Notes under the pieces: generated by a model
Database searches by the model: none
Seen by the model: the letters and a program-made list of their open reading frames with translations, nothing else
Told to the model about the DNA's origin: nothing
Program-made: the position numbers and the translations under genes
Source of the DNA: Anaerotignum propionicum DSM 1682
GTDB lineage: Bacteria; Bacillota; Clostridia; Lachnospirales; Anaerotignaceae
DNA: 64,000 bases
Assembly (NCBI RefSeq): GCF_001561955.1
Contig: NZ_CP014223.1
Span: forward strand, 2,232,001-2,296,000
Direction: 5' to 3'
Shown: positions 1 to 64,000 of the stretch, in pieces
Layout: each line of letters starts with the position of its first letter
Numbering within the stretch: the stretch's first letter is position 1

Positions 1-138
1 TGTCCTATATTATATTTACTCTTTTTTAAACGAAAAAAATCTCTCAGAAAATAAAACTAGCAGTTTAATTTAATTTCTTTTCATTACCCGTCTTTAACAA
101 GTTTTAAGCTTGTATTTTTGTATAACTCTTTATAGCAG

Positions 139-178
139 AAGCCCCCTTCTTCACTATTTTTGTGAAGAAAGGGAGCTT
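139..178 (-). terminator. hairpin downstream of gap
   Basis: A 16-bp near-perfect stem (139-154 paired with 162-178) with a 7-nt loop sits 25 bases past the gap stop codon. No clear U-run follows it in the gap direction, so it may act as a weak terminator or as a 3' mRNA stabiliser. Confidence 0.6.
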
Positions 179-202
179 ATCTTCATTCAATTTATTTTTT
201 TA

Positions 203-1228
<1,026 letters not shown>

Positions 1229-1390
1229 TTAATAGACAATTGTAAATTTCGGCATAACAATTATCTATTAACATGATACCACATTTTTCTACTTTTAAAA
1301 AGAAAAAACGGCATTTTGCTTCTTAATTTTCTGTTATTTCATATTAACAGCATAGTTTTATTTTTCCCACGTGAGGAAAAACAATTCATC

Positions 1391-1492
1391 TTAGTACTCT
1401 TCGGAACAGAGCATATCAATAATGGATAAAGTCAAAAGTGCAGCTGAAACTGCCAAAGAAACCGCACTCATTACCAAACGGGCAACCTTCAT
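1391..1492 (-). CDS. 33-residue single-pass membrane microprotein
   Basis: Small gene with an excellent ribosome binding site (AAAGGAGGTAG, 8 bases before ATG). The product begins MKVARLVMSAVSLAVSAALL, then continues hydrophobic and ends in the acidic tail CSEEY. That makes one transmembrane helix of about 22 residues with a positively charged N-terminus. No function can be assigned. It lies alone between gap and a divergent zinc-ribbon gene and is the only coding signal in the 1211-1603 gap. The start, stop and RBS were read directly; function is unknown. Confidence 0.6.
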   Translation of the reverse strand: MKVARLVMSAVSLAVSAALLTLSIIDMLCSEEY

Positions 1493-1603
1493 TTAAACTA
1501 CCTCCTTTCGGAAAAGCTTGCAAATTTTATGGAAATATTTTATCATGTTAGCCATAAGAAGTAAAATAAATTCATTAAATATTTCAAAGGATGTGCTCTT
1601 TTT

Positions 1604-1972
1604 ATGATTTTTATCGGGGGAATCGCCCAAGGCCAAAAAGATTTGGGCTTTTTACAAACTCTAATATGCAAAAAATGCGGGCGCTACGGCAGTGTTTCTG
1701 TTTTTATGATTTACACATATTTTAGTTTTTTCTTTATTCCTTTGTTCAAATGGGGAAAAAAATATTATGCCGTTTCAAGCTGCTGTCAAACGACTTTCTC
1801 CATTCCCCATGAAATTGGAAAATCCATTGAGCGAGGAGAAAACGTAACTTTAAGGGAAGATGATTTAGAAATAGTGGGTATGGAGCAAAACTACAACACA
1901 TATTGCCCTGACTGCGGCTTTTTACTATCACCTGAATATACCTATTGTCCCAAATGCGGTAAAAAATTATAA
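1604..1972 (+). CDS. zinc-ribbon protein with membrane segment
   Basis: 122 residues. An N-terminal CKKCG motif (about residues 22-26) pairs with a downstream CC (about 59-60), and a second CPDCG / CPKCGKKL zinc ribbon closes the C-terminus. Between them is an aromatic hydrophobic stretch, YFSFFFIPLFKWGKKYY. This layout matches the zinc-ribbon_15 type of small clostridial proteins, whose function is unknown. The gene seems monocistronic, with a GGATG-type RBS upstream and a strong hairpin just after the stop. Confidence 0.72.
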   Translation: MIFIGGIAQGQKDLGFLQTLICKKCGRYGSVSVFMIYTYFSFFFIPLFKWGKKYYAVSSCCQTTFSIPHEIGKSIERGENVTLREDDLEIVGMEQNYNTYCPDCGFLLSPEYTYCPKCGKKL

Positions 1973-1990
1973 CTAAAATTTAAAAAAAAT

Positions 1991-2026
1991 GAGCTCATGA
2001 CAGCATAATATGCTTTCCATGAGCTC
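1991..2026. terminator. bidirectional intrinsic terminator
   Basis: Nine-base perfect stem (GAGCTCATG / CATGAGCTC). An A-run lies immediately on the left side, giving a U-run on the minus transcript, and a T-rich stretch lies on the right. It can end the zinc-ribbon gene on plus and transcripts from the spoIIA operon on minus, although the latter ends about 250 bases away. Confidence 0.65.
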
Positions 2027-2281
2027 TTGTTCATATTTACGTGACAAATACTGCCCCCATATCCTTAACTGAGTTTATATTATAGATTCATAAAATTCAT
2101 ATACCTTTCTATTGTATTACATTAAAAACACAAGAAATAAAAGGAATTTCACTCTTTATTTCATCGGTCATCTTCATAAAATAACATTTGATTTTCACTC
2201 AATTTTAATTGTATGCGTCTTCCTCCAAAGAAACCCATTCCTTTTTTCCATTCCTCTGATAGATATCGTTCTGCTGCTATA

Positions 2282-2995
2282 TTATTCACTGGACAGTCGC
2301 TTCCTCATACGCTCCAAAACTTTTTTTTCAATGCGTGAAACCTGAACCTGCGAAATACCCATGCGCTTTGCGACCTCCGTTTGTGTGCGGTCTTCAAAGT
2401 AGCGAAGAACAATAATTTGTCTCTCCTTTGCCTCAAGGCTATCCAACGCCTCCATGAGGCAAATTCGATTAATTACCTGCTCCCCATCCTCCTTAGCCGC
2501 CAGCTTGTCCTGCACCTGCAAATCTTCCTCATGGGCAATGGGCGCATTCAGACTCTCCACCTCTTTTTTTGCTTCCAAGGCGGGAATGAGCTGCTCAACC
2601 TCAACCTCCAGTGCGGCTGCCAGTTCCTGCAAGGTTACCTCTCTGTTGGTCTCCTGCTGAAGCTTCTCTTGCATTCTTTTTGCCTTTGCAGCAAGTTCCT
2701 TTAAGCTTCGGCTTATTTTGATTGCTCCATCATCCCTTAGAAACCTGCGAATTTCGCCAATAATCATAGGAACGGCATAGGTTGAAAATTTCACTTCATA
2801 GGAAAAATCAAATTTTTCAATGCATTTTAGCAGTCCAATTGATCCGATTTGATAAAGATCCTCCAATTCTACGCCTCTACCCTGAAAACGCCTGGCAACA
2901 CTCCATACCAAGCCGGCATTCTCTTGTAATAGTGTCTCCTTCGCCTGCCGATCTCCTTCTTTTGCCTGCCGAATGAGTTCCTGTGTCCTATCCAT
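2282..2995 (-). CDS. sigF: sporulation sigma factor SigF (forespore)
   Basis: First forespore-specific sigma factor, held inactive by SpoIIAB until SpoIIAA is dephosphorylated. 237 residues with region 2 (DLYQIGSIGLLKCIEKFD, STYAVPMIIGEIRRFLRDD), region 3, and a region 4.2 helix-turn-helix (QTEVAKRMGISQVQVSRIEKKVLERM). It is the third gene of a spoIIAA-spoIIAB-sigF operon, 9 bases after spoIIAB. A GAGGGGA RBS precedes the ATG. Its region 4.2 ending is intact, in contrast to the split sigK next door. Confidence 0.95.
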   Translation of the reverse strand: MDRTQELIRQAKEGDRQAKETLLQENAGLVWSVARRFQGRGVELEDLYQIGSIGLLKCIEKFDFSYEVKFSTYAVPMIIGEIRRFLRDDGAIKISRSLKELAAKAKRMQEKLQQETNREVTLQELAAALEVEVEQLIPALEAKKEVESLNAPIAHEEDLQVQDKLAAKEDGEQVINRICLMEALDSLEAKERQIIVLRYFEDRTQTEVAKRMGISQVQVSRIEKKVLERMRKRLSSE

Positions 2996-3004
2996 GGCAT
3001 CCCC

Positions 3005-3433
3005 TCATTCCGTAGTCAATGTTTTCTCCATAAAAATTCTAGTACCCTCTCCTTGTTTGCTTTCTACTCTGATTCCTTCCATAAAGGTTTCCATAATGGT
3101 AAATCCCATACCCGAACGCTCCAACTCAGGTTTGGAGGTAAATAAGGGTTCTCTTGCCTGATTGATATCGGCAATCCCCATTCCTTGATCCGCAACCTCT
3201 ATGTAAATCTTTCCTTGGCTGTAACCACAAAACAACTCAACCTCACCGGTTTTATTCTCATACCCATGAATAATGGCATTTGTAACCGCCTCGGATACTG
3301 CCGTTTTTACATCAGTTATTTCTGATAACGTGGGGTCATATTGAGATAAAAATGCCGCCGTCATAATTCTTGCTAAGCCTTCATTTTGAGATTTTGCGGC
3401 GAAAAACACGCGAAAAGCATTTTCATATTCCAT
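3005..3433 (-). CDS. spoIIAB: anti-sigma F factor / serine kinase SpoIIAB
   Basis: GHKL-fold protein kinase that binds SigF and phosphorylates SpoIIAA. 142 residues. The ATP-binding N box (EAVTNAIIHGY, Asn52), G1 box (ADQGMGI, Asp82) and G2 box (RSGMGFTIME, residues 106-115) are visible. Its ATG overlaps the spoIIAA stop (TAATG), indicating translational coupling, and a GGAGGG RBS lies within the end of spoIIAA. Confidence 0.95.
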   Translation of the reverse strand: MEYENAFRVFFAAKSQNEGLARIMTAAFLSQYDPTLSEITDVKTAVSEAVTNAIIHGYENKTGEVELFCGYSQGKIYIEVADQGMGIADINQAREPLFTSKPELERSGMGFTIMETFMEGIRVESKQGEGTRIFMEKTLTTE

Positions 3434-3783
3434 TAATTCTTCCCTCCTTCCACATATTCCAAAGCCAAATCTATATTGGGGAATGATGGAATAAGGGATT
3501 GCATCGCTGATAGACGAAAAATCTGCTCAACTCTTTCATTCGCTTCCGCAACTGCAATTCTGCCTCCCAGCCTTTGGATATTTTTATACCGTCCAATGAT
3601 TGCGCCAATCCCGGAGCTGTCCATAAAAGAAACGCCTCCCATGCGGAAAATAATATTTTTCCCTCCCATCTTTTCAAAAGCACGATCCGTTTCCCCTCGC
3701 AAAACCTCACAAGTATGATGGTCAATCTCTCCGTCTATTTTGATAATCAGTGTTCTGTTCCGTTTTAAAAATTTTAGCTCCAT
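3433..3783 (-). CDS. spoIIAA: anti-anti-sigma F factor SpoIIAA
   Basis: STAS-domain protein of 116 residues. In its unphosphorylated form it strips SpoIIAB from SigF. The phosphorylation motif MDSSGIGAIIGRY is present, with Ser57 the expected target. This is the first gene of the spoIIA operon and has a strong GGAAGGAGG RBS. The 205-base gap to the divergent sigK holds the operon promoter. A SigH-type box (GGGAGAATTT on the minus strand) is faintly visible but not convincing. Confidence 0.95.
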   Translation of the reverse strand: MELKFLKRNRTLIIKIDGEIDHHTCEVLRGETDRAFEKMGGKNIIFRMGGVSFMDSSGIGAIIGRYKNIQRLGGRIAVAEANERVEQIFRLSAMQSLIPSFPNIDLALEYVEGGKN

Positions 3784-3911
3784 GAAATTCCTCCTTCCTT
3801 AATAACTATACATGATTTTTTGACCTCTGCTCTCAAAATCCATCATCAAATTCTCCCTTGTCACGACATGTCCTCGAAAAAAAGGACATAAAAACTTTTT
3901 TTCAGACACGC

Positions 3912-3939
3912 ACGCAACACAAAATTGCAACATACAATA
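3912..3939 (+). promoter_or_regulatory. candidate SigK/SigE mother-cell promoter of sigK
   Basis: CATACAATA at 3931-3939 fits the SigK -10 consensus CATANNNTA exactly and also the SigE -10 CATACANT. The AC at 3912-3913 lies 17 bases upstream, as in the SigK -35 element. A SigE -35 box is not evident. It lies about 50 bases upstream of the sigK start codon, so it fits mother-cell expression and autoregulation. This is inferred from consensus matching only. Confidence 0.5.
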
Positions 3940-3988
3940 AATCTATACCATGGTTTCAGAGCATTTTCAATCTTTCGGGGGTGAGTGT

Positions 3989-4669
3989 ATGTTCGCTTTT
4001 TTTGCTGTTTTGCCATTTTTATTTGCCTTTTCCTCTTCCGGCGCATTTCCAAAACCACTATCAAAAGAAGATGAGGCCTACTATTTAAAACTTTATCAAT
4101 CAGGAACCCAGGAAGAAAAAAAAGAAGCTAAAGATAAGTTGATTCTTCATAACCTTCGATTAGTGGCTCACATCGCAAAAAAATATTCCGGCAGTGCAAG
4201 AGAACCCGAAGAACTCATTTCAATAGGCATTATCGGTCTCATCAAAGCCGTAGATTCCTATAACGTAGAAAAAAATGTGCGGCTCGTGTCATACGCCGCA
4301 AAGTGTGTGCAAAACGAATTGCTCATGTGGCTAAGAAGTGGAAAAAAATATCAAAACGATATTTCTCTCCACGAACCTATCGGCACCGATCGAGACGGAA
4401 ATGAAATTGTCATGCTGGATATCATCAATAGTGACAATCCGGATTTTGTGGAAGCCATCGATTTTTCCATTAAATCAGAAAAAATGTTAAACGCAATAAA
4501 AACAGTCCTCACCCCCAGGGAAAGGACAGTAATTATCCTACGATATGGTTTATCCAATCAAGACATTTTAACCCAACAAGAAATTGCTGAACGCTTAGGA
4601 ATATCCCGATCATACTCTTCTGATATTATAGGGCTAAACATTTTGCATATCCTTATTGTGCATGCATGA
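3989..4669 (+). CDS. sigK: sigK 5' part, interrupted by skin element
   Basis: Mother-cell late sporulation sigma factor, interrupted. The start at 3989 is chosen because GGGGGTGAG lies 3 bases upstream. The N-terminus MFAFFAVLPFLFAFSSSGAF is a typical hydrophobic pro-sequence removed by the SpoIVFB-type protease. Regions 2 (EELISIGIIGLIKAVDSY) and 4 are well conserved up to GISRSY (codon 209, 4613-4615). There the normal VSRIEKKAL helix is replaced by a foreign tail of 17 residues. The correct ending is found at 40207-40263 in the same orientation. Unexcised, the gene encodes 226 residues with a ruined region 4.2 recognition helix. Excised, it would encode 227 residues. Confidence 0.93.
   Translation: MFAFFAVLPFLFAFSSSGAFPKPLSKEDEAYYLKLYQSGTQEEKKEAKDKLILHNLRLVAHIAKKYSGSAREPEELISIGIIGLIKAVDSYNVEKNVRLVSYAAKCVQNELLMWLRSGKKYQNDISLHEPIGTDRDGNEIVMLDIINSDNPDFVEAIDFSIKSEKMLNAIKTVLTPRERTVIILRYGLSNQDILTQQEIAERLGISRSYSSDIIGLNILHILIVHA
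4590..4640 (+). other. attL junction of the sigK-intervening element
   Basis: sigK sequence ends at TCATAC (4610-4615). Element sequence begins with the arm CTTCTGATATTATAGGGC (from 4617, through 4638). The crossover dinucleotide is taken as TA at 4613-4614. When placed next to the right end of the element, this arm forms one half of a 22-bp inverted repeat. Confidence 0.88.
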
Positions 4670-4703
4670 ATGACTGTACTTAATTTCATATTTCATCTTT
4701 TTC

Positions 4704-6254
4704 CTAAAAAACGTCTCTAAAACTCCAGACTATTCGAATAGAACCATTTTTCTCAATCATTACTTCATTAACAAAAGTCTCCACTGCTTCTCTGGTTAAG
4801 CTTGATAACAAATAAGGCCTTTTCTTATCTAATGCCTCTTCTAATTCTTGTTGCAATTCACCCAGCCTAATATTTTCACCTTGCAATGCTTTCTTTGTTT
4901 CCCCAAGTTCTCTTTGTATCTCAGCTTTTTTTTCTACAAATATCTGCTTATCTATATTACTGTCTCTATATGCTTCATATTGCTTTATCTGGGCAACGGC
5001 TATTTGTTTTAGTTTCCTTTCATTTTGCACAATTAGCCTCTGAGCAATTTGAATCTTTTCTTCTACTTGTTGGCGATGTTGTATATCCAACTCCTCATCA
5101 TACGTTAATGCTGATAATTGATTGAAACAGTCTAAAATGGCACTTGTAATACAGTATTCCTCAATCTTTTCACAATAGCAAGAAAAACGATCTGAATACC
5201 TTGAGGCAGTGCAGCAGTAGGTTGACTTAGAGTCCGCCTTATTTTTTTTGTGGGAAGCTTTTCTGGGTATTCCGTGATTACAAACACCGCACCGAACCTT
5301 TTTCCATAGCGGATATACCTCGGCGTTTTCTCTTGCATGATAGTTTTTAAACCCAGCTTTTACTTTTTCAAAGACTTCTTTTTTCACAATTGCTTCATGG
5401 GCATTAGATACAATCATCCATTCCTCTTTTGGTACATTTCTCCCCAATCTACTACCTACTTCCTTTGGTTTCACCCGTCCGTATATGCCATCCCCTATAT
5501 ATCGTTGGTCTTTCAAAATCTTTGATATTGTTGCAGGATGCCACAAATATTCCTCATTTACACAATGGCAGAAAAGCTTTTCTTTTCGAATTTTTCGCAG
5601 CAATAAGGGACTGGGTACCTGCTCTCTATTCAGCATGCGGGCAATTTCTGCCTTTGGTATCCCCAGTAAAGCCAAATCAAAAATCCTTTCCACAACAGGT
5701 GCTGACTCTTCATCAACAACAAGCTTTTGCTCCTTGGATTTCTGATAGCCATAGGGTGCAAAGGCAGTGATAAACTTTCCCTGTTCTGCCTTTACACGTT
5801 TCCCAGTGGAAATTTTCACAGAGAGGTCTCTGCTATAAAGGTCATAAATTAAATTCTGAAATGCTCTACCAATGAACTCCCCATTATTAGAAACCTTATC
5901 GCTATCAAAATTATCGTTTACTGATATAAAACGAATGCCTAAAAAAGGAAAGACCTGTTCTAAATAGTTGCCTACCTCAATATAATTTCGACCAAAACGG
6001 GAAAAATCCTTAACGATGATACAAGAAATTTCTCCGTCTTGGGCACGTCTAAGTAGTTCTGTTACCCCCGGACGTTGAAAATCTGTACCACTGAAACCGT
6101 CATCGCAAAACTCCAATGTTTCATATGATGCAAGGTATTGATTTTTTAATAAGTAATCATGAATGATTTCCCTTTGCCCTTTTATACTGTCGCTTTCCTT
6201 ACCGTTTTCATCCTCATCGGAAAGACGGAGATATATCCCAATTGTCGGAGTCAA
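4704..6254 (-). CDS. large serine recombinase A (closest to attL)
   Basis: 516 residues, full-length. It has an N-terminal resolvase catalytic domain (GIYLRLS, catalytic Ser12, Arg10; IVKDFSRFGRNYIEVG around residues 80-95) and a recombinase domain (PYGYQKSKEQK). A zinc ribbon follows (RCGVC ... YCC), then a long coiled-coil (about residues 395-480). The start is TTG at 6254, overlapping the stop of recombinase B (TTGA), with an AGGGGTGAG RBS 4 bases upstream, so it is translationally coupled. It is the only one of the three recombinases that looks complete without correction and is the best candidate for sigK excisionase, analogous to SpoIVCA. Confidence 0.9.
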   Translation of the reverse strand: MTPTIGIYLRLSDEDENGKESDSIKGQREIIHDYLLKNQYLASYETLEFCDDGFSGTDFQRPGVTELLRRAQDGEISCIIVKDFSRFGRNYIEVGNYLEQVFPFLGIRFISVNDNFDSDKVSNNGEFIGRAFQNLIYDLYSRDLSVKISTGKRVKAEQGKFITAFAPYGYQKSKEQKLVVDEESAPVVERIFDLALLGIPKAEIARMLNREQVPSPLLLRKIRKEKLFCHCVNEEYLWHPATISKILKDQRYIGDGIYGRVKPKEVGSRLGRNVPKEEWMIVSNAHEAIVKKEVFEKVKAGFKNYHARENAEVYPLWKKVRCGVCNHGIPRKASHKKNKADSKSTYCCTASRYSDRFSCYCEKIEEYCITSAILDCFNQLSALTYDEELDIQHRQQVEEKIQIAQRLIVQNERKLKQIAVAQIKQYEAYRDSNIDKQIFVEKKAEIQRELGETKKALQGENIRLGELQQELEEALDKKRPYLLSSLTREAVETFVNEVMIEKNGSIRIVWSFRDVF

Positions 6255-7207
6255 ATTTTCTCACCCCTTTGATTCATGATTCTTTGAACCTGATAAAATG
6301 TTTCTGGAGAAATTATTGGTTCATGGGTGTGTTCAATCATGTTCCATTCTTCCTGGGGAATCACTCTGGACACCCCACCCTTGTATAACACCTTCTCTGA
6401 TTTACGTTCCACAAGACAACCCAGATAACAGGGATTTTTCAAAATATTCGTAACCGTAGAGCCATACCAAAAGTCTTTATCTGTTTGATTCCACTGCTTC
6501 AAATGAAGCTTCCCCCAAGTAGGGATTCCCATTTCATTCAATCTTGCAGCAATGACAGAAACACCTAAGCCCTCAATTCTCCAGCAGAAGATTTTTTTCA
6601 CAATTTCTGCCGCTTCCTTTTGTATGATTAACTTATATGGATGGGTTTTTGAACGGATATAACCATAAGGAGGCTTTCCGCTCATAAAATTACCATTTTT
6701 TTTCTTTACATCTATGGAGGTGCTAACTTTCTTAGAAATGTCTTTTGCGTAGCTATCATGTAATATAGATTTTAGCGGTACAATCAAATCATCTTGATTC
6801 CCTTTAAAATTGCTATCAAAATTATCATTCACAGAAATAAATCTTACTTTTTTACGGGGAAATATGTTCTCCAAATACTCTCCTACTTGGAGATAATTTC
6901 TACCAAATCTCGAAAAATCTTTGACAATTACACATTGAATTCGCCCCGCTTCCACATCCTCCATCAACCTTAAAAAAGCAGGCCTATTAAAATGAGTGCC
7001 TGTTTGTCCGTTATCAATATAACTATCAAAGAAAATTAGGTCTTTCTGTTCCTCTATAAATTTTCGTCCTAGTAAAATTTGATTTTCAATAGAGCTACCC
7101 TCAGAAAGAGTATCCTCAACAGAAAGCCTCACATAGATACCTGTGTGATAGTGCATTGGTTCTTGTAACACTTCATGTTCCAAATTTTTTCTGCTTTTTC
7201 TTGCCAT
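6251..7207 (-). CDS. short serine recombinase B lacking zinc ribbon
   Basis: 318 residues. The resolvase domain is intact (TGIYVRLS, catalytic Ser29; IVKDFSRFGRNYLQVG) and is followed by most of the recombinase domain (PYGYIRSKTH). The protein stops right after the segment HEPIISPETFYQVQRIMNQR, where related recombinases continue into a zinc ribbon and coiled coil. No remnant of those domains follows, because recombinase A starts at once, so this looks like a stable short form and not a recent truncation. It may act as a partner in a heteromeric recombinase. An AGGGGA RBS precedes the ATG. Confidence 0.82.
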   Translation of the reverse strand: MARKSRKNLEHEVLQEPMHYHTGIYVRLSVEDTLSEGSSIENQILLGRKFIEEQKDLIFFDSYIDNGQTGTHFNRPAFLRLMEDVEAGRIQCVIVKDFSRFGRNYLQVGEYLENIFPRKKVRFISVNDNFDSNFKGNQDDLIVPLKSILHDSYAKDISKKVSTSIDVKKKNGNFMSGKPPYGYIRSKTHPYKLIIQKEAAEIVKKIFCWRIEGLGVSVIAARLNEMGIPTWGKLHLKQWNQTDKDFWYGSTVTNILKNPCYLGCLVERKSEKVLYKGGVSRVIPQEEWNMIEHTHEPIISPETFYQVQRIMNQRGEKI

Positions 7208-7264
7208 TTTTATTTCCCCTTTACACAGAAATAAAAAGATTTTTTGGGTTCCGACTTTCTTATT

Positions 7265-8871
7265 TCAGCCTTCACTATTTATGAAAAATTCATCCTGATA
7301 ACGCAATACCATTTTTATTTTTTTCCCATCCAAAACAATGATTTTCTCTATCATCAAAACCAAAGCAGACCTTCTTAATTCCACAGAAAAATCTCTTGCT
7401 TGAGCTTCTATTCTATATGATTTTTTCTTAAAGTTCTCATTCTCTAAATTTTCTTTTTCCAGTTTTAAACAATGCATGCATTGTTCAGTCTCTGTACATA
7501 TTTTTTCATAATACGCCTTCATATTTTGATACTCAGTCTTTGTCAAAGTACCATCTTTATAATCTTCATATATGTAATTTTTTAAGGCCTGATATTTTTG
7601 TAATTCCTCTTTTTTACAGCTTATCTGCTCCGATATTTTTTGTATTTCAAGTTCATTTGAAGCATACTTCCATGCAATGCTTTCCCCATTTAACTGATTA
7701 AAAATAGCCTTGTGCTTTTGCAATAATACCGACACAGCCTCTAAAACAGCATCCTCTCGGATTCTATGGCTGGAACATTCCTTTTTATCTTCTTTATTTT
7801 TCGCACAAATATAGTAGGTATATGTAGTTCCCCTTGCCTTCACAATTTTCCGAACCATACCGCTTCCACAACCACCGCACCTTAGCATTCCTGAAAGTAA
7901 ATAAAGACTGTCTCTCTGGGGAGACGTTCTTGTATCATTTAACATCATTTGCTGTGCAATGGCGAAATCCTCTTTGGGAATAATGGCATCATGGGTATTT
8001 TCAACTCGTATCCAATCTTTTTTGGATTTCCCCATCCTTTTTTTCGTTTTATAATTCAACGTTGTTTCTTTCCCTTGAATCATATTTCCTGTGTATAGCT
8101 CATTTTTTAATATACGGTCCACAGCCATAGGAGACCATTTTGCCTTTGGATTCAGTTTAAATGAAGTAAAAAAACCCTCTTCTTTTAATGTTTTATATTC
8201 CATGGGAGAGGGAACCCCTAAACGGTTAAGATAATCGGCAATGTATAAATTATTATATCCATCCATGCGCATAGCAAATATATTCCGAACGATCTCTGCC
8301 GCAGTTTCATCAATTTTCAGCTTATGTTTATTCTCTTCATCACGTATATATCCATAAACAGGAAATGCCCCTACAAAGTCACCACGCTTTTGCCGCATTT
8401 CCAATTGAGACCTAACTTTTATTGAAATATCCCGACTATAAGCATCGTTTAATAAATTTTTAAATGGGACAATCATGCTATTTGTATAACCATTTTCTTT
8501 AGCTGTATCAATATTGTCATTAATTGAGATAAATCGTACCCCTAAAAAAGGGAAAATTTGCTCAATATATTTCCCTGCTTCAATATAGTTCCTGCCAAAA
8601 CGAGAGAGGTCTTTCACAATAACGCAATTTACAACCCCATGTTTGATTTCCTCCAGAAGTTCCTGAAATGCCGGCCTATCAAAAGTAACTCCACTAAAAC
8701 CATCATCAATTTTTTCACTGACTAACTGAATATCGTTTTGTTTTTTATATATGAATGAATCAATGCTCTTTGGGTTTGTACGCTATTGCTTTCAATTTTG
8801 TCTCCATCTTCTTTTGATAAACGCAAATAAATTCCCGCCCGATACGCTTTCGGCGTTTCATTGCCAAACAT
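7265..8871 (-). CDS. serine recombinase C, split by a -1 frameshift
   Basis: Two overlapping frames together encode a large serine recombinase of about 535 residues. The start is ATG at 8871 (RBS AGGGAGGG), giving AGIYLRLS with catalytic Ser19. The first frame ends at 8722. The remainder (DIQLVSEKIDDGFSGVTFDR, then KDLSRFGRNYIEAG, recombinase domain, zinc ribbon CGGCGSGM, coiled coil) continues in the -1 frame to 7265. At the junction the minus strand reads A AAA AAC (8746-8740) in exactly the phase required for classical -1 ribosomal slippage. No strong downstream stimulatory structure is visible. It could be a programmed frameshift, a pseudogene, or a missing A in the assembly. Confidence 0.75.
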
Positions 8872-8951
8872 AAAAACCCTCCCTAATTTGTATAAATAGG
8901 CAGTAAACAAGGGTAAAACTGCTTTTTTGTGCTCAGAAAAATCTTGGGTCA

Positions 8952-9203
8952 CTACTTCAATCTCATATATTGCTTCATTCGCTCAGTCAGAGTTACCTCT
9001 GCCTGAGAAAATTCAATCTTAACAACGACATTCCCACACTTAAATAAATATGGATTCTTAATTTGTCTTATAAAATCCGCAATTCGTTCTTCTCTTGGAA
9101 GTTGCATTTGTATTTCAACATCATTAATATCAATCAAATCATCAAGATTTACTGCAAGAGGATCCACTTTTTTTAAGTCTTTCAGTTCTTTTGGTGTAAA
9201 CAT
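8952..9203 (-). CDS. DUF6870-like small protein
   Basis: 83 residues. The motif order (LVDINDVEI-like segment, LPREERIADFIRQIKNPYLFKCG, VVKIEFSQAEVTLTERMKQY) resembles the DUF6870-type small proteins that commonly accompany serine recombinases in clostridial mobile elements. This is recognised from memory of the family. It is the first gene of the recombinase operon, with an AGGAGG RBS 8 bases before the ATG. The function is unknown; a role as accessory or regulatory factor of recombination is speculation. Confidence 0.68.
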   Translation of the reverse strand: MFTPKELKDLKKVDPLAVNLDDLIDINDVEIQMQLPREERIADFIRQIKNPYLFKCGNVVVKIEFSQAEVTLTERMKQYMRLK

Positions 9204-9240
9204 AAAATACCTCCTAGTCTCCTACTCCATTTATATAAAA

Positions 9241-9272
9241 AACCCTCTTGTCCTATGCGATGCAAGGGGGTT
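9241..9272 (-). terminator. intrinsic terminator between preA and recombinase operon
   Basis: Stem AACCCTCTTG / CAAGGGGGTT with one weak pair, followed on the minus strand by six U residues. It would insulate the recombinase operon from readthrough of the pyrimidine operon. Confidence 0.65.
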
Positions 9273-9382
9273 TTAGACTTAGTTTACTTCTTAGGAATTT
9301 GAGATTAGAATGTACTGCTATAATCAGTACCATTATTTTGATAATGAAACCCAAGCTTTCAGAATAGTGCCCCTTAAACAGA

Positions 9383-9424
9383 AAAGCACCCTAAACCGCA
9401 TTTCTGCAATTCAGAGTGCTTTTT
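9383..9424 (-). terminator. terminator downstream of preA
   Basis: Stem AAAGCACCCT / AGAGTGCTTT with a roughly 20-base loop and a U-rich flank on both strands, starting 47 bases after the preA stop. It forms a tandem terminator with the hairpin at 9241-9272. Confidence 0.6.
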
Positions 9425-9470
9425 CATATTTTAAATTGGGAAGAGAATTTATAACGGCATGAAACGTTAT

Positions 9471-10724
9471 TTATTCATAATCTTTTTTCATTGCAATTTC
9501 AACTTCCTGTCTGCCATCTTTCCATTTTACTTCGCCGGGTGTGATGCAGTTTGCAACAGGGCAAACGTTTAAGCAAAGATGACAACCAACACATTTATCA
9601 TTCAGTTCTGGTCTGCGTTTTTCTGTATTCCAATCAATTGCTTGATGTCCTGCATCATAGCAGGAAATATAACATCTTCCACAGCCTACACATTTTTTAT
9701 CATTAAAATCCGGCAAAATCTTGAAATCACGATTTAAATCTTCTGCTGGAATTACATTGCCTAAAGCCATACCAATAAAATCATCCAGCTTATCATAGCC
9801 TCTTTCATCCATCCAATGCATCAAACCGTTGGACATATCCTCAACCACACGATAGCCATACTGCATAACGGATGTGGTTACCTGTAAATTTCTACAGCCC
9901 AGCAGTAAGAACTCCAAACAGTCTCTCCATGTTTCAATACCACCAATACCCGACATAGGCACATTTTTCAGCTTTTCATGCTGGAGCATTTGTGCAATAA
10001 AGCGTAATGCAACAGGCTTTACTGCGGCGCCGGAGTAACCGGAAATGGAAGATTTACCGTTTACAACAGGCATACCCGTCATGTTATCCAAATCAATATT
10101 GGTAATGGACTTAATGGTATTGATTGCAGAAATGCCTTTTGCACCACCCTCCATTGCTGCAATGGCAGGAATAGTCATATCTGTAATGTTAGGCGTCATT
10201 TTTGCAATGAAAGGAATTTTGGTGGTTTCTGCAACTGCCTTGGAATACGCCCGCACCAAATCCGGATTGGAGCCAACGTCAGAACCCATGGCATGAGATG
10301 TCATCTGAGGACAGGAGAAGTTTCCCTCAATCAAATCCACACCTACTTCATCGCACATTTTAGCAAGCTTACGCCATTCATCTTCATTGGAACCCATAAT
10401 GGAGGCAACCATAATTTTTTCAGGATAAGCCTTTTTCAACTTATACATATTCTCAAAGTTCACCTCTGTGGGCTTGTCTGAGATTTGCTCCATATTCTTA
10501 AAGCCTAGCCAAGGCATTCCTTCCTTTTTCACATGGTCAAAACGGGGTGAACACTCGTCTGCAACAAAAATACCAATGGTTTTATAGAAAACACCTCCCC
10601 AGCCCGTTTCAAAGGCCTTCGCCACCATTTCATAATTGCTACCTACAGGGGATGAGGACAGGAAAAACGGATTTTCACATTTAACACCTAAATAATCAAT
10701 AGATAAATCTTTTTTAATCCCCAT
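9471..10724 (-). CDS. preA: NAD-dependent dihydropyrimidine dehydrogenase, PreA subunit
   Basis: Catalytic FMN subunit that reduces uracil or thymine to the 5,6-dihydro form. 417 residues. It has a dihydroorotate-dehydrogenase-like barrel ([17 protein letters not shown] around residue 138; [16 protein letters not shown]) and then two C-terminal [4Fe-4S] ferredoxin motifs ([11 protein letters not shown] and [11 protein letters not shown]). The sequence closely follows the E. coli PreA pattern as I remember it, including the C-terminal ferredoxins that a PyrD would lack. It starts 1 base after preT, so the two are cotranscribed and form the PreTA complex. Last gene of the pyrimidine operon. Confidence 0.93.
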
Positions 10725-10725
10725 T

Positions 10726-12003
10726 TTAGTTCACCTCTTTCTGTGCAAGATACTTCATCATCTCTTCTGCCGCAGCTTTTCCAGATGCAACAGCTTCAAC
10801 CACGGTTTTTCCGCCTAAAACAACGTCACCGCCGGCAAAAATTCCATCAATATTTGTTTTGCAACCACCTTCGGTCACAATCAAGCCTTTTTCGTTCACT
10901 GAGAAGGGTGCCAAGCTTGTCATATCCTCAGCCCCTTGTCCAATGGCAAAAACAACGGTGTCTACAGCAACCTTCGCTTCGGATTCCCCATCTCTACCAT
11001 TGAACTTCATGGCTTCTACCTTATCCGTACCTACTACCTCTGCAGGGGCAAAGTTTGTGGTGATAGAGATACCCAAAGATAACGCATACTGGAATTCAGC
11101 CATATCCGCAGGAGCCTCTTCAAGGGTTCTTCTATAATAAATATCAACCTTCTCTGCACCCAAGAGTTTTGCGGAAACCGCACAGTCCATGGCTACGTTG
11201 CCACCGCCAATTACGATAACCCTTCTGCCGGGATCATATGTACCCTCAGATTTTCTCGCTTTTTTCAAGAAATCCGCCGCTGCCAACACCCCAGTCAGTT
11301 TTGTGCCGGGAATTTCAGGCAGTTTTTCCATCCATAAACCTGCACCGATAAAGATTGCTTCATATTCTTTCTGAAGGGTTTCAATGGAAATATCTTTTCC
11401 AACTTTTGTGTTAAATACAAACTTCACACCTAAGTTTTTCACTGTATTAATATCATGGTCAACAACATGCTGAGGTAATCTTGCAGGTGCAATGCCATAG
11501 GTCAAAACACCACCGGCTTTTTCTTCAGCTTCATAAATTGTAACCTCATAGCCTTCCAAAGCAAGCTTTGCTGCACAAGCAAGGGAGGCAGGCCCGGAAC
11601 CAACACAAGCGACCTTTCCAGCTTTTTTCGTTTCAGGGGCTTTTAAAATATTCATTTGCAGAGCTTCTTCCTGTTCCACAGCAAATCTCTGTAATCTTCC
11701 GATTTCAATAGGTTTATCAATGCCGCACCTGCTGCAAGCTTCCTCACAAAGACGATCATAAGGACAGACTCTTGCGCAGCTGCCACCCAGAACATTGTTT
11801 TCTCTGATGGTTTCTGCCGCACCCTTCACATTTCTAAAGCGAATAGAGCGAATAAACTTTGCAGGATCTGTACCTGCGGGACAGCTTTTGCTGCAAGGGG
11901 CATCATGGCATAGTAAGCATCTTGAAGCTTCTTCCATTGCTGTTCTTGGCGTAAAGCCTTCAACAGCCTCAGAAACATACGTTGATTTAATTACTTTACT
12001 CAA
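10726..12003 (-). CDS. preT: dihydropyrimidine dehydrogenase, PreT subunit (NADH/FAD)
   Basis: Electron-input subunit that passes NADH electrons to PreA. It has an N-terminal Fe-S region ([34 protein letters not shown]) followed by a GltD-like FAD/NAD(P) oxidoreductase with two dinucleotide-binding folds ([28 protein letters not shown]). About 425 residues, normal for PreT. Both possible starts are TTG (12012 or 12003). 12003 is preferred because GAGGAG sits 9 bases upstream. The 290-base leader separating it from the upstream hydrolase contains two adjacent hairpins, so its expression may be adjusted separately. Confidence 0.92.
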
Positions 12004-12192
12004 ATTCCTCAACTCCTCTCATATCTTCAGGCTACAAATTATATCAACCTGAACTTTCACCCAATTCTGTTTTTTCTGGAATAAACTGAAAATGAATCAC
12101 ATTTTTCTTTCTGTATCAATAAAATTCAGTCACTGAAGCATAAGAAATTATTTTCATCTTTAAAAATCATTTCCCACTCAGTCATTCCATAC

Positions 12193-12265
12193 CCCTCTTT
12201 CTTTTTTATTATCATTAAAAATGTGATGAAAGAGGGAGGCGCCTCAAAATTTTCAGACGCCTCCC
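12193..12265 (-). promoter_or_regulatory. two adjacent hairpins in the preT leader
   Basis: On the minus strand GGGAGGCG/CGCCTCCC (12265-12234) forms an 8-bp GC-rich stem followed by a U-rich stretch. CCCTCTTTC/GAAAGAGGG (12236-12193) forms a second stem that shares three bases with the first. This could be a terminator after the amidohydrolase gene or an attenuator. No known riboswitch was recognised. The rest of the 12013-12302 gap shows nothing distinctive. Confidence 0.45.
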
Positions 12266-12302
12266 GGCAGTCTTAGTCATAAAAAATGATAAGTTTCAAA
12301 AA

Positions 12303-13568
12303 CTATTCTTTATCACACTTTAAAACTGCATTCAGCAATACACTAATTCCTTCAGCGCAAACCTCGTCACTTGTATGCTCGGGTTCACAATGGGATAAAC
12401 CCTTTTCGGAAGAAACAAATATCATGGTGGTTGGCAAAACATATGCGGCAAATTGTGCATCATGACCTGCACCACTATTGATATATTGATGCTTCGTATT
12501 TAATTCCTCTGCAGCCTCTTTCACATAGCCCACCAGCTTTTTATCGAAATAAACGGTATCTCGATTCCACTGATCCACCACTTCACAACGGCATTTTGCC
12601 CATTCCTGACCATCCAAGCTCCGAACGATTTGATAAACCTGTTTCAGCACTTCGGGATTCTCATGGCGTACATCAAGGGAGAAATCGACATAATCAGGAA
12701 TTACAGTATGTACACAGGGATGAACAACTACCTCCCCCGTGGTATATACCAGCTCAGGATATCCAAGCTTATCTATTTCCTCATGAAGATAGCAAAGCGC
12801 CTGTGCCGCCGCATAAAGGGCATCCTGACGGTATTGCATAGGGAATGTGCCTGCATGAGCCGCCTGACCATAAAATTTCACTCTGGTGTTAAACATACCC
12901 AAAACACAGGTAACTACACCAACGTCTAAACCGGCATTTTCCAAAATAGGACCTTGTTCAATATGTAATTCAAACATTGCCTTATAGTTGTCAGGGCTTA
13001 AACGGTTCTCTTTTTTGCCTTTATAACCGCTTTTTTCAAGAGCCTCGCCAAAGGTTGATATTTTATCTAAAACACTTTTGGAAGCAAGCATATTCTCTTC
13101 CTTAAAATTCTTTGCAATTCCTTCCGGCAGATAAGCATTGCATACAACACCGGAACTCATCATTGCAGGGGGATATAAGGAACCCTCTTCATTTGTCCAT
13201 ATCATTGCTGTCAAGGGATGCTTATGAGGAATATTGTCTGCCGCTACGGTTTCCAAAACCTCCATAGCTCCAATGACGCCTAAAATACCGTCATAATTAC
13301 CACCATTTTTAACAGAATCCGCGTGAGATGCCATTACAATTCTTTTTGCATTGGGATCACTGCCCGGTAGTGTTGCATACATATTGGCAAAATCATCAGT
13401 TTCAATGGTTGCACCGATTTTTGTCATTCTTTCAATATAATATTCCCTTGCCTGTTTTGCCTCGTCAGATAAAGAATATCTGGTAATTCCTCCGTGGCCG
13501 GCATCACCAAACTTAGAAAAAGTTCTGATTTTGTCACTGGTTCGCTCTAAACTGCATTTGTACATCAT
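12303..13568 (-). CDS. Zn-dependent N-carbamoyl amidohydrolase (beta-ureidopropionase/AllC type)
   Basis: M20-family amidase/hydantoinase-carbamoylase, 421 residues. Metal-site motifs are visible: MASHADSVKNGGNYDGILGV (first His and Asp), WTNEEGSLYPP (Glu pair), and a late His in GLSHCEPEHTS. In this operon it most likely hydrolyses N-carbamoyl-beta-alanine to beta-alanine, CO2 and NH3, the third step of reductive pyrimidine degradation. Allantoate amidohydrolase or L-carbamoylase activity cannot be excluded from sequence alone. A GAAGGAA RBS lies before ATGATG. Confidence 0.85.
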   Translation of the reverse strand: MMYKCSLERTSDKIRTFSKFGDAGHGGITRYSLSDEAKQAREYYIERMTKIGATIETDDFANMYATLPGSDPNAKRIVMASHADSVKNGGNYDGILGVIGAMEVLETVAADNIPHKHPLTAMIWTNEEGSLYPPAMMSSGVVCNAYLPEGIAKNFKEENMLASKSVLDKISTFGEALEKSGYKGKKENRLSPDNYKAMFELHIEQGPILENAGLDVGVVTCVLGMFNTRVKFYGQAAHAGTFPMQYRQDALYAAAQALCYLHEEIDKLGYPELVYTTGEVVVHPCVHTVIPDYVDFSLDVRHENPEVLKQVYQIVRSLDGQEWAKCRCEVVDQWNRDTVYFDKKLVGYVKEAAEELNTKHQYINSGAGHDAQFAAYVLPTTMIFVSSEKGLSHCEPEHTSDEVCAEGISVLLNAVLKCDKE

Positions 13569-13742
13569 TCATTCCTTCTTTCTATATTTTTTCTCTTTAT
13601 TTAACGGGCTTTTAGGGATTATCCGCTTCCAAAACGGTATCCCCAGTTGTATTGCAATCAATCCCAATAGGCAATACAGAGGTGCAATATACACTGTCCG
13701 TTATGAACGAATCTTCAAAACACATTGATGATGAAACAATTG

Positions 13743-15341
13743 TTAATTGTCATTCATCGTAAATCCTTCGTGCTCCTCTTGACTTACGAAGCCATAGCTT
13801 ACGTTTCCTTGTGCCGATTTCATTAAAGCCACATAAACAACAATGGCAATTATGAAAGAAACCATATATCCGTTGGCAGCTAAGAATTGAATAAAGTTAG
13901 GCTTTAAACCGGAACCAGCATGATATTTTAAAGCAGTATTTCCTATTAAAGGAATAATGAAGGATACACCCCATGCAATCATTGCATTTTTATTCCAACC
14001 ACCGCTGTACCAATATCTTCCACCCTCGCCCTGATATAAGCCTGCAACATCTACAAGCTGTTTTTTACAGATAAAGTAGTCAGCAATCAAAATTGCAGCA
14101 ACAGGAGCAATAATGGTTCCATAATTATTCAGCCAGTTAAAGATATAGCTTGCGCCCGAACCGTAAATCCACCAAGGCTGGGTTACGAAGGTTGCAATCA
14201 AGCAAGTGATGATTACGCCCTTTTTGTAGCTGATTTTTTTAGGAGACATATTAGAAAAACCATTTGCAGGTGCAACTACATTTGCAGCAACACAAGTTGT
14301 TATGGTTGCCATGATTACACCAACTGCACAGATTGCAACAAGAAGCTTGTTATCTACATAATAGAATACACTTGTAGGATCAAACAGCGCTTCACCCACC
14401 GTATATTTTGTTGCCTGTGCAAATAAAGCACCAACAAACGCACACAGCGCCATAGGAATTGGCATGCCCACCAACTGCCCCATAAATTGGCTCTTTTGGC
14501 TCTTTGCAAATCTGGAGAAGTCCGGAATATTCAGAGCCATGGTGGACCAGAAGGCAATATTTCCCGTTAGTCCCGCCATAAATACAAAGGTAAAACCTCC
14601 ATTTTGTTCAATGAGTGTTGCATCATTTCCAACAGCAAATACATCCCCTAAGGAATGCCCCGAACCGGAAATCGCATTTAATGACCACATTAATAAACCT
14701 AAAATAACGATAATCAAGATAGGGCCGCCAATATTTTGAACCCATTTTACTTTCTCCATACCGTTATAAGCAACAACGAAAACCAAAAGCATGAAGAGGA
14801 AAAATCCGATTAATTGTCCGACAACAACGCCATCATTACCAGGAAGAGCAACTTTCATGCTTTGGTCAGAAAACATGGGGATTGCAACACCAATTAATGC
14901 AGCAATGGCTCCGCCACCTACCCAACTTTGCACCGCCGTCCACCCGCAGGCTATAATCGATCTTGAAAAAGTAGGTAACTGGGTTCCCTTATTTCCAAAG
15001 GTCATTCTGGAGAAAATGGGGAATGGAATACCATATTTTGTTCCGATTTTAGAGTTTAGCTGAATGGGAATTAACACAATCAGGTTACCCAAAATAACGT
15101 TCACCACTGCAAGCATTGGTGATATACCCAAAGCAACCAAGGAAGATGCAAGGGCAAGGGATGGAACACAAATTGACATACCAACCCAAAGGTTGCAAAT
15201 GCTAAAGGCATTCCATGTTCTTTCATTTACAGTGGTTGGCGCCAAATCCGAGTTATAATAATGAGAATTGCTGAGCTCGGCGGTTGCTTCGGGTGTTAAT
15301 TCATAAAGACCGTTTTTTTCCTGCTGCGTATATTTACTCAT
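13743..15341 (-). CDS. NCS1-family nucleobase/hydantoin permease
   Basis: 532 residues with about 12 hydrophobic segments and the NCS1 N-terminal pattern (NERTWNAFSICNLWVGMSICVPS-type start near residue 38). Predicted sodium- or proton-coupled importer of uracil, dihydropyrimidines or related compounds in the cell membrane. It sits between the dihydropyrimidinase (15 bases upstream) and the carbamoyl hydrolase. That position supports pyrimidine or hydantoin import, though substrate specificity cannot be read from sequence. Confidence 0.88.
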   Translation of the reverse strand: MSKYTQQEKNGLYELTPEATAELSNSHYYNSDLAPTTVNERTWNAFSICNLWVGMSICVPSLALASSLVALGISPMLAVVNVILGNLIVLIPIQLNSKIGTKYGIPFPIFSRMTFGNKGTQLPTFSRSIIACGWTAVQSWVGGGAIAALIGVAIPMFSDQSMKVALPGNDGVVVGQLIGFFLFMLLVFVVAYNGMEKVKWVQNIGGPILIIVILGLLMWSLNAISGSGHSLGDVFAVGNDATLIEQNGGFTFVFMAGLTGNIAFWSTMALNIPDFSRFAKSQKSQFMGQLVGMPIPMALCAFVGALFAQATKYTVGEALFDPTSVFYYVDNKLLVAICAVGVIMATITTCVAANVVAPANGFSNMSPKKISYKKGVIITCLIATFVTQPWWIYGSGASYIFNWLNNYGTIIAPVAAILIADYFICKKQLVDVAGLYQGEGGRYWYSGGWNKNAMIAWGVSFIIPLIGNTALKYHAGSGLKPNFIQFLAANGYMVSFIIAIVVYVALMKSAQGNVSYGFVSQEEHEGFTMNDN

Positions 15342-15355
15342 ATAACCCTCTCCAT

Positions 15356-16726
15356 CTATTTTAGATTTTTTGGACTTAAACTTCTTTTAATTAATTTCCC
15401 CCAGCCGGGCTCCCCTTTGAACTCTCCATTATCGTAAACAAGGCGGCCTCTGGAGAAGGTTTTCACAGGATACCCATGAAGCTTTGTGCCTTCCCAAATG
15501 GTGTGATCATAATCGGAATGCATGGTTTCGCAGGCCACCGTAAAGTCTTTTTCTGGATCATATATTACAATGTCTGCATCCTTACCAATGGTTAAGCTGC
15601 CTTTTTGGGTACAACCGAAAATTCTTGCAGGATTTGAAGAACATACCTCAACCGCTTTCATAAAGGTTAATTCGCCATTGTTTGCCTTTGCCAGCATGTA
15701 AGGATACATATTTTCTACACCAGCACAGCCATTTGGAATCTTTCTGAAATCATCCTTACCCCAATCCTTTTCAGACTGCTGGAATGGACAGTGGTCTGTG
15801 GCAACTGTGTCGATTACGCCTTGCTTTAATGCCTTCCAAAGGGCATCCTGACTCTCTTGCCCCTTCATAGGTGGTGAACAGACAAAGTTTCTTGCGTCGT
15901 CTCTCTTATAGACATCGCAGGTGAAATTCAAATATTGGGGACAAGTTTCAGCATAGATTTGGTAGCCTTCTTCTTTTGCTTTCGCTACGTACTCCACACC
16001 TTTTTTGTTCGCCAAATGCACTATGTAAAGTGGAGCATCTAGAGATTTCGCCCATGAAATAGCCCTAAAATCCGCTTCGGCCTCTACAAACTCAGGGCGA
16101 GACATGTAATGATACCATGGAGCTGTTTTTCCTTCGGAAGTATATCTTTCTACTAAAGTATTTACCAATTCATTATTTTCTGCATGAACACAAATAAGTG
16201 CGCCTATTTCTTTTGCTTTTTCAAGAACCTGATAAAAAACACCGTCTGTTACGCCAAAATCATAAACCATAAAAACTTTAAAGGATGGAACACCAAATTC
16301 TACTGCCTCTTTCATAGAATCCAAGAGATCACCATGAACGTCCTTTACGCCAACGTGGAAGGCATAATCCACAGCGGCTTCGGGAGCCGCAAGGGCATCT
16401 CTTCTTTTTACTACATCTAACATTTTTTCGTTAAAGTCTTGCAGCGCAAAATCAAAAACCGTGGTGGTCCCGCCACAGGCTGCCGCTCTTGTTCCTGCAT
16501 AGTATCCGTCTGCAGAAATTGTTCCGCCAAAGGGCATCGCCAAATGGGTATGGGCATCAATCGCACCCGGCAAAACAAGCTTTCCTTCTGCATCCACAAC
16601 ATTTTCACAAGGAATGTCTGAAAGGTTCTTTCCAATTGCAGCAATGATTCCGTCTTTCACAGCAATATCGCCTCGAAACATTTCTTTTTCTGTTACAATA
16701 GTACCGTTTTTAATCATTAAGTCCAT
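15356..16726 (-). CDS. hydA: dihydropyrimidinase (hydantoinase family)
   Basis: Cyclic amidohydrolase that opens dihydrouracil to N-carbamoyl-beta-alanine. 456 residues, normal. Metal-binding DAHTHLAMPFGG (HxH) and TTTVFDFA lie near the N-terminus. The likely carboxylated Lys is in PSFKVFMVYDFG (about residue 150). VHAEN, YIVHLANKKG and ATDHCPF follow. First gene of the minus-strand operon leading to preA, with a GGAAGGTGAG RBS 5 bases before ATG. It is divergent from the MerR regulator, suggesting a shared control region. D-hydantoinase or phenylhydantoinase are alternatives, but the preTA linkage favours dihydropyrimidinase. Confidence 0.9.
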   Translation of the reverse strand: MDLMIKNGTIVTEKEMFRGDIAVKDGIIAAIGKNLSDIPCENVVDAEGKLVLPGAIDAHTHLAMPFGGTISADGYYAGTRAAACGGTTTVFDFALQDFNEKMLDVVKRRDALAAPEAAVDYAFHVGVKDVHGDLLDSMKEAVEFGVPSFKVFMVYDFGVTDGVFYQVLEKAKEIGALICVHAENNELVNTLVERYTSEGKTAPWYHYMSRPEFVEAEADFRAISWAKSLDAPLYIVHLANKKGVEYVAKAKEEGYQIYAETCPQYLNFTCDVYKRDDARNFVCSPPMKGQESQDALWKALKQGVIDTVATDHCPFQQSEKDWGKDDFRKIPNGCAGVENMYPYMLAKANNGELTFMKAVEVCSSNPARIFGCTQKGSLTIGKDADIVIYDPEKDFTVACETMHSDYDHTIWEGTKLHGYPVKTFSRGRLVYDNGEFKGEPGWGKLIKRSLSPKNLK

Positions 16727-17308
16727 TAACGCTCACCTTCCCTTGTTAGTAAATAGCTTTCCATTTTCCAATCCCGCTTCTCCATCCTGCCCCCTTCCAA
16801 TCATTTTTTATCGATAGCTTTTATGTTTATACTTATTAAAAACTATGAAAGAATCCTCATAGCAATAAGCTTGGATGTTTGCGATTTTTTTACCATAGAA
16901 AACGAGAATAAACACACTATTTCTTGGGAAATAAAAAATATTATTCTTTTTTTTGAATCAACAAAAAACTACAAATATTTTAAAAATAAAACGGAATTAT
17001 TATGTATATTTCAAATATTCGAGATGGATTCATGTTTTCCTCTGTAAACCTATGTCAATTTTTCGCCTTTATTTTCTAAAATATTATTGTAATTTAACAA
17101 TAATCATAGCCTGATTATACGCATTGCAGTAAGGGGAATGTCAATGATATTTCTAATTAATTTTCATATAAAAAAACAATTTTTTGTCAAAACATTCCTA
17201 CCACAGGATTCTATCTGGTTTTTTATTTTCTGTTTTCACCAGCAAAATGAAAAGTGTGCAAAAAAAATATGCAAAAAAAATGAAGTTTTTCTCTTTTCTT
17301 TATTAAGT
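16727..17308. other. AT-rich divergent regulatory gap
   Basis: About 580 bases, strongly AT-rich with many A and T tracts, between the divergent pyrimidine operon and the MerR gene. A purine-rich stretch lies near 16745-16800 on the minus strand. No convincing promoter for the pyrimidine operon and no gene were found. Confidence 0.5.
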
Positions 17309-17337
17309 TTGATATCGTTAACCGATTGTGTTATACT
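17309..17337 (+). promoter_or_regulatory. SigA-type promoter of merR-like gene
   Basis: TTGATA (17309-17314), 17-base spacer, TATACT (17332-17337), located 33 bases upstream of the chosen start codon. Both boxes match consensus in 5 of 6 positions and the spacing is optimal. Confidence 0.75.
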
Positions 17338-17370
17338 AATTCATATCATTTTTATGGGGAGGATGAGAGA

Positions 17371-18231
17371 ATGAATGCCGACTACAAATTCTCTATAAGA
17401 GAAGTATCAGAAATTTGTAACATTCCCAGCAAGACCTTGCGTTATTATGATGAAATAGAACTAGTTGTTCCCGAATTTCGAGATGAGGTCAATAGATACA
17501 GATATTACAGCAAAAATCAGCTTGTAACCCTTTGCATTATTCGTAAACTCCGTTCCATGGATTTCGGTTTAAAGGAAATTCAAAGTATTATAACCGGAAA
17601 CAAAGCAGATGATTTGGAAAAAAACATTGAAATAAAGCTAACGGAGCTATTGGATGAAATCAATTGTCTGCAAAGAAAATATGCATCGACAAGCGCTTTT
17701 TTACAACGCTTGAAAACAGGTGTAGACCTTTTAAATGTCAAAGATGCTATCATACCGGGAGATATTAAAATAGAACAAATTCCCCAAATGTATTTGGTTT
17801 TTACACGAAAAACTATGTCCAATTACTCAAACATTGATGTTTCCGTCCATAGGTGGGTGGAAATTCTTGATTTATGCGATAGTTTGAATTTGAAAAATAA
17901 GGGAACCATTATTGTTACATATTTTTGCAACCCTTTAGAGCAATTTTTATATACAGATACCGACATTGAATTTGGCATTACTGTGGATTCCTCAGAGGAA
18001 GGCGATTGCTTTAGAACTTTCGGAGACATCACCGCTGCCACCGCAATTCATGTGGGAAATTATGCTGATATCATTCATACCCATATTCGATTAGTTCAAT
18101 GGATCAATCAAAATCAGTACAAAATAATTGGTCCTGTTTCTGAGGAGTTTATAATCTCTCCATTGGACATTAATAATATTGATCAACATGTGACTAAAAT
18201 AATAATTCCCATTGAGAAAAAGAAAAAATGA
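17371..18231 (+). CDS. MerR-family regulator with effector-binding domain
   Basis: 286 residues. The N-terminal MerR winged helix (SIREVSEICNIPSKTLRYYDEI, then YRYYSKNQLVTLCIIRKLRSMDF) is followed by a coiled-coil dimerisation helix (about residues 80-115) and a C-terminal GyrI-like ligand-binding domain, as in BmrR-type activators. The start at 17371 is chosen for the GGGGAGGA RBS 7 bases upstream. It lies between the pyrimidine operon and the acyl-CoA operon, whose promoter has the 19-base spacer typical of MerR targets, so it is the likely activator of one or both. The ligand is unknown. Confidence 0.85.
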   Translation: MNADYKFSIREVSEICNIPSKTLRYYDEIELVVPEFRDEVNRYRYYSKNQLVTLCIIRKLRSMDFGLKEIQSIITGNKADDLEKNIEIKLTELLDEINCLQRKYASTSAFLQRLKTGVDLLNVKDAIIPGDIKIEQIPQMYLVFTRKTMSNYSNIDVSVHRWVEILDLCDSLNLKNKGTIIVTYFCNPLEQFLYTDTDIEFGITVDSSEEGDCFRTFGDITAATAIHVGNYADIIHTHIRLVQWINQNQYKIIGPVSEEFIISPLDINNIDQHVTKIIIPIEKKKK

Positions 18232-18240
18232 GTATAGAAA

Positions 18241-18269
18241 AAGGGTGCCGATAAAATCGGCACCCTTTT
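18241..18269 (+). terminator. terminator of merR-like gene
   Basis: Perfect 12-bp stem AAGGGTGCCGAT / ATCGGCACCCTT with a 3-base loop, extended by the T-rich flank, 9 bases after the stop codon. Confidence 0.9.
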
Positions 18270-18438
18270 AAAAACCATCAGCCTTTCAAACAGCTTTTGA
18301 CATTCCATTTTTTCCAGAAAGTTCTTAAACTGCCCATGGGAAAACTAGTTTAAAAAATCAGTGAGCTTATTCCTTGGCAAAAAAGAACTTTCTATCTCTC
18401 TCAAAATTTTGTATTGTTAAACGGCTTTAAGACAGTTT

Positions 18439-18483
18439 GAGGCTATTCACAAAAACTTTTGTTTTGCAAATAGCCTCTTTTTT
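18439..18483 (+). terminator. second intrinsic terminator, plus strand
   Basis: Stem GAGGCTATT / AATAGCCTC followed by six T residues. No gene lies between it and the first terminator, so it acts as a back-up or is left from a lost gene. The remainder of 18270-18585 shows nothing else. Confidence 0.7.
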
Positions 18484-18585
18484 ATGTTATAAAATGGTGA
18501 AATGGTTTCCAGCAACTTCTACAAAGGGAAATTTCCATAAATGCCCGCTCCTATGGATTTTTTCCTGAGTAGTATCGTTACCTTA

Positions 18586-19122
18586 TTACAAATATCTTAG
18601 TATCTCCCCTACTGCTTTCCTCCTTGGCGGCACTGGCACTTCATTTGCATAGCCACAGGCCACCAAAGCAATGATCTCCTCATTTTCCGGTAAATCAATA
18701 AACTTGGAAATACCTTTCTCATCAAATGTGCCCATTATTACAGTTCCCAGCCCCAGCTCCGCTGCTGCAAGGCATAAGGTTTGGCACGCAACCCCTGCAT
18801 CAAACATTTCCCAGCTTTCCCCCTTTGATGAAGAAAGATGACCATCCCGCTCATAGCCGGAACGTTTTTTTACATTGGAAATGACAAAAATTAAGGGTGC
18901 ATTTTTGACAATATGGATATTTTCAGGAGCAACCAGGGTATTTGCCAAGGTTTGCAGATGCTCTGCATTCTCCACAACCGTATATCTCACTGCCTTACAA
19001 TTATTCCAAGAAGGTGCCCATCTGACGCATTCTATTAGCTCCTCGATTACTGAATGAGCTACTTTCTTTGGTAAATATCGTCTGATACTTCGCCTTGTTT
19101 TAATGCATTCAATGGTATGCAT
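18586..19122 (-). CDS. nitroreductase-family flavoprotein
   Basis: 178 residues. FMN-binding RRSIRRY near the N-terminus (residues 10-16), APSWNNCKAVRY around residue 40, and a later glycine-rich loop AELGLGTVIMGTFD. A family of FMN oxidoreductases using NAD(P)H; the substrate cannot be predicted. It is the last gene of the acyl-CoA operon, 6 bases after the second hotdog gene, so it may serve redox balancing or enoate reduction there. That role is inference from position only. Confidence 0.88.
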   Translation of the reverse strand: MHTIECIKTRRSIRRYLPKKVAHSVIEELIECVRWAPSWNNCKAVRYTVVENAEHLQTLANTLVAPENIHIVKNAPLIFVISNVKKRSGYERDGHLSSSKGESWEMFDAGVACQTLCLAAAELGLGTVIMGTFDEKGISKFIDLPENEEIIALVACGYANEVPVPPRRKAVGEILRYL

Positions 19123-19128
19123 AGGCTT

Positions 19129-19503
19129 TTAATAGGGTTCGTATACAAACTGGACTACTGTAGACAACGGTGGCTCAGGGAGCACATCAATAGAGCTTGG
19201 AAATGGAGGGTTTTCAGGCACTTCAATGATTTTAAAAGAACGCACCTCGATCACTGCACGATTTCCTTCCATTTTCTTAATCCTTGCCATAAATTCCATA
19301 TAATCCCCCGCAAAGCAAGGCTCATATAGACGCACTTTTCTAACTTCTACGCAATGTCCTGTGTTTTGAAACACCTTGGCCATCAAGCGGTTAGCAGTAT
19401 CATTGGCAAGGGTGATGCTTCTTGCTCCGTTTACAACGCCGCCACCATAAAAAACATCTCTATCTGACATTCTGTAACGATATGTTACGCTTTGTTCACT
19501 CAT
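19129..19503 (-). CDS. hotdog protein, beta-alanyl-/3-aminobutyryl-CoA ammonia-lyase like (1)
   Basis: 124 residues from ATG at 19503 (AAAGGGG RBS 8 bases upstream). The pattern YRMSDRDVFYGGGVVNGARS near the N-terminus and LYEPCFAGDYMEFMARIKKM in the middle match the layout of small hotdog-fold lyases such as clostridial beta-alanyl-CoA ammonia-lyase (Acl) and lysine-fermentation Kal, as recalled. Predicted role: elimination of ammonia from beta-alanyl-CoA to acryloyl-CoA, perhaps as one half of a heteromer with its neighbour at 19536. A simple acyl-CoA thioesterase is the alternative. Confidence 0.68.
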   Translation of the reverse strand: MSEQSVTYRYRMSDRDVFYGGGVVNGARSITLANDTANRLMAKVFQNTGHCVEVRKVRLYEPCFAGDYMEFMARIKKMEGNRAVIEVRSFKIIEVPENPPFPSSIDVLPEPPLSTVVQFVYEPY

Positions 19504-19535
19504 AATCATTCCCCTTTCTTTCAACAAAAGAATTT

Positions 19536-19994
19536 TTATTCCGGAAAATCTTCCAACGGACGCCATGGTTCAACCACTTTGCCTTCAGGCTGGGCACCTC
19601 TTTGTAAATGCTTTTTCACAACAAGACGAACCTTTCCCTCTGTGCACAGAATGGGCTCGTCAAACCAAACCATATCTCCCGGCTTGCAATCTGTTTTTCC
19701 TTCTCGAAAAGCAGGGGTCGCCAGTTTAAACACCTCAATCCAGCAATCCCTAGAGGTATTTCCCACATTGGTCAGGGTGGCTTTAAAATCAATCATATCC
19801 CCCACATACACATCCTTGTAGCATTTTACATCTTCGTAACCCAAGCAGAGGGATTCATCTCCATCTACCAAAATCATTTCTTCTGTTTCCACATCTCCGA
19901 TAAAATCGAATTGTCGTCCAATGGGAATCAAACCATCTTGATTCGCTCCATCGGCTGTGGTCATGTTATAGCTTAAAATAGATACCTTTCTCAT
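19536..19994 (-). CDS. hotdog protein, beta-alanyl-CoA ammonia-lyase like (2)
   Basis: 152 residues from ATG at 19994, with GGAGG 10 bases upstream. The segment VDGDESLCLGYEDV followed by VYVGDMIDFKATLTNVGNTS and late EPILC ... KKHLQRGAQ resembles, block by block, the Acl enzymes of Clostridium propionicum as I recall them (VDGD...LGY, VYVGD, EPPVLC, KKDQRGPQ). It differs from its paralogue downstream in the N-terminal third. Together with the CoA-transferase upstream it supports beta-alanine activation and deamination. Exact substrate (beta-alanyl-CoA or methylated thymine-derived analogue) is open. Confidence 0.72.
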   Translation of the reverse strand: MRKVSILSYNMTTADGANQDGLIPIGRQFDFIGDVETEEMILVDGDESLCLGYEDVKCYKDVYVGDMIDFKATLTNVGNTSRDCWIEVFKLATPAFREGKTDCKPGDMVWFDEPILCTEGKVRLVVKKHLQRGAQPEGKVVEPWRPLEDFPE

Positions 19995-20044
19995 GAAATT
20001 TGCACCTCCATCTTTATTTTTCATAGTAAAAGTATTTTATAAAA

Positions 20045-21226
20045 TTATAAAACGCCTTCTTCTTTTAGCTTCTTCATTTCTTCTTCTGTAAGACCAAAAA
20101 TTTCTCGGTTATGTTGACCCAAAAGGGGCGATGGAGCTGATACCTCACCCGGTGTTTCCGATAGCTTTATCACACAGCCTTGGAAATATTGATCTCCCGC
20201 TGTGGGATGCTCACAATGCACCATCATTTCTCTCTCCTGTATATGAGGGTGCTCAATGGCCTCTTTCACGTTCAAAACAGGGCCGCAAGGAATGCCTGCT
20301 TCATCCATGATGCTTTCAATTTCACCCTTGGTATAGTCTTTACACCATCCACGAATCAGGTTTTGTAAATCGGGTATGTAGTTATTGCACCTTAGATCGT
20401 TGGTTGCAAAGCGGGGATCTTCCATTAACTCAGGATGCCCAATGGTTGCAGAAAAGGTTCTAAAAAGCTTGTCATTTCCAACGCCCAGTGCAACGAAACC
20501 ATCTTTGCATTCATACACATCAAAAGGAGAAATAGAGGGATCCACATTTCCATTTCTCTGGGTAATCTCTCCGCCCATGGTATAGTTCACCAGTGCATTC
20601 TCCAAGATACTGAAAATGGTATCAAACATAGCCACATCCACCTGCTGACCTACCCCTGTAACTTTGCGGTTATACAAAGCAAGCATAACACCTAGAGCCA
20701 AATAAATACCAGCAACATGATCCGCAACAGATGGCCCTACCTTTACAGGGTTCGTCTCCTTAAATCCTGTTAAGTTAATCATCCCACCCATTGCTTGGGC
20801 AACAATGTCATAGCAGGGACGGTGGGTAATTGGGCCATACTGTCCAAAGCCTGATCCAGAAGCATAGATAATAGCAGGGTTTATTTTTTTAATTGTTTCA
20901 TAGTCGATTTTCAGTTTTTTCGTGATGCCGCCTCTGAAATTCTCCACCAAAATATCTGCATCCTTTACAAGCTCATAAAACAGTTCCAATCCTTTTTTTG
21001 TTTTTAAATTTAAGGTAGCACCCTTTTTATTTCTATTTACATAATTATAAAAACCGCTTTCGCCACTTTTTTCATCAAGAGGGCCCCAAAAACGGCATTG
21101 CTCCCCCTCAATGGGCTCAATTTTCAAAACCTCCGCCCCATAATCCGCTAAAATCATGGTGCAAAAAGGCCCATTTAATGCTGTTGTAAGGTCCACGACC
21201 TTCAAACCTTCCAGCGCTTTTTTCAT
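20045..21226 (-). CDS. class III (CaiB/BaiF) CoA-transferase
   Basis: 393 residues. The N-terminal GLKVVDLTTALNGPFCTMILADYGAEVLKIEP is typical. So is the catalytic Asp in RPCYDIVAQAMGGM (about residue 170), along with VENFRGG. Such enzymes move CoA between carboxylates through an aspartyl anhydride. In context it would activate beta-alanine to beta-alanyl-CoA, using propionyl-CoA or acryloyl-CoA as donor, which also releases the propionate product. C. propionicum is known to use a class I transferase for this, so the class III choice here is unusual and the assignment is inference. Confidence 0.87.
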   Translation of the reverse strand: MKKALEGLKVVDLTTALNGPFCTMILADYGAEVLKIEPIEGEQCRFWGPLDEKSGESGFYNYVNRNKKGATLNLKTKKGLELFYELVKDADILVENFRGGITKKLKIDYETIKKINPAIIYASGSGFGQYGPITHRPCYDIVAQAMGGMINLTGFKETNPVKVGPSVADHVAGIYLALGVMLALYNRKVTGVGQQVDVAMFDTIFSILENALVNYTMGGEITQRNGNVDPSISPFDVYECKDGFVALGVGNDKLFRTFSATIGHPELMEDPRFATNDLRCNNYIPDLQNLIRGWCKDYTKGEIESIMDEAGIPCGPVLNVKEAIEHPHIQEREMMVHCEHPTAGDQYFQGCVIKLSETPGEVSAPSPLLGQHNREIFGLTEEEMKKLKEEGVL

Positions 21227-21274
21227 ACGATTCCTCCCCGGTCAATTAAAAGCTTACGAATTATGATTCATGAC

Positions 21275-22378
21275 TCAAGCATTTTTACCTTCCTTAATTG
21301 CATCAATCATCATTGGTACAATTTTAAACAAATCCCCTGTTATACCATAATCAGCACAATCGAAAATAGGAGCAGTCTCGTCTTTATTTACCGCAATAAT
21401 CAACTCTGAATCCTGCATACCTGCCTTATGCTGAATGGCGCCGGAAATACCAAGGGCAACATATACCTTAGGATGCACGGTTTTTCCCGTCTGCCCAACC
21501 TGATGATCCGCAGGGAGCCAACCGGAATCAATAACCGCACGAGAACCGCCAACAACACCATTCCCAAACGCATCGGCAAGCTTTTCTGCTAGGGCAATGC
21601 CCCCTTGCACATCCTTGCTGATTCCACGTCCAACAGAAACAATAATTTCGGCGCCGATTAAATCAACAATTTTTTTAGTTTCTTTCACAATATTGATTAC
21701 TTTCGTCTTTAAGTCCTCATCAGATAAATTTACATGGCGTGTAACAACCTGACAAGCCTGAGCCATTTCCTGGCTAAACTCTGCTTTTTTCATAACCCCG
21801 GGTCTTACAGTAGACATACAAGGGCGGAATCTAGGGCAAATGATAGTTGCCATCAAATGTCCGCCAAAGGCAGGACGGGTCATTTTTAAATTTGTGTCCT
21901 CCATAGGAAAGGTCATGGATGATATATCCAATGTTGAGGAGGTGGAAAGAAAGTCCACATATTTGTTCATATCAATATCCAAATGGGTACAATCTGCTGT
22001 TAAACCCGTATGTAAGCGTGCTGCACATCTGGGGCCTAAATCACGGCCAATATTTGTTGCACCAATCAAAATAACCTCGGGTTTCTCCTCCATAACCACA
22101 TCACAAAGTACCTTGGCATAAGCATCTGTGGTATAAAATTTTAATTCGGGATGGTCGCAAACAATCACTTTATCTGCACCATATCCACCTAGCTCTTTTG
22201 CAATCTCTTCTACCTCATGTCCTAATAAAATACCAACCAATTTTGAGCCCCGCTCATCAGCGAGCTTTCTTCCTTCTGAAATCAGCTCAAAATCTGTATT
22301 AATAAGCTTGCCTTCTCTCTGTTCGCAAAATACCCAAATATCTCGAAACGAATTTATATCAGCACTGTTAAAAGCCAT
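21275..22378 (-). CDS. etfA: electron-transfer flavoprotein alpha subunit
   Basis: 367 residues, FAD-binding EtfA. C-terminal signature present: SVGRGISKDVQGGIALAEKL, then GGSRAVIDSGWLPADHQVGQTGKTVHPKVYVALGISGAIQH. It forms a heterodimer with the EtfB encoded 21 bases upstream and serves the acyl-CoA dehydrogenase encoded before that. Whether this Etf is of the bifurcating type cannot be settled by eye. Confidence 0.95.
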   Translation of the reverse strand: MAFNSADINSFRDIWVFCEQREGKLINTDFELISEGRKLADERGSKLVGILLGHEVEEIAKELGGYGADKVIVCDHPELKFYTTDAYAKVLCDVVMEEKPEVILIGATNIGRDLGPRCAARLHTGLTADCTHLDIDMNKYVDFLSTSSTLDISSMTFPMEDTNLKMTRPAFGGHLMATIICPRFRPCMSTVRPGVMKKAEFSQEMAQACQVVTRHVNLSDEDLKTKVINIVKETKKIVDLIGAEIIVSVGRGISKDVQGGIALAEKLADAFGNGVVGGSRAVIDSGWLPADHQVGQTGKTVHPKVYVALGISGAIQHKAGMQDSELIIAVNKDETAPIFDCADYGITGDLFKIVPMMIDAIKEGKNA

Positions 22379-22399
22379 ACTCAGCCCATCTCCCTTCGG

Positions 22400-23203
22400 T
22401 TAAATGACATGCTTCTGCATCAATTTGTCCACCAAATCTTCAACTTTTTCTTTGTCTGTTCCTTGAAGCATAACGCCTACACCCTTTTGTGGCGGCGTAA
22501 AGGATTTAAATATATTTGTAGGAGAACCTTTCAGACCGATCGTATCCAATTCGATTAGGGGTTCATCCTTAAGGGCTTCATAATCTAATACCAAAAGAGG
22601 CTTGCTATAGCATTCCATAATTCCATTCAAAGTCATATAGCGTGGTTTTACAGCCTTATCCTGAATGCAAGTAATCAAGCAGGGTGTTTCCACCTCTATC
22701 ATCATATATCCATCTTCCAGCATGCGCTTTACCAAAACCAAATCTCCGCTTTTTTTAATCCCTGCCCCATAAGTCACCTGAGGAATGCTTAATTTTTCTG
22801 CAATTTGCGGTCCTACCTGTGCTGTATCTCCATCAATTGCCTGCCTACCGCAAAAAATCATATCCTCATTGGAAAGCCCTAATTTATGTATCGCCGCCGA
22901 TATAATTTGAGAGGTTGCGAAGGTATCGGAACCACCGAACTCTCTGGCGGAAATTAAAACGCCATCATCTGCGCCCATTGCGATAATTTCCCGCAACATT
23001 CCCTCCGCAGGAGGTGGCCCCATGGTAAGGGCTGTAACTTGACAGCCTGTTTCATCCTTCAACTTTAAGGCCTGCTCAATGGCACTCATATCATCGGGAT
23101 TAATAATAGCCGCCATAGATGCACGGTTTAAGGTTCCATCGGGGTTTACAGCAACCTTTCCCGATGTATCCGGAACTTGTTTTACACAAACATAAATTCT
23201 CAT
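22400..23203 (-). CDS. etfB: electron-transfer flavoprotein beta subunit
   Basis: 267 residues from the ATG at 23203, chosen because AAGGAGGAG lies 9 bases upstream; an in-frame GTG at 23212 abuts the RBS. MRIYVCVKQVPDTSGKV opens the protein and the nucleotide-binding NPDDMSAIEQALKLKDE segment is present. Adjacent to acd and etfA, an arrangement typical of butyryl-CoA or acryloyl-CoA reductase complexes. Confidence 0.94.
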   Translation of the reverse strand: MRIYVCVKQVPDTSGKVAVNPDGTLNRASMAAIINPDDMSAIEQALKLKDETGCQVTALTMGPPPAEGMLREIIAMGADDGVLISAREFGGSDTFATSQIISAAIHKLGLSNEDMIFCGRQAIDGDTAQVGPQIAEKLSIPQVTYGAGIKKSGDLVLVKRMLEDGYMMIEVETPCLITCIQDKAVKPRYMTLNGIMECYSKPLLVLDYEALKDEPLIELDTIGLKGSPTNIFKSFTPPQKGVGVMLQGTDKEKVEDLVDKLMQKHVI

Positions 23204-23218
23204 GGTTAACACTCCTCC

Positions 23219-24364
23219 TTATCTTTTCATTACCTCTCTGGCGATTACAACCTTATGTATTTCCGAAGTGCCTTCATAGATTTCCGTAATCTTTGCATCA
23301 CGGTACATGCGCTCTAAAGGATAATCCTTCATATATCCATATCCACCATGAATTTGCAATGCCAAGTTGGTAACAAAACGTGCATTTTCCGAAGCATTCA
23401 GTTTACACATTGCCGACTCCTTAGTGAAAGGCTTGCCTGCATCCTCTAAGTATGCCGCGAACTCAACCAGTGCTCTTGCAGCAGCCGTTTTTGTTGCCAT
23501 GTCCGCAATATACCACTGAATCCCTTGCAAATTGGCAATGGGCTTTCCAAACTGAATGCGTTCATGAACATATTTCACAGATAAATCAATGGCTCCCTCT
23601 GCAATACCAATTGCCTGAGCACCAACGCCAATTCTGGCTCCATCCAAGGCCTCCATTGCAATTTTAAAACCTTTGCCCTCCTTGCCAAGAAGATTTGCGG
23701 CAGGTACACGGCAATCTTCAAAAATAAGCTCCGCAGTTTCTGACCCTGCAATGCCCATTTTGGATTCCACTTTACCAATGCTAAAACCCGGTGTTCCCTT
23801 CTCCACAATGATTGCTGACATCCCTTTTAATCCTTTTTTGGGTTCCGTCAGCGCAAATATCACAAGCACGCCTGCTCTTCCGCCACCGGAGATAAAGCAT
23901 TTCGTTCCATTCAAAACATACTCATTTGTTTGAGAATCAAGGATGGCTGTTGTTTTTACCGCACCAGCATCAGATCCAGCATTGGGTTCCGTTAGGGCAA
24001 AAGCACCAAGCTCTCCCCCTTTTGTCAAACGAGGAAGATATGTTTCCTTTTGTTCCTTTGTGCCATATTTATAGATAGCCTGAGGTGCTATCAAATGAAT
24101 GGATAGGATAGACGCAGAAGCCATACATTTTTTACCGAATTCCGAAACTGCTATAACCTTTTCCAATGTACCGCCGCCGGAACCGCCAAATTCCTTAGGA
24201 ATTCCAATCCCTGTCAGCCCGATTTCTGCCATCTTTTTAAAATTCTCGGCAGGAAAAACATGCTCACGATCAATTTCTTCTGCAACGGGCTCCAATTCTA
24301 TTTCCGCAAATTGGCGTGCAAGCTTTTTCAACATTTCTTGTTCTCTCGTTAATGAAAAATCCAT
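23219..24364 (-). CDS. acyl-CoA dehydrogenase (acryloyl-/butyryl-CoA reductase type)
   Basis: 381 residues from ATG 24364 (AGAGAGG RBS 9 bases upstream). FAD-dependent. It has the ACAD signature FALTEPNAGSDAGAVKTTA and the catalytic Glu in ITEIYEGTSEIHK near the C-terminus, plus QIHGGYGYMKDYPLERMYRD. First gene of the operon acd-etfB-etfA-CoA transferase-two hotdog lyases-nitroreductase. In that setting the natural reaction would be reduction of acryloyl-CoA to propionyl-CoA. Short-chain acyl-CoA specificity is inference. Confidence 0.92.
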   Translation of the reverse strand: MDFSLTREQEMLKKLARQFAEIELEPVAEEIDREHVFPAENFKKMAEIGLTGIGIPKEFGGSGGGTLEKVIAVSEFGKKCMASASILSIHLIAPQAIYKYGTKEQKETYLPRLTKGGELGAFALTEPNAGSDAGAVKTTAILDSQTNEYVLNGTKCFISGGGRAGVLVIFALTEPKKGLKGMSAIIVEKGTPGFSIGKVESKMGIAGSETAELIFEDCRVPAANLLGKEGKGFKIAMEALDGARIGVGAQAIGIAEGAIDLSVKYVHERIQFGKPIANLQGIQWYIADMATKTAAARALVEFAAYLEDAGKPFTKESAMCKLNASENARFVTNLALQIHGGYGYMKDYPLERMYRDAKITEIYEGTSEIHKVVIAREVMKR

Positions 24365-24481
24365 TCTTTTCATCCTCTCTTTCTTGATTTTCAATAGAAA
24401 CATTGCATGATGTATTTTGGCTCATATGCTTTCCTTCCAAAAAAGTTGATCCAATCCTTCCCTTTTAATCGTCATATTTTA

Positions 24482-24512
24482 GTTATAGCCCATACAATCA
24501 CTGGAATGTCAA
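24482..24512 (-). promoter_or_regulatory. promoter with 19-base spacer, MerR-type, of the acd operon
   Basis: On the minus strand TTGACA (24512-24507), a 19-base spacer, TATAAC (24487-24482), about 110 bases before the acd start. A perfect -35 with an over-long 19-base spacer is the hallmark of promoters remodelled by MerR activators, and a MerR gene lies in the same gene group. Confidence 0.6.
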
Positions 24513-24640
24513 TATGTCTCTTCAATTAATAATTTCAATTTATAGGGTTCTTTTTTCAAAACCTTCCCTTATGGCAAGGTATTTCCTTTTAATGTAAATA
24601 GTAGAATTTGACAACCATGCTCTCAAAAAAACAGGCAATA

Positions 24641-24670
24641 AAAAAAGCAGGCAATTACGCCTGCTTTTTT
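24641..24670. terminator. bidirectional terminator after pil operon
   Basis: Stem AAAAAAGCAGGC / GCCTGCTTTTTT, perfect, with A- and T-runs, 29 bases beyond the last pil gene. It separates the pilus operon from the acd promoter region. Confidence 0.88.
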
Positions 24671-24698
24671 AAATTACTTTGGATTTTTCAAATGGTTG

Positions 24699-25256
24699 TT
24701 ATTTACCCTTCTTTTCAATAAAAATTACTGTCATGGTAACCTTAACAGGATGATTTACAATATCAGCATCTTGATATTCCATATTATCAACACTGATATT
24801 ATCAATTACACATTTAAAGGGACTCGTGTATATTTTGTCAATAATTGCTCGGGCGGCAGAATAGTTTGCGCAGTCAAACTCCACATCTATCGGTCTGTAC
24901 AGCAAGCCATTCTCCTCTGTTGTCGGCGAAAAGGACAGCTTATAATCCGTTGAACTACTTAGAAAAGCATCCATTTGCCTCATCACATTTTCCAAGTTAT
25001 TATAATTGGGAATTACCGTCTTAAATCCATTGGAGGAAGAGGCTTCCTCAATTTTTTCCTGCATCTCTTTTATTTTCTTCATCTTCGCCATTTCCAGCAT
25101 AATATCATCCTGCACCGAAGCCGCTTTTTCGTTTGCGGCGGAGATACGATTGATAGAAGGAAGAGCAACTGTAAAGTAATATAACGCTGAAAATAGAATC
25201 AAAACCAAAATGACCAGCAATACTTTCTCACGCTTTGTAAAAGACTTAAACATCAT
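24699..25256 (-). CDS. pilO: type IV pilus assembly protein PilO-like
   Basis: 185 residues: short cytoplasmic start, one membrane helix ([19 protein letters not shown]), periplasm-side coiled coil (about residues 40-70), then a ferredoxin-like domain. This is the usual PilO shape, and it overlaps the end of the PilN-like gene by 4 bases. It belongs to the PilM-N-O platform that links the ATPases to the membrane. Last gene of the pil operon. Sequence identity to PilO is weak, so the assignment rests on shape and gene order. Confidence 0.8.
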
Positions 25257-25867
25257 TGTCCCTCGCCTCCTTCCTCTTTGGAAACCACCTTGGTTTCATC
25301 CACAGCAAGGATAATGGTCATTGTTGCAGTGGTAAGGGAACCGCTTTCACCATCGGTACTGGCAGTATAAATTTGCACGTTAGAGACAAAACTATTTTTC
25401 ATGATATCTGTATAAATACTAGAAACCTGATTTAAGGTTACCCCTGAGATTCTGACAGTAATAATATCATCCATTACGTTAAAGGATTCCACCTTCGCCA
25501 TAGAGATTAAATACTGATTCACAATTTCTAACCGTTGGGACAAGGTTGCAATTACAGGTGAAGTGATGCTTAAAGACACGCTTTCGTTATATTCCTTCAA
25601 AACATCATCATAAATAGAATTTGCTTCTTTCATTTGATCCAATTGCACCTGTGCCTGCTGTGCACTCGCTTCTGCCTGATTTACAGAATGACGCAAATCC
25701 AAAACTCCCAATTTTAAAAAGCCCAAAACACAAATAAGTATAAAAATTCCTATGGGCAGCATTGATTTTCTATCTACACTTTTTGCTTCCCGAACCGCAA
25801 AGTTAATACTAATTTTGGTCGGGTATTTCACTCCAATTTTTTTATCCAATATCCCCAAACAGCTCAC
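25253..25867 (-). CDS. pilN: type IV pilus assembly protein PilN-like
   Basis: 204 residues with a cytoplasmic N-terminal segment carrying the short conserved INFAVREAK-type motif that docks PilM, one membrane helix ([19 protein letters not shown]), then a coiled coil and a small extracytoplasmic domain. It lies 3 bases after pilM and overlaps pilO by 4 bases (ATGA type). Assigned from order and topology. Confidence 0.8.
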
Positions 25868-25870
25868 CCC

Positions 25871-26866
25871 CTATTGCAAAGTCGCTCCAATTGCTCCACA
25901 AATCAATTCCAAGTTCTCATCCTGCCCATTTTCAGGCATCAATTCAGCAATACTATGACAGCGCACTTCCAATGTTGAGCGAATCATTTCCATCAGCGGC
26001 GTAACCTTTGCCAATCCTCCACAAAAATAAACGTCCTTTAATTCGCTGTTGGGATTATTATAATTATAGAAATTTATAGAACGGAATATTTCAACAATCA
26101 TCTTTCCATAAAGCTCCTTGCAAGCCTCTGCTTCTTGCACATTATTGTAATTTTTCATTTTATAAGAAGAAGCAATATGTACATCCACATCCAACTCTTC
26201 GGCAATCACAGAATCCACGGCACCGCCGCCATACTCAATTACCCTAGTGGTTTCGTAAACGCTCCCCTTATATAAATGCACCCGTACACCGGAATGCCCC
26301 AAATCTACAATGCAGTAAGCATCGGGGTGGTTTTCATTTTTATTTTCGTAGTCACGAATGATATTGCCAAACGCACAAGCATCCGGTAATGCAATTTTTA
26401 GCTTAAAACCAGCCAAATGCAATATTTTTGTATACTTCTCAATCAATTCATTTTTCACTGCCGCTATCAGCAGTTCCAAGGAGCGTATCTCCCCTTCTTC
26501 ATCCATTTCCTGACCAACGACGGCATAATCATAATAATATTCCTCTCGATCAGCATGAATATAATCTCGGAACTCATAGGGAAGGTTTAACCTTAATTGA
26601 TCTGTGCTCATATAAGGCATACTGGTTCTGCGTAAATAGCAGACCTCCAAAGGCAGAACAACAACTGCATTGCGGTTTTTCATTTGATTGGCTTTCGCCA
26701 TTGTTTTTAAAATATCTGCCAGAGCCTCAAAGGACAAAATGTATCCATCCCGCACCAGATTATCCGGCGTAATTTCCGTTGCCGTTTTCACTGCCTTTCC
26801 ATCGACAATCTGTATCATTTTGATACTGCTCTCCCCAATTTGTATTCCTGTATATCCTTTGGACAT
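25871..26866 (-). CDS. pilM: type IV pilus actin-like ATPase PilM
   Basis: 331 residues with an actin-like fold: GYTGIQIGESSIKMIQI at the N-terminus, phosphate-binding CIVDLGHSGVRVHLYKG around residue 190, and YFCGGLAKVTPLMEMI near the C-terminus. Cytoplasmic partner of PilN. It follows the prepilin peptidase gene after a 114-base gap. Confidence 0.9.
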   Translation of the reverse strand: MSKGYTGIQIGESSIKMIQIVDGKAVKTATEITPDNLVRDGYILSFEALADILKTMAKANQMKNRNAVVVLPLEVCYLRRTSMPYMSTDQLRLNLPYEFRDYIHADREEYYYDYAVVGQEMDEEGEIRSLELLIAAVKNELIEKYTKILHLAGFKLKIALPDACAFGNIIRDYENKNENHPDAYCIVDLGHSGVRVHLYKGSVYETTRVIEYGGGAVDSVIAEELDVDVHIASSYKMKNYNNVQEAEACKELYGKMIVEIFRSINFYNYNNPNSELKDVYFCGGLAKVTPLMEMIRSTLEVRCHSIAELMPENGQDENLELICGAIGATLQ

Positions 26867-26980
26867 TATAACCCTCCCCTGTGTCTTACATAAACGCTTT
26901 TCCTATGTATCAAACTTTATCGGTACTCTAAAAATATATAAAATCCAAGCTGTTCCAAAACCAGCCGGTCATATTCAAAC

Positions 26981-27796
26981 TTAAAATAACCCCAAATAAA
27001 ATTGCAATATGGGCTGGCCAAAAAAAACGCAAGTCATTGCCGCCATTGCAATGGAAGGGCCAAAGGGAAATGCCATGGGGTTTTCTTCATCCTCCACACG
27101 AATATTTTGAAAAATCAGTGTGAATAATATTCCAAAAACACAAGACAGCAAAACCAGAAGTACATTAACCTGTATGCTGAAATAAAGCCCCACTATAAAA
27201 TACAGCTTAATATCTCCGCCACCCATGCTTTCCTTATGCAAAAAATGATCCATCACAAGGGAAAGAATCAAAATAGGGGCAGAAATAGCCAATCCAGCAA
27301 GCGCTCCTTTCAGGAGCTTTAAAAAGATAATATCACCTTTTAAGCAAGTAAACAAAACAAAATTAAGAATTCCTGCAATAATCAGACCATCAGGAATGAT
27401 TCCTGTTTCCAAATCCACAAGGGCAATTGCCATAAGAATCAAACCTAAAACCATAAACATCAAAGTATCTAAACTTAAGCCGAATTTCCAAACCAAGGTA
27501 ACAAAAACCAGAGCAGTCAAAAGCTCCGTGGCAGGGTAGCGCATGGAAATCTTCTCTTTACAACAACGGCTTTTTCCCTTTTGCATCAAATAAGACACAA
27601 TAGGTATTAACTCAAAAGGGGTTAGGGTATGTCCACAAACGGGACAATGGCTTCTTCCACGGACAAAGTCCTCGCCGTGGGCAATGCGCCACGCAACACA
27701 GTTGATAAAACTCCCCATTATGGAGCCAATGAAAAAAGTTAAAATAAACATGTATGCTAATATGTAAGTATCTTGAAAACTGTTTAATGGAAGCAT
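26981..27796 (-). CDS. pilD: prepilin peptidase / leader methylase PilD
   Basis: 271 residues from ATG 27796 (CAGGAG RBS 8 bases upstream). An eight-helix A24 aspartic peptidase. It has N-terminal FFIGSIMGSFINCVAWR, the zinc-type cysteines HCPVCGH and RCCKEKIS, and the catalytic Asp residues in ALVDLETGIIPDGLII and GGGDIKLYF. It cleaves and N-methylates the prepilins encoded in the same operon. Confidence 0.93.
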   Translation of the reverse strand: MLPLNSFQDTYILAYMFILTFFIGSIMGSFINCVAWRIAHGEDFVRGRSHCPVCGHTLTPFELIPIVSYLMQKGKSRCCKEKISMRYPATELLTALVFVTLVWKFGLSLDTLMFMVLGLILMAIALVDLETGIIPDGLIIAGILNFVLFTCLKGDIIFLKLLKGALAGLAISAPILILSLVMDHFLHKESMGGGDIKLYFIVGLYFSIQVNVLLVLLSCVFGILFTLIFQNIRVEDEENPMAFPFGPSIAMAAMTCVFFGQPILQFYLGLF

Positions 27797-27825
27797 AAGC
27801 ACTTCTCCTGTTTATCCAAAACCCT

Positions 27826-27857
27826 CGATAGAACTGCAACCCGCCACAGTTCTATCG
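27826..27857 (-). terminator. hairpin between pilA-like pilin and pilD
   Basis: Perfect 11-bp stem CGATAGAACTG / CAGTTCTATCG with a 10-base loop, followed on minus by AGGGTTTT. Its location just after the major pilin gene suggests partial termination or 3' protection, giving more pilin than downstream assembly proteins. Confidence 0.6.
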
Positions 27858-27912
27858 GAATGAAGGTAGAAATTGGGATATATCTAGTATATCATTTAAC
27901 TATTATTAAATA

Positions 27913-28317
27913 TCAACCACCTGTGGTAGGTGTGGTGGGAGGTGTGATGGATGCTGGTGGTGTTGGGAAAGTTACACTTGGGTAACCAGATTCATCCGCA
28001 GTTGTTCCATTTGGGTCGTATACAACTTTAAAATCCTCAGCCTTCGTTCCTGTAATTGTTACAGTTGAACCTGATAGTTTGCGTTCTGGCCCAGTATAGC
28101 TAGTTGGTAAAGGAGTATCTTCCGCCATGTTTTTAGTCAATGATTCTGCATACCATGCACGAACGTTTGCTAAGTCTGCGGCATATTCCGCTTTTTTCTT
28201 TGCTCCACTGAACGTAGGTATCGCAATTGCAACCAAGACAGCAATAATACCAATAACAATCAGCATTTCCATTAATGTAAAGCCTTTTTTATTTTTTCTT
28301 TTCAAAATTTTGTTCAT
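27913..28317 (-). CDS. pilA: major type IV pilin (PilA/GspG-like)
   Basis: 134 residues with a class III prepilin leader MNKILKRKNKKG cleaved before FTLMEMLIVIGIIAVLVA (Glu5 present in mature form). Then a short globular domain and a proline/threonine-rich tail. AAGGAGG RBS. The gene is preceded by a 190-base leader and followed by a stable hairpin, consistent with separate high expression. Likely the main pilus subunit, because it is the smallest pilin with standard architecture and sits beside pilC and pilD. Confidence 0.9.
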   Translation of the reverse strand: MNKILKRKNKKGFTLMEMLIVIGIIAVLVAIAIPTFSGAKKKAEYAADLANVRAWYAESLTKNMAEDTPLPTSYTGPERKLSGSTVTITGTKAEDFKVVYDPNGTTADESGYPSVTFPTPPASITPPTTPTTGG

Positions 28318-28509
28318 ATTATGTACCTCCTTAAATAGTCAATAAAAATATATTCTATGTGAGCGGGTTTCTCACAAATGAATAACAACTTAAATTCTAG
28401 GTTCTGCAACGCAGAAATCCACGTAGATTTATTTTAAATGCCCAACAGACTTTTGGCAACGATTGTAAAACAATTGCTTTGCGTTAATTTCTGGAAAGGC
28501 TTCCATTTT

Positions 28510-29706
28510 TTATATTCCTCCATACAGAGAGAACATTGGCGCATATACAGAAACAAGGATAAACAATACTACAACCGCCAAAACACAAATGATAATTGGC
28601 TCCAAAAGGGTTACCATTCTTGAGGTCTGGGTATCAATTTCACCATCATAAAATTCCCCTATGGTATCCAAGGTTGACTCAAGGGAACCTGTTTCTTCCC
28701 CCACGGCTGTCATTTCAACCAAAAGCTGGGGTAGTTCCGTTCGATTATGCAAGCTATCCCCAAGGCGTTTTCCTTCCTCAAGCATAGATACCGTGCCTTT
28801 TACTTGACTGCCAATATATTTGTTATCCATCACCTTCCCCGTAATGGAAACCGCCTCCACCACAGGCAAGCCTGCCCCAATCAATGTTGACATGGTGGCG
28901 GCAAATTGGGATGCCTGCTTTAACATGGCAAGCTTTCCAAAGATGGGAATTTTAAGCTTGAAATGCTCCAGCTTCAAACGATTGTCTTCCTTTTTTTCAT
29001 ATAATTTATATATAACCAGAACAAGAGCAATCAAAGCCACCAAGGCAAACCAATAATGTACAAAGAAATTAGATAAGCCAATTAACATCTTTGTAGGCAA
29101 CGGGAGGTCAACTCCCAATTCTGCAAAGCTGTTTGTAAAAACAGGTACCGCCTTAACCATAATAATAATAATGACAAAAACCGCCACAATCATGGTAAAT
29201 GCAGGATATACCATAGCATTTTTGACCTTCCCCTTCATTTTTGCAGTTTTATCAAAGTAGTCATGAAGCCGACGAAAGGAATGCTCCAAGGTTCCCGATT
29301 CCTCACCTGAGCGAATGGTTTCAATAAACGTAATAGGAAGGTTGGGGCCTTTGGTTTGAAAGCTTTTCGCCAAGCTTACCCCTGATGCAACATCCTTGGA
29401 AACCCCCTCCATTATGGTTTTCAGCTTTTTATTCTCTGTTTGTGCCGCAATCATTTCTACCGCACGAAGAATGGGAAGCCCCGCACCTACAATAACAGAA
29501 AGCTGGGAGCATAGAATTGCCAATGCTTTTTCATTGATTTTTCCTGCAACAGCATTTCCTTTTCCCATTTTTACTTCTGAAATACTTGTTACAATATCAT
29601 GGTTTTCTTTAATTTTATTGATTGCTTCATATTCACTAAAAGCTTCTATGAAGCCTTCGATTTCCGCACCCTTTTTGGAAATCGCCTTATATTTATAAGT
29701 TAGCAA
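28510..29706 (-). CDS. pilC: type IV pilus inner-membrane platform protein PilC
   Basis: 398 residues of the GspF/PilC family with two homologous cytoplasmic domains (RSGEESGTLEHSFRRLHDYF and AVGEETGSLESTLDTIGEFYD) and three membrane helices. Start codon TTG at 29706 with AGGGGAGA 5 bases upstream. It follows pilB-pilT directly, as in standard pilus operons. Confidence 0.94.
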   Translation of the reverse strand: MLTYKYKAISKKGAEIEGFIEAFSEYEAINKIKENHDIVTSISEVKMGKGNAVAGKINEKALAILCSQLSVIVGAGLPILRAVEMIAAQTENKKLKTIMEGVSKDVASGVSLAKSFQTKGPNLPITFIETIRSGEESGTLEHSFRRLHDYFDKTAKMKGKVKNAMVYPAFTMIVAVFVIIIIMVKAVPVFTNSFAELGVDLPLPTKMLIGLSNFFVHYWFALVALIALVLVIYKLYEKKEDNRLKLEHFKLKIPIFGKLAMLKQASQFAATMSTLIGAGLPVVEAVSITGKVMDNKYIGSQVKGTVSMLEEGKRLGDSLHNRTELPQLLVEMTAVGEETGSLESTLDTIGEFYDGEIDTQTSRMVTLLEPIIICVLAVVVLFILVSVYAPMFSLYGGI

Positions 29707-29741
29707 TTACATCTCCCCTTTCCACTGATGGAAATTGTTTC

Positions 29742-30788
29742 TTATGTGATATTTCTTTTTACAAATTCCAAATTTTTTGCGGCAAACAAGGCTGTTCTGC
29801 TAGAAATCTTTTTATCACGATAAAGCTTGATGATTGCATTATCCATAGTAACAGAGCCTTTATCTGCCGTCGTCGAAATGACGTTGTCTATCTGAGGAGA
29901 TTTTCCTTCTCGAATCAAATTTCTGATTGCAGGATTCACCAGCATAAATTCACATGCGGGAATCCGCCCGCTTCCATCCTTTTTGGGCAGAAGCTGTTGT
30001 GCCAAAACTGCCATAAGGGTTAATGAAAGCTGTAAACGAATCTGTTGTTGTCTAGCCTCTGGGAAGGAATCGACAATACGATCCACAACCTCTGCCGCAG
30101 AGCCGGTATGCAATGTGGTTAGCACCAAATGCCCTGTTTCCGCCGCTTTTAAGGCGGTTTCCATAGTAGTGGTATCTCGCATCTCACCAATCAAAATAAC
30201 ATCAGGATCTTCTCTTAAAACGGAACGAAGCCCTGATTCGTAGCTTTTTGTATCTCGCCCGATTTCCCTTTGGTTAAAAATACTCAAATCCGGCTCATAA
30301 ATATATTCTATAGGGTCTTCCAATGTGATAACGTGACAATCCCTTGTATGATTAATACGATCAATCAGGGATGCAAGGGTGGTGGACTTACCTGAACCCG
30401 TTTGTCCTGTAACAATGACAATGCCACGCTTAAGCTCCGTTAGACTTTCTACCCCCTCTGGCAAGCCCAAACTTTCCAGCACTGGAATCTTATCATTCAA
30501 AAGTCGGATAACCACAGAGGTATGATCCTGCTGACGGAACAAATTGATACGGACACGAATCCCCTCAATGGTTCTTGCCAAGTCCATTTCTCCAACTTCC
30601 AAAAAATCTTCATACCGATATCTGGCTAATTCCATGGCATAATTATCGCAATCCTCATCATTTAAGATGAAATCGGCCATAGATTCTAACCGCCCATTGA
30701 CACGGCATTTGGGTGGCAAGCCAAAAATCAAATGAATATCCGAAGCCTTCTTATCATTGGCATAAACAATTAGGTCATCAACTCTCAT
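29742..30788 (-). CDS. pilT: pilus retraction ATPase PilT
   Basis: 348 residues from ATG 30788. Walker A GQTGSGKSTTLASLI, Asp box, Walker B DVILIGEMRD, His box and the C-terminal region with the retraction-type AIRNLIREGK (AIRNLIRE) signature, which distinguishes PilT from PilB. It overlaps the end of pilB. Its presence implies retractable pili capable of twitching or DNA uptake. Confidence 0.95.
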   Translation of the reverse strand: MRVDDLIVYANDKKASDIHLIFGLPPKCRVNGRLESMADFILNDEDCDNYAMELARYRYEDFLEVGEMDLARTIEGIRVRINLFRQQDHTSVVIRLLNDKIPVLESLGLPEGVESLTELKRGIVIVTGQTGSGKSTTLASLIDRINHTRDCHVITLEDPIEYIYEPDLSIFNQREIGRDTKSYESGLRSVLREDPDVILIGEMRDTTTMETALKAAETGHLVLTTLHTGSAAEVVDRIVDSFPEARQQQIRLQLSLTLMAVLAQQLLPKKDGSGRIPACEFMLVNPAIRNLIREGKSPQIDNVISTTADKGSVTMDNAIIKLYRDKKISSRTALFAAKNLEFVKRNIT

Positions 30789-32496
30789 AAGCATAATCCT
30801 CTGAATTCGTTATTCTTTTTGCTTCATCAACGGTGGTTACACCTTCCAAAACCAATCTCCTGCAATTGTCTGCTAGGGATACAAACTTCTTATCACTTTG
30901 TATTATATCCGCTAATTCTTCTCTTTTTGCACCAGATGCCATGGCATTTTTCACTTTTCTATCCATAACCAAAATCTCAAACACTGCAACTCTTCCTCGA
31001 TATCCCGTATTAAAGCACAACGGACAACCATCTCCATGATAAAACTTATGATTGATCTCTTGAGATAGACCAATGCTTGCCAATTCTTCCGAAGAAGGCG
31101 CATATTCCTTTCGACAATTAGGGCAGATTCTGCGTACAAGACGCTGGGAAACAACACCGTTTAGAGCACTTGAAATCAGATAAGGCTCAACACCAATATC
31201 TAAAAGACGATCCAGCGTGGCAATTGCGCTGTTGGTATGTATGGTTGAGAGCACCAAGTGACCTGTAATAGCGGCTCTCATGGCAATCTCAGCCGTTTCA
31301 CCGTCACGAATTTCACCGACAGCAATAATATCCGGATCCTGTCGAAGAATTGCCCTTAAACCGCCGCTAAAGGTCATCCCTGTTTTTTCATTGATTTGAA
31401 CCTGATTGATACCGGATATATTATACTCAACAGGGTCCTCAAGGGTAATCAGATTACTTTCAACCGTATTTAATTCTCGAATCATTGTATATAGGGTTGA
31501 AGATTTTCCTGAACCCGTTGGCCCGGCAATCAAAACTACGCCGCCGCCCTTTTGGTCAATCAGTTTCATATACTTTTCCAAATCTTCCCCTGTTAGACCA
31601 ATTTTTGCTTTATCCAAAAGTTGCGTATTTTTATCCAGTAAACGGATAACAAACTTTTCACCATAAATGGTAGGCAAGGTAGACATACGCAAATCGATGT
31701 CCGCTTTTTTTACCTTAGCATTCGAACGACCGTCCTGAGGAATTCTGCGCTCCGTAATATCCATGCCCCCCATAATTTTCAGACGAGAAATCACAGAAGC
31801 CTGCAAATCCTTGGGCACTGTCATAACATGCCGTAGCAAGCCATCAATTCGCATTCTTACTCGAACCTCTTTTTCACTGGGCTCTATATGAATGTCACTG
31901 GCATGCTCCATCACCCCTCGTTCAATCAATGAATTCACCAAACGAATGGTTGGTGCGGATTGCTCATCATTATCAATGATATTGGACATAAAGGAATCCC
32001 CTAGAATGGCAACCACAGGAGCATCATCTATTTCCCGCTTCATCTCAGCAATTGCCCTAGCGGCGCCTTCATTCCCGTATAAAGAGGCAATGTTTCTTTG
32101 TATTGACTCCTCCGTTGCAATCATAGGAATAATACGCTTTTTGCTAACCGCTTTTACATCCTCCAATGCCATGAAGTTTAATGGGTCGCTCATTGCCACA
32201 TATAAGGAATCTCCCTCCAGCTTCACCGGCACAAGACCGTAACTGTTGGCCAGTTTTTTGGGCACCAACTCTGAAAGGGAGCTAGGTATTGATATCACCG
32301 ATAAGTCAATGGAATCAAGGCCTAATTGAAGCTTTAACGTTTCAATCAACTGTTCCTCGGAAATAATTCCTTCTTCAATCAATTCTTTTCCCAAGCGGTT
32401 CTTGGTCTTTTTTTGTTTTTTTAAAGCAATTTCAAGCTGTTCATCGGAAATGACTCCTGTTGAAGTCAGCATATCGCCCAATCTTTTAAACTTCAT
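30778..32496 (-). CDS. pilB: pilus extension ATPase PilB
   Basis: 572 residues. N-terminal GspE-N (MshEN) domain that may bind nucleotide (RLGDMLTSTGVISDEQLE), then the ATPase core with GPTGSGKSSTLYTM, DPDIIAVGEIRDGETAE and the zinc-binding CPNCRKEY ... CPLCFNTGYRGR. It overlaps pilT by 11 bases. Together with pilT, C, M, N, O, D it makes the pilus machine complete, apart from secretin genes, which Gram-positive pili do not need. Confidence 0.95.
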   Translation of the reverse strand: MKFKRLGDMLTSTGVISDEQLEIALKKQKKTKNRLGKELIEEGIISEEQLIETLKLQLGLDSIDLSVISIPSSLSELVPKKLANSYGLVPVKLEGDSLYVAMSDPLNFMALEDVKAVSKKRIIPMIATEESIQRNIASLYGNEGAARAIAEMKREIDDAPVVAILGDSFMSNIIDNDEQSAPTIRLVNSLIERGVMEHASDIHIEPSEKEVRVRMRIDGLLRHVMTVPKDLQASVISRLKIMGGMDITERRIPQDGRSNAKVKKADIDLRMSTLPTIYGEKFVIRLLDKNTQLLDKAKIGLTGEDLEKYMKLIDQKGGGVVLIAGPTGSGKSSTLYTMIRELNTVESNLITLEDPVEYNISGINQVQINEKTGMTFSGGLRAILRQDPDIIAVGEIRDGETAEIAMRAAITGHLVLSTIHTNSAIATLDRLLDIGVEPYLISSALNGVVSQRLVRRICPNCRKEYAPSSEELASIGLSQEINHKFYHGDGCPLCFNTGYRGRVAVFEILVMDRKVKNAMASGAKREELADIIQSDKKFVSLADNCRRLVLEGVTTVDEAKRITNSEDYAYES

Positions 32497-32527
32497 TTTA
32501 TCCTTTGTCCCCCTCTTTGCGGTGTTA

Positions 32528-33046
32528 CTATGCTATGCTTAATGTACGAAAAATAAAAGTATATTTTTTTCTCAAATTGCTATCGTCTTTACTTTGAATG
32601 ACATAGCTTCCGGAAAAAACGCCATCTTTATAATTCAAGGTAAAGGAATCAATCTTCATAGACGTATAAGTTCCACCGTTTATCAATGCCACCAGTGGTG
32701 CATCATCTGCACCGTCCGCCTTTTCGTCTGTCAGATTTAAATAAAGCCAGCCTTTTTTCAGTACAAAATGCCCCTTTACAACACTATAGTTTTCATTGGT
32801 AATTTGAATCTTACCATCCTCCTCACTAACAGAGGAAGAAAACCGCAGAACATCAGATAGAGCAGTATCAATGGTAGCTGCCAGCACCTCCCCCTCAGAA
32901 ACAAACAGGGATTTTTTATAAATACTTGCTGCCGCATTTACCGCAGTCGTAATTCCAATGGTTAGGATTGAAATAATCAATAAGGCTACCATAGATTCAA
33001 AAAGGGAGAATCCCCCTTTATTTAAGCATTTCTTGATTCCTTTCAT
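32528..33046 (-). CDS. minor prepilin-like protein
   Basis: 172 residues from ATG 33046 (GGAGGGTGGAG RBS). Leader MKGIKKCLNKGG is followed by FSLFESMVALLIISILTIGI, a type IV prepilin processing site with the expected Glu at +5. C-terminal globular domain without recognisable motifs. One of the operon's minor pilins, probably part of the initiation complex at the pilus tip. Confidence 0.82.
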   Translation of the reverse strand: MKGIKKCLNKGGFSLFESMVALLIISILTIGITTAVNAAASIYKKSLFVSEGEVLAATIDTALSDVLRFSSSVSEEDGKIQITNENYSVVKGHFVLKKGWLYLNLTDEKADGADDAPLVALINGGTYTSMKIDSFTLNYKDGVFSGSYVIQSKDDSNLRKKYTFIFRTLSIA

Positions 33047-33047
33047 A

Positions 33048-33356
33048 TTAAGCTCCACCCTCCTTTGTTACAGCTACATAGGAGGTGAATCCCGATCTAT
33101 CTCCATAATAATTCACATCATAGGTATAGGAAGTACCACCGCTTTGTATTGTCACTACTCCGATAGTAGGAGTCTCTCTTTTTTCCACCTTTTCCAAATC
33201 ATTACGATATTTTTTATCTACTTTTTCAGCATTCAAATTTATTCTTGTTGAGGATGCGGTCACCTCTGCCAACAGCATGGCAGAAACTGTGAGAATTAAA
33301 ATCGCCACCAAGGTTTCTAATAATGTTTCCCCTTTTTTACTATGTATCAATTTCAA
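33048..33356 (-). CDS. short minor prepilin-like protein
   Basis: 102 residues, TTG start overlapping the upstream gene by 4 bases, RBS GGGGGTG. Leader MKLIHSKKG is followed by ETLLETLVAILILTVSAMLL, a prepilin-type helix with Glu at +1 rather than Phe. GspI/PilV-like shape. Ends 1 base before the next minor pilin. Function as minor pilin is inferred. Confidence 0.75.
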   Translation of the reverse strand: MKLIHSKKGETLLETLVAILILTVSAMLLAEVTASSTRINLNAEKVDKKYRNDLEKVEKRETPTIGVVTIQSGGTSYTYDVNYYGDRSGFTSYVAVTKEGGA

Positions 33357-34129
33357 GGGTACACCCCCTTTGAAACGGTTCCTGCATCATAAGCAATACG
33401 TGTATTAATAGTATAAACAGTAACATCATAGGTTTTTGGTACCCATACTTTTGATCTTATTCCATCATCATCAATTTCAATTTGCACTTCATGAGAATCA
33501 ACATCAGGTTTAATAAGCACATCTGCCGAATCTTTATTCTGGGCGTTTACCCCCGCCTTAAAAGTTACGGTCATTGCATTGTTTACATCCGTGCTATCAT
33601 TTAGTGTCAATGAACAGGTGAGTAAATAAGAATCTCGATCCAAGGACATTTTCAACTTCACATCTTTCATACCTGTGCCTTTTATCACAAATTCTTTGGT
33701 TATAACAGCAGATACCGGCTTGGGTGTTACATACTGGGTATGAGAAGTAAACGCCTCATACACCATGCCTTGTAATTCGGCCCGCAGCCTTGCCTCAACA
33801 CCCTTATCATAGTCCATTTCCGTACAAAGCTCAGCTATATCACTATGCCTTTCAGGTCTAATTTGCAAAAGCTCCCCAAAACACTCATAGACTGTGTTTG
33901 TTTCCCAACCCTTATACTCTACCCCTCCGAAAATATTCCTGAGAAGATTTGACGCCGAGCCTACGGAGAGATACTCTTTCTGATTCTCATCCCTCTGGCG
34001 TATCTTATCAATATTTGCCGTAGCTGAGCTTAAAATGACCGAGGCAACCATAAAGCAAACAAAGAAAAGCATGAGTGCAAGCAAGATAGAGGCGCCTTTA
34101 TTGCTATTTATTTTTTTATAGATTTTCAT
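33353..34129 (-). CDS. PilX-like membrane-anchored pilus protein
   Basis: 258 residues. The N-terminus MKIYKKINSNKGASILLALM continues as one membrane helix (FFVCFMVASVILSSATAN), then a soluble domain. The KGASILLALML type of start, without a Glu at +5, recalls PilX/GspK-class tip proteins. It lies between the giant pilin-adhesin and the small prepilin gene. AAAGAGG RBS. The assignment is structural only. Confidence 0.65.
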   Translation of the reverse strand: MKIYKKINSNKGASILLALMLFFVCFMVASVILSSATANIDKIRQRDENQKEYLSVGSASNLLRNIFGGVEYKGWETNTVYECFGELLQIRPERHSDIAELCTEMDYDKGVEARLRAELQGMVYEAFTSHTQYVTPKPVSAVITKEFVIKGTGMKDVKLKMSLDRDSYLLTCSLTLNDSTDVNNAMTVTFKAGVNAQNKDSADVLIKPDVDSHEVQIEIDDDGIRSKVWVPKTYDVTVYTINTRIAYDAGTVSKGVYP

Positions 34130-34147
34130 AAAAGCACCTCTTTGTCC

Positions 34148-37100
34148 TTAGGGTTGGTAGGTAAATGTGTTATTGTTATATACAAATACATGCACTGTAC
34201 CATCCGTTTTATTTCTTAATATCACTTCATCCAAATAATACCCATTGGTTACCCAGAACACATTTAATGTAAGTCCATTTGCGTTGCTATTCCTTAGGTT
34301 CCCTTCCGAGACTGTGGAAAGATTAATCGTATCTTCACCCCATCGCCAGCCAAAATAGTTATAGCTATAGGTATATTTCGCTTCCCAATTAGATAAATCC
34401 TGTGCAAAATCACTATCAAAAACAATGCCATATGCATATCTATTACTGTAATATGGATAGCCAAAATAATTGTACATTGCAGAGCCTTGGGCGTAAAGGT
34501 TTCCTTGTGACATATCTTCAAGACTCACCATTATACCATTTGCATAATAATTTCCGCCACTGCGATACAACTTAATCGCTCCAACCTTCCCGCTTATTCC
34601 TACAGGCCAATCCCCACAGTGATCCAATGCAGAAAGTCTGGGATAAGGGTAAGCCCCACTCATGGTATTGCTCCATGTTGCACTTGTGTTGCTTGTTGTC
34701 CAAGCTCCGGAGGTAAATACCGTTTTCAACTGCGTGAGGGATTTACTTGTTCCACCAGAGTTGGTAATTGCATTGTTTATGGTTTTATCCTTTGCCCAAT
34801 AACACGATGCTGTGGTAATGCCCGTAGAACCTGTTGGAACAAATCCATAGCTCTGGGTTCCGTATATGTTGGCAAGGGTATAGCAACTCTGAACATTAGA
34901 CCCAGAAGAAGTTTTGCCAATAAAACCGGAAGCAACTGCATTGGCAGACTGCACTTGGCCTAATGCATAGCAATTATTTATGGTTCCACTGTTTCTAAGT
35001 ACAAAGCCCGCCGCTTCACCTTTCCCACTGGAAATCGCTACATTCACATAAGAATTTGAAATAGTACCGAAGTTTTGACCTACCATACCCGCACTACCCA
35101 AGTTAGTAGTATTTGTTGTAATTGTACCTGTAGCAAGACAATTTTGAATATCTCCATTGTTCGTTTTAGCTACGGCCGCTAATCCATCTGTAGAACTGCT
35201 CATGTTTATTCCAACTAGAGCCAAATTCTTCACATCGCCATTTATAGCAATGATATCGAACAAAGGCTTTGTCAAACCGAAAATACGGTTACCATTACTT
35301 CCGGTTTTATATCCATTGAAAACTCTAGCATTGCCACCCGAAATGTACCCACCATCAAATGTGTACCCTGCATTGTGAATACCTCCCGTATTTACGCCTG
35401 CAACAACATCATGATCCAGCTTAATATTCCATCCACTGCTTGCTGAAGTCATGTTTTGAAGCTGTTGGGCTGTACGCACCTTAAGAGGTGCCTCAGGTGA
35501 AGCCTGTAATGCCGAGGTAGAAAGCGTATCGGCAAAGGCTCCGTTTACATGAATTGTTCGTGTTCTAGGGGTTCTCATAGAATCCTCTGTTTCATCATAG
35601 CCAAATTGCAATTCCTTGCTTATCAAATTGTTCTCAGGGTTCAATAACCCCAAGCTTTCATCATTAAGGCTAAATAAATTATAGATTCCTCTACCTACTG
35701 CAATATTGTTCTTTAGAATAGACCCTAGCTGAAGAGTCTGACCATTTGCTTTAAAGGTTCCTGCATCCTCAAGCAGTCGAAGGATACCATACCCAGCACT
35801 TTCGATGGTTTTGCTGTTGGTTGTGTCAAAGCTTCCCACATAAGCAAGTGCATTCTTTTCATTGATATAGCTGGTTGCAAAGGTACCATCGGAATACAGC
35901 TCATAATAAGTTAAATAACCTGAATCCTTCTTTGTTGACTCGTAATACCAATCTCCATAATGAACATAGGTAGTGGTTTTTTCTCTTGGATTGATCACCA
36001 GTGCAGGGTAAGAATAAGCCACGGAATCTAATGATGAAGACCACGGATAAGTATTCCCCGAGGTAGCACGACCCGAGCCCCTTGCATCGACACCAGTTGC
36101 ACTATCTTTGCTTGCTGGAATGGATAGTGCACATAACTGGGAATAATTTAATTTGTAGACTGAAAAATCCCCACCGGCTACTGTGCCATTTAAAGTTACC
36201 CCCGTACCCACGGTATTTGTTAAGTAGTAACCATTATAAAGTTTCAGCTTATCCTGTTTATTGATTACAGCATAAGGAACACCTCTAATAGGGTATTTGT
36301 CATTATCCCATGTACAATAACTATATACATTTGTAATGACCATATTTCTACTGGTGGCTTGATTATCATAAATACCATAAATATTATCAAAGCCGGCACA
36401 AATTCCTGCCAAATAGGTGTTGGATGAGGAACTGTCCGAGGCTGATACGATACCACCGCTATAGCAGTTTGTAATAGTCCCTCTACCATTGATTGAGCCC
36501 ACCAAACCGCCAATAAAACGGGCAACATTAGAGCTTCGGTCCGCAGTAACCAGCTTACTTACCGCACTGCTATTTTCAATTCTACCAAAGTTATAACCTA
36601 CCAAACCACCCACAGCACAGGGCAGCTTAGCATTACTTTTCGGAGCATAACTTACTGTATATCCAGTTACAGAGCAATTCTTAACAGATGCATAAGAATA
36701 TGTATCATCATTTCGATATTGCTCATTATCATCGCTGTCTTTTTTACCAACATACACCAAGCCCGCCAAAGCTCCAACACCGGGATGATGTGAACCGTCA
36801 TTATATTCAGAGATAACATAACCGGATTTGTTTTCAGGATCGGAAGCAACCATAACGATATTTTTCAGAGAAGCACCCTGTACCTCACCAAAAAGGCCTG
36901 TAAATTGATATCTATCCTCATTCGTCGTAACACAGCGATAATCAATAATTTCATATCCTTGACCATCATAAACATTTCTAAAGTTACTTGGTGTATAGGT
37001 GGCTCCCGTAGGATCTGTAAACGCCTGAGAATTGGGACGCCCTATAGGTCTGTTTCGATATGCATTCCCACTTGCGGTATCCATCAGGTTATAGCTTATA

Positions 37101-38815
37101 CCGCAGTATGTCTTCGTATAAGTCCCAAAATCAATATCATTTTCCTGTCTATAATAATACCGTGTATCTCTACTATCAGTCCATTTTGTCGTATTCCAAT
37201 AATAGGCAGCACGAGCCAAAGCATTAATATGTCTTGGACTTCTAACGGAAATAGGTCGACTCTCCCCTGTTGGGTTTTTGGGAACCGCAGCCGCAGTTGT
37301 GCTGATATCGGGATTAATTGCATTTTTTGCAAAGTCAGGGCAGTAGAAAAATGTATAATTCTCGAACACTGCTTTTTCATCAATATAGCCTGTTATCGTC
37401 AAGCGGTCATAAAACCTTGCCGCTGTATTTCGGTCAGTCATTTGCAATGCAAAAGGAAGGCGGAAAACCTTGGCATTTGAAATGGTATACCTCGCCCCAT
37501 CTGCTGTATTTGAAAATTGCAAAGAAACTTTATCGGTAATTCTTTTTGCTGTACCGGCACTCTGGGTATCCGTAATATTTACCACTTTTGTCGCCGCAGT
37601 CTTTTCATCGGCAGTTGCATTATCCTTTAAATTCAAACAATAATTGAACTTCGTCAAAGAATAGATTGTCATGATGGCATAGCCATCCTCCACACAAGGT
37701 TCTTGCCGCAAGGTATTTAGTTTCCAGCTATTGATACCCCCTGTATCAAAACTATCCCCTTCTGCCATCAAGCTTGTTTCTGCATAATAGCCATAATAGC
37801 TTCCCTCTGCATCGGCATTTGCATATCTTTCATAATAAACCAAAGATGTCTGTAATTTTAACTCTGCGGGCCAATCTCCATAATGAGGTAGAATTGTTCC
37901 ATCCTCCCTATGCACCATTACAAAAGGGATGGGGTTTCCTACCAAAGCATCACTATATGGGTAGCAATTACTATCAAGATTCCCTGAAACCTTTAAATCT
38001 GGAAATCCTTTTGGCAGAACATCCGCAAAACTAATCGTATAATCATAATTATAATTTGCCTGTCTTAAAAATTTGCAATTGCGAAAGGTTGCAGTAGAGG
38101 TTCCGGCAAATCCACCCGAGGTAGCTTTATCTATAAGGCTATCCCCTCTTTGTACCAAACCATAGGCACTACAATCGGAAATCGTTCCATTGGCTGCACT
38201 TCCCACCAAGCCACCAGCATACCACTGAGCCGTTACGTCCGAGGTGGAATAGCAACTATTCATAGATGTATTTGCAGTTCTTCCCGCAAACCCGCCGGCA
38301 TAGCTTCCAGTTGCATTCACCTTGCCCGAGGCATAAGAATTGAATATCTGTCCATTGCTGTATTCGCCACAAAATCCCCCTACATACGCATTCCCCGCAA
38401 CATTCATTGCTGCAAATGAAGCTTTTGTGATTGTAGCACCACTGATTCGTCCTACCAATCCACCAACATAATCCGTTCCACTAACGCGATAGCGTGCAAC
38501 ACGGTCTCCCATATCTGTAAGAGGACGGTTATATTCATCCCTTGTTGTAAGATAAACCCCGCAATTGGTTATGCTTCCTCCTTGCATTTGCCCTGCCAAT
38601 GCACCAACATAGGCGCTCCCCGAAACACTAAAATCTACCAACTTCATATTCATGAAAGCACAATCTTTCAACTGGCTAAACAAACCAATATTATTCGTTC
38701 CAGCTATATTAAAATTCCGAAGTTCATTATTATTTCCATTGAATGTTATTCTATCAAATAATGATGGGTTTGCAATGGGAGCAAAGGTATCTGAATACGG
38801 TGGATTCTTTTTATA
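34148..38815 (-). CDS. giant GLUG-repeat adhesin part (frame 2)
   Basis: About 1,555 residues continuing, in the -1 frame, the prepilin-like protein that starts at 39975. It contains several GLUG-type repeats, for example YVGGLVGRISGATITKASFA, YAGGLVGSAANGTISDCSAY, GGLVGYNFGRIENSSAVS and IGGLVGSINGRGTITNCYSG. It is rich in Ser, Thr, Asn and Tyr and ends with a Tyr-rich domain. These repeats occur in surface adhesins. It has no start of its own with a convincing RBS. Translated with the upstream part it would make a minor pilin of about 1,940 residues carrying an adhesin at the pilus tip. Confidence 0.8.
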   Translation of the reverse strand, partial: YKKNPPYSDTFAPIANPSLFDRITFNGNNNELRNFNIAGTNNIGLFSQLKDCAFMNMKLVDFSVSGSAYVGALAGQMQGGSITNCGVYLTTRDEYNRPLTDMGDRVARYRVSGTDYVGGLVGRISGATITKASFAAMNVAGNAYVGGFCGEYSNGQIFNSYASGKVNATGSYAGGFAGRTANTSMNSCYSTSDVTAQWYAGGLVGSAANGTISDCSAYGLVQRGDSLIDKATSGGFAGTSTATFRNCKFLRQANYNYDYTISFADVLPKGFPDLKVSGNLDSNCYPYSDALVGNPIPFVMVHREDGTILPHYGDWPAELKLQTSLVYYERYANADAEGSYYGYYAETSLMAEGDSFDTGGINSWKLNTLRQEPCVEDGYAIMTIYSLTKFNYCLNLKDNATADEKTAATKVVNITDTQSAGTAKRITDKVSLQFSNTADGARYTISNAKVFRLPFALQMTDRNTAARFYDRLTITGYIDEKAVFENYTFFYCPDFAKNAINPDISTTAAAVPKNPTGESRPISVRSPRHINALARAAYYWNTTKWTDSRDTRYYYRQENDIDFGTYTKTYCGISYNLMDTASGNAYRNRPIGRPNSQAFTDPTGATYTPSNFRNVYDGQGYEIIDYRCVTTNEDRYQFTGLFGEVQGASLKNIVMVASDPENKSGYVISEYNDGSHHPGVGALAGLVYVGKKDSDDNEQYRNDDTYSYASVKNCSVTGYTVSYAPKSNAKLPCAVGGLVGYNFGRIENSSAVSKLVTADRSSNVARFIGGLVGSINGRGTITNCYSGGIVSASDSSSSNTYLAGICAGFDNIYGIYDNQATSRNMVITNVYSYCTWDNDKYPIRGVPYAVINKQDKLKLYNGYYLTNTVGTGVTLNGTVAGGDFSVYKLNYSQLCALSIPASKDSATGVDARGSGRATSGNTYPWSSSLDSVAYSYPALVINPREKTTTYVHYGDWYYESTKKDSGYLTYYELYSDGTFATSYINEKNALAYVGSFDTTNSKTIESAGYGILRLLEDAGTFKANGQTLQLGSILKNNIAVGRGIYNLFSLNDESLGLLNPENNLISKELQFGYDETEDSMRTPRTRTIHVNGAFADTLSTSALQASPEAPLKVRTAQQLQNMTSASSGWNIKLDHDVVAGVNTGGIHNAGYTFDGGYISGGNARVFNGYKTGSNGNRIFGLTKPLFDIIAINGDVKNLALVGINMSSSTDGLAAVAKTNNGDIQNCLATGTITTNTTNLGSAGMVGQNFGTISNSYVNVAISSGKGEAAGFVLRNSGTINNCYALGQVQSANAVASGFIGKTSSGSNVQSCYTLANIYGTQSYGFVPTGSTGITTASCYWAKDKTINNAITNSGGTSKSLTQLKTVFTSGAWTTSNTSATWSNTMSGAYPYPRLSALDHCGDWPVGISGKVGAIKLYRSGGNYYANGIMVSLEDMSQGNLYAQGSAMYNYFGYPYYSNRYAYGIVFDSDFAQDLSNWEAKYTYSYNYFGWRWGEDTINLSTVSEGNLRNSNANGLTLNVFWVTNGYYLDEVILRNKTDGTVHVFVYNNNTFTYQP

Positions 38816-39975
38816 TCATAACTGCTAATCATGGAACCGGCAGGCCATTTGCTATAATCATAGTCAATTGCACCTGTCTGGGTAATAATAAGTCCATCTT
38901 TACCTGTGGCAGAATAGTTTGATGATCTTAAATTGTTTAAATGGCGGACACTGGAAACAGCCAAATTTTCATCCACATCTTTTGATGCAAAAAGGCTGTT
39001 TGTAACGGGCGCCACTGCACTTCCGGTAACAGTAAGACCTTCTCTGGCATAGGTTATCGTCACTGTTGCAGTTATATTATCACCTGGTGTCAGTTTCCCC
39101 CGTGTAATATTTTGAAAGCTTTCCATGCCTCCACGAACACTATCCAAAAGAACTTGAACTTTTGCCTTATCATTGCTAATCCAAAAATCTCTACCACCTT
39201 TCAATTCAATGGTAAAGGAATGGTTTGATGTATCATCAGGTCGAAACCTCTCATCTGTAATGGTCACAGACAAAAGGATATTCTCGGGATTTTTAATCAG
39301 CTTTCTCATGCCACTGCATTCAATATCCAAATATAAATCTTCTTTATTTACCACTTTTACAGCGGGTTCAAACTTATCCGGCAGACCAATACCTTGGGAA
39401 AGTTCTGAAATCCCACCATAATAACCAATCATTTTTTCTTTTCGATCGCTTTTACCTCTTGAAGCAAGTGCCATTATATCATCATATGTAAACATTTCTT
39501 CTCCATAAAAAACGCCGTAAACATCTCCTGTTTCAGGATTTAACTCTACCAAATAATGCCCTCCCGTTTCTAAGGAAGCATTTAAAATGGAATCATTACC
39601 TATTATATAATCAATAAAAACAGTATCCGTATCCGTAAAATAATAAAGTTTTTTCCAATCATCTGTTTCTCCATCGAAATCTTGAGGTTCTTTACCTATA
39701 AATCCTAATTTTCTTTCAGAATAATCTTCATCCTTCACAATGTTTTCACAAAACGTATTTAATGTTCCAACAGTTTTCATGGTTGTAAGCTTGTTTTGTG
39801 AAACCAAATAAATCTGCCTTGCAACATCATCATACTTGGTTATCTCAAGGCTTCTTCTAAGGCCGGCTACCGCAGGTATGGCAATGGCGCAAATGACAAT
39901 CAGGATTCCGACTGCAACCAGCATTTCTATAAGGGTGTAGCCTTTTTTTTCTCTTTTTGAAAACTTATCAATCAT
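38746..39975 (-). CDS. prepilin-like N-terminal part of giant adhesin (frame 1)
   Basis: Start ATG 39975 with AAGGGGAGTGAG 4 bases upstream. Leader MIDKFSKREKKG then YTLIEMLVAVGILIVICAIA, a prepilin cleavage site with Glu at +5, followed by a 340-residue globular region. In this frame the protein ends after 409 residues, with a tail of 22 residues unlike the rest. At 38808-38812 (AAAAA on minus) a one-base shift restores the sense KKNPPYSDTFAPIANPSLFD and joins the GLUG adhesin. First gene of the pil operon. Phase variation, frameshift mutation or a one-base sequence error are all possible. Confidence 0.8.
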   Translation of the reverse strand: MIDKFSKREKKGYTLIEMLVAVGILIVICAIAIPAVAGLRRSLEITKYDDVARQIYLVSQNKLTTMKTVGTLNTFCENIVKDEDYSERKLGFIGKEPQDFDGETDDWKKLYYFTDTDTVFIDYIIGNDSILNASLETGGHYLVELNPETGDVYGVFYGEEMFTYDDIMALASRGKSDRKEKMIGYYGGISELSQGIGLPDKFEPAVKVVNKEDLYLDIECSGMRKLIKNPENILLSVTITDERFRPDDTSNHSFTIELKGGRDFWISNDKAKVQVLLDSVRGGMESFQNITRGKLTPGDNITATVTITYAREGLTVTGSAVAPVTNSLFASKDVDENLAVSSVRHLNNLRSSNYSATGKDGLIITQTGAIDYDYSKWPAGSMISSYDIKRIHRIQIPLLPLQTHHYLIE

Positions 39976-40058
39976 TGCGCTCACTCCCCTTTTCCATAAA
40001 ATGATTGGCAGATTTACAATAGTAAATTTCAATCAGTAGTTACAATAATCTCATCCAC

Positions 40059-40087
40059 ATTGTAACAAAACTTTTTGCATAAAACAA
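40059..40087 (-). promoter_or_regulatory. SigA-type promoter of the pil operon
   Basis: On minus TTGTTT (40087-40082), 17-base spacer, TACAAT (40064-40059), 84 bases before the first pil gene. It lies inside the element, about 115 bases from attR, so the pilus operon is self-contained. Confidence 0.55.
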
Positions 40088-40177
40088 CAGAAAATTCCTG
40101 CTTAATGAAAAATAGTAATATTATTCCAGATTTCCAATTCAATTGCTGTTAAATTTTTTATTATTAATCTTAAATTT

Positions 40178-40232
40178 TATTTAGCCCTTTTGTAACAGAA
40201 GCGTACGTATCACGAATAGAAAAAAAAGCATT
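40178..40232 (+). other. attR junction of the sigK-intervening element
   Basis: The element ends with the arm TTTAGCCCTTTTGTAACAG (40180-40198, continuing AAG to 40201), then CG and the TAC at 40204-40206. sigK resumes with GTATCACGAATAGAAAAAA. The arm is the reverse complement of the attL-side arm in 18 of 22 positions. Confidence 0.88.
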
Positions 40233-40263
40233 GAAAAAGCTTAATACTGCTTTAAAGGATTAA
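40207..40263 (+). CDS. sigK: sigK 3' fragment (last 18 codons and stop)
   Basis: Encodes VSRIEKKALKKLNTALKD and stop. This continues GISRSY of the 5' part at 4615 exactly in frame to give the invariant SigK region 4.2 helix SRSYVSRIEKKAL. Same strand as the 5' fragment. No start codon or RBS of its own, so it is only expressed after excision of the element. Too short to be found by ORF length, but the motif is diagnostic. Confidence 0.93.
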   Translation, partial: VSRIEKKALKKLNTALKD

Positions 40264-40305
40264 AACAGGGCCTTGCCCTGATACATATTAGCAAAATTTC
40301 ATTAA

Positions 40306-40330
40306 AATAAAAAAAGCAGGTCAAAAGACC
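40306..40330 (-). terminator. weak terminator of marR-like gene
   Basis: GGTC TTTT GACC stem (40330-40319) followed on minus by a U-rich run, 13 bases after the MarR stop codon. The stem is short, so efficiency may be low. Confidence 0.45.
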
Positions 40331-40342
40331 CACCTTTCTAAT

Positions 40343-40771
40343 TTATCCTGCAAAATGATTCCCATCCGCAATAATGCGCAGATAATTCTTCAATACCCCA
40401 ATCTCTTCTGCAGAAAAGCATTTCAATACCTCATCATTCACGTCATCAATGATTTTTCCAATAGGTGCCTCTAAAGCTTTCCCTTTTTCCGTCGGAACCA
40501 CTCTAACTTCACGTCTATCTTCCTTGTTGATTACCCGATCAATCAGACCTTTTTTCTGCATGCGATCTAGCACGCCTGAAATAGTAGATGTTTCCAAGCA
40601 GAGAATCTCTGAAATTTGCTTTGGTGTAGCAAACTCCTTTTGCCATAAGCAGCTTAAAACACCATATTGGGATGGTGTAATGTCATACTCAGACAGCTTT
40701 GAGCTCAGATGCTGAAAAACAGAATGCTGTGCTGTAGTCAATAAATAGTTGATACACTGTGTTAATTCCAT
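40343..40771 (-). CDS. MarR-family transcriptional regulator
   Basis: 142 residues with the MarR winged helix (ITPSQYGVLSCLWQKEFATPKQI, then SEILCLETSTISGVLDRMQKKGLIDR and the wing KEDRREVRVVPTEKG). A dimeric DNA-binding repressor that usually responds to small phenolic or oxidising ligands. It lies just outside attR and is not part of the skin element. No target gene is evident next to it. Confidence 0.9.
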   Translation of the reverse strand: MELTQCINYLLTTAQHSVFQHLSSKLSEYDITPSQYGVLSCLWQKEFATPKQISEILCLETSTISGVLDRMQKKGLIDRVINKEDRREVRVVPTEKGKALEAPIGKIIDDVNDEVLKCFSAEEIGVLKNYLRIIADGNHFAG

Positions 40772-40842
40772 AAGCTTATCCTTTTCCCTTTACTCAATTC
40801 TATTATATAGGATAGCTGTATTTCAGACAAAAATCAAGTTTT

Positions 40843-42093
40843 TTATTTAGCATCCAACACATTTTTGCGCAACATGTCGAATTTTTTTACTGGTTTTTCA
40901 AACAAAATTTGTAAAATTTGCTGAGGGTGTGGCGCAGATTCCACCGCATTTCCTTTTTCATCCCACATCTTAGAAACTTTCATTGTAAATGCATTTCCCT
41001 TTGCAGGCATAACCTCAATGGTATCTCCAACAGAGAATTTATTACGCTGTTCCACAATGGCAATTCCTGTTTCAGAGTTGCTGTCCTCTTGAACCATACC
41101 AACAAAGTCAAAACCACGAATATACGTATTACTATTGTAAATCTGTTGATTCCCATCAGGCTTTTCATAATAGAAGCCTTCGGTGTAGTCTCTATGACTC
41201 GCCTTGGAAACTTCTTCCAAATACTGAGGCAGTTTTTCTCGATATAAATCAGGTGAAGTCATATAATCATCAATGGCCTGACGATATGCCTTTACCACTG
41301 TTCCTACATAAAAAGGTGTCTTCATACGGCCTTCGATTTTCAGGCTCATAATTCCTGATTCTAGAATATCGGGGATATGTTCAATCATGCAAAGATCCTT
41401 GGAATTATAAATATATGTCCCTCTTTCATTTTCCTCTATAGGCATATATTCACCAGGTCTGGTTTCTTCCACCAAATGGTATTTCCATCTGCAAGGATGA
41501 GAACAAGCTCCCTTATTTGCATCTCTGCCGCTTAGATAATTGCTCAGTAAGCACCGCCCCGAATAAGAAATGCACATTGCCCCATGCACAAAGGCCTCAA
41601 TATCCATATCCTCAGGAATGTTTTCCCGAATTTGCTTTACTTCCGGAAAGGAAAGCTCTCTGGCAATGACAACACGCTTTGCCCCAAGCTTATACCACAT
41701 GCTGGCGCTCATATAATTGGTGTTATTTGCTTGGGTAGAAACGTGAATCTCCATATTAGGTACCGCTTCCTTAGCCACGGAAAATACACCCAAATCTGAA
41801 ATAATCAGCGCATCCGCACCAATTTTTTCTACCGCCTTAAAATACTCTGCCATGCCTTCAAAATCCGCATTATGGGCAAAAATATTCGCTGTGATATAAA
41901 CCTTTGCTCCGTGGTCGTGAGCAAAACGAATGCCTTCAGCCATGGTATCCAAACCGAAATTTTTCGCTTTAGCCCGCAAACCGTAAGCCTCACCACCAAT
42001 ATATACTGCATCGGCACCATAAAGCACCGCTATTTTCAGTTTCTCCAAATCACCTGCAGGAGCCAAAAGCTCCGGCTTATTCAATTTCCACAT
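40843..42093 (-). CDS. U32-family peptidase / tRNA uridine hydroxylase TrhP-like
   Basis: 416 residues. U32 signature ELLAPAGDLEKLKIAVLYGADAVYIGG at the N-terminus and the family motif EAFVHGAMCISYSGRCLLSNY with Cys residues (CSHPCRW follows) that may bind Fe-S. Known relatives (B. subtilis YrrN/YrrO, TrhP) use prephenate to hydroxylate U34 of tRNAs. It overlaps by 17 bases the TrmR-like methyltransferase that would methylate that product, so a joint role in 5-methoxyuridine-34 formation is likely. Confidence 0.87.
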   Translation of the reverse strand: MWKLNKPELLAPAGDLEKLKIAVLYGADAVYIGGEAYGLRAKAKNFGLDTMAEGIRFAHDHGAKVYITANIFAHNADFEGMAEYFKAVEKIGADALIISDLGVFSVAKEAVPNMEIHVSTQANNTNYMSASMWYKLGAKRVVIARELSFPEVKQIRENIPEDMDIEAFVHGAMCISYSGRCLLSNYLSGRDANKGACSHPCRWKYHLVEETRPGEYMPIEENERGTYIYNSKDLCMIEHIPDILESGIMSLKIEGRMKTPFYVGTVVKAYRQAIDDYMTSPDLYREKLPQYLEEVSKASHRDYTEGFYYEKPDGNQQIYNSNTYIRGFDFVGMVQEDSNSETGIAIVEQRNKFSVGDTIEVMPAKGNAFTMKVSKMWDEKGNAVESAPHPQQILQILFEKPVKKFDMLRKNVLDAK

Positions 42094-42763
42094 GTTTCAT
42101 TTCTCCTTCTGTTTCCTTTGTTTTATAACAAAGCGCCATACCATCCCCAATGGGGATGATAGAGGTTTCCAATGCCTCGTTATGGGTAATTTCCCATAAA
42201 AACGTTCTTAAACGTTTATGGATGGTGCGCTGTCTCCTTGGCACACTGAAACGGGTTTGAGCAATTGTCCCTCCCTGTAAAACGTCATCCACAATCAAAA
42301 GCCCTCCAATGGGCAGCAACCGCAAACAGTGAGGCAAAAAACTATGATATTGCCCTTTTGCAGCATCTAAAAAAATCACATCATAGGGGCCCTCTAAGGT
42401 TGGCAGGATGTCTGCAGCATCCCCTTCCAAAATCGTGATGGTTTCTTCCAACCCCATTCGTTTGATATTGGGGCGTGCATCCTTTAGCATAACTTCAAAA
42501 CGATCAATTGTGGTTACTGTTCCACCTGGTTGTAAATATTTACTGATGAGCCCCGCAGAAAAACCCACAGCTGTTCCAATTTCCAAAACATGCTTCGGTT
42601 GTTTCATAGAGAGCAAAACACTCATCAGTCTGGCTGTTTCCAAAGGTATAATCGGAACATTCCCTTCATTTGCGTCCCTTTGTATCTCCCCTAAAACGCC
42701 GTCATACATGGGTTGTATGGTGCGCAAAAAGGTATTCATCGTATCATCTGTTACATAATTCAT
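42077..42763 (-). CDS. trmR: O-methyltransferase, TrmR-like (tRNA mo5U34)
   Basis: 228 residues. SAM-binding VLEIGTAVGFSAGLIS, acidic GDAADILPTLEGPYDVIFLDAAKGQY and the cation-binding VDDVLQGG motif of class I catechol-type O-methyltransferases. In B. subtilis the orthologue YrrM/TrmR methylates 5-hydroxyuridine-34 of tRNA and lies in the same order after mltG (yrrL). The symbol is given from context and family. Confidence 0.82.
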   Translation of the reverse strand: MNYVTDDTMNTFLRTIQPMYDGVLGEIQRDANEGNVPIIPLETARLMSVLLSMKQPKHVLEIGTAVGFSAGLISKYLQPGGTVTTIDRFEVMLKDARPNIKRMGLEETITILEGDAADILPTLEGPYDVIFLDAAKGQYHSFLPHCLRLLPIGGLLIVDDVLQGGTIAQTRFSVPRRQRTIHKRLRTFLWEITHNEALETSIIPIGDGMALCYKTKETEGEMKHVEIE

Positions 42764-42779
42764 TTTATTCTCTCCTAAA

Positions 42780-43892
42780 TTAGGTTCCGCTAGCCTTATA
42801 TTTTTCCTTGGCTTTCAAAAAGTCCTCATAAGTTTCACAGAAAACATGGTTATCTTTCCCTTTTGCCTCAACCACATAGTAAATATACTTATTATCTTCT
42901 GGATAAAGGGCTGCTTTAAAGGACAATTCTCCAGGGTTGGAAATCGGCCCAACAGGAAGTCCTTTTACTTTATAGGTATTATACGGAGAATCCACCTGTA
43001 GATCAACGGTAGATATATCTTCCTTTACAATGCCCATGGCATACAAAACCGTGGCATCCACCTGCAAAGGCATTCCATCTTTAAGTCTGTTATAAATTAC
43101 CCCCGCCGCACGAGGACGCTCTTCATCCACCTTAATTTCTTTTTCAATAATCGAAGCGATCGTAACCAGCTCATCTAAAGTATGCCCACTTGCTTCCACA
43201 GCGTTTTGATATTCCTTTGTATACATTTGTTCAAAGCGTTTCAGCATTGCTTGAATCAGTTGGTGTGCAGTGGTTTCTTCCTTAATAAAGTATGTGTCAG
43301 GAAAAAGATAGCCCTCCAACTTAAACTCTCTATCCGGAAGATCCTTTAAGAAATCAAATTCAAAAGTTCCTGTATTACACTCATTAATAAATTCCTCAGC
43401 AGTACAAATACCCTTTTCTTCTGCTTTTGCAGCAATCTGCTTTGTTGTAAAACCTTCGGGTATGGTAATTTTCATTTCATCTAAAACCACCCCAGTTTGC
43501 AGCAACTCCATAATTTGGGTTGTATTTAAACCTTTATCTATCTCATAAGTCCCTTGACGATAGGTTCCATCGAAGCCATCAAGTCTACTACTCACACGGA
43601 AGGTAAGTGTACTTTTAATCAGCTTATTTTCTTTTAATATTTTTGCAATATCTGCTGTAGATGCCCCTTCGGGAATTGTCACCGTTACAGTTTCACCTGT
43701 CAATACTGGTTCCTCTACTGAGGATTGCATAAAACTCTTAAACAATCCGAAAGAAAGAAGGCCAATCACCACCGCAATTAAGAGAAATATCCCCCATCGA
43801 ATATTTCTATTTCGCCTACGTTTTTTTTCCCGCAATCTCCGCCTATCTACCTGCCTTTTTCTTCCTCTATCATCATCCATTTTTCCATTCAT
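42780..43892 (-). CDS. mltG: endolytic transglycosylase MltG
   Basis: 370 residues from ATG 43892 (AAAGGAGAAC RBS). Highly basic cytoplasmic head, one membrane helix (WGIFLLIAVVIGLLSFGLF), then LysM-like and YceG catalytic domain. The catalytic Glu is in LVTIASIIEKEIKVDEERP and the conserved QVDATVLYA and SPYNTYKVKGLPVGPISNPG follow. Cleaves nascent glycan strands outside the membrane. First gene of mltG-trmR-U32. Confidence 0.93.
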   Translation of the reverse strand: MNGKMDDDRGRKRQVDRRRLREKKRRRNRNIRWGIFLLIAVVIGLLSFGLFKSFMQSSVEEPVLTGETVTVTIPEGASTADIAKILKENKLIKSTLTFRVSSRLDGFDGTYRQGTYEIDKGLNTTQIMELLQTGVVLDEMKITIPEGFTTKQIAAKAEEKGICTAEEFINECNTGTFEFDFLKDLPDREFKLEGYLFPDTYFIKEETTAHQLIQAMLKRFEQMYTKEYQNAVEASGHTLDELVTIASIIEKEIKVDEERPRAAGVIYNRLKDGMPLQVDATVLYAMGIVKEDISTVDLQVDSPYNTYKVKGLPVGPISNPGELSFKAALYPEDNKYIYYVVEAKGKDNHVFCETYEDFLKAKEKYKASGT

Positions 43893-44255
43893 GGCAGTTC
43901 TCCTTTCATTCCCCATAAATCTGTTCTATTATACAATTTTATTCCCTTTCCGACAACCTTATTTTCTAATCTAAATCTCATCGTAAAATTCTTTTTCACT
44001 TTTCTTAATCTTATTGCAGAAAATACGAATCTTGGTATAATAGATAAAGGCTAAAAAAGATATAAAAGATTCTATAATTTATAAACAGATGGAACAAAAA
44101 CAACGTTTTATGTGATGGGCGCAATTACGTTGCCGCCCATAAAAATTTTTGACGATTACCAAAATTTTATTCCTTTTGAGGCAAAATGGTTTTTCATGAA
44201 AAGTTATGCCTACTGCGGAATTTTATTTTGGTTTCTTTTGTGATAGGAGAATAGG
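43893..44255. other. divergent gap between mltG and folC with leader hairpin
   Basis: Contains a plus-strand promoter (TTGCAG 44014-44019, 16-base spacer, TATAAT 44036-44041) for folC, giving a leader of about 210 bases. In that leader GATGGGCG ... CCGCCCAT (about 44113-44141) forms a GC-rich hairpin followed by AAAAATTTTT, possibly an attenuator. No match to the tetrahydrofolate riboswitch was seen. Confidence 0.5.
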
Positions 44256-45551
44256 ATGAATTATCAAGAAAGCATACATTATTTAGAAAAAGAAATCGGT
44301 TTTGCATCTTGCCCCGGGTTGGAAAGAATTACCGATTTAATGGAAAAACTGGGTAATCCCGAAAAAAAGTTAAAAATAATTCATGTTGCAGGTACTAACG
44401 GAAAAGGTTCCGCCACAGCATTGCTTTGCTCTATTTTGCAAGAAGGGGGTTACCGCACCGCAGGCTATACATCACCCCACCTTGCCAGCTACAATGAGCG
44501 TTTTTTGATTAATGGCGAGGAAATATCTGATGATGCTTTTGCACGAATCCTTACGAAAACAAAGGATGCTTGTTTGGAATTGAATGCAGAAGGAAAAGAT
44601 GCGCCCACTCTTTTTGAAGTAATTACCGGCGCCGCCTTTCTCTACTTTGCAGAAGAAGGTGTAGATATTGCTGTGATTGAAGTGGGACTGGGTGGAACAT
44701 ATGACGCTACAAATATCGTAGAAAACCCAATTTTAAGTGTCATTATGTCTATCAGTATGGATCATACAGAATTCTTGGGAAATACAATTGAACAGATTGC
44801 CAAAGAAAAAGCCGGAATTATAAAGGAAAGTTGTCCCGTGGTGTTGTATTCTCAAGAAGAATTAGTATATAATATTGTTAAGAAGCAAGCCGATGGTCTG
44901 AATGCTCCCCTTTATTGCCCAAAAGAGACAGCAGTAAAAATTCACTCTCAGACCATAGACGGAACTGTTTTTGATGTAAAAAGCCCTTCTTTTGCCTACG
45001 ATAACTTATATTTACCTTTGCTGGGGCAGCATCAAATTCAAAACTGCATTACAATTCTGGAAGCTTGCCAGGTTATCAAAAAGAGTGGTTTCCCATTAAC
45101 AGAGTCCCAAATTCGCACAGGCATTTCAAACACGTTTTGGGCAGGAAGAATGGAAGTGTGCAAAAAACATCCAATGGTGGTTTTGGATGGTGCACACAAT
45201 GTTGATGGTATTCGGCAGTTGGCAGAAAGTATTAAAACCTATTTTAAAGATAAAAAGATCACTATCATTTTAGGTGTTTTAGGTGATAAGGAATATGAAA
45301 AAATGGCAGAGTTAATTATGCCCTTTGCCAGTCAGGTCGTATTTACCGAACCCCACAGCGAGCGCAAGCTGGATGCTCAAACATTGGCAGATATCGTTTG
45401 TTACAAGGAACTGCCTTTCTTCATTGAGCCTGAGTTAGAACACGCATATCAAAAAGCCTTAGAAATAACCGATACAAATGGTGTTATTATATGCTGTGGT
45501 TCCCTTTATATGATTGGGGCTTTACGTTCCTATATATTTTCCGTTGAATAA
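44256..45551 (+). CDS. folC: bifunctional folylpolyglutamate/dihydrofolate synthase
   Basis: 431 residues. ATP-binding VAGTNGKGSATALLCSIL, TSPHLASYNERF, VGLGGTYDATNI, and the late VLDGAHNVDG motif of FolC. Adds glutamates to folates; in many bacteria it also makes dihydrofolate from dihydropteroate. TAGGAGAATAGG RBS. Followed 15 bases later by a 50-residue small gene and a TPR gene, apparently one operon. Confidence 0.94.
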   Translation: MNYQESIHYLEKEIGFASCPGLERITDLMEKLGNPEKKLKIIHVAGTNGKGSATALLCSILQEGGYRTAGYTSPHLASYNERFLINGEEISDDAFARILTKTKDACLELNAEGKDAPTLFEVITGAAFLYFAEEGVDIAVIEVGLGGTYDATNIVENPILSVIMSISMDHTEFLGNTIEQIAKEKAGIIKESCPVVLYSQEELVYNIVKKQADGLNAPLYCPKETAVKIHSQTIDGTVFDVKSPSFAYDNLYLPLLGQHQIQNCITILEACQVIKKSGFPLTESQIRTGISNTFWAGRMEVCKKHPMVVLDGAHNVDGIRQLAESIKTYFKDKKITIILGVLGDKEYEKMAELIMPFASQVVFTEPHSERKLDAQTLADIVCYKELPFFIEPELEHAYQKALEITDTNGVIICCGSLYMIGALRSYIFSVE

Positions 45552-45566
45552 GGAGGTTACATTATT

Positions 45567-45719
45567 ATGTTCAATTTTAAAGATGAGCTTTCAAGATATC
45601 AGCCCATCCTTGAGTTAGATCAAATTGAAGAGGCTTTACAGCCCAATCAACTGAAAGACTTGGTTGATATTCTCGAACATATTGCAAAAGATAAAAATAT
45701 CAGTCCTTCCCAGGAATGA
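45567..45719 (+). CDS. 50-residue conserved-looking small protein
   Basis: Short gene with an excellent RBS (AAGGAGG, 9 bases before ATG) directly after folC. The product, MFNFKDELSRYQPILELDQI then acidic helices ending KNISPSQE, looks like a soluble, mostly helical small protein. It overlaps the first in-frame ATG of the downstream TPR gene. No family recognised. Coupled position suggests a real gene. Confidence 0.6.
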   Translation: MFNFKDELSRYQPILELDQIEEALQPNQLKDLVDILEHIAKDKNISPSQE

Positions 45720-45736
45720 ACAAAGGAGCGATAAAA

Positions 45737-47146
45737 ATGAGATGTCCAAATTGTGGATTTGATTTTTCCGAAGGCTACCTTTGCCCAAAATGCGGGATTG
45801 ACACCTTTGTTTTTCTAAAAACCCAGAAGCTCTCTATTCGTTTATATAATGAAGCCTTGGAAGCTGCAAGGGAGATGGATCTTTCAGGTGCTGCTGAAAA
45901 GCTGGAGCAAAGCCTTCTTTTTGATAAAAGCAATATGCAAGCCCGAAACCTTTTGGGGCTGATTTATTGTGAAACCGGCAGAATTGCCGATGCATTAAAA
46001 CATTGGATTATCAGTACTTCTATGGTAAAAGATAATAATCCCGCCGTTGGATATATGGACTTTCTACAGAAAAATGGGCGGGAAATGGAAAAATATAACG
46101 ATGCTGTTCGTATGTACAACCAAGCTCTTCTGTACCTGAACCATGGCAGCGACGATATGGCGATTATTCAATTAAAAAAAGCAGTTGACAGTAACCCAGA
46201 CTTTATTGATGCTTATAATTTGCTTACCCTTTGTTGCATTGAAGAAAATAACTACAAACGGGCTCAGCACTTTATTGATATTGTTTTGAAAAAGGATAAG
46301 AAAAATCCTAAAGCTTTGAAATACGATAACGTTATCAATAGTGGCGGAACCAGTGGTCTGCGCAAAAAGACTCCTCGCTCCGCAGAAAGCAAAGAGGATT
46401 CCTCGCAAAAAACTGTCTCACTGAAAAAAACAGATAGTGCTCCTCCTATGCCCAGATACAAGCGTAAGGAAAAACAAATCGGTATCTTAGAAAAAAGAGA
46501 TATTATTTCCTTTCTTCTTGGTATCGTCTGTGCGGCGATTGCAATTCTTGTTTTAATGATGCCTGCTATGAATGAAGCAAAGGATAAATTAATTGTAGAT
46601 TTGCAAACAAAAGTGGACAACTATGCCGGGGAAACCAAAATGACACCCGGCGAAGTTTTGGCTATGAGAACAGAGCTTGAGACCTTGCGAAATGAAAATA
46701 AACGCCTACGCAGTGAAGAAACAAAACAGGCTAATCTTGAATTATTGCAAACCGCATTATCTCAAATGACCGATAACGATTTTGAAACCTGTGTAGCCAC
46801 ATTGGATCGTATTGATACCATAGGCTTTAGCGATGAAGATATTGCAAAATATAATTCCGTTAAAGCAACCGTTTATCCAAAGGCCGCAGACAGCCTCTAT
46901 ACCAAAGGTAAAAGCGAGTTTTTAAGCAACAAATATGCTGAGGCAAAAGCAAGTTTGGAAAGTGCATTAAAATATGCTTCCGATGAAAATTTTATTGATG
47001 ACGCATACTTCTATTTAGCAAAAATAGCTGAAAAAGATGAGGATTTGGAGCAAGCAAAAGCCTACTATCAAAAGGTTATATCCGAATATCCTGATTCTAA
47101 TCAACTTACCAATGCAGAAAATGCCTTGAAAAATCTTTCTGAATAA
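45737..47146 (+). CDS. zinc-ribbon, membrane-anchored TPR protein
   Basis: 469 residues from ATG 45737 (AAAGGAGCG RBS). N-terminal CPNCGFDFSEGYLCPKCG zinc ribbon, a first TPR block (about residues 45-180), a basic linker, and one membrane helix (ISFLLGIVCAAIAILVLMMP, about residue 265). A coiled coil (about residues 285-340) and a second, extracytoplasmic TPR block at the C-terminus follow. This looks like a cell-envelope scaffold; no function known. A CDS start at 45716 is possible but has no RBS. Confidence 0.75.
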   Translation: MRCPNCGFDFSEGYLCPKCGIDTFVFLKTQKLSIRLYNEALEAAREMDLSGAAEKLEQSLLFDKSNMQARNLLGLIYCETGRIADALKHWIISTSMVKDNNPAVGYMDFLQKNGREMEKYNDAVRMYNQALLYLNHGSDDMAIIQLKKAVDSNPDFIDAYNLLTLCCIEENNYKRAQHFIDIVLKKDKKNPKALKYDNVINSGGTSGLRKKTPRSAESKEDSSQKTVSLKKTDSAPPMPRYKRKEKQIGILEKRDIISFLLGIVCAAIAILVLMMPAMNEAKDKLIVDLQTKVDNYAGETKMTPGEVLAMRTELETLRNENKRLRSEETKQANLELLQTALSQMTDNDFETCVATLDRIDTIGFSDEDIAKYNSVKATVYPKAADSLYTKGKSEFLSNKYAEAKASLESALKYASDENFIDDAYFYLAKIAEKDEDLEQAKAYYQKVISEYPDSNQLTNAENALKNLSE

Positions 47147-47317
47147 TATGCCGCTACAGCTAGATTAGTGATTTGCAGAGTCGTGTTAAAAACATCCGCC
47201 CTTCTATGGATAAAATAATCAAAAATTGATTTTTATCAAGATATAAAAATCAGAGGAGTCAAGATCAAAGGAATTGTAGCTCCTGTTGTCCTCAGATTGA
47301 ATTGATAGTTTATGAAT

Positions 47318-47358
47318 AAGAAAAGCGGTCTTTTCCGAAAGGATAAAGATCGCTTTGT
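47318..47358. terminator. terminator between convergent TPR and DedA genes
   Basis: Imperfect stem AAAGCGGTCTTTT / AAAGATCGCTTT with a 10-base loop, T-rich on the right and A-rich on the left. It can serve both converging genes. The rest of 47147-47423 shows nothing else. Confidence 0.55.
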
Positions 47359-47423
47359 TTAAGCTTTCAATGATACATAAATAACTATGTCAACAGCCGT
47401 TGGGAATATAAGGCCACCTAACT

Positions 47424-48026
47424 TTAATGGTTCTTCTTTCTCGAAGCATTTCTCAATACAATAAAGAGAATAACTAGAAAAGCAATACCTCCTGATAACT
47501 GCCATTGGTACGCCTTTAAAAAAGCCATGCAAATTTCCCAATGGCTGCCCAAAAAGTATCCCGCACTAATCAAAGCCGTGTTCCATATTATAACGCCAAA
47601 AAAAGTATATACTAAAAAAGGTAAGGCAGACATTTTTGCCAGTCCCGCCGGAAAAGAAATATATGTGCGTGCAATGGGAAATAATCTGGCAAAAAAAACA
47701 GATTCCTTTCCATACTTTTCAAAAATACTCTGGGCTTTTCCTACCCCCAAGGCAATGGTTTCAAATCTTCCCGCCAGTTTATCAACCATTTTTCCACCAA
47801 TTCTTCCAATTAAATAACAGAATGTTGTCCCAAACATGCCCCCTATTGTTGCAATCAATATGGTATGAAAAAGGCTATAGCCATTTATGGCAATGACATA
47901 ACCAATAAAAGGCAGTAAAATTTCGCTGGAAACAGGAAAGCAACCATATTCTAATGCTGTCGCAACAAAAATTCCTCCTGCACCCAATTCTAAAATCAAT
48001 TGTTTTATTGCCTCAATCAAACTCAT
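47424..48026 (-). CDS. DedA-family membrane protein
   Basis: 200 residues with 4-5 membrane helices. DedA signature visible: FPVSSEILLPFIGYVIA, TTFCYLIGRIGG, then FFARLFPIARTYISFPAGLAKM with the conserved FxRxxPxxR pattern. Family members act as undecaprenyl-phosphate or phospholipid flippases that support envelope integrity and pH tolerance. The exact substrate here is unknown. Confidence 0.88.
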   Translation of the reverse strand: MSLIEAIKQLILELGAGGIFVATALEYGCFPVSSEILLPFIGYVIAINGYSLFHTILIATIGGMFGTTFCYLIGRIGGKMVDKLAGRFETIALGVGKAQSIFEKYGKESVFFARLFPIARTYISFPAGLAKMSALPFLVYTFFGVIIWNTALISAGYFLGSHWEICMAFLKAYQWQLSGGIAFLVILFIVLRNASRKKNH

Positions 48027-48146
48027 TTTTTCTCGCCCCCTCCATTTATCCTATGACAAAAGAAATAGAAATAGGACATTCACCTTTCATAATTAGACCA
48101 CTAAATCATTATCACTCACTTATTATTTGTAATTTTGCGAAACAAA

Positions 48147-48180
48147 AAAGCCCATTTGCAAACAAAACAAATGGACTTTT
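48147..48180 (-). terminator. terminator downstream of DUF2156 gene
   Basis: Stem AAAAGCCCATTTG / CAAATGGACTTTT with one mismatch and A/T-rich flanks on both sides, 60 bases after the stop. Confidence 0.6.
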
Positions 48181-48239
48181 CTATGATAAAATTTTTGTAT
48201 AACTTCTCAATCAGCAATTTTTATTTAGACCAAAAAAAT

Positions 48240-49259
48240 TTATTCCTCCCAGCCCCAAATTCCCTTTACTTGAGAAAGATCACGAGGGCTGAACATATAT
48301 TTTTCAATCATTTTAACTGGATGATATGCACGCTTTGCTTTACGCATTCCTTCAATACCCATATCTTCTTCACGGTTAATTAACTCTACTTCCGTGCATT
48401 CATTTTTCACATATTGCTGATTAATCATTGGATAGATTCCCTCAAAAGAGGCATCTGCTTTTTCAATATGCACTAATTGTAAATGGGGCTGCAATCTTTC
48501 CCCTAGTGTAAAGGCTACAAGTTTATTCTCGATAAAAATTGCGCCTCCCACCAGACCTAGTTCCTCCATATGATTCAAAGCCAAAAGTACAGATTTTCTT
48601 TCTTCTTTTAACTCTGCACTGATTTCCTCTTTCTCCTCTTTCCATTGGTCATAAAGAGCAATGCAGTCCTCTATCATAGAAGTTTCCAGCTTTCTATACT
48701 CATAGTCAGGGTATAAGGAAAGGAATTTATTGACATGGTTTCTTTTCGCGTGGAGCTTCTTGCCTGACAACGTCTCCAGTTTCTCTCGTTCATACACATA
48801 GTCCCATGCAATATCCGTGGGTTGAATAAACAGCTCGGGACAGGCCTTCTGCATCATTTCGTAAAAGGGTGAAGAGACAGAGCGAATTGTTGGCTCAACT
48901 CCAACTTTTTTCATATACTCAATGGCATCATAAACTGCCTTACGATAATTAACATTTTCACCATATTTGGGGATGGGTGCCCAGAAATAAATGGGAACTC
49001 GTTTGAAATCCAGCTTAATATAAAGCACATTGTCTTTTTCCGCATATTCCATTTTACCATCAGTACCCCAAATAAACATATTTGTAAAGGAAAGGTCAGA
49101 ACATTCTGCTCCCCAAGGCTTCGTATAGCTCTCAATTAGCTGCTTTTTATCCAATGTGATTGGATAAAACTGAAAAGACACACTTGATGTCTTTATTTCA
49201 ATATTATTTACAATCTCTTCTTTTTTTTGATTTTTACATAAACATTGTACTCCTGGCAT
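48240..49259 (-). CDS. DUF2156 (GNAT-like aminoacyl-transferase fold) protein
   Basis: 339 residues from ATG 49259 (TTGGAGGC RBS; earlier in-frame starts overlap the upstream gene and lack one). Motifs SDLSFTNMFIWG, LSGKKLHAKRNHVNKF and a late INREEDMGIEGMRKAKRAYHP match the DUF2156 domain related to the transferase part of phosphatidylglycerol lysyltransferases. It lacks the membrane flippase part of MprF. The substrate is unknown. Cotranscribed with the GNAT gene upstream. Confidence 0.8.
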   Translation of the reverse strand: MPGVQCLCKNQKKEEIVNNIEIKTSSVSFQFYPITLDKKQLIESYTKPWGAECSDLSFTNMFIWGTDGKMEYAEKDNVLYIKLDFKRVPIYFWAPIPKYGENVNYRKAVYDAIEYMKKVGVEPTIRSVSSPFYEMMQKACPELFIQPTDIAWDYVYEREKLETLSGKKLHAKRNHVNKFLSLYPDYEYRKLETSMIEDCIALYDQWKEEKEEISAELKEERKSVLLALNHMEELGLVGGAIFIENKLVAFTLGERLQPHLQLVHIEKADASFEGIYPMINQQYVKNECTEVELINREEDMGIEGMRKAKRAYHPVKMIEKYMFSPRDLSQVKGIWGWEE

Positions 49260-49275
49260 ACAATTGCCTCCAATT

Positions 49276-50376
49276 TTAATATTCATCAATGATATAACAT
49301 TTACATTTCGGTAAAACCTGTCTAATAGAATCATATCCATCCTGATTCAATATTGTGACAAAAGGGCGAATTTCATCTAAAGATGTATAGCCCATCAAAA
49401 CACGCAAAAATTGACCTGCCTCCACTTTCATCGCGGGATCATCATCGGTTTTTGTTCCTTTAAAGGTAAAAATACCATTGTTTTCTACAATAATGGGATC
49501 AAAAATATCAACCGCAAAGGGACAGTTTATTTCTAATTCTTTTAGAACTTCACCAATATTTGAAACACCGGCTACTCCTTTTGGATAAACATTTTTATCC
49601 CACTCAGAAGAAACTTCCACATCAGGAGGTAGTTTCACAGAAACTTGCCGACTCTTTGCAAAAACAAAAATTTCTTTTAACAAAGCATCATAGCATCCGT
49701 GGTTCGCCACAGCTTCAGGACATATCACTTCGTTTTCCAATGAGTAGACAAAGGCATAACCTTCTATTGCTGCATTTCTTAAAACAATGCAGATTCCGCC
49801 ATCTGAAGCATAATCGTCGCACTTGCGTAAAAATTCTACCTCTGTGCGTTTCACTGCCCCGCTGTAACGCCTCCAAATATTTTTTTCATACAAAGGGTAT
49901 AACTCTCTCCATTGTGCTTTGTCAAGGAAAGATATCTCTCCACCCACCTCAATGGGTTTATTGCCTTGAATATATACAGCATCCGCCACGGGATAATGTC
50001 CATATGCAAAATAACTCTCCAATGTGGCTGGGGTATGCACCACTAGGGTTACACCTTTTTGATTCAGTAAATTCATCTCATGGGTAAAAATTTTATGCAT
50101 ATAACCCTTTTTTCTATGGTCGGGGTGGGTGGATACACCGCAAAGCATGGCTCCCGTTAAATCCTTTCCTCGAACACGAATGGTATAGGGTACTCCTTGC
50201 ATCGCACTTAAAATTTCACCTTCTTTTTCCAAACAAACGGAATATTCCGGATAAAATCTGTTATGAAAAAGCCAATTGCAAAAGGCATCGCTATCCCCAA
50301 AACATAATTGCCAAAGGCGATAAAAATCCTTTGCATCTGCTTTCGTAGCTACTCTTACAAATTCATTGTCACCCAT
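49276..50376 (-). CDS. GNAT-family N-acetyltransferase (Eis-like)
   Basis: 366 residues. N-terminal GNAT fold with acetyl-CoA loop LCGVSTHPDHRKKGYMHKIFTHEM (about residue 80-100) and a second GNAT-like plus sterol-carrier-like C-terminal half, the layout of Eis-type enhanced acetyltransferases. Substrate unknown; related proteins acetylate aminoglycosides or protein lysines. Precedes the DUF2156 gene by 16 bases. Confidence 0.82.
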   Translation of the reverse strand: MGDNEFVRVATKADAKDFYRLWQLCFGDSDAFCNWLFHNRFYPEYSVCLEKEGEILSAMQGVPYTIRVRGKDLTGAMLCGVSTHPDHRKKGYMHKIFTHEMNLLNQKGVTLVVHTPATLESYFAYGHYPVADAVYIQGNKPIEVGGEISFLDKAQWRELYPLYEKNIWRRYSGAVKRTEVEFLRKCDDYASDGGICIVLRNAAIEGYAFVYSLENEVICPEAVANHGCYDALLKEIFVFAKSRQVSVKLPPDVEVSSEWDKNVYPKGVAGVSNIGEVLKELEINCPFAVDIFDPIIVENNGIFTFKGTKTDDDPAMKVEAGQFLRVLMGYTSLDEIRPFVTILNQDGYDSIRQVLPKCKCYIIDEY

Positions 50377-50574
50377 ATGTTTTCACTCAATTCTAACCCA
50401 AAGTATTTTATCAGGTCAATATTTTATCTTATGCCATTAATAGACACTGTTTTTTTATGCAACCAAAGCTTAACTTCTTTTGGATACCATAAGGAAGTTC
50501 TAAAATTAGTTTTGTGATGAGCTTCCTATACTATTTTACTAAAGATATTAGAAAAAATCAACTGATAATAATTA

Positions 50575-51132
50575 TCAATAAATAATTTTTTCGATGATTT
50601 TTTTGTACACCTTTACAAATTCCTTCTCTTTACAATGACTTTCTATTTCCTTAACAGGTATCCATGCCACATCGGAATTTTCATCTTCTTTTATTCTTAG
50701 ACTAACTCTTTCATCTGCAATGAAGGCAAAGGTTGCATTAATATGCAAGTGGTTTGGGACATATTCTCCCCTTTTATAATGCGCCGTAACCGAAAGAATA
50801 TCCAAGGAGAGTATATCCTTTGAATGAGGAACGGCAGCTATGACACCTGTTTCTTCTTGCAATTCCTTTAGTGCAACCGACAATAAATTTCCTTCCCCAT
50901 CAGCATGACCGCCTACGCATGCCCATGTATCAAAAATATTATGTTTAATCATCAGCACTTTGTCCTTTTTATCATTAAAAACCATGGCTGTTGCTGTTGC
51001 ATGGGCGAAATGGGAGGTTCGAAAGAGAATCTGGTCACCGCTTTTTTCTAAAAATTCCAATATTACCTGTTTTTCTTTTTCCTCTTCCATAGTATACGGC
51101 CGATAAGCCCAAATTGATTGTAATAGATTCAT
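50575..51132 (-). CDS. NUDIX hydrolase
   Basis: 185 residues from ATG 51132 (TGGAGG RBS 6 bases upstream). The Nudix box GGHADGEGNLLSVALKELQEETGV fits the consensus with the catalytic Glu residues in ELQEETG (shown in two pieces across about residues 80-105). It hydrolyses nucleoside diphosphate-X compounds. Linked directly to mutY (1-base gap), so a nucleotide-pool-cleaning role against oxidised bases is plausible, not shown. Confidence 0.88.
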   Translation of the reverse strand: MNLLQSIWAYRPYTMEEEKEKQVILEFLEKSGDQILFRTSHFAHATATAMVFNDKKDKVLMIKHNIFDTWACVGGHADGEGNLLSVALKELQEETGVIAAVPHSKDILSLDILSVTAHYKRGEYVPNHLHINATFAFIADERVSLRIKEDENSDVAWIPVKEIESHCKEKEFVKVYKKIIEKIIY

Positions 51133-51133
51133 A

Positions 51134-52177
51134 TTAATCCTCCAGAAGACTGCAACCCTCTTGCCAAATTTTTTTAAATGCCGAAGGCAAAGCATACTCG
51201 TTTTCTACTGTTTCTTTTGATAACCACAGAAAGTCTTTATTTTCATTCTCCACCTCAACAAAATAACAACTCATGTGCCATTCGATATGGGTAAAAATAT
51301 GTTTTTGCGCCTTCATATCTTTTATATTGCCAGATAGAATACCCCACTCACTTAATGCCACTGGTAAGGCTTTCTCCTGATTACAATTTGGCAACTGCCA
51401 AAGCCCTGACAGGAGTCCTTTTCCATCTCTCTTTTGTAAAGCTATTTTTTTTCTATGCACCAAAAAAAACACCGACAAATATTCCTTAGTCCTTTCTTTT
51501 TTGGGGCTTTTCACAGGAAATTGCAATACAGCATTTTTTCTGTAAGCCTGACAATATTTCCTCACAGGGCAAATTTCACATTTGGGATTTCCATTCGGCA
51601 AGCAAACTGTTGCCCCAAGCTCCATTAATCCTTGGGTAAAATTCCCCTCATCGCCAGTGGGCATCATCGAAGAAAGTTCTTCCTCCCAAGCTCCTTTGGT
51701 GGATGCTAAGGTAATATCCCTTTCATCAGCCGTCAAGCGTGACATCACCCGCAATACATTGCCATCCACCGCCGCATAGGGCAATGAAAACGCAATGGAT
51801 GCAATGGCACCTGCAGTATATGGGCCAATGCCCTTTAGCTTTCGCAAAGCATGATAATCCTGTGGCAAAGCGCCTCCATATTCATCTACTACCGTTTTTG
51901 CCGCTTTTTGCAGATTTCTTACCCTACTGTAGTAGCCTAGGCCCTCCCATAATTTCAGAAGGGTATCCTCTTCGGTATTTGCCAAAGCCTCAATGGTAGG
52001 GCATGTCTGCAAAAATCGCTGAAAGTAAGGCTTCACCGCTTCCACACGGGTTTGCTGTAACATAATTTCAGATAACCATATATGATAAGGATTTTTCGTT
52101 CTTCGCCAAGGCAAATCCCTTGCATTTTCCTTATACCATTGTATCAATTCCTTTACAATATCCTTAGAATCCTTCAT
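51134..52177 (-). CDS. mutY: A/G-specific adenine glycosylase MutY
   Basis: 347 residues. Removes adenine opposite 8-oxoguanine. N-terminal LPWRRTKNPYHIWLSEIMLQQTRVEAV with the catalytic Glu. HhH motif LKGIGPYTAGAIASIAF is followed by the catalytic Asp in AAVDGNVLRVMSRL. The [4Fe-4S] cluster ligands are in PKCEICPVRKYC, and the C-terminal domain is NUDIX-like and 8-oxoG-sensing. AGGAGC RBS upstream. Confidence 0.95.
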   Translation of the reverse strand: MKDSKDIVKELIQWYKENARDLPWRRTKNPYHIWLSEIMLQQTRVEAVKPYFQRFLQTCPTIEALANTEEDTLLKLWEGLGYYSRVRNLQKAAKTVVDEYGGALPQDYHALRKLKGIGPYTAGAIASIAFSLPYAAVDGNVLRVMSRLTADERDITLASTKGAWEEELSSMMPTGDEGNFTQGLMELGATVCLPNGNPKCEICPVRKYCQAYRKNAVLQFPVKSPKKERTKEYLSVFFLVHRKKIALQKRDGKGLLSGLWQLPNCNQEKALPVALSEWGILSGNIKDMKAQKHIFTHIEWHMSCYFVEVENENKDFLWLSKETVENEYALPSAFKKIWQEGCSLLED

Positions 52178-52213
52178 AAAAGCTCCTTACAAAGATAATT
52201 ATTTATATTCATT

Positions 52214-52837
52214 TTATCGGATACAAAACAGCTTCATATAAACAGGAAGGATTAATCCCCCCACACTGTTTCCCAAGGTCATAACAAGAATTGCCACAAA
52301 ACAATGTCCATCCCAAGCTTTGGACAAACTGAAATAAAACATATTTGCAATCACGTGCTCAAAGCCACTTAAAATAAACACCATAACAGGAATAAAAATT
52401 GCCAATGCCTTCAATGTTGAGCCTTCTATATTCCGATATGCATCAATCGCAATAAACATTAACATACCGCATAAAATTGCCAAAAGAAAGATACTCATAA
52501 AATTATCCCCCAGTTTGATTGCGGCAATTCCTTGAACCCTTTGAGAAATAGTCGCATATAGTCTTGTATGCTGAACCATCCATGCCAACAAGTATGTACC
52601 TATCAGATTCCCAATCCAAGTTATACCGAGTTCAATAAAATACACAGGCTTTTGGAAAATGAGATAGCCAATCCTTCCCGTAAAGAGTTGCAGTTGAAAA
52701 CAGATGATAGAATACAATCCTATGGCAAAGAAGAAGCTTCCCAAAATAGGATTTTCTATCGATAAAAAAACTGTACCTCCGATACCAATTAACATACCTG
52801 CAATGATTGCAGAAACCAACTGTCTTATCTTTTCCAC
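52214..52837 (-). CDS. formate/nitrite transporter (FNT) family channel
   Basis: 207 residues with six hydrophobic segments. FNT features: ISAIIAGMLIGIGGTVFL-like first helix, then GLYSIICFQLQLFTG, and VFILSGFEHVIANMFYF with the central His. Moves small monovalent anions (formate, nitrite, lactate or hydrosulfide) across the membrane. Shorter than E. coli FocA (about 285), as in several clostridial members. Confidence 0.82.
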   Translation of the reverse strand: MEKIRQLVSAIIAGMLIGIGGTVFLSIENPILGSFFFAIGLYSIICFQLQLFTGRIGYLIFQKPVYFIELGITWIGNLIGTYLLAWMVQHTRLYATISQRVQGIAAIKLGDNFMSIFLLAILCGMLMFIAIDAYRNIEGSTLKALAIFIPVMVFILSGFEHVIANMFYFSLSKAWDGHCFVAILVMTLGNSVGGLILPVYMKLFCIR

Positions 52838-53036
52838 GCCCTATTTCCTCCTAGAAAAACAATATGATTTAGCATACACGATAACGAAACGGTATGTCAA
52901 TATATAGCGTAAAAAATCAAAAAAAGCCTATATATTGCATGAATGGTTTCTCTTGCGCATCATCATACAATGTGATACGATTACTAGAGAAAAATGGAAA
53001 ACATCAGTATAATCAATATCATGGAGGGAAATGTGT

Positions 53037-54371
53037 ATGAATCAAGAACTTTGGAATCAAATTCATTGCAAAGACCTTTTAAAAAAGGTGAGCAATGGAA
53101 AAGAAGTGGTCTGGGTAAATGAAAATTTGGAAACTGCACAAAGCGCCTTATCAAAAATTGATATTTCCTTAAAAGATATTGATGATGCAGAGGCACGGTT
53201 AGCTCGATTTGCCCCATTTATTTTAAAATCCTTCCCCGAAACAGCTGGGGAAAAGGGACTTATTGAATCTCCTTTGACAGAGATTAGAAAAATGAAAGCT
53301 CAACTAGAGGGGGAATACAAAACAACAATACCCGGCAGGCTCTTCCTCAAGCAAGACAGTCATCTGGCTATCTCCGGCTCAGTAAAGGCAAGAGGCGGGA
53401 TTTATGAGGTATTGAAGCATGCGGAGGATTTGGCTTTGGAACATGGTATGCTAAAAGAAGAAGATGACTATAGCATCTTTGCTTCTGATGGATTTAAAAA
53501 ATTCTTCAGCCAATTCAAAATTCAAGTTGGTTCCACAGGAAACCTGGGTATGAGTATCGGTATCATGAGTGCCGTTCTTGGATTCCACGTAATTGTTCAT
53601 ATGTCTGCTGATGCAAAGCAATGGAAAAAAGATTTGCTTCGCAAACGTGGTGCTGAAGTCATTGAATATGATGATGATTACAGTAAAGCCGTTGAAGTTG
53701 GTCGTAAAAACTCTGATGCAGACCCCACAAGCTATTTTGTTGACGATGAAAACTCTGTAACTCTTTTTCTTGGTTATGCCGTTGCGGCAAAACGCATCAA
53801 AGCCCAGTTCGATGCACAAGGCATTGTAATCGATGAGGAGCATCCCCTTTTCGTATACATCCCCTGTGGTGTTGGCGGTGCACCGGGAGGCGTAACCTTC
53901 GGCCTAAAACAAATTTTCGGCGATAACGTTCACGTCTTTTATGAAGAACCAACACAGGCGCCCTGCATGCTGGTAGGTATGGCATCAGGCATGCAAAATA
54001 AAGTAAGCGTGCAAGATTTTGGTCTTACCGGTCAAACCCATGCAGATGGTCTTGCAGTGGGACGAGCTTCAGGATTTGTAGGCGGTGTTATGACCCACCT
54101 ATTATCAGGCATTTTCACCCTTGAAGATTATCATATTTATGACTTAATGCGTGATATTGTGAACACAGAGGATATCTTTCTGGAACCATCAGCCTGCGCC
54201 TCCTTCTGGGGTCCTATTCAGTTAATGAAATATCCTTCAACAAAGGATTATGTAGAGAAAATGGGATTGCTTCCTAAAATGAAAAATGCAATTCATGTCC
54301 CTTGGGCAACAGGCGGAAGCTTAGTTCCACAAGAAATCAGAGACGAATATATGCACACTCATTTGAAATAA
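53037..54371 (+). CDS. dsdA: D-serine ammonia-lyase
   Basis: 444 residues from ATG 53037 (GGAGGG 8 bases upstream). PLP enzyme of fold type II that turns D-serine into pyruvate and ammonia. PLP-lysine in ISGSVKARGGIYEVL (about residue 118), glycine loop GSTGNLGMSIG, and a late FGLTGQTHADGLAVGRASG and PSACASFWG as in DsdA. Monocistronic, ended by a strong terminator. Confidence 0.94.
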   Translation: MNQELWNQIHCKDLLKKVSNGKEVVWVNENLETAQSALSKIDISLKDIDDAEARLARFAPFILKSFPETAGEKGLIESPLTEIRKMKAQLEGEYKTTIPGRLFLKQDSHLAISGSVKARGGIYEVLKHAEDLALEHGMLKEEDDYSIFASDGFKKFFSQFKIQVGSTGNLGMSIGIMSAVLGFHVIVHMSADAKQWKKDLLRKRGAEVIEYDDDYSKAVEVGRKNSDADPTSYFVDDENSVTLFLGYAVAAKRIKAQFDAQGIVIDEEHPLFVYIPCGVGGAPGGVTFGLKQIFGDNVHVFYEEPTQAPCMLVGMASGMQNKVSVQDFGLTGQTHADGLAVGRASGFVGGVMTHLLSGIFTLEDYHIYDLMRDIVNTEDIFLEPSACASFWGPIQLMKYPSTKDYVEKMGLLPKMKNAIHVPWATGGSLVPQEIRDEYMHTHLK

Positions 54372-54390
54372 ACAAATTCATTTGTGATAA

Positions 54391-54420
54391 TAAAAATAAC
54401 GGCAAACGCCGTTATTTTTA
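54391..54420 (+). terminator. terminator of dsdA
   Basis: Perfect 13-bp stem TAAAAATAACGGC / GCCGTTATTTTTA with a 4-base loop, 19 bases after the stop. Confidence 0.9.
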
Positions 54421-54498
54421 TTATTTCATTTAATTATGCAAGCTAGATTTATTGTAAATCGGCAAACATTATTTTTATTTGTCAGCCAAAATAATAGA

Positions 54499-54550
54499 AA
54501 AGCCCATATTTCAATATCTGAAATATCTTTCAAATAAAGCAATGGGCTTT
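54499..54550 (-). terminator. terminator downstream of lysA-like gene
   Basis: Stem AAAGCCCAT / ATGGGCTTT enclosing a second inner stem (TTTCAATAT / ATATCTTT region); T-rich on both flanks, 71 bases from the decarboxylase stop. Confidence 0.55.
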
Positions 54551-54620
54551 CTTGTTTTAAACCAATAGGTCAAAGTCACTTACTATGTTTGTCAAAATAG
54601 GCATAAATCTTATTTCACAT

Positions 54621-55877
54621 TTATTTTGAAAATAGCTTTGTAAAATCAAAGGTGGCGAAATAATCCTCTGGAGTCTCTGCACGACGCAGCAAACCAATTT
54701 CTCCGTTTTCCTTCAATAGAAGTTCAGCAGAACGTAATTTCCCATTGTAATTGTATCCCATTGCATGACCATGGGCACCGGTATCGTGAATATAAATGAT
54801 ATCTCCAATTTCTATCTCTGGAAGCATGCGGTCAATGGCAAATTTATCATTGTTTTCGCAAAGACCACCCACAACATCATAAATATGGTCGCAAGCCTTA
54901 TCTTCTTTGCCTAATACGGTAATGTGGTGATAAGCACCATACAGTGCAGGACGCATCAGGTTTGCGGCACAAGCATCTAGGCCAATATACTCTTTATAAA
55001 TATGCTTCTCATGAATAGCAGTTGCCAAAAGGCTTCCGTAAGGCGCCAGCATAAACCTTCCCATCTCTGTAAAAATGGCTACGTCGTCCATTCCCTCACG
55101 TTGCAAAACCTCTTCGTATACCTGCTTCACGCCTTCACCAATTGCCATAATATCACATGCCGCATCTTCAGCATGATAAGGTACCCCAACACCACCAGAG
55201 AGATTGATGAATGCAATATGAACATCTAATTCTTTTTTCAGTTCTACTGCTAACTCAAATAAAATCTTGGCTAACATGGGATAATAGGTATTAGAGCTTG
55301 TACTGCTGGCCAAAAATGAGTGAATACCAAAGTGTTTTGCACCCTTCTCTTTTAGAATGCGAAAGGCATCCTTAATCTGATCCTTGGTCATACCGTATTT
55401 TGCATCTCCGGGGTTGTCCATAATATCATTGGAAACCTGGAAAAGACCACCGGGATTGAATCTGCAACAAACAGTTTCAGGAATTTTTGCCAATTTCTCA
55501 AAAAATGCAATATGGGTAAAATCATCAAAGTTGATAATTGCACCTAATTTATTTGCTAAAACAAAATCTTCAGCAGGAGTCATGTTGGAAGAAAACATAA
55601 TTTCATCCCCGGAAAAACCTAATGCTTCCCCAATCATAAGCTCTGTAAAAGAGGAGCAATCCACTCCGCAGCCTTCTTCTTTTAAAATTTGCAAAATGCC
55701 TGGAGTGGGTGTTGCTTTTACAGCAAAATATTCTCGGAAGCCTTTATTCCAAGAAAACGCACGGTTTACCATGCGGGCATTTTCACGAATTCCTTTTTCA
55801 TCATAAAGATGGAAAGGCGTTGGATACTGATCAATGATTTTTTTTGCCTGTTCTAATGAAACAAATGGAATTTTCAT
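54621..55877 (-). CDS. lysA: diaminopimelate decarboxylase-like PLP enzyme
   Basis: 418 residues from ATG 55877 (AAAGGAGC RBS). Fold type III decarboxylase: PLP-lysine in YFAVKATPTPGILQIL, VDCSSFTELMIGEALGF, His in FGIHSFLASS, SGGVGVPY, and the C-terminal ARG/substrate loop VGGLCENNDKFA. It likely makes L-lysine from meso-diaminopimelate. The active-site Cys-Glu motif reads CENND where LysA has CESGD-type residues, so a related D-amino-acid decarboxylase is a minor alternative. Monocistronic and divergent from the KdpD-like gene. Confidence 0.83.
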   Translation of the reverse strand: MKIPFVSLEQAKKIIDQYPTPFHLYDEKGIRENARMVNRAFSWNKGFREYFAVKATPTPGILQILKEEGCGVDCSSFTELMIGEALGFSGDEIMFSSNMTPAEDFVLANKLGAIINFDDFTHIAFFEKLAKIPETVCCRFNPGGLFQVSNDIMDNPGDAKYGMTKDQIKDAFRILKEKGAKHFGIHSFLASSTSSNTYYPMLAKILFELAVELKKELDVHIAFINLSGGVGVPYHAEDAACDIMAIGEGVKQVYEEVLQREGMDDVAIFTEMGRFMLAPYGSLLATAIHEKHIYKEYIGLDACAANLMRPALYGAYHHITVLGKEDKACDHIYDVVGGLCENNDKFAIDRMLPEIEIGDIIYIHDTGAHGHAMGYNYNGKLRSAELLLKENGEIGLLRRAETPEDYFATFDFTKLFSK

Positions 55878-56033
55878 TTGTATAATGCTCCTTTTATGAT
55901 AAAATTTGTTTTCAATTATAACAAACAATCTTGTGCTTTGCAATGACGCTCACAAGAAATATGAAAAAACATTTCCTCTTGTCCGAAAAGGAGTGTATAA
56001 TATAGTTGTTATTCATTTTTAGCGAGGTATACT

Positions 56034-57584
56034 ATGAGAGATTATTTGCATCAATTAAAGATGATTAAATTATCCCCGGATATTATTTTATTTGATTTAT
56101 TTAAAACCATATTGGTCTTTCTGATTGCAACTTCCTTTGCACTATGCGTTGTAGAAATGAATGTAATCAGTGATAATATTTTTGGGGTCTATATGTTCGG
56201 CGTTGCTATTACCTCTGTGATCACCAGCGGTTATATTTGGGGTTTGCTATCCTCAATTGGCGGGGTTATTGCGGTTAATTTTTTCTTTACCTATCCTTTC
56301 TTTGCGTTGAATTTTTCCATGTCAGGTTACCCCATTACCTTTGCCTTACTCTTGTTGATGTCAGTTTTAGTCAGTGCATTAACGACAAGGGTAAAAAAAG
56401 CTGCCGTACTTTCCGCAATGAGAGAAAATCGCTCTGAAAATCTGACAAAAATGAGCAATGCACTACTCTCCGCCAATACACTGACTAAAATTTTGGAGAT
56501 TACCGTCGACTTTTTCTCACAGTCAAATCAATGTAGTGTAATCGGTTATTTTGGAGATCCCACAGAACCAGAAATTAAATTGCTAAAAGCTATTCAAAAT
56601 AATGATGAACTTATCTTAAACAGTCCATTGGAATTACAAGTAGCAAAAATCGCTTTTACAACAAATAAGATTTCCGGCGTTACCCTTGAGTCAGAGGCTC
56701 ATAACTGCAAAGGAACCTATATCCCCATTTCCGTGGAAAATAGGGTGTATGGAGTAATCGGACTTCTGTTTGAAAACCCTGATAATGTTTTAATGGATGT
56801 CTATAAATTTTCAAGTATTATGGTTTTTCAAACTATTTTGGCCATAGAAAGACAGGCCATAGAAGAAAAAGCACAGCAAATCTTATTGGAAAAAGAAAAA
56901 GAAAAAATGCGAAGCAATCTTTTAAGGGCTGTGTCTCACGATCTTCGCACGCCCCTCACTTGTATTATTGGTGCCAGCTCAACTTTACTTGAAAATAAAG
57001 ATAAGATAACTGAAGAAACCTTCGATCGTTTACTTCATGATATTCATCATGATGCCCAATGGCTGATTCATATGGTTGAAAATCTGCTTTCTATTACAAA
57101 AATTAGCAGCGAAGGCGCAAAAGTCAAGAAGCAGGATGAAGTGGTGGAAGAAATCGTTGCTGAAGCCATTGCCAGAGTTCATAAAAGATTCCCAGACGCG
57201 TCCATATATGTTTCAGTTCCCCAAGAAATGTTGATTGTACCTATGGATGCCACTCTAATAGAGCAGGTTTTGATTAATTTATTGGAAAATGCCATACGGC
57301 ATGCCCAAACTGTCCTACCTATTGCACTCAAGGTATTTCAAGAAAATAAAGAGATTATTTTTACCATTACAGATTATGGAAAAGGCATTGATCCTGCAAG
57401 AATATCCACAATTTTTGAAGGAGATAACGGCAACGCCTCCGTAGATTCAAATCGAGGATTAGGAATTGGCCTTTCCCTTTGTAAGACCATTATTCTTGCC
57501 CACAATGGCAGAATATTTGCAGAAAACCAACCCTGCGGAGGGGCTGTCTTTACATTCGCATTGCCCATGAAAGGAGAATCATGA
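56034..57584 (+). CDS. KdpD-like sensor histidine kinase, short form
   Basis: 516 residues, against about 900 for full KdpD. It lacks the N-terminal KdpD and USP cytoplasmic domains and begins with the DUF4118 four-helix membrane unit (residues about 20-115). A GAF-like domain (about 140-270) is followed by HisKA with the phosphorylated His302 in SHDLRTPLTC, and an HATPase domain (LLENAIRHA, DYGKGID, RGLGIGLSL). Pairs with the regulator 1 base downstream. The kdpFABC potassium pump genes are not nearby. Confidence 0.9.
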   Translation: MRDYLHQLKMIKLSPDIILFDLFKTILVFLIATSFALCVVEMNVISDNIFGVYMFGVAITSVITSGYIWGLLSSIGGVIAVNFFFTYPFFALNFSMSGYPITFALLLLMSVLVSALTTRVKKAAVLSAMRENRSENLTKMSNALLSANTLTKILEITVDFFSQSNQCSVIGYFGDPTEPEIKLLKAIQNNDELILNSPLELQVAKIAFTTNKISGVTLESEAHNCKGTYIPISVENRVYGVIGLLFENPDNVLMDVYKFSSIMVFQTILAIERQAIEEKAQQILLEKEKEKMRSNLLRAVSHDLRTPLTCIIGASSTLLENKDKITEETFDRLLHDIHHDAQWLIHMVENLLSITKISSEGAKVKKQDEVVEEIVAEAIARVHKRFPDASIYVSVPQEMLIVPMDATLIEQVLINLLENAIRHAQTVLPIALKVFQENKEIIFTITDYGKGIDPARISTIFEGDNGNASVDSNRGLGIGLSLCKTIILAHNGRIFAENQPCGGAVFTFALPMKGES

Positions 57585-57585
57585 T

Positions 57586-58281
57586 ATGACAGTGAAATCA
57601 AAAATACTAATTGTTGAGGATGAAGAACCTATCAGCAATTTTATGGAAATGACACTAAAAGCCAATAACTACAGCGTGATTTGTGCGAAAAAAGGGAAAG
57701 AAGCCTTATCCATGATTCCATCCCACTGTCCTGATTTAATTATATTGGATTTGGGTCTGCCTGATATAGACGGAATCACTATTTTAAAAGAGCTTAGAAC
57801 GTGGAGCTCTACACCTGTCATCGTTGTATCTGCCCGCAGCGATGAAGCGGATAAAGTTGAAGCTTTGGATATTGGTGCAGATGATTATATTGTAAAACCT
57901 TTTGGCACCTCTGAGCTATTGGCACGCATCCGCACCGCAATCCGCCACAACACCAGCAACCATTCAGGTGCATCAGAACATCTTTTTTCAGTGAAAAATC
58001 TAAAAATTGATTTTCAAAAAAGGCTGGTTATCATTGATGGAAGCGAAGTTCATTTGACTCAAATTGAATATAAAATAGTTTCATTACTGGCAAAAAGTGC
58101 CGGTCGCGTTTTGACTTATGACGCCATTATTACTGAGCTTTGGGGGCCATATGCCGTAAAAGACAATCAGATTTTAAGGGTAAATATGGCAAACATCAGA
58201 AGAAAGCTCGAAAAAAACCCTGCTGCCCCTGAATATATTTTTACCGAGGTTGGTATTGGATATCGCATGGCAGAGGAATAA
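57586..58281 (+). CDS. KdpE-like OmpR-family response regulator
   Basis: 231 residues. Receiver domain with Asp55 (LIILDLGLPDIDG), conserved Ser/Thr and Lys (VIVVSARSDE, DDYIVKPF). C-terminal OmpR winged helix (HLTQIEYKIVSLLAKSAGRVLTYDAIITELWG split across residues 155-190). Cotranscribed with the KdpD-like kinase. Targets unknown; KdpE-type regulators respond to potassium or osmotic state. Confidence 0.92.
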   Translation: MTVKSKILIVEDEEPISNFMEMTLKANNYSVICAKKGKEALSMIPSHCPDLIILDLGLPDIDGITILKELRTWSSTPVIVVSARSDEADKVEALDIGADDYIVKPFGTSELLARIRTAIRHNTSNHSGASEHLFSVKNLKIDFQKRLVIIDGSEVHLTQIEYKIVSLLAKSAGRVLTYDAIITELWGPYAVKDNQILRVNMANIRRKLEKNPAAPEYIFTEVGIGYRMAEE

Positions 58282-58340
58282 TTCCCCTGTCAGCGTTTAC
58301 TGCTTTATCTATTTCCTATTCTTTCAAATCTATAAAAATA

Positions 58341-58380
58341 AAAGGCTTCAAAGTCCTAAAAAACTTAAAAGCCTTTTTTC
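58341..58380 (+). terminator. terminator of kdpDE-like operon
   Basis: AAAGGCTT / AAGCCTTT stem with about 20-base loop, then TTTTCTTT, 60 bases after the stop codon. Confidence 0.65.
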
Positions 58381-58489
58381 TTTACCAGCTTATTTAAAAT
58401 TAAAGAAAAGCTCATACCCCATCTATAACAATCATAATAATGAGACCTGCTCCATAAACACGAATCCTACTTCATACAATTTCCTCAAT

Positions 58490-58510
58490 AAAAAAAGCCC
58501 CCTACGGGGC
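58490..58510 (-). terminator. terminator of small Cys-rich gene
   Basis: On minus GCCCCGTAGGGGGC is followed by seven U residues; a compact intrinsic terminator 36 bases after the gene at 58546. Confidence 0.8.
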
Positions 58511-58545
58511 AAGGGGTTGGAATATGTACAGGGATTTCTCCCTGT

Positions 58546-58779
58546 TTAGTGCACTTTCATTTGAAAGCTTTTAATCATTTTTTCATAGCAATCTTGGCAT
58601 AAATCAAAGGAATCCTGTCTTCCATCTTGTTGTGATAAATATCCCCATGATTTTTCAGCATGGAAATATTCCTCCCATATCCCCTCTCTGATTTGGGGTA
58701 TCTCCTTGCCACAGCAATTACATATAACTTTAGTAAGCACTTGACTTTCCTGCGCCTTGATATCGTATTCTTTCATCAT
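58546..58779 (-). CDS. small four-Cys zinc-finger-like protein
   Basis: 77 residues from ATGATG at 58779 (GGGGGGCGGA just upstream). CNCCGKEIP and LCQDCYEKM give four cysteines in two CxxC pairs, spaced by an acidic and aromatic segment. Probably a structural zinc site. Similar short proteins are common in Clostridia but have no known function. Monocistronic with a clean terminator. Confidence 0.7.
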   Translation of the reverse strand: MMKEYDIKAQESQVLTKVICNCCGKEIPQIREGIWEEYFHAEKSWGYLSQQDGRQDSFDLCQDCYEKMIKSFQMKVH

Positions 58780-58954
58780 TCCGCCCCCCAATTGATTCGC
58801 CTTATTTCGAGCTACAATTGCATTTTACCACATGAGTTTTTATTTTTCTATATGAAACTGTTTCTAATCGTGGTATCATATAGAAAACAAAAATGACTCC
58901 GCTGGAACTTAATGTATCTTGTTCCATAGGGGTATCCGGAAAGCAGGTTTTCAT

Positions 58955-59878
58955 ATGGAACAAAGCCAATCCCTTTTATCCCATTGTACAGTCTGTCCAA
59001 GGCATTGCCATATTGATCGTACAGACAATCAAACAGGTTTTTGTCATGCATCCCTTCTTCCCAAAATCGCTTTGGTCAGTGCACATTTCTGGGAAGAACC
59101 TCCAATCAGCGGGACAAAAGGTTCTGGTACGGTATTTTTTTCCTATTGCAATCTACGTTGTATATTTTGCCAAAATCATGAAATTAGCGAAAATGGATTT
59201 GGAAAAGAAGTTACAATTGAACGTTTAGTAGAAATTTTTTTAGAACAACAGGCACAGGGTTTGCATAATATCAATCTGGTTTCCCCAACCCAATTTATCC
59301 CACAAATTGCTATAGCGCTGAGGATTGCCAAACAGAACGGGTTAACGACACCTGTTGTGTATAATTCCAATGGATATGAATCCTTGGAGGGGCTGTGTCT
59401 ATTGGATGGTCTAATTGATGTCTATCTGCCTGATTTTAAATATTGGGATGACAAAATTGCGCAAGAATATTCCTCTGCTCCCCATTATTCAACCATAGCA
59501 TCCAAAGCTATTCTTGAAATGAGAAGGCAGGTTCCCCTTGATATATTTGATGAAAACGGATTGATGCAAAAGGGTTTGATGGTTCGCCATCTCGTACTCC
59601 CCTCGCACTATCGGGACAGCTTTAAAATATTAGACTGGATTAAAGATACCTTAGGAGGCGACACCTATGTCTCCCTCCTAAATCAATACACCCCCATGCA
59701 TCGGGCAAACACGACAAAAGCTCTATCCCGTAAACTCACTACTTTTGAGTATGATAAAGTTACGGAATATTTCTTAAATATTGGGCTGAAAAATGGTTTT
59801 ATGCAGAAAAAAAGCGCAGCAACCTCTGATTATACACCTATTTTTAATTTAGAGGGTGTTGAAAAAAGAATTCACTGA
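58955..59878 (+). CDS. radical SAM protein, PflA-like activating enzyme type
   Basis: 307 residues from ATG 58955; an upstream TTG at 58919 is less likely. N-terminal CTVCPRHCHIDR with a late Cys (TGFC), then the radical SAM cluster motif in CNLRCIFCQNHEIS (CxxxCxxC). Known relatives form the uncharacterised PflX/YgiQ-adjacent group of activase-like proteins. The target glycyl-radical enzyme is not present. A cupin gene follows after 20 bases, likely in the same transcript. Confidence 0.84.
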   Translation: MEQSQSLLSHCTVCPRHCHIDRTDNQTGFCHASLLPKIALVSAHFWEEPPISGTKGSGTVFFSYCNLRCIFCQNHEISENGFGKEVTIERLVEIFLEQQAQGLHNINLVSPTQFIPQIAIALRIAKQNGLTTPVVYNSNGYESLEGLCLLDGLIDVYLPDFKYWDDKIAQEYSSAPHYSTIASKAILEMRRQVPLDIFDENGLMQKGLMVRHLVLPSHYRDSFKILDWIKDTLGGDTYVSLLNQYTPMHRANTTKALSRKLTTFEYDKVTEYFLNIGLKNGFMQKKSAATSDYTPIFNLEGVEKRIH

Positions 59879-59898
59879 AAAATGAAAGGAGAACAAAC

Positions 59899-60249
59899 AT
59901 GGTAAGAAAAGAAAGAGTTGTAACAGTAGAAGGATTAAGAGATGGTAAAGGCTCCGTTGAAATTCATCATTTCATGGAAAAAGAAGAATTGATGGGACAC
60001 GCAACAATGTATGCCCGCGTCATCATAAAACCTCACAGCAGCATCGGTTGGCATCAGCACGTCGGTAATACAGAACCCTACGCAATTATCAAAGGCGAAG
60101 GAACTTTCATCGACAACGACGGCTCCAAAACCACTGTACATCCCGGTGATGTCTGTCTCATCGAGGTGGGGCAATGGCACTCCATCGAAAATAATACTGA
60201 CGAAAATATGGAAATGATTGCTTTGGTTATTAATGAAGAAGTAAAATAA
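59899..60249 (+). CDS. cupin-domain protein
   Basis: 116 residues, single cupin barrel. Metal-site motif 1 SSIGWHQHVGNTEPYAIIKGEG (His, His, Glu) and motif 2 PGDVCLIEVGQWHSIENN (His). Sugar isomerase, oxygenase-like or small-molecule sensor roles are all possible. AAAGGAG RBS 8 bases before ATG. Confidence 0.86.
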   Translation: MVRKERVVTVEGLRDGKGSVEIHHFMEKEELMGHATMYARVIIKPHSSIGWHQHVGNTEPYAIIKGEGTFIDNDGSKTTVHPGDVCLIEVGQWHSIENNTDENMEMIALVINEEVK

Positions 60250-60295
60250 GATAGATAATCCTTAGCTTTGATCAAAATTTCAATTCAATAGCACT

Positions 60296-60340
60296 AAGAA
60301 TGCACCATAACAACTATTTTATTGTTATGGTGCATTTCTT
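60296..60340 (+). terminator. terminator after cupin gene
   Basis: Stem of about 17 bp (AAGAATGCACCATAACAA / TTGTTATGGTGCATTTCTT) with an 8-base loop, 47 bases after the stop. Confidence 0.85.
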
Positions 60341-60430
60341 AAATCTTCTATTGGGAAACAAACGCAACTTTCAGTACTACCAGTTGTTTGAGTTCTTAAC
60401 TTACAAAATCAGAATCTAATCATACCCACA

Positions 60431-60898
60431 TTATTTAGCTTCATTACTCTTTTTCATTTTAGCAAATCCAACAAAGCTTAATATAAGTTGAATGATTACG
60501 AAAGGCGCATAGATAAACATTGCCAAAATGGATACTGAATAAAGAATTCCTGCTACCAATGCACCCCATCTTGCTCTTAATGCCCAACCTATCCAAGTAA
60601 AAAGAACAGCTACACCAACGCACAGCATATGTGGCATTACTAACATTGTTGCAAGGCCACCAGCAATCACTTGTGCTTGGTCATCAGTTGCCATCCCTCC
60701 CATAAAATATGTAATAAGATATATCAAATATAATGTTCCTAATATACCGGAAACAAGAAGAAGTTTACTCTTCTTAGTCTTTTCGGATACTTTGGTTTGG
60801 ATGTTTATTGCTGATTCGATGTTTGTTGACACTGCCAAATCACCACAATCCGCATTCATATTATTTTCTAATTCTGTCGCACTATTATTTTCATTCAT
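60431..60898 (-). CDS. small membrane protein of unknown function
   Basis: 155 residues. Acidic, Asn-rich N-terminal 40 residues, then three to four membrane helices (LLLVSGILGTLYLIYLITYF; MLVMPHMLCVGVAVLFTWIG; ALVAGILYSVSILAMFIYAPF; VIIQLILSFVGF). No family recognised. GGGGGAG RBS upstream. Isolated gene beside the AT-rich gap. Confidence 0.65.
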   Translation of the reverse strand: MNENNSATELENNMNADCGDLAVSTNIESAINIQTKVSEKTKKSKLLLVSGILGTLYLIYLITYFMGGMATDDQAQVIAGGLATMLVMPHMLCVGVAVLFTWIGWALRARWGALVAGILYSVSILAMFIYAPFVIIQLILSFVGFAKMKKSNEAK

Positions 60899-61600
60899 TT
60901 CTTTCTCCCCCTTAAATAATTAAAAATCGTGAAACAATGTGTGATGCAGGGATGTAAACCCTTTTTCTGATTTTTGCAAGCAAATGTAAATTAATGCTGG
61001 TTCTGAGTAACTTTATTATTGAAATCCATGGTGTTTGAAATTTTTGTAATTTGATGTTCGGAGGCAAAGGGATTTTTAATATGTAAGTAAATTACTAATT
61101 ACACTTAAAATTGTCCTAATTCCATTTCATCAAATATATTGACTCTTAAGTGGTATTTTTGGTGTTTTAATGATTATGTTTAAAAAACTGAAAACATATA
61201 ATTATCTCTAATTTAAATGACAAATTTTTAACTTTGAATGTTATTGCATTCCGCTTTGCCGAAAATTGATATATAATTTCGATTTAATGTGGTTTTATCA
61301 ATTAAAAATGCAAAAATCCAATATAAATCTTATTAAAGTCAACATATTAATAGTATTTATTTATATATCTGGTAGTATTTGCAAAGTTACTCCATGGAAA
61401 TCTTATACTTATCATAATATATTTTTACATATATGTAAATGACTGTAATTAAAAAATTATGAAAAAATAAAATATAGTTTACATGATAAAAAAATATTTA
61501 TTAATAATCGGTAATTTATTAACAATAATGACGATTTTTTTGTTTTTTTGTCGACATAAAATCATTCCCCAACAAACATTTCACTAGAATTAATGGATTG
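60899..61600. other. AT-rich non-coding stretch
   Basis: About 700 bases, very AT-rich, without a convincing open frame, RNA fold or repeat. It separates the small membrane protein gene from the SUFU gene. Nothing is recognised in it. Confidence 0.4.
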
Positions 61601-61607
61601 CATAGAA

Positions 61608-61641
61608 AATAGCAGGCAACGAATACTCGCTGCCTGCTATT
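61608..61641 (-). terminator. terminator of SUFU-domain gene
   Basis: Stem AATAGCAGGCA / TGCCTGCTATT, 11 bp perfect, with a 12-base loop, 31 bases after the stop. Confidence 0.8.
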
Positions 61642-61671
61642 ATAATTTTCTCATATTTTAATACAATATTT

Positions 61672-62391
61672 TTAATCACCATAGAATACACAAGGTCTGT
61701 CAGGAAAAATAATCATACCAAAACCATTTATAGATGATAGCTTAGTTATCAAGGCCTCTGTACCCTCTTTTTGCTTCCCTTCAATTTCCTCTTTGAAAAG
61801 AGGAATTAAAGTATAAAAATTAATCTGCGTTCCATCTTTGCATTGCATTACACTAATTTCTTCTTGCAATGCACCAAGCATGACGCCGCAAAGTGCGGTA
61901 CTTTCATCATAGGGAAGATATTCTTCCGAGTTGGGAATGGTGTGTCCCCATCCAAGCCAAGTTTGATATTCATGGGGAAAGCGAGAGATATATTTCATCA
62001 AATTCACAGGCCACCATAAACGGTTATCTACCTTTCCATCCTCAGGAAGAATGAGGCTCCATTCCGCCGGCAACAAAAGCATCAATTCCGCCCTTTCCAA
62101 TACTTGATATTGGGGCAATAAGTCTTCCGGCAGTTTCATTGCCAATGCACTCATTCCCACGGTATACAAAACATGAAAGTCTTTTTTCGTTGGTGCTTCC
62201 AGCAAATGAATATCTATCTGTAAAAAATCCGAAGTTTGTTCATAAAACACACGCTCTTTCCGCTCTGGGAATAACGATTTCATATGTTTATCAATTTCTT
62301 TGTCATACGATGTTGTATGCACAGGTCTTTTTTTTCCTGTATTCTCGGGCTCCTTATAATGAAGTTCCGATGTATTTTTCTCATTTTCCAT
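61672..62391 (-). CDS. suppressor-of-fused (SUFU) domain protein
   Basis: 239 residues from ATG 62391 (GGAGGC RBS 8 bases upstream). Central block VLYTVGMSALAMKLPEDLL, AELMLLLPAEWSL, LMKYISRFPHEYQTWLGWGHTI and late FYTLIPLFKEEIE match the bacterial SUFU family. Bacterial members occur near toxin immunity loci but also alone; no toxin gene is seen here. Ends the ftsY transcript, 14 bases after ftsY. Confidence 0.82.
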   Translation of the reverse strand: MENEKNTSELHYKEPENTGKKRPVHTTSYDKEIDKHMKSLFPERKERVFYEQTSDFLQIDIHLLEAPTKKDFHVLYTVGMSALAMKLPEDLLPQYQVLERAELMLLLPAEWSLILPEDGKVDNRLWWPVNLMKYISRFPHEYQTWLGWGHTIPNSEEYLPYDESTALCGVMLGALQEEISVMQCKDGTQINFYTLIPLFKEEIEGKQKEGTEALITKLSSINGFGMIIFPDRPCVFYGD

Positions 62392-62405
62392 AGTCAATTG
62401 CCTCC

Positions 62406-63905
62406 TTATTCCCCAAATAAAGCCTTAGCAAATTCCTTAGCATCGAATTTCTGTAAATCGTTGATACCTTCGCCTACGCCAATATAACGCACAGGAATTT
62501 GCAGTTCACTTTTAATGGCTACCACAATGCCGCCCTTAGCCGTGCCATCCAGCTTTGTAAGAATAATACCTGTAATATCTGCAACCTCTTGAAAAAGCTT
62601 TGCTTGCTGTAAAGCATTTTGCCCTGTGGTTGCGTCCAAAACCAAATATACCTCTTTATGGGCATCAGGATGCTCCCGCTCAATTACCTTTCCAATTTTC
62701 CGAAGCTCTTCCATAAGGTTCTTTTTGTTATGCAAACGTCCTGCGGTATCGCAGATCAAGAGATCTCGCTTTTGATTCCTAGCCGCATGAACAGCATCAT
62801 AAACCACTGCCGCAGGGTCAGAATTTTCCTCCTGCTTAATGACCTCAATCCCAGCACGTTGTCCCCAAACTTCAAGCTGGTCTATGGCCGCCGCACGGAA
62901 AGTATCTGCCGCAGCAAGCAAAACTGTGCGCCCCTCTGCCTTATAGCGGCTTGCCAATTTGCCAATTGTAGTGGTTTTTCCAACACCATTTACACCTATT
63001 ACAAGAATGACGGAAGGATTAGGTAAGGTCTCCTCCTGCTGTACCCCCTCAGATAAAATTGCAGTAATTTCGTCAGCCAGCATTCCTTTGATTAAGGATG
63101 GATCTGTTGCATGTTCACGCTTTACCCGTTTGCGCAGGTTTTCTACAATATTCATTGTAGTCTGCACACCCATATCCGCCATAATGAGGGCTTCTTCCAG
63201 CTCCTCAAACAATTCTTCATCAATTTTAGTAAATCCGCCTAAAACTGCATCCACGCCGCCCAAAATACTCTTTCTAGTTTTATCTAATCCTGCCTTTAGC
63301 TTTGCAAAAAAGCCCATCTTTTTTTCTTCTTGCTCAGGTTCGTCCGTTGTTGCAAGCTCTTCTTTAGGAACCTCAGTAACAACAAGCTCTTCTTGCAAAG
63401 TCTCCTCAACCAAGTCAGTTAATTCTTGCAAAAACCCTTCGGCTTCCTCTGGATTTTCTTCTGAAAAACAATCTCCTTCGGCAGTTGTTACCAACAACTC
63501 CTCCTCACCATTGGGCTTTTCCAGCATCTCAGCCGCCAAATCAGAAAGAGCTTCAATAAAAGCTGTTGCGTCTTCCTGATTCTCAGAAACAAAGGTTTCT
63601 CCATCTTCCGTGGTAATTTCAACCTCCGCTTCTTCAAAAGCATCCATTTCCATATCAGCTTCCCCGTATAAAGAGTCCTCGTTCCCTCTAAAAATCTGGA
63701 CTTCCTCAGACCCCATGGCTTTTCCAATAGCCCGATTGACAGCCGCCGTTTTTTCCAAGTCTTCATCCATTTCTAAAACAATCTCTGCCAATTCCGACTG
63801 GGGCGTTTCAACCTCTATCCCATCTAATTCAAAAACGCCTTCCTTTTGTGCTTCTACCAAAGGCTCATCCTTCGTTTTTTTCTTTAAAAAATCAAATAAT
63901 CCCAT
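62406..63905 (-). CDS. ftsY: signal recognition particle receptor FtsY
   Basis: 499 residues. A very acidic N-terminal region of about 190 residues (Glu-rich, likely membrane or SecYEG contact) precedes the NG domain: GTPase motifs [27 protein letters not shown] and [10 protein letters not shown]. It receives ribosome-SRP complexes at the membrane. The acidic extension is longer than in B. subtilis FtsY (329 residues total). GAGGTG RBS before ATG. Confidence 0.95.
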
Positions 63906-64000
63906 TTGTTTTCACCTCTAAAACATTACGTCTAGAAAATTAATTGTAACCAATTTCGAATTTACATAGCATCCTTTTTTTGCTCCGAAAAATCTACGGA

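Follow-up and report, generated by a model that had tools for sequence, protein, structure and literature searches.

The only sigK gene of Anaerotignum propionicum DSM 1682 is interrupted in frame by a 35.6-kb element, with both gene parts in the same orientation, and the same split in five related species suggests that the element is removed to restore sigK at sporulation. We consider it very probable that this is a non-phage, skin-type element that is kept across Anaerotignum and excised in the mother cell to rebuild the gene. All positions below refer to the window, the 64,000-nucleotide stretch of DNA that was analysed.

The 5′ part of sigK (3989..4615, + strand; 209 codons, pro-sequence present) starts at ATG 3989 and reads ...LTQQEIAERLGISRSY up to TAC 4613-4615, confirming the original prediction that the frame reads as far as GISRSY. 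Past this last codon, the open reading frame continues through 17 further codons of element sequence to a stop at 4667-4669. The distal fragment proposed at the other end is also present on the + strand, where VSRIEKKALKKLNTALKD and TAA (40207..40263; 18 codons and the stop) come directly after TAC 40204-40206. The TAC alone is common to the two parts, and when the flanks were joined at it by script, a single 227-aa SigK frame was obtained, so the predicted partner fragment is exactly in frame. The insertion point falls after nucleotide 627 of 684, in region 4.2, and the TAC-to-TAC distance of 35,591 bp agrees with the size first estimated for the element. No second sigK was found elsewhere in the genome. 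The other strong match to the SigK model, at C1:1060850, was rejected as a second copy, as it is SigE (404.7 bits, cut-off 339).

Other sporulation genes surround sigK or are found in the genome. The spoIIA operon (sigF, spoIIAB, spoIIAA; 2282..3783, - strand), recognised by profile matches, flanks it; spoIIAB is above its cut-off (191.6 vs 135), and sigF and spoIIAA are best matches slightly under their own cut-offs. A spoIIID gene is also present in the genome (122 bits, cut-off 111.5). Upstream of sigK (3884..3939, + strand) are a putative SpoIIID box, GGACA at 3884, and a sigma-E/K-like -10, CATACAATA at 3931, both labelled according to what we take to be the consensus of the SpoIIID box and of the sigma-E/K -10. 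GGACA and CATA[CA]AAT are found upstream of sigK in 7/7 genomes (G000-G005, G007). A literature search pairing GGACAAG with SpoIIID found no paper, and the SpoIIID motif is not printed in the consulted passages of PMC517825.

Judging from substitution patterns, both parts of sigK are under purifying selection, with a pN/pS of 0.094 for exon 1 (six split genomes) and 0.115 for exon 2 (seven genomes including the intact G003); the pS behind both figures, 0.47-0.69, is near saturation. These values make it unlikely that the two parts are pseudogene halves, left behind by a plain genomic island that destroyed sigK in hosts that no longer complete sporulation. Such a loss would fit the damage to two recombinases in the window genome, one frame-broken and one short, as well as the failure to find an excised junction in viral contigs (both described below). 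However, it does not fit the reading frame and low pN/pS maintained in both parts across six species, nor the preserved sigK promoter region, and A. neopropionicum, another Anaerotignum species, forms endospores according to its description (PMC4832152). We therefore regard loss of sigK as very unlikely.

To follow the split among relatives, an intact relative SigK was used as query and matched 52 of 58 family genomes at E <= 1e-50. The match extends past the junction in 45 of these and ends there in seven, six of them in Anaerotignum; seven matches ending at the junction, against 45 running on, indicate that the split is more than a chance finding. DNA similarity to the right end recovered the sigK tail in all seven junction-stopping genomes and gave a match in 10 of the 11 genomes searched, the exception being G006, where sigK is intact. 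Within Anaerotignum, sigK is split by the same kind of insert in six of the eight genomes searched. The tail in all six follows the pattern YVSRIEKKALKKLN..L..*, and the element is 20.8-35.6 kb long in the four genomes where it is contiguous. Among the best 80 of at least 592 wider loci, a set from which the window genome and near genomes are possibly excluded, the residues beyond the junction match those of an intact SigK at 79 loci, of which 78 were recognised by pattern and L222 by eye; at the remaining locus, L199, sigK is split. A search of the available literature found no paper treating sigK together with Anaerotignum.

Genome G003 has a whole sigK, joined exactly at TAC-GTT. Protein trees leave it undecided whether the element was lost there (AU p 0.349 and 0.113). 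In the DNA tree, G003 falls among the genomes with a split sigK, and the fork that decides this placement has 100/100 support; the outgroup of the tree, G006, is a long branch, and the AU test on this tree does not reject a single split clade (p 0.187).

The ends of the element have the geometry of attachment sites. The core TAC and the left element arm TCTTCTGATATTATAGGGCTAAAC make up attL (4613..4640), and the right arm TTTAGCCCTTTTGTAACAGAAGCG and the core TAC make up attR (40157..40206). A repeated core with inverted repeats, as in skin-type elements, is thereby present, with a core of only TAC. Joined element ends give an attP-like palindrome centred on the common TA in 6/6 split genomes, scoring 15-18 of 22 at this centre vs 1-9 at seven other tested centres; attB shows no palindrome peak. 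TA would be the central dinucleotide of recombination. A central TA is itself a palindrome, which is unusual for directional control. After excision, the exon 1-exon 2 junction would read SRSYVSRIEKKAL. When the excised circle was sought in viral contigs, the 33-base G000 junction had 0 matches. A 16-base circle junction had 28, none with the tested arm motifs, and these were taken as chance.

The original prediction drew an analogy with elements excised by a serine recombinase. Three large serine recombinase genes, preceded by a DUF6870 gene, stand in tandem adjoining the sigK 5′ fragment; LSR3 is frame-broken and LSR2 is short here. LSR1 (4704..6254, - strand), which lies directly beside the 5′ fragment in the opposite orientation, is full length with its motifs in 6/6 split genomes and is likely the excisionase. 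LSR2 (6251..7207, - strand; 318 aa) is without the C-terminal part present in three relatives, and LSR3 (7265..8952, - strand), whole in four relatives, is in two frames in the window (8722-8952 and 7265-8617). The reading as a skin-type, recombinase-bearing insertion is supported by the window sequence together with five related genomes.

The first gene of this operon encodes an 83-aa DUF6870 protein (8952..9203, - strand; 99.3 bits, cut-off 24.4). Because it is a constant neighbour of the recombinases, found beside tandem recombinases at 3/3 places in the window genome and 14/14 viral loci, DUF6870 is a candidate directionality factor. Its predicted fold (mean pLDDT 77.5, pTM 0.51) has no match in the PDB at E 0.001 (best E 1.2).

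Upstream of the DUF6870 gene, a block reading ATAGGACAAG...TTTTTTATATAAAT (9229..9258, - strand) is kept in 6/6 split genomes. It looks like a sigma-E/SpoIIID promoter, and in four of the six genomes it also resembles a terminator, with a hairpin and T run at z -3.0 to -6.0; three base pairs of the hairpin have changes on both sides. It is possible, if rather doubtful, that the block is a mere terminator of the upstream operon, with the recombinases constitutive and another factor setting mother-cell timing. Available passages of PMC5025042 supply a precedent, the constitutive CD1231 of C. difficile, which works with the regulated CD1234. However, the block is preserved in G001 and G004, although the hairpins of these two genomes do not outperform shuffled sequences (z -0.13 and 0.81), and neither the ATAGGAC loop nor ATATAAAT, which follows the T run, varies among the 6/6 genomes; this argues against a terminator alone.

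The rest of the element is cargo. Genes for PreA, a preT-like protein, a carbamoylase-type amidase, an NCS1 permease and dihydropyrimidinase (9471..16726, - strand) are followed by a MerR-type regulator (17326..18231, + strand) and by nitroreductase-like, beta-alanyl-CoA ammonia-lyase-like, small unassigned protein, CoA transferase III, AcrA, AcrB and AcrC genes (18586..24403, - strand). PreA, dihydropyrimidinase and AcrA/B/C (acryloyl-CoA reductase) are above cut-offs, preT-like is under every cut-off shown, the amidase also scores above the cut-off for one subfamily of allantoate amidohydrolases, and the last set includes one weak match (E 2.6e-7). Together, the catabolic genes are probably a uracil-to-propionate cluster. 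This cluster, with the acryloyl-CoA reductase genes, is present in 6/6 split genomes, although contig ends truncate it in one of them; a more distant genus member has most of it at a site outside sigK. In the window genome, G000, there is a single close AcrC, with two others at 55% and 45%, whereas A. propionicum DSM 1682 is described as having three identical acr clusters; its printed G+C of 44.08% likewise departs from the 38-40% seen here. The element acr genes are the one acryloyl-CoA reductase seen exceeding its own family cut-off. The remaining stretch (24699..40032, - strand) holds a 1511-aa GLUG protein gene and a type IV pilus operon encoding PilM, PilC, PilT, PilB, a prepilin peptidase and prepilin-like proteins (PilT above its NCBIfam cut-off, PilB and PilM below). 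The pilus operon lies inside the element in four of six split genomes.

Between species, the catabolic cargo is 80-95% identical and the flanking genes 75-93%; as these ranges are alike, inheritance looks vertical. This parallel speaks against an active mobile island that has its attachment site in sigK and is occasionally excised for its own transfer, with no sporulation switch. Such an island would explain why the DUF6870/three-recombinase module occurs at two further sites in the same genome, besides the sigK element, and on 14 viral contigs. Against it, no transfer genes were found among the 31 element ORFs scanned, and the promoter-like block common to the sigK-linked copies is missing upstream of the two paralogous modules, so we consider this explanation unlikely. 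The same 31 ORFs contained no phage structural families (Pfam or NCBIfam; PHROGs on 3 ORFs), and the element combines several serine recombinases with a lack of phage genes, as gin-type elements do.

For developmental excision, which we favour, we propose the following course. In growing cells and in the spore-bound chromosome, sigK would remain split. Sigma-E, together with SpoIIID, would activate the DUF6870-LSR3-LSR2-LSR1 operon in the mother cell along with sigK itself. One of the large serine recombinases, in all likelihood LSR1, would then recombine attL with attR at the common TAC, and DUF6870 or a different protein of the element would serve as its directionality factor. This would release the 35.6-kb circle and restore the 227-codon pro-sigma-K frame. 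The mother cell would discard the catabolic and pilus genes, whereas the spore would retain the element and inherit them; given this cargo, mother-cell DNA loss would also mean metabolism loss. More tentatively, a mobile DUF6870/three-recombinase module may have been rewired to sigma-E/SpoIIID and now house host metabolism and pili, with DUF6870 as a new family of directionality factors.

The element occurs in most searched Anaerotignum members and has diverged along with its hosts while carrying catabolic and pilus genes. Six split genomes, a near relative whose site is empty and the more distant member with most of the cluster outside sigK make the genus a natural comparison for why a split sigK persists. 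If the more tentative reading is true, the lasting home of the energy metabolism of the genus would be a developmentally excised element. DUF6870 also becomes a testable partner of three-recombinase modules, which occur on other contigs too.

Insertions in sigK, non-phage ones included, are already known, and most have been interpreted as prophages that are defective or as islands that strayed in. In the available passages of PMC5595907, gin splits gerE of Bacillus cereus ATCC10987 and is excised in sporulation. Like the Anaerotignum element, gin is a non-phage island in a mother-cell regulator gene with three serine recombinases; its small directionality factor, GirX, has a possible counterpart in DUF6870, which we liken to it from the published description. 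It differs in its gerE target, its 9-bp core, the separation of girA/girB from girC with girAB dispensable, and its restriction-modification and recJ cargo in place of catabolic and pilus genes. According to the sections consulted of PMC10745906, the sigK gene of B. cereus biovar anthracis is interrupted by Island IV, which is also excised in sporulation, is non-phage, and has a recombinase adjoining and opposite to the sigK 5′ fragment. Island IV is 22 kb long and inserted at sigK nt 195, whereas the Anaerotignum insertion is near the 3′ end; one putative recombinase is named there, and the cargo is type I restriction-modification.

From what parts of PMC5025042 describe, skinCd of Clostridioides difficile likewise splits sigK and has a large serine recombinase, with a small factor, CD1234 (72 aa), and control by sigma-E and SpoIIID. 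Unlike the Anaerotignum element, it is prophage-like and 14.6 kb long, and its sigma-K is without a pro-sequence; its position is different and its orientation opposite (PMC10745906, in part). The B. subtilis skin shares the split sigK, the pro-sequence and a recombinase adjoining the 5′ fragment in the opposite orientation, and is under SpoIIID control, but is 48 kb, prophage-like and at a different position (passages of PMC10745906 and PMC5025042). Within the family, G017, from another genus, has an independent insertion that splits sigK after the same SRSY with a large serine recombinase by the 5′ part. Its core differs (TATGT), one recombinase was seen, and its cargo, read by eye, is type I restriction-modification-like and ParA-like genes. 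New in Anaerotignum are the occurrence of the element across the genus, its module of DUF6870 and three recombinases, its insertion in region 4.2, and its cargo.

In the window, the 5' part of sigK starts at 3989 and can be read as SigK to GISRSY, the last codon of which is TAC (4613-4615). Past 4615 the frame turns foreign, and it reaches a stop at 4669. The 3' part resumes from a TAC at 40204, after which come VSRIEKKALKKLNTALKD and, at 40261-40263, the stop codon. TAC is the sole sequence common to both break points, and the element measures 35,591 bp from TAC to TAC, in agreement with the ~35.6 kb originally predicted. Scripted joining of the flanks at TAC gave a single 227-residue SigK, pro-sequence included, confirming that the gene is split and has an in-frame distal partner. 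The insertion falls within region 4.2 near the 3' end, as had been proposed, and follows nt 627 of the 684. The window covers 2232001-2296000 of C1, the single 3,120,417-base contig of its genome, and the suggested check for a second intact sigK, a SigK model search of this genome, found only the split gene. The other strong match was rejected as a second sigK: at 404.7 bits (cut-off, 339) it is identified as SigE, and its gene follows a SpoIIGA-like gene that scores under its own cut-off. Upstream of sigK, spoIIAB exceeds its cut-off and sigF and spoIIAA narrowly miss theirs; spoIIID is present at a separate place in the genome. GGACA and CATA[CA]AAT, which we interpret as a putative SpoIIID box and -10 element of the sigma-E/K type, precede sigK in seven of the eight searched members of Anaerotignum (G000-G005 and G007); in the eighth, G006, they do not have the same form.

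Using the intact SigK of another member, G003, as query (E <= 1e-50), we detected matches in 52 of 58 searched family genomes, 45 of which extend past the junction and seven of which end at it. Six of these seven belong to Anaerotignum (6/8 searched members); split sigK is not a one-genome accident. The seventh, G017, represents another genus (nine genomes searched, eight matched). The missing sigK tail was recovered in all seven by DNA similarity to the right end, which matched 10 of 11 searched genomes. The element ends are kept in all six split Anaerotignum genomes; the element is contiguous in the window's genome (35,591 bp), G001 (34,555 bp), G004 (21,960 bp) and G007 (20,826 bp), and spans contig ends in G002 and G005. 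G017 (loci L059 and L060) has an independent insertion of a different element at the same sigK site, meaning that two unrelated elements hit the same codons. That element has a shared core, TATGT, one recombinase adjoining sigK, and genes that by eye are type I restriction-modification-, Fic- and ParA-like. In a Lachnospiraceae genome (isolate A75_68.CO.DSS), sigK is broken directly after SRSYV by an insertion of its own (L199:10561-10700), with GAATAGGACAAG just within it; no sigK tail was found within the 10 kb read.

Both sigK halves are kept under selection. For the last 200 codons of the 5' part, the six split genomes gave a mean pN of 0.058 and a mean pS of 0.623 (ratio 0.094), and the ratio was 0.115 for the 3' part (seven genomes, intact G003 included), compared with 0.35-0.43 for the recombinases and 0.31 for DUF6870; pS is near saturation, and these ratios are therefore orders of size. 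At the junction, the six split genes all carry the codon TAC, and most of the intact relatives shown carry TAT. Joined as in a circle, the element ends form an imperfect palindrome that has the TA of TAC at its centre, with 15-18 of 22 outward positions complementary in all six genomes and 1-9 at seven other centres tested; no such peak was seen in the rebuilt attB. The element ends look like a serine-recombinase site, with a candidate crossover within the shared TAC region. A palindromic TA would be unusual for directional control.

Three large serine recombinases (LSR1-LSR3) are encoded on the minus strand, downstream of an 83-residue DUF6870 gene and transcribed towards sigK. LSR1 adjoins the sigK 5' fragment and has 510-532 residues, with its motifs present, in all six genomes. 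LSR2 has 318 residues in the window's genome, 327 in G001 and 479-549 in three others read, and LSR3 is divided between two frames in the window, with the break at 8617-8722, and is whole in four relatives. LSR1 is likeliest to be the excisionase because it is full length with motifs throughout, and LSR2 is short in two genomes and LSR3 frame-broken in the window's. The recombinase set seems to erode, with LSR1 staying whole. DUF6870 precedes tandem recombinases at all three such places in the window's genome and at all 14 viral loci detected, 13 of which have three recombinases and one, ended by its contig, two. This constant placement makes DUF6870 a candidate for the directionality-factor role that CD1234 has in C. 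difficile (PMC5025042) and GirX in gin (PMC5595907). A structure search with its predicted structure (pLDDT 77.5, pTM 0.51) returned no fold match. The same genome carries two further DUF6870 and three-recombinase modules, L160:7404-12711 and L161:6193-11500 (~1.86 and ~1.93 Mb), whose neighbours by eye are defence-like (AAA/OLD-type ATPases, helicase).

Before DUF6870 lies a 30-base block, ATAGGAC[AG]A...TTTTTTATATAAAT, with at least 26 of 30 bases matched in all six genomes (best of 20 shuffles, 17; 16 with the last 75 bases omitted). The block may be a promoter, a terminator or both. It fits the pattern ATA, ~16 bases and ATATAAAT, where the intervening stretch includes GGACAAG or a close variant. 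In four of the six genomes the block folds into a hairpin with a T run (z between -3.0 and -6.0; the remaining two give -0.13 and 0.81), and three pairs are changed on both sides, which would suit a terminator and counts against the promoter reading. The conserved block is absent from the two paralogous modules, both of which bear inverted ACTTGTCC.

Among the cargo, PreA and dihydropyrimidinase exceed NCBIfam cut-offs. They are accompanied by an NCS1 permease, by a PreT-like protein that stays under the cut-offs shown, and by a carbamoylase-type amidase that also scores high enough for an allantoate amidohydrolase subfamily to exceed its cut-off. The element further encodes a protein weakly similar to beta-alanyl-CoA ammonia-lyase (E 2.6e-7), a family III CoA transferase, and AcrA, AcrB and AcrC (acryloyl-CoA reductase), all three above their cut-offs; the genome's next AcrC-like copy reaches 522, short of the cut-off of 640, and the third has 45% identity. 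Judged by family names, this set could convert uracil to propionyl-CoA by way of beta-alanine and acryloyl-CoA. The catabolic cluster is within the element in all six split genomes (broken by contig ends in G002), and a type IV pilus operon in four; the G004 and G007 elements have none, and elsewhere only a PilT relative was found (43-47% identity). Amid the prepilin-like genes of the pilus operon is a 1511-aa GLUG-repeat protein (34148-38683), for which G001 and G005 have shorter matches.

The island seems to have been passed down and not gained anew, as the identity of the catabolic cargo to the window genome's proteins (80-95%) parallels that of flanking genes (75-93%; G006 left out). The recombinases are on average 53-61% identical among themselves. 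In G006, sigK is intact and most of the catabolic cluster lies outside it in unchanged order (L133, ~1.596-1.616 Mb); PreA and PreT are absent, and the 20 kb read contains no recombinase or DUF6870 match. In G003 neither the permease nor PilT was found at E <= 1e-40, and this genome may have lost the element precisely, which trees favour short of proof.

We favour a skin-type element that LSR1 and a small factor would remove in the mother cell, restoring pro-sigma-K; we infer excision, cell type and timing from the DNA. Our literature search found no paper naming both sigK and Anaerotignum. Close printed parallels are gin in gerE, which is non-phage and has three recombinases (PMC5595907); two sigK insertions in B. 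cereus, of which the one in biovar anthracis is a non-phage island of 22 kb at nt 195 and the one in AH820, at nt 423, is phage-bearing (PMC10745906); and skinCd, whose factor is controlled by sigma-E/SpoIIID (PMC5025042). Compared with these systems as described there, the Anaerotignum element has as its own features the region 4.2 site after nt 627/684, genus-wide presence, the tandem DUF6870/three-recombinase module, and catabolic and pilus cargo.
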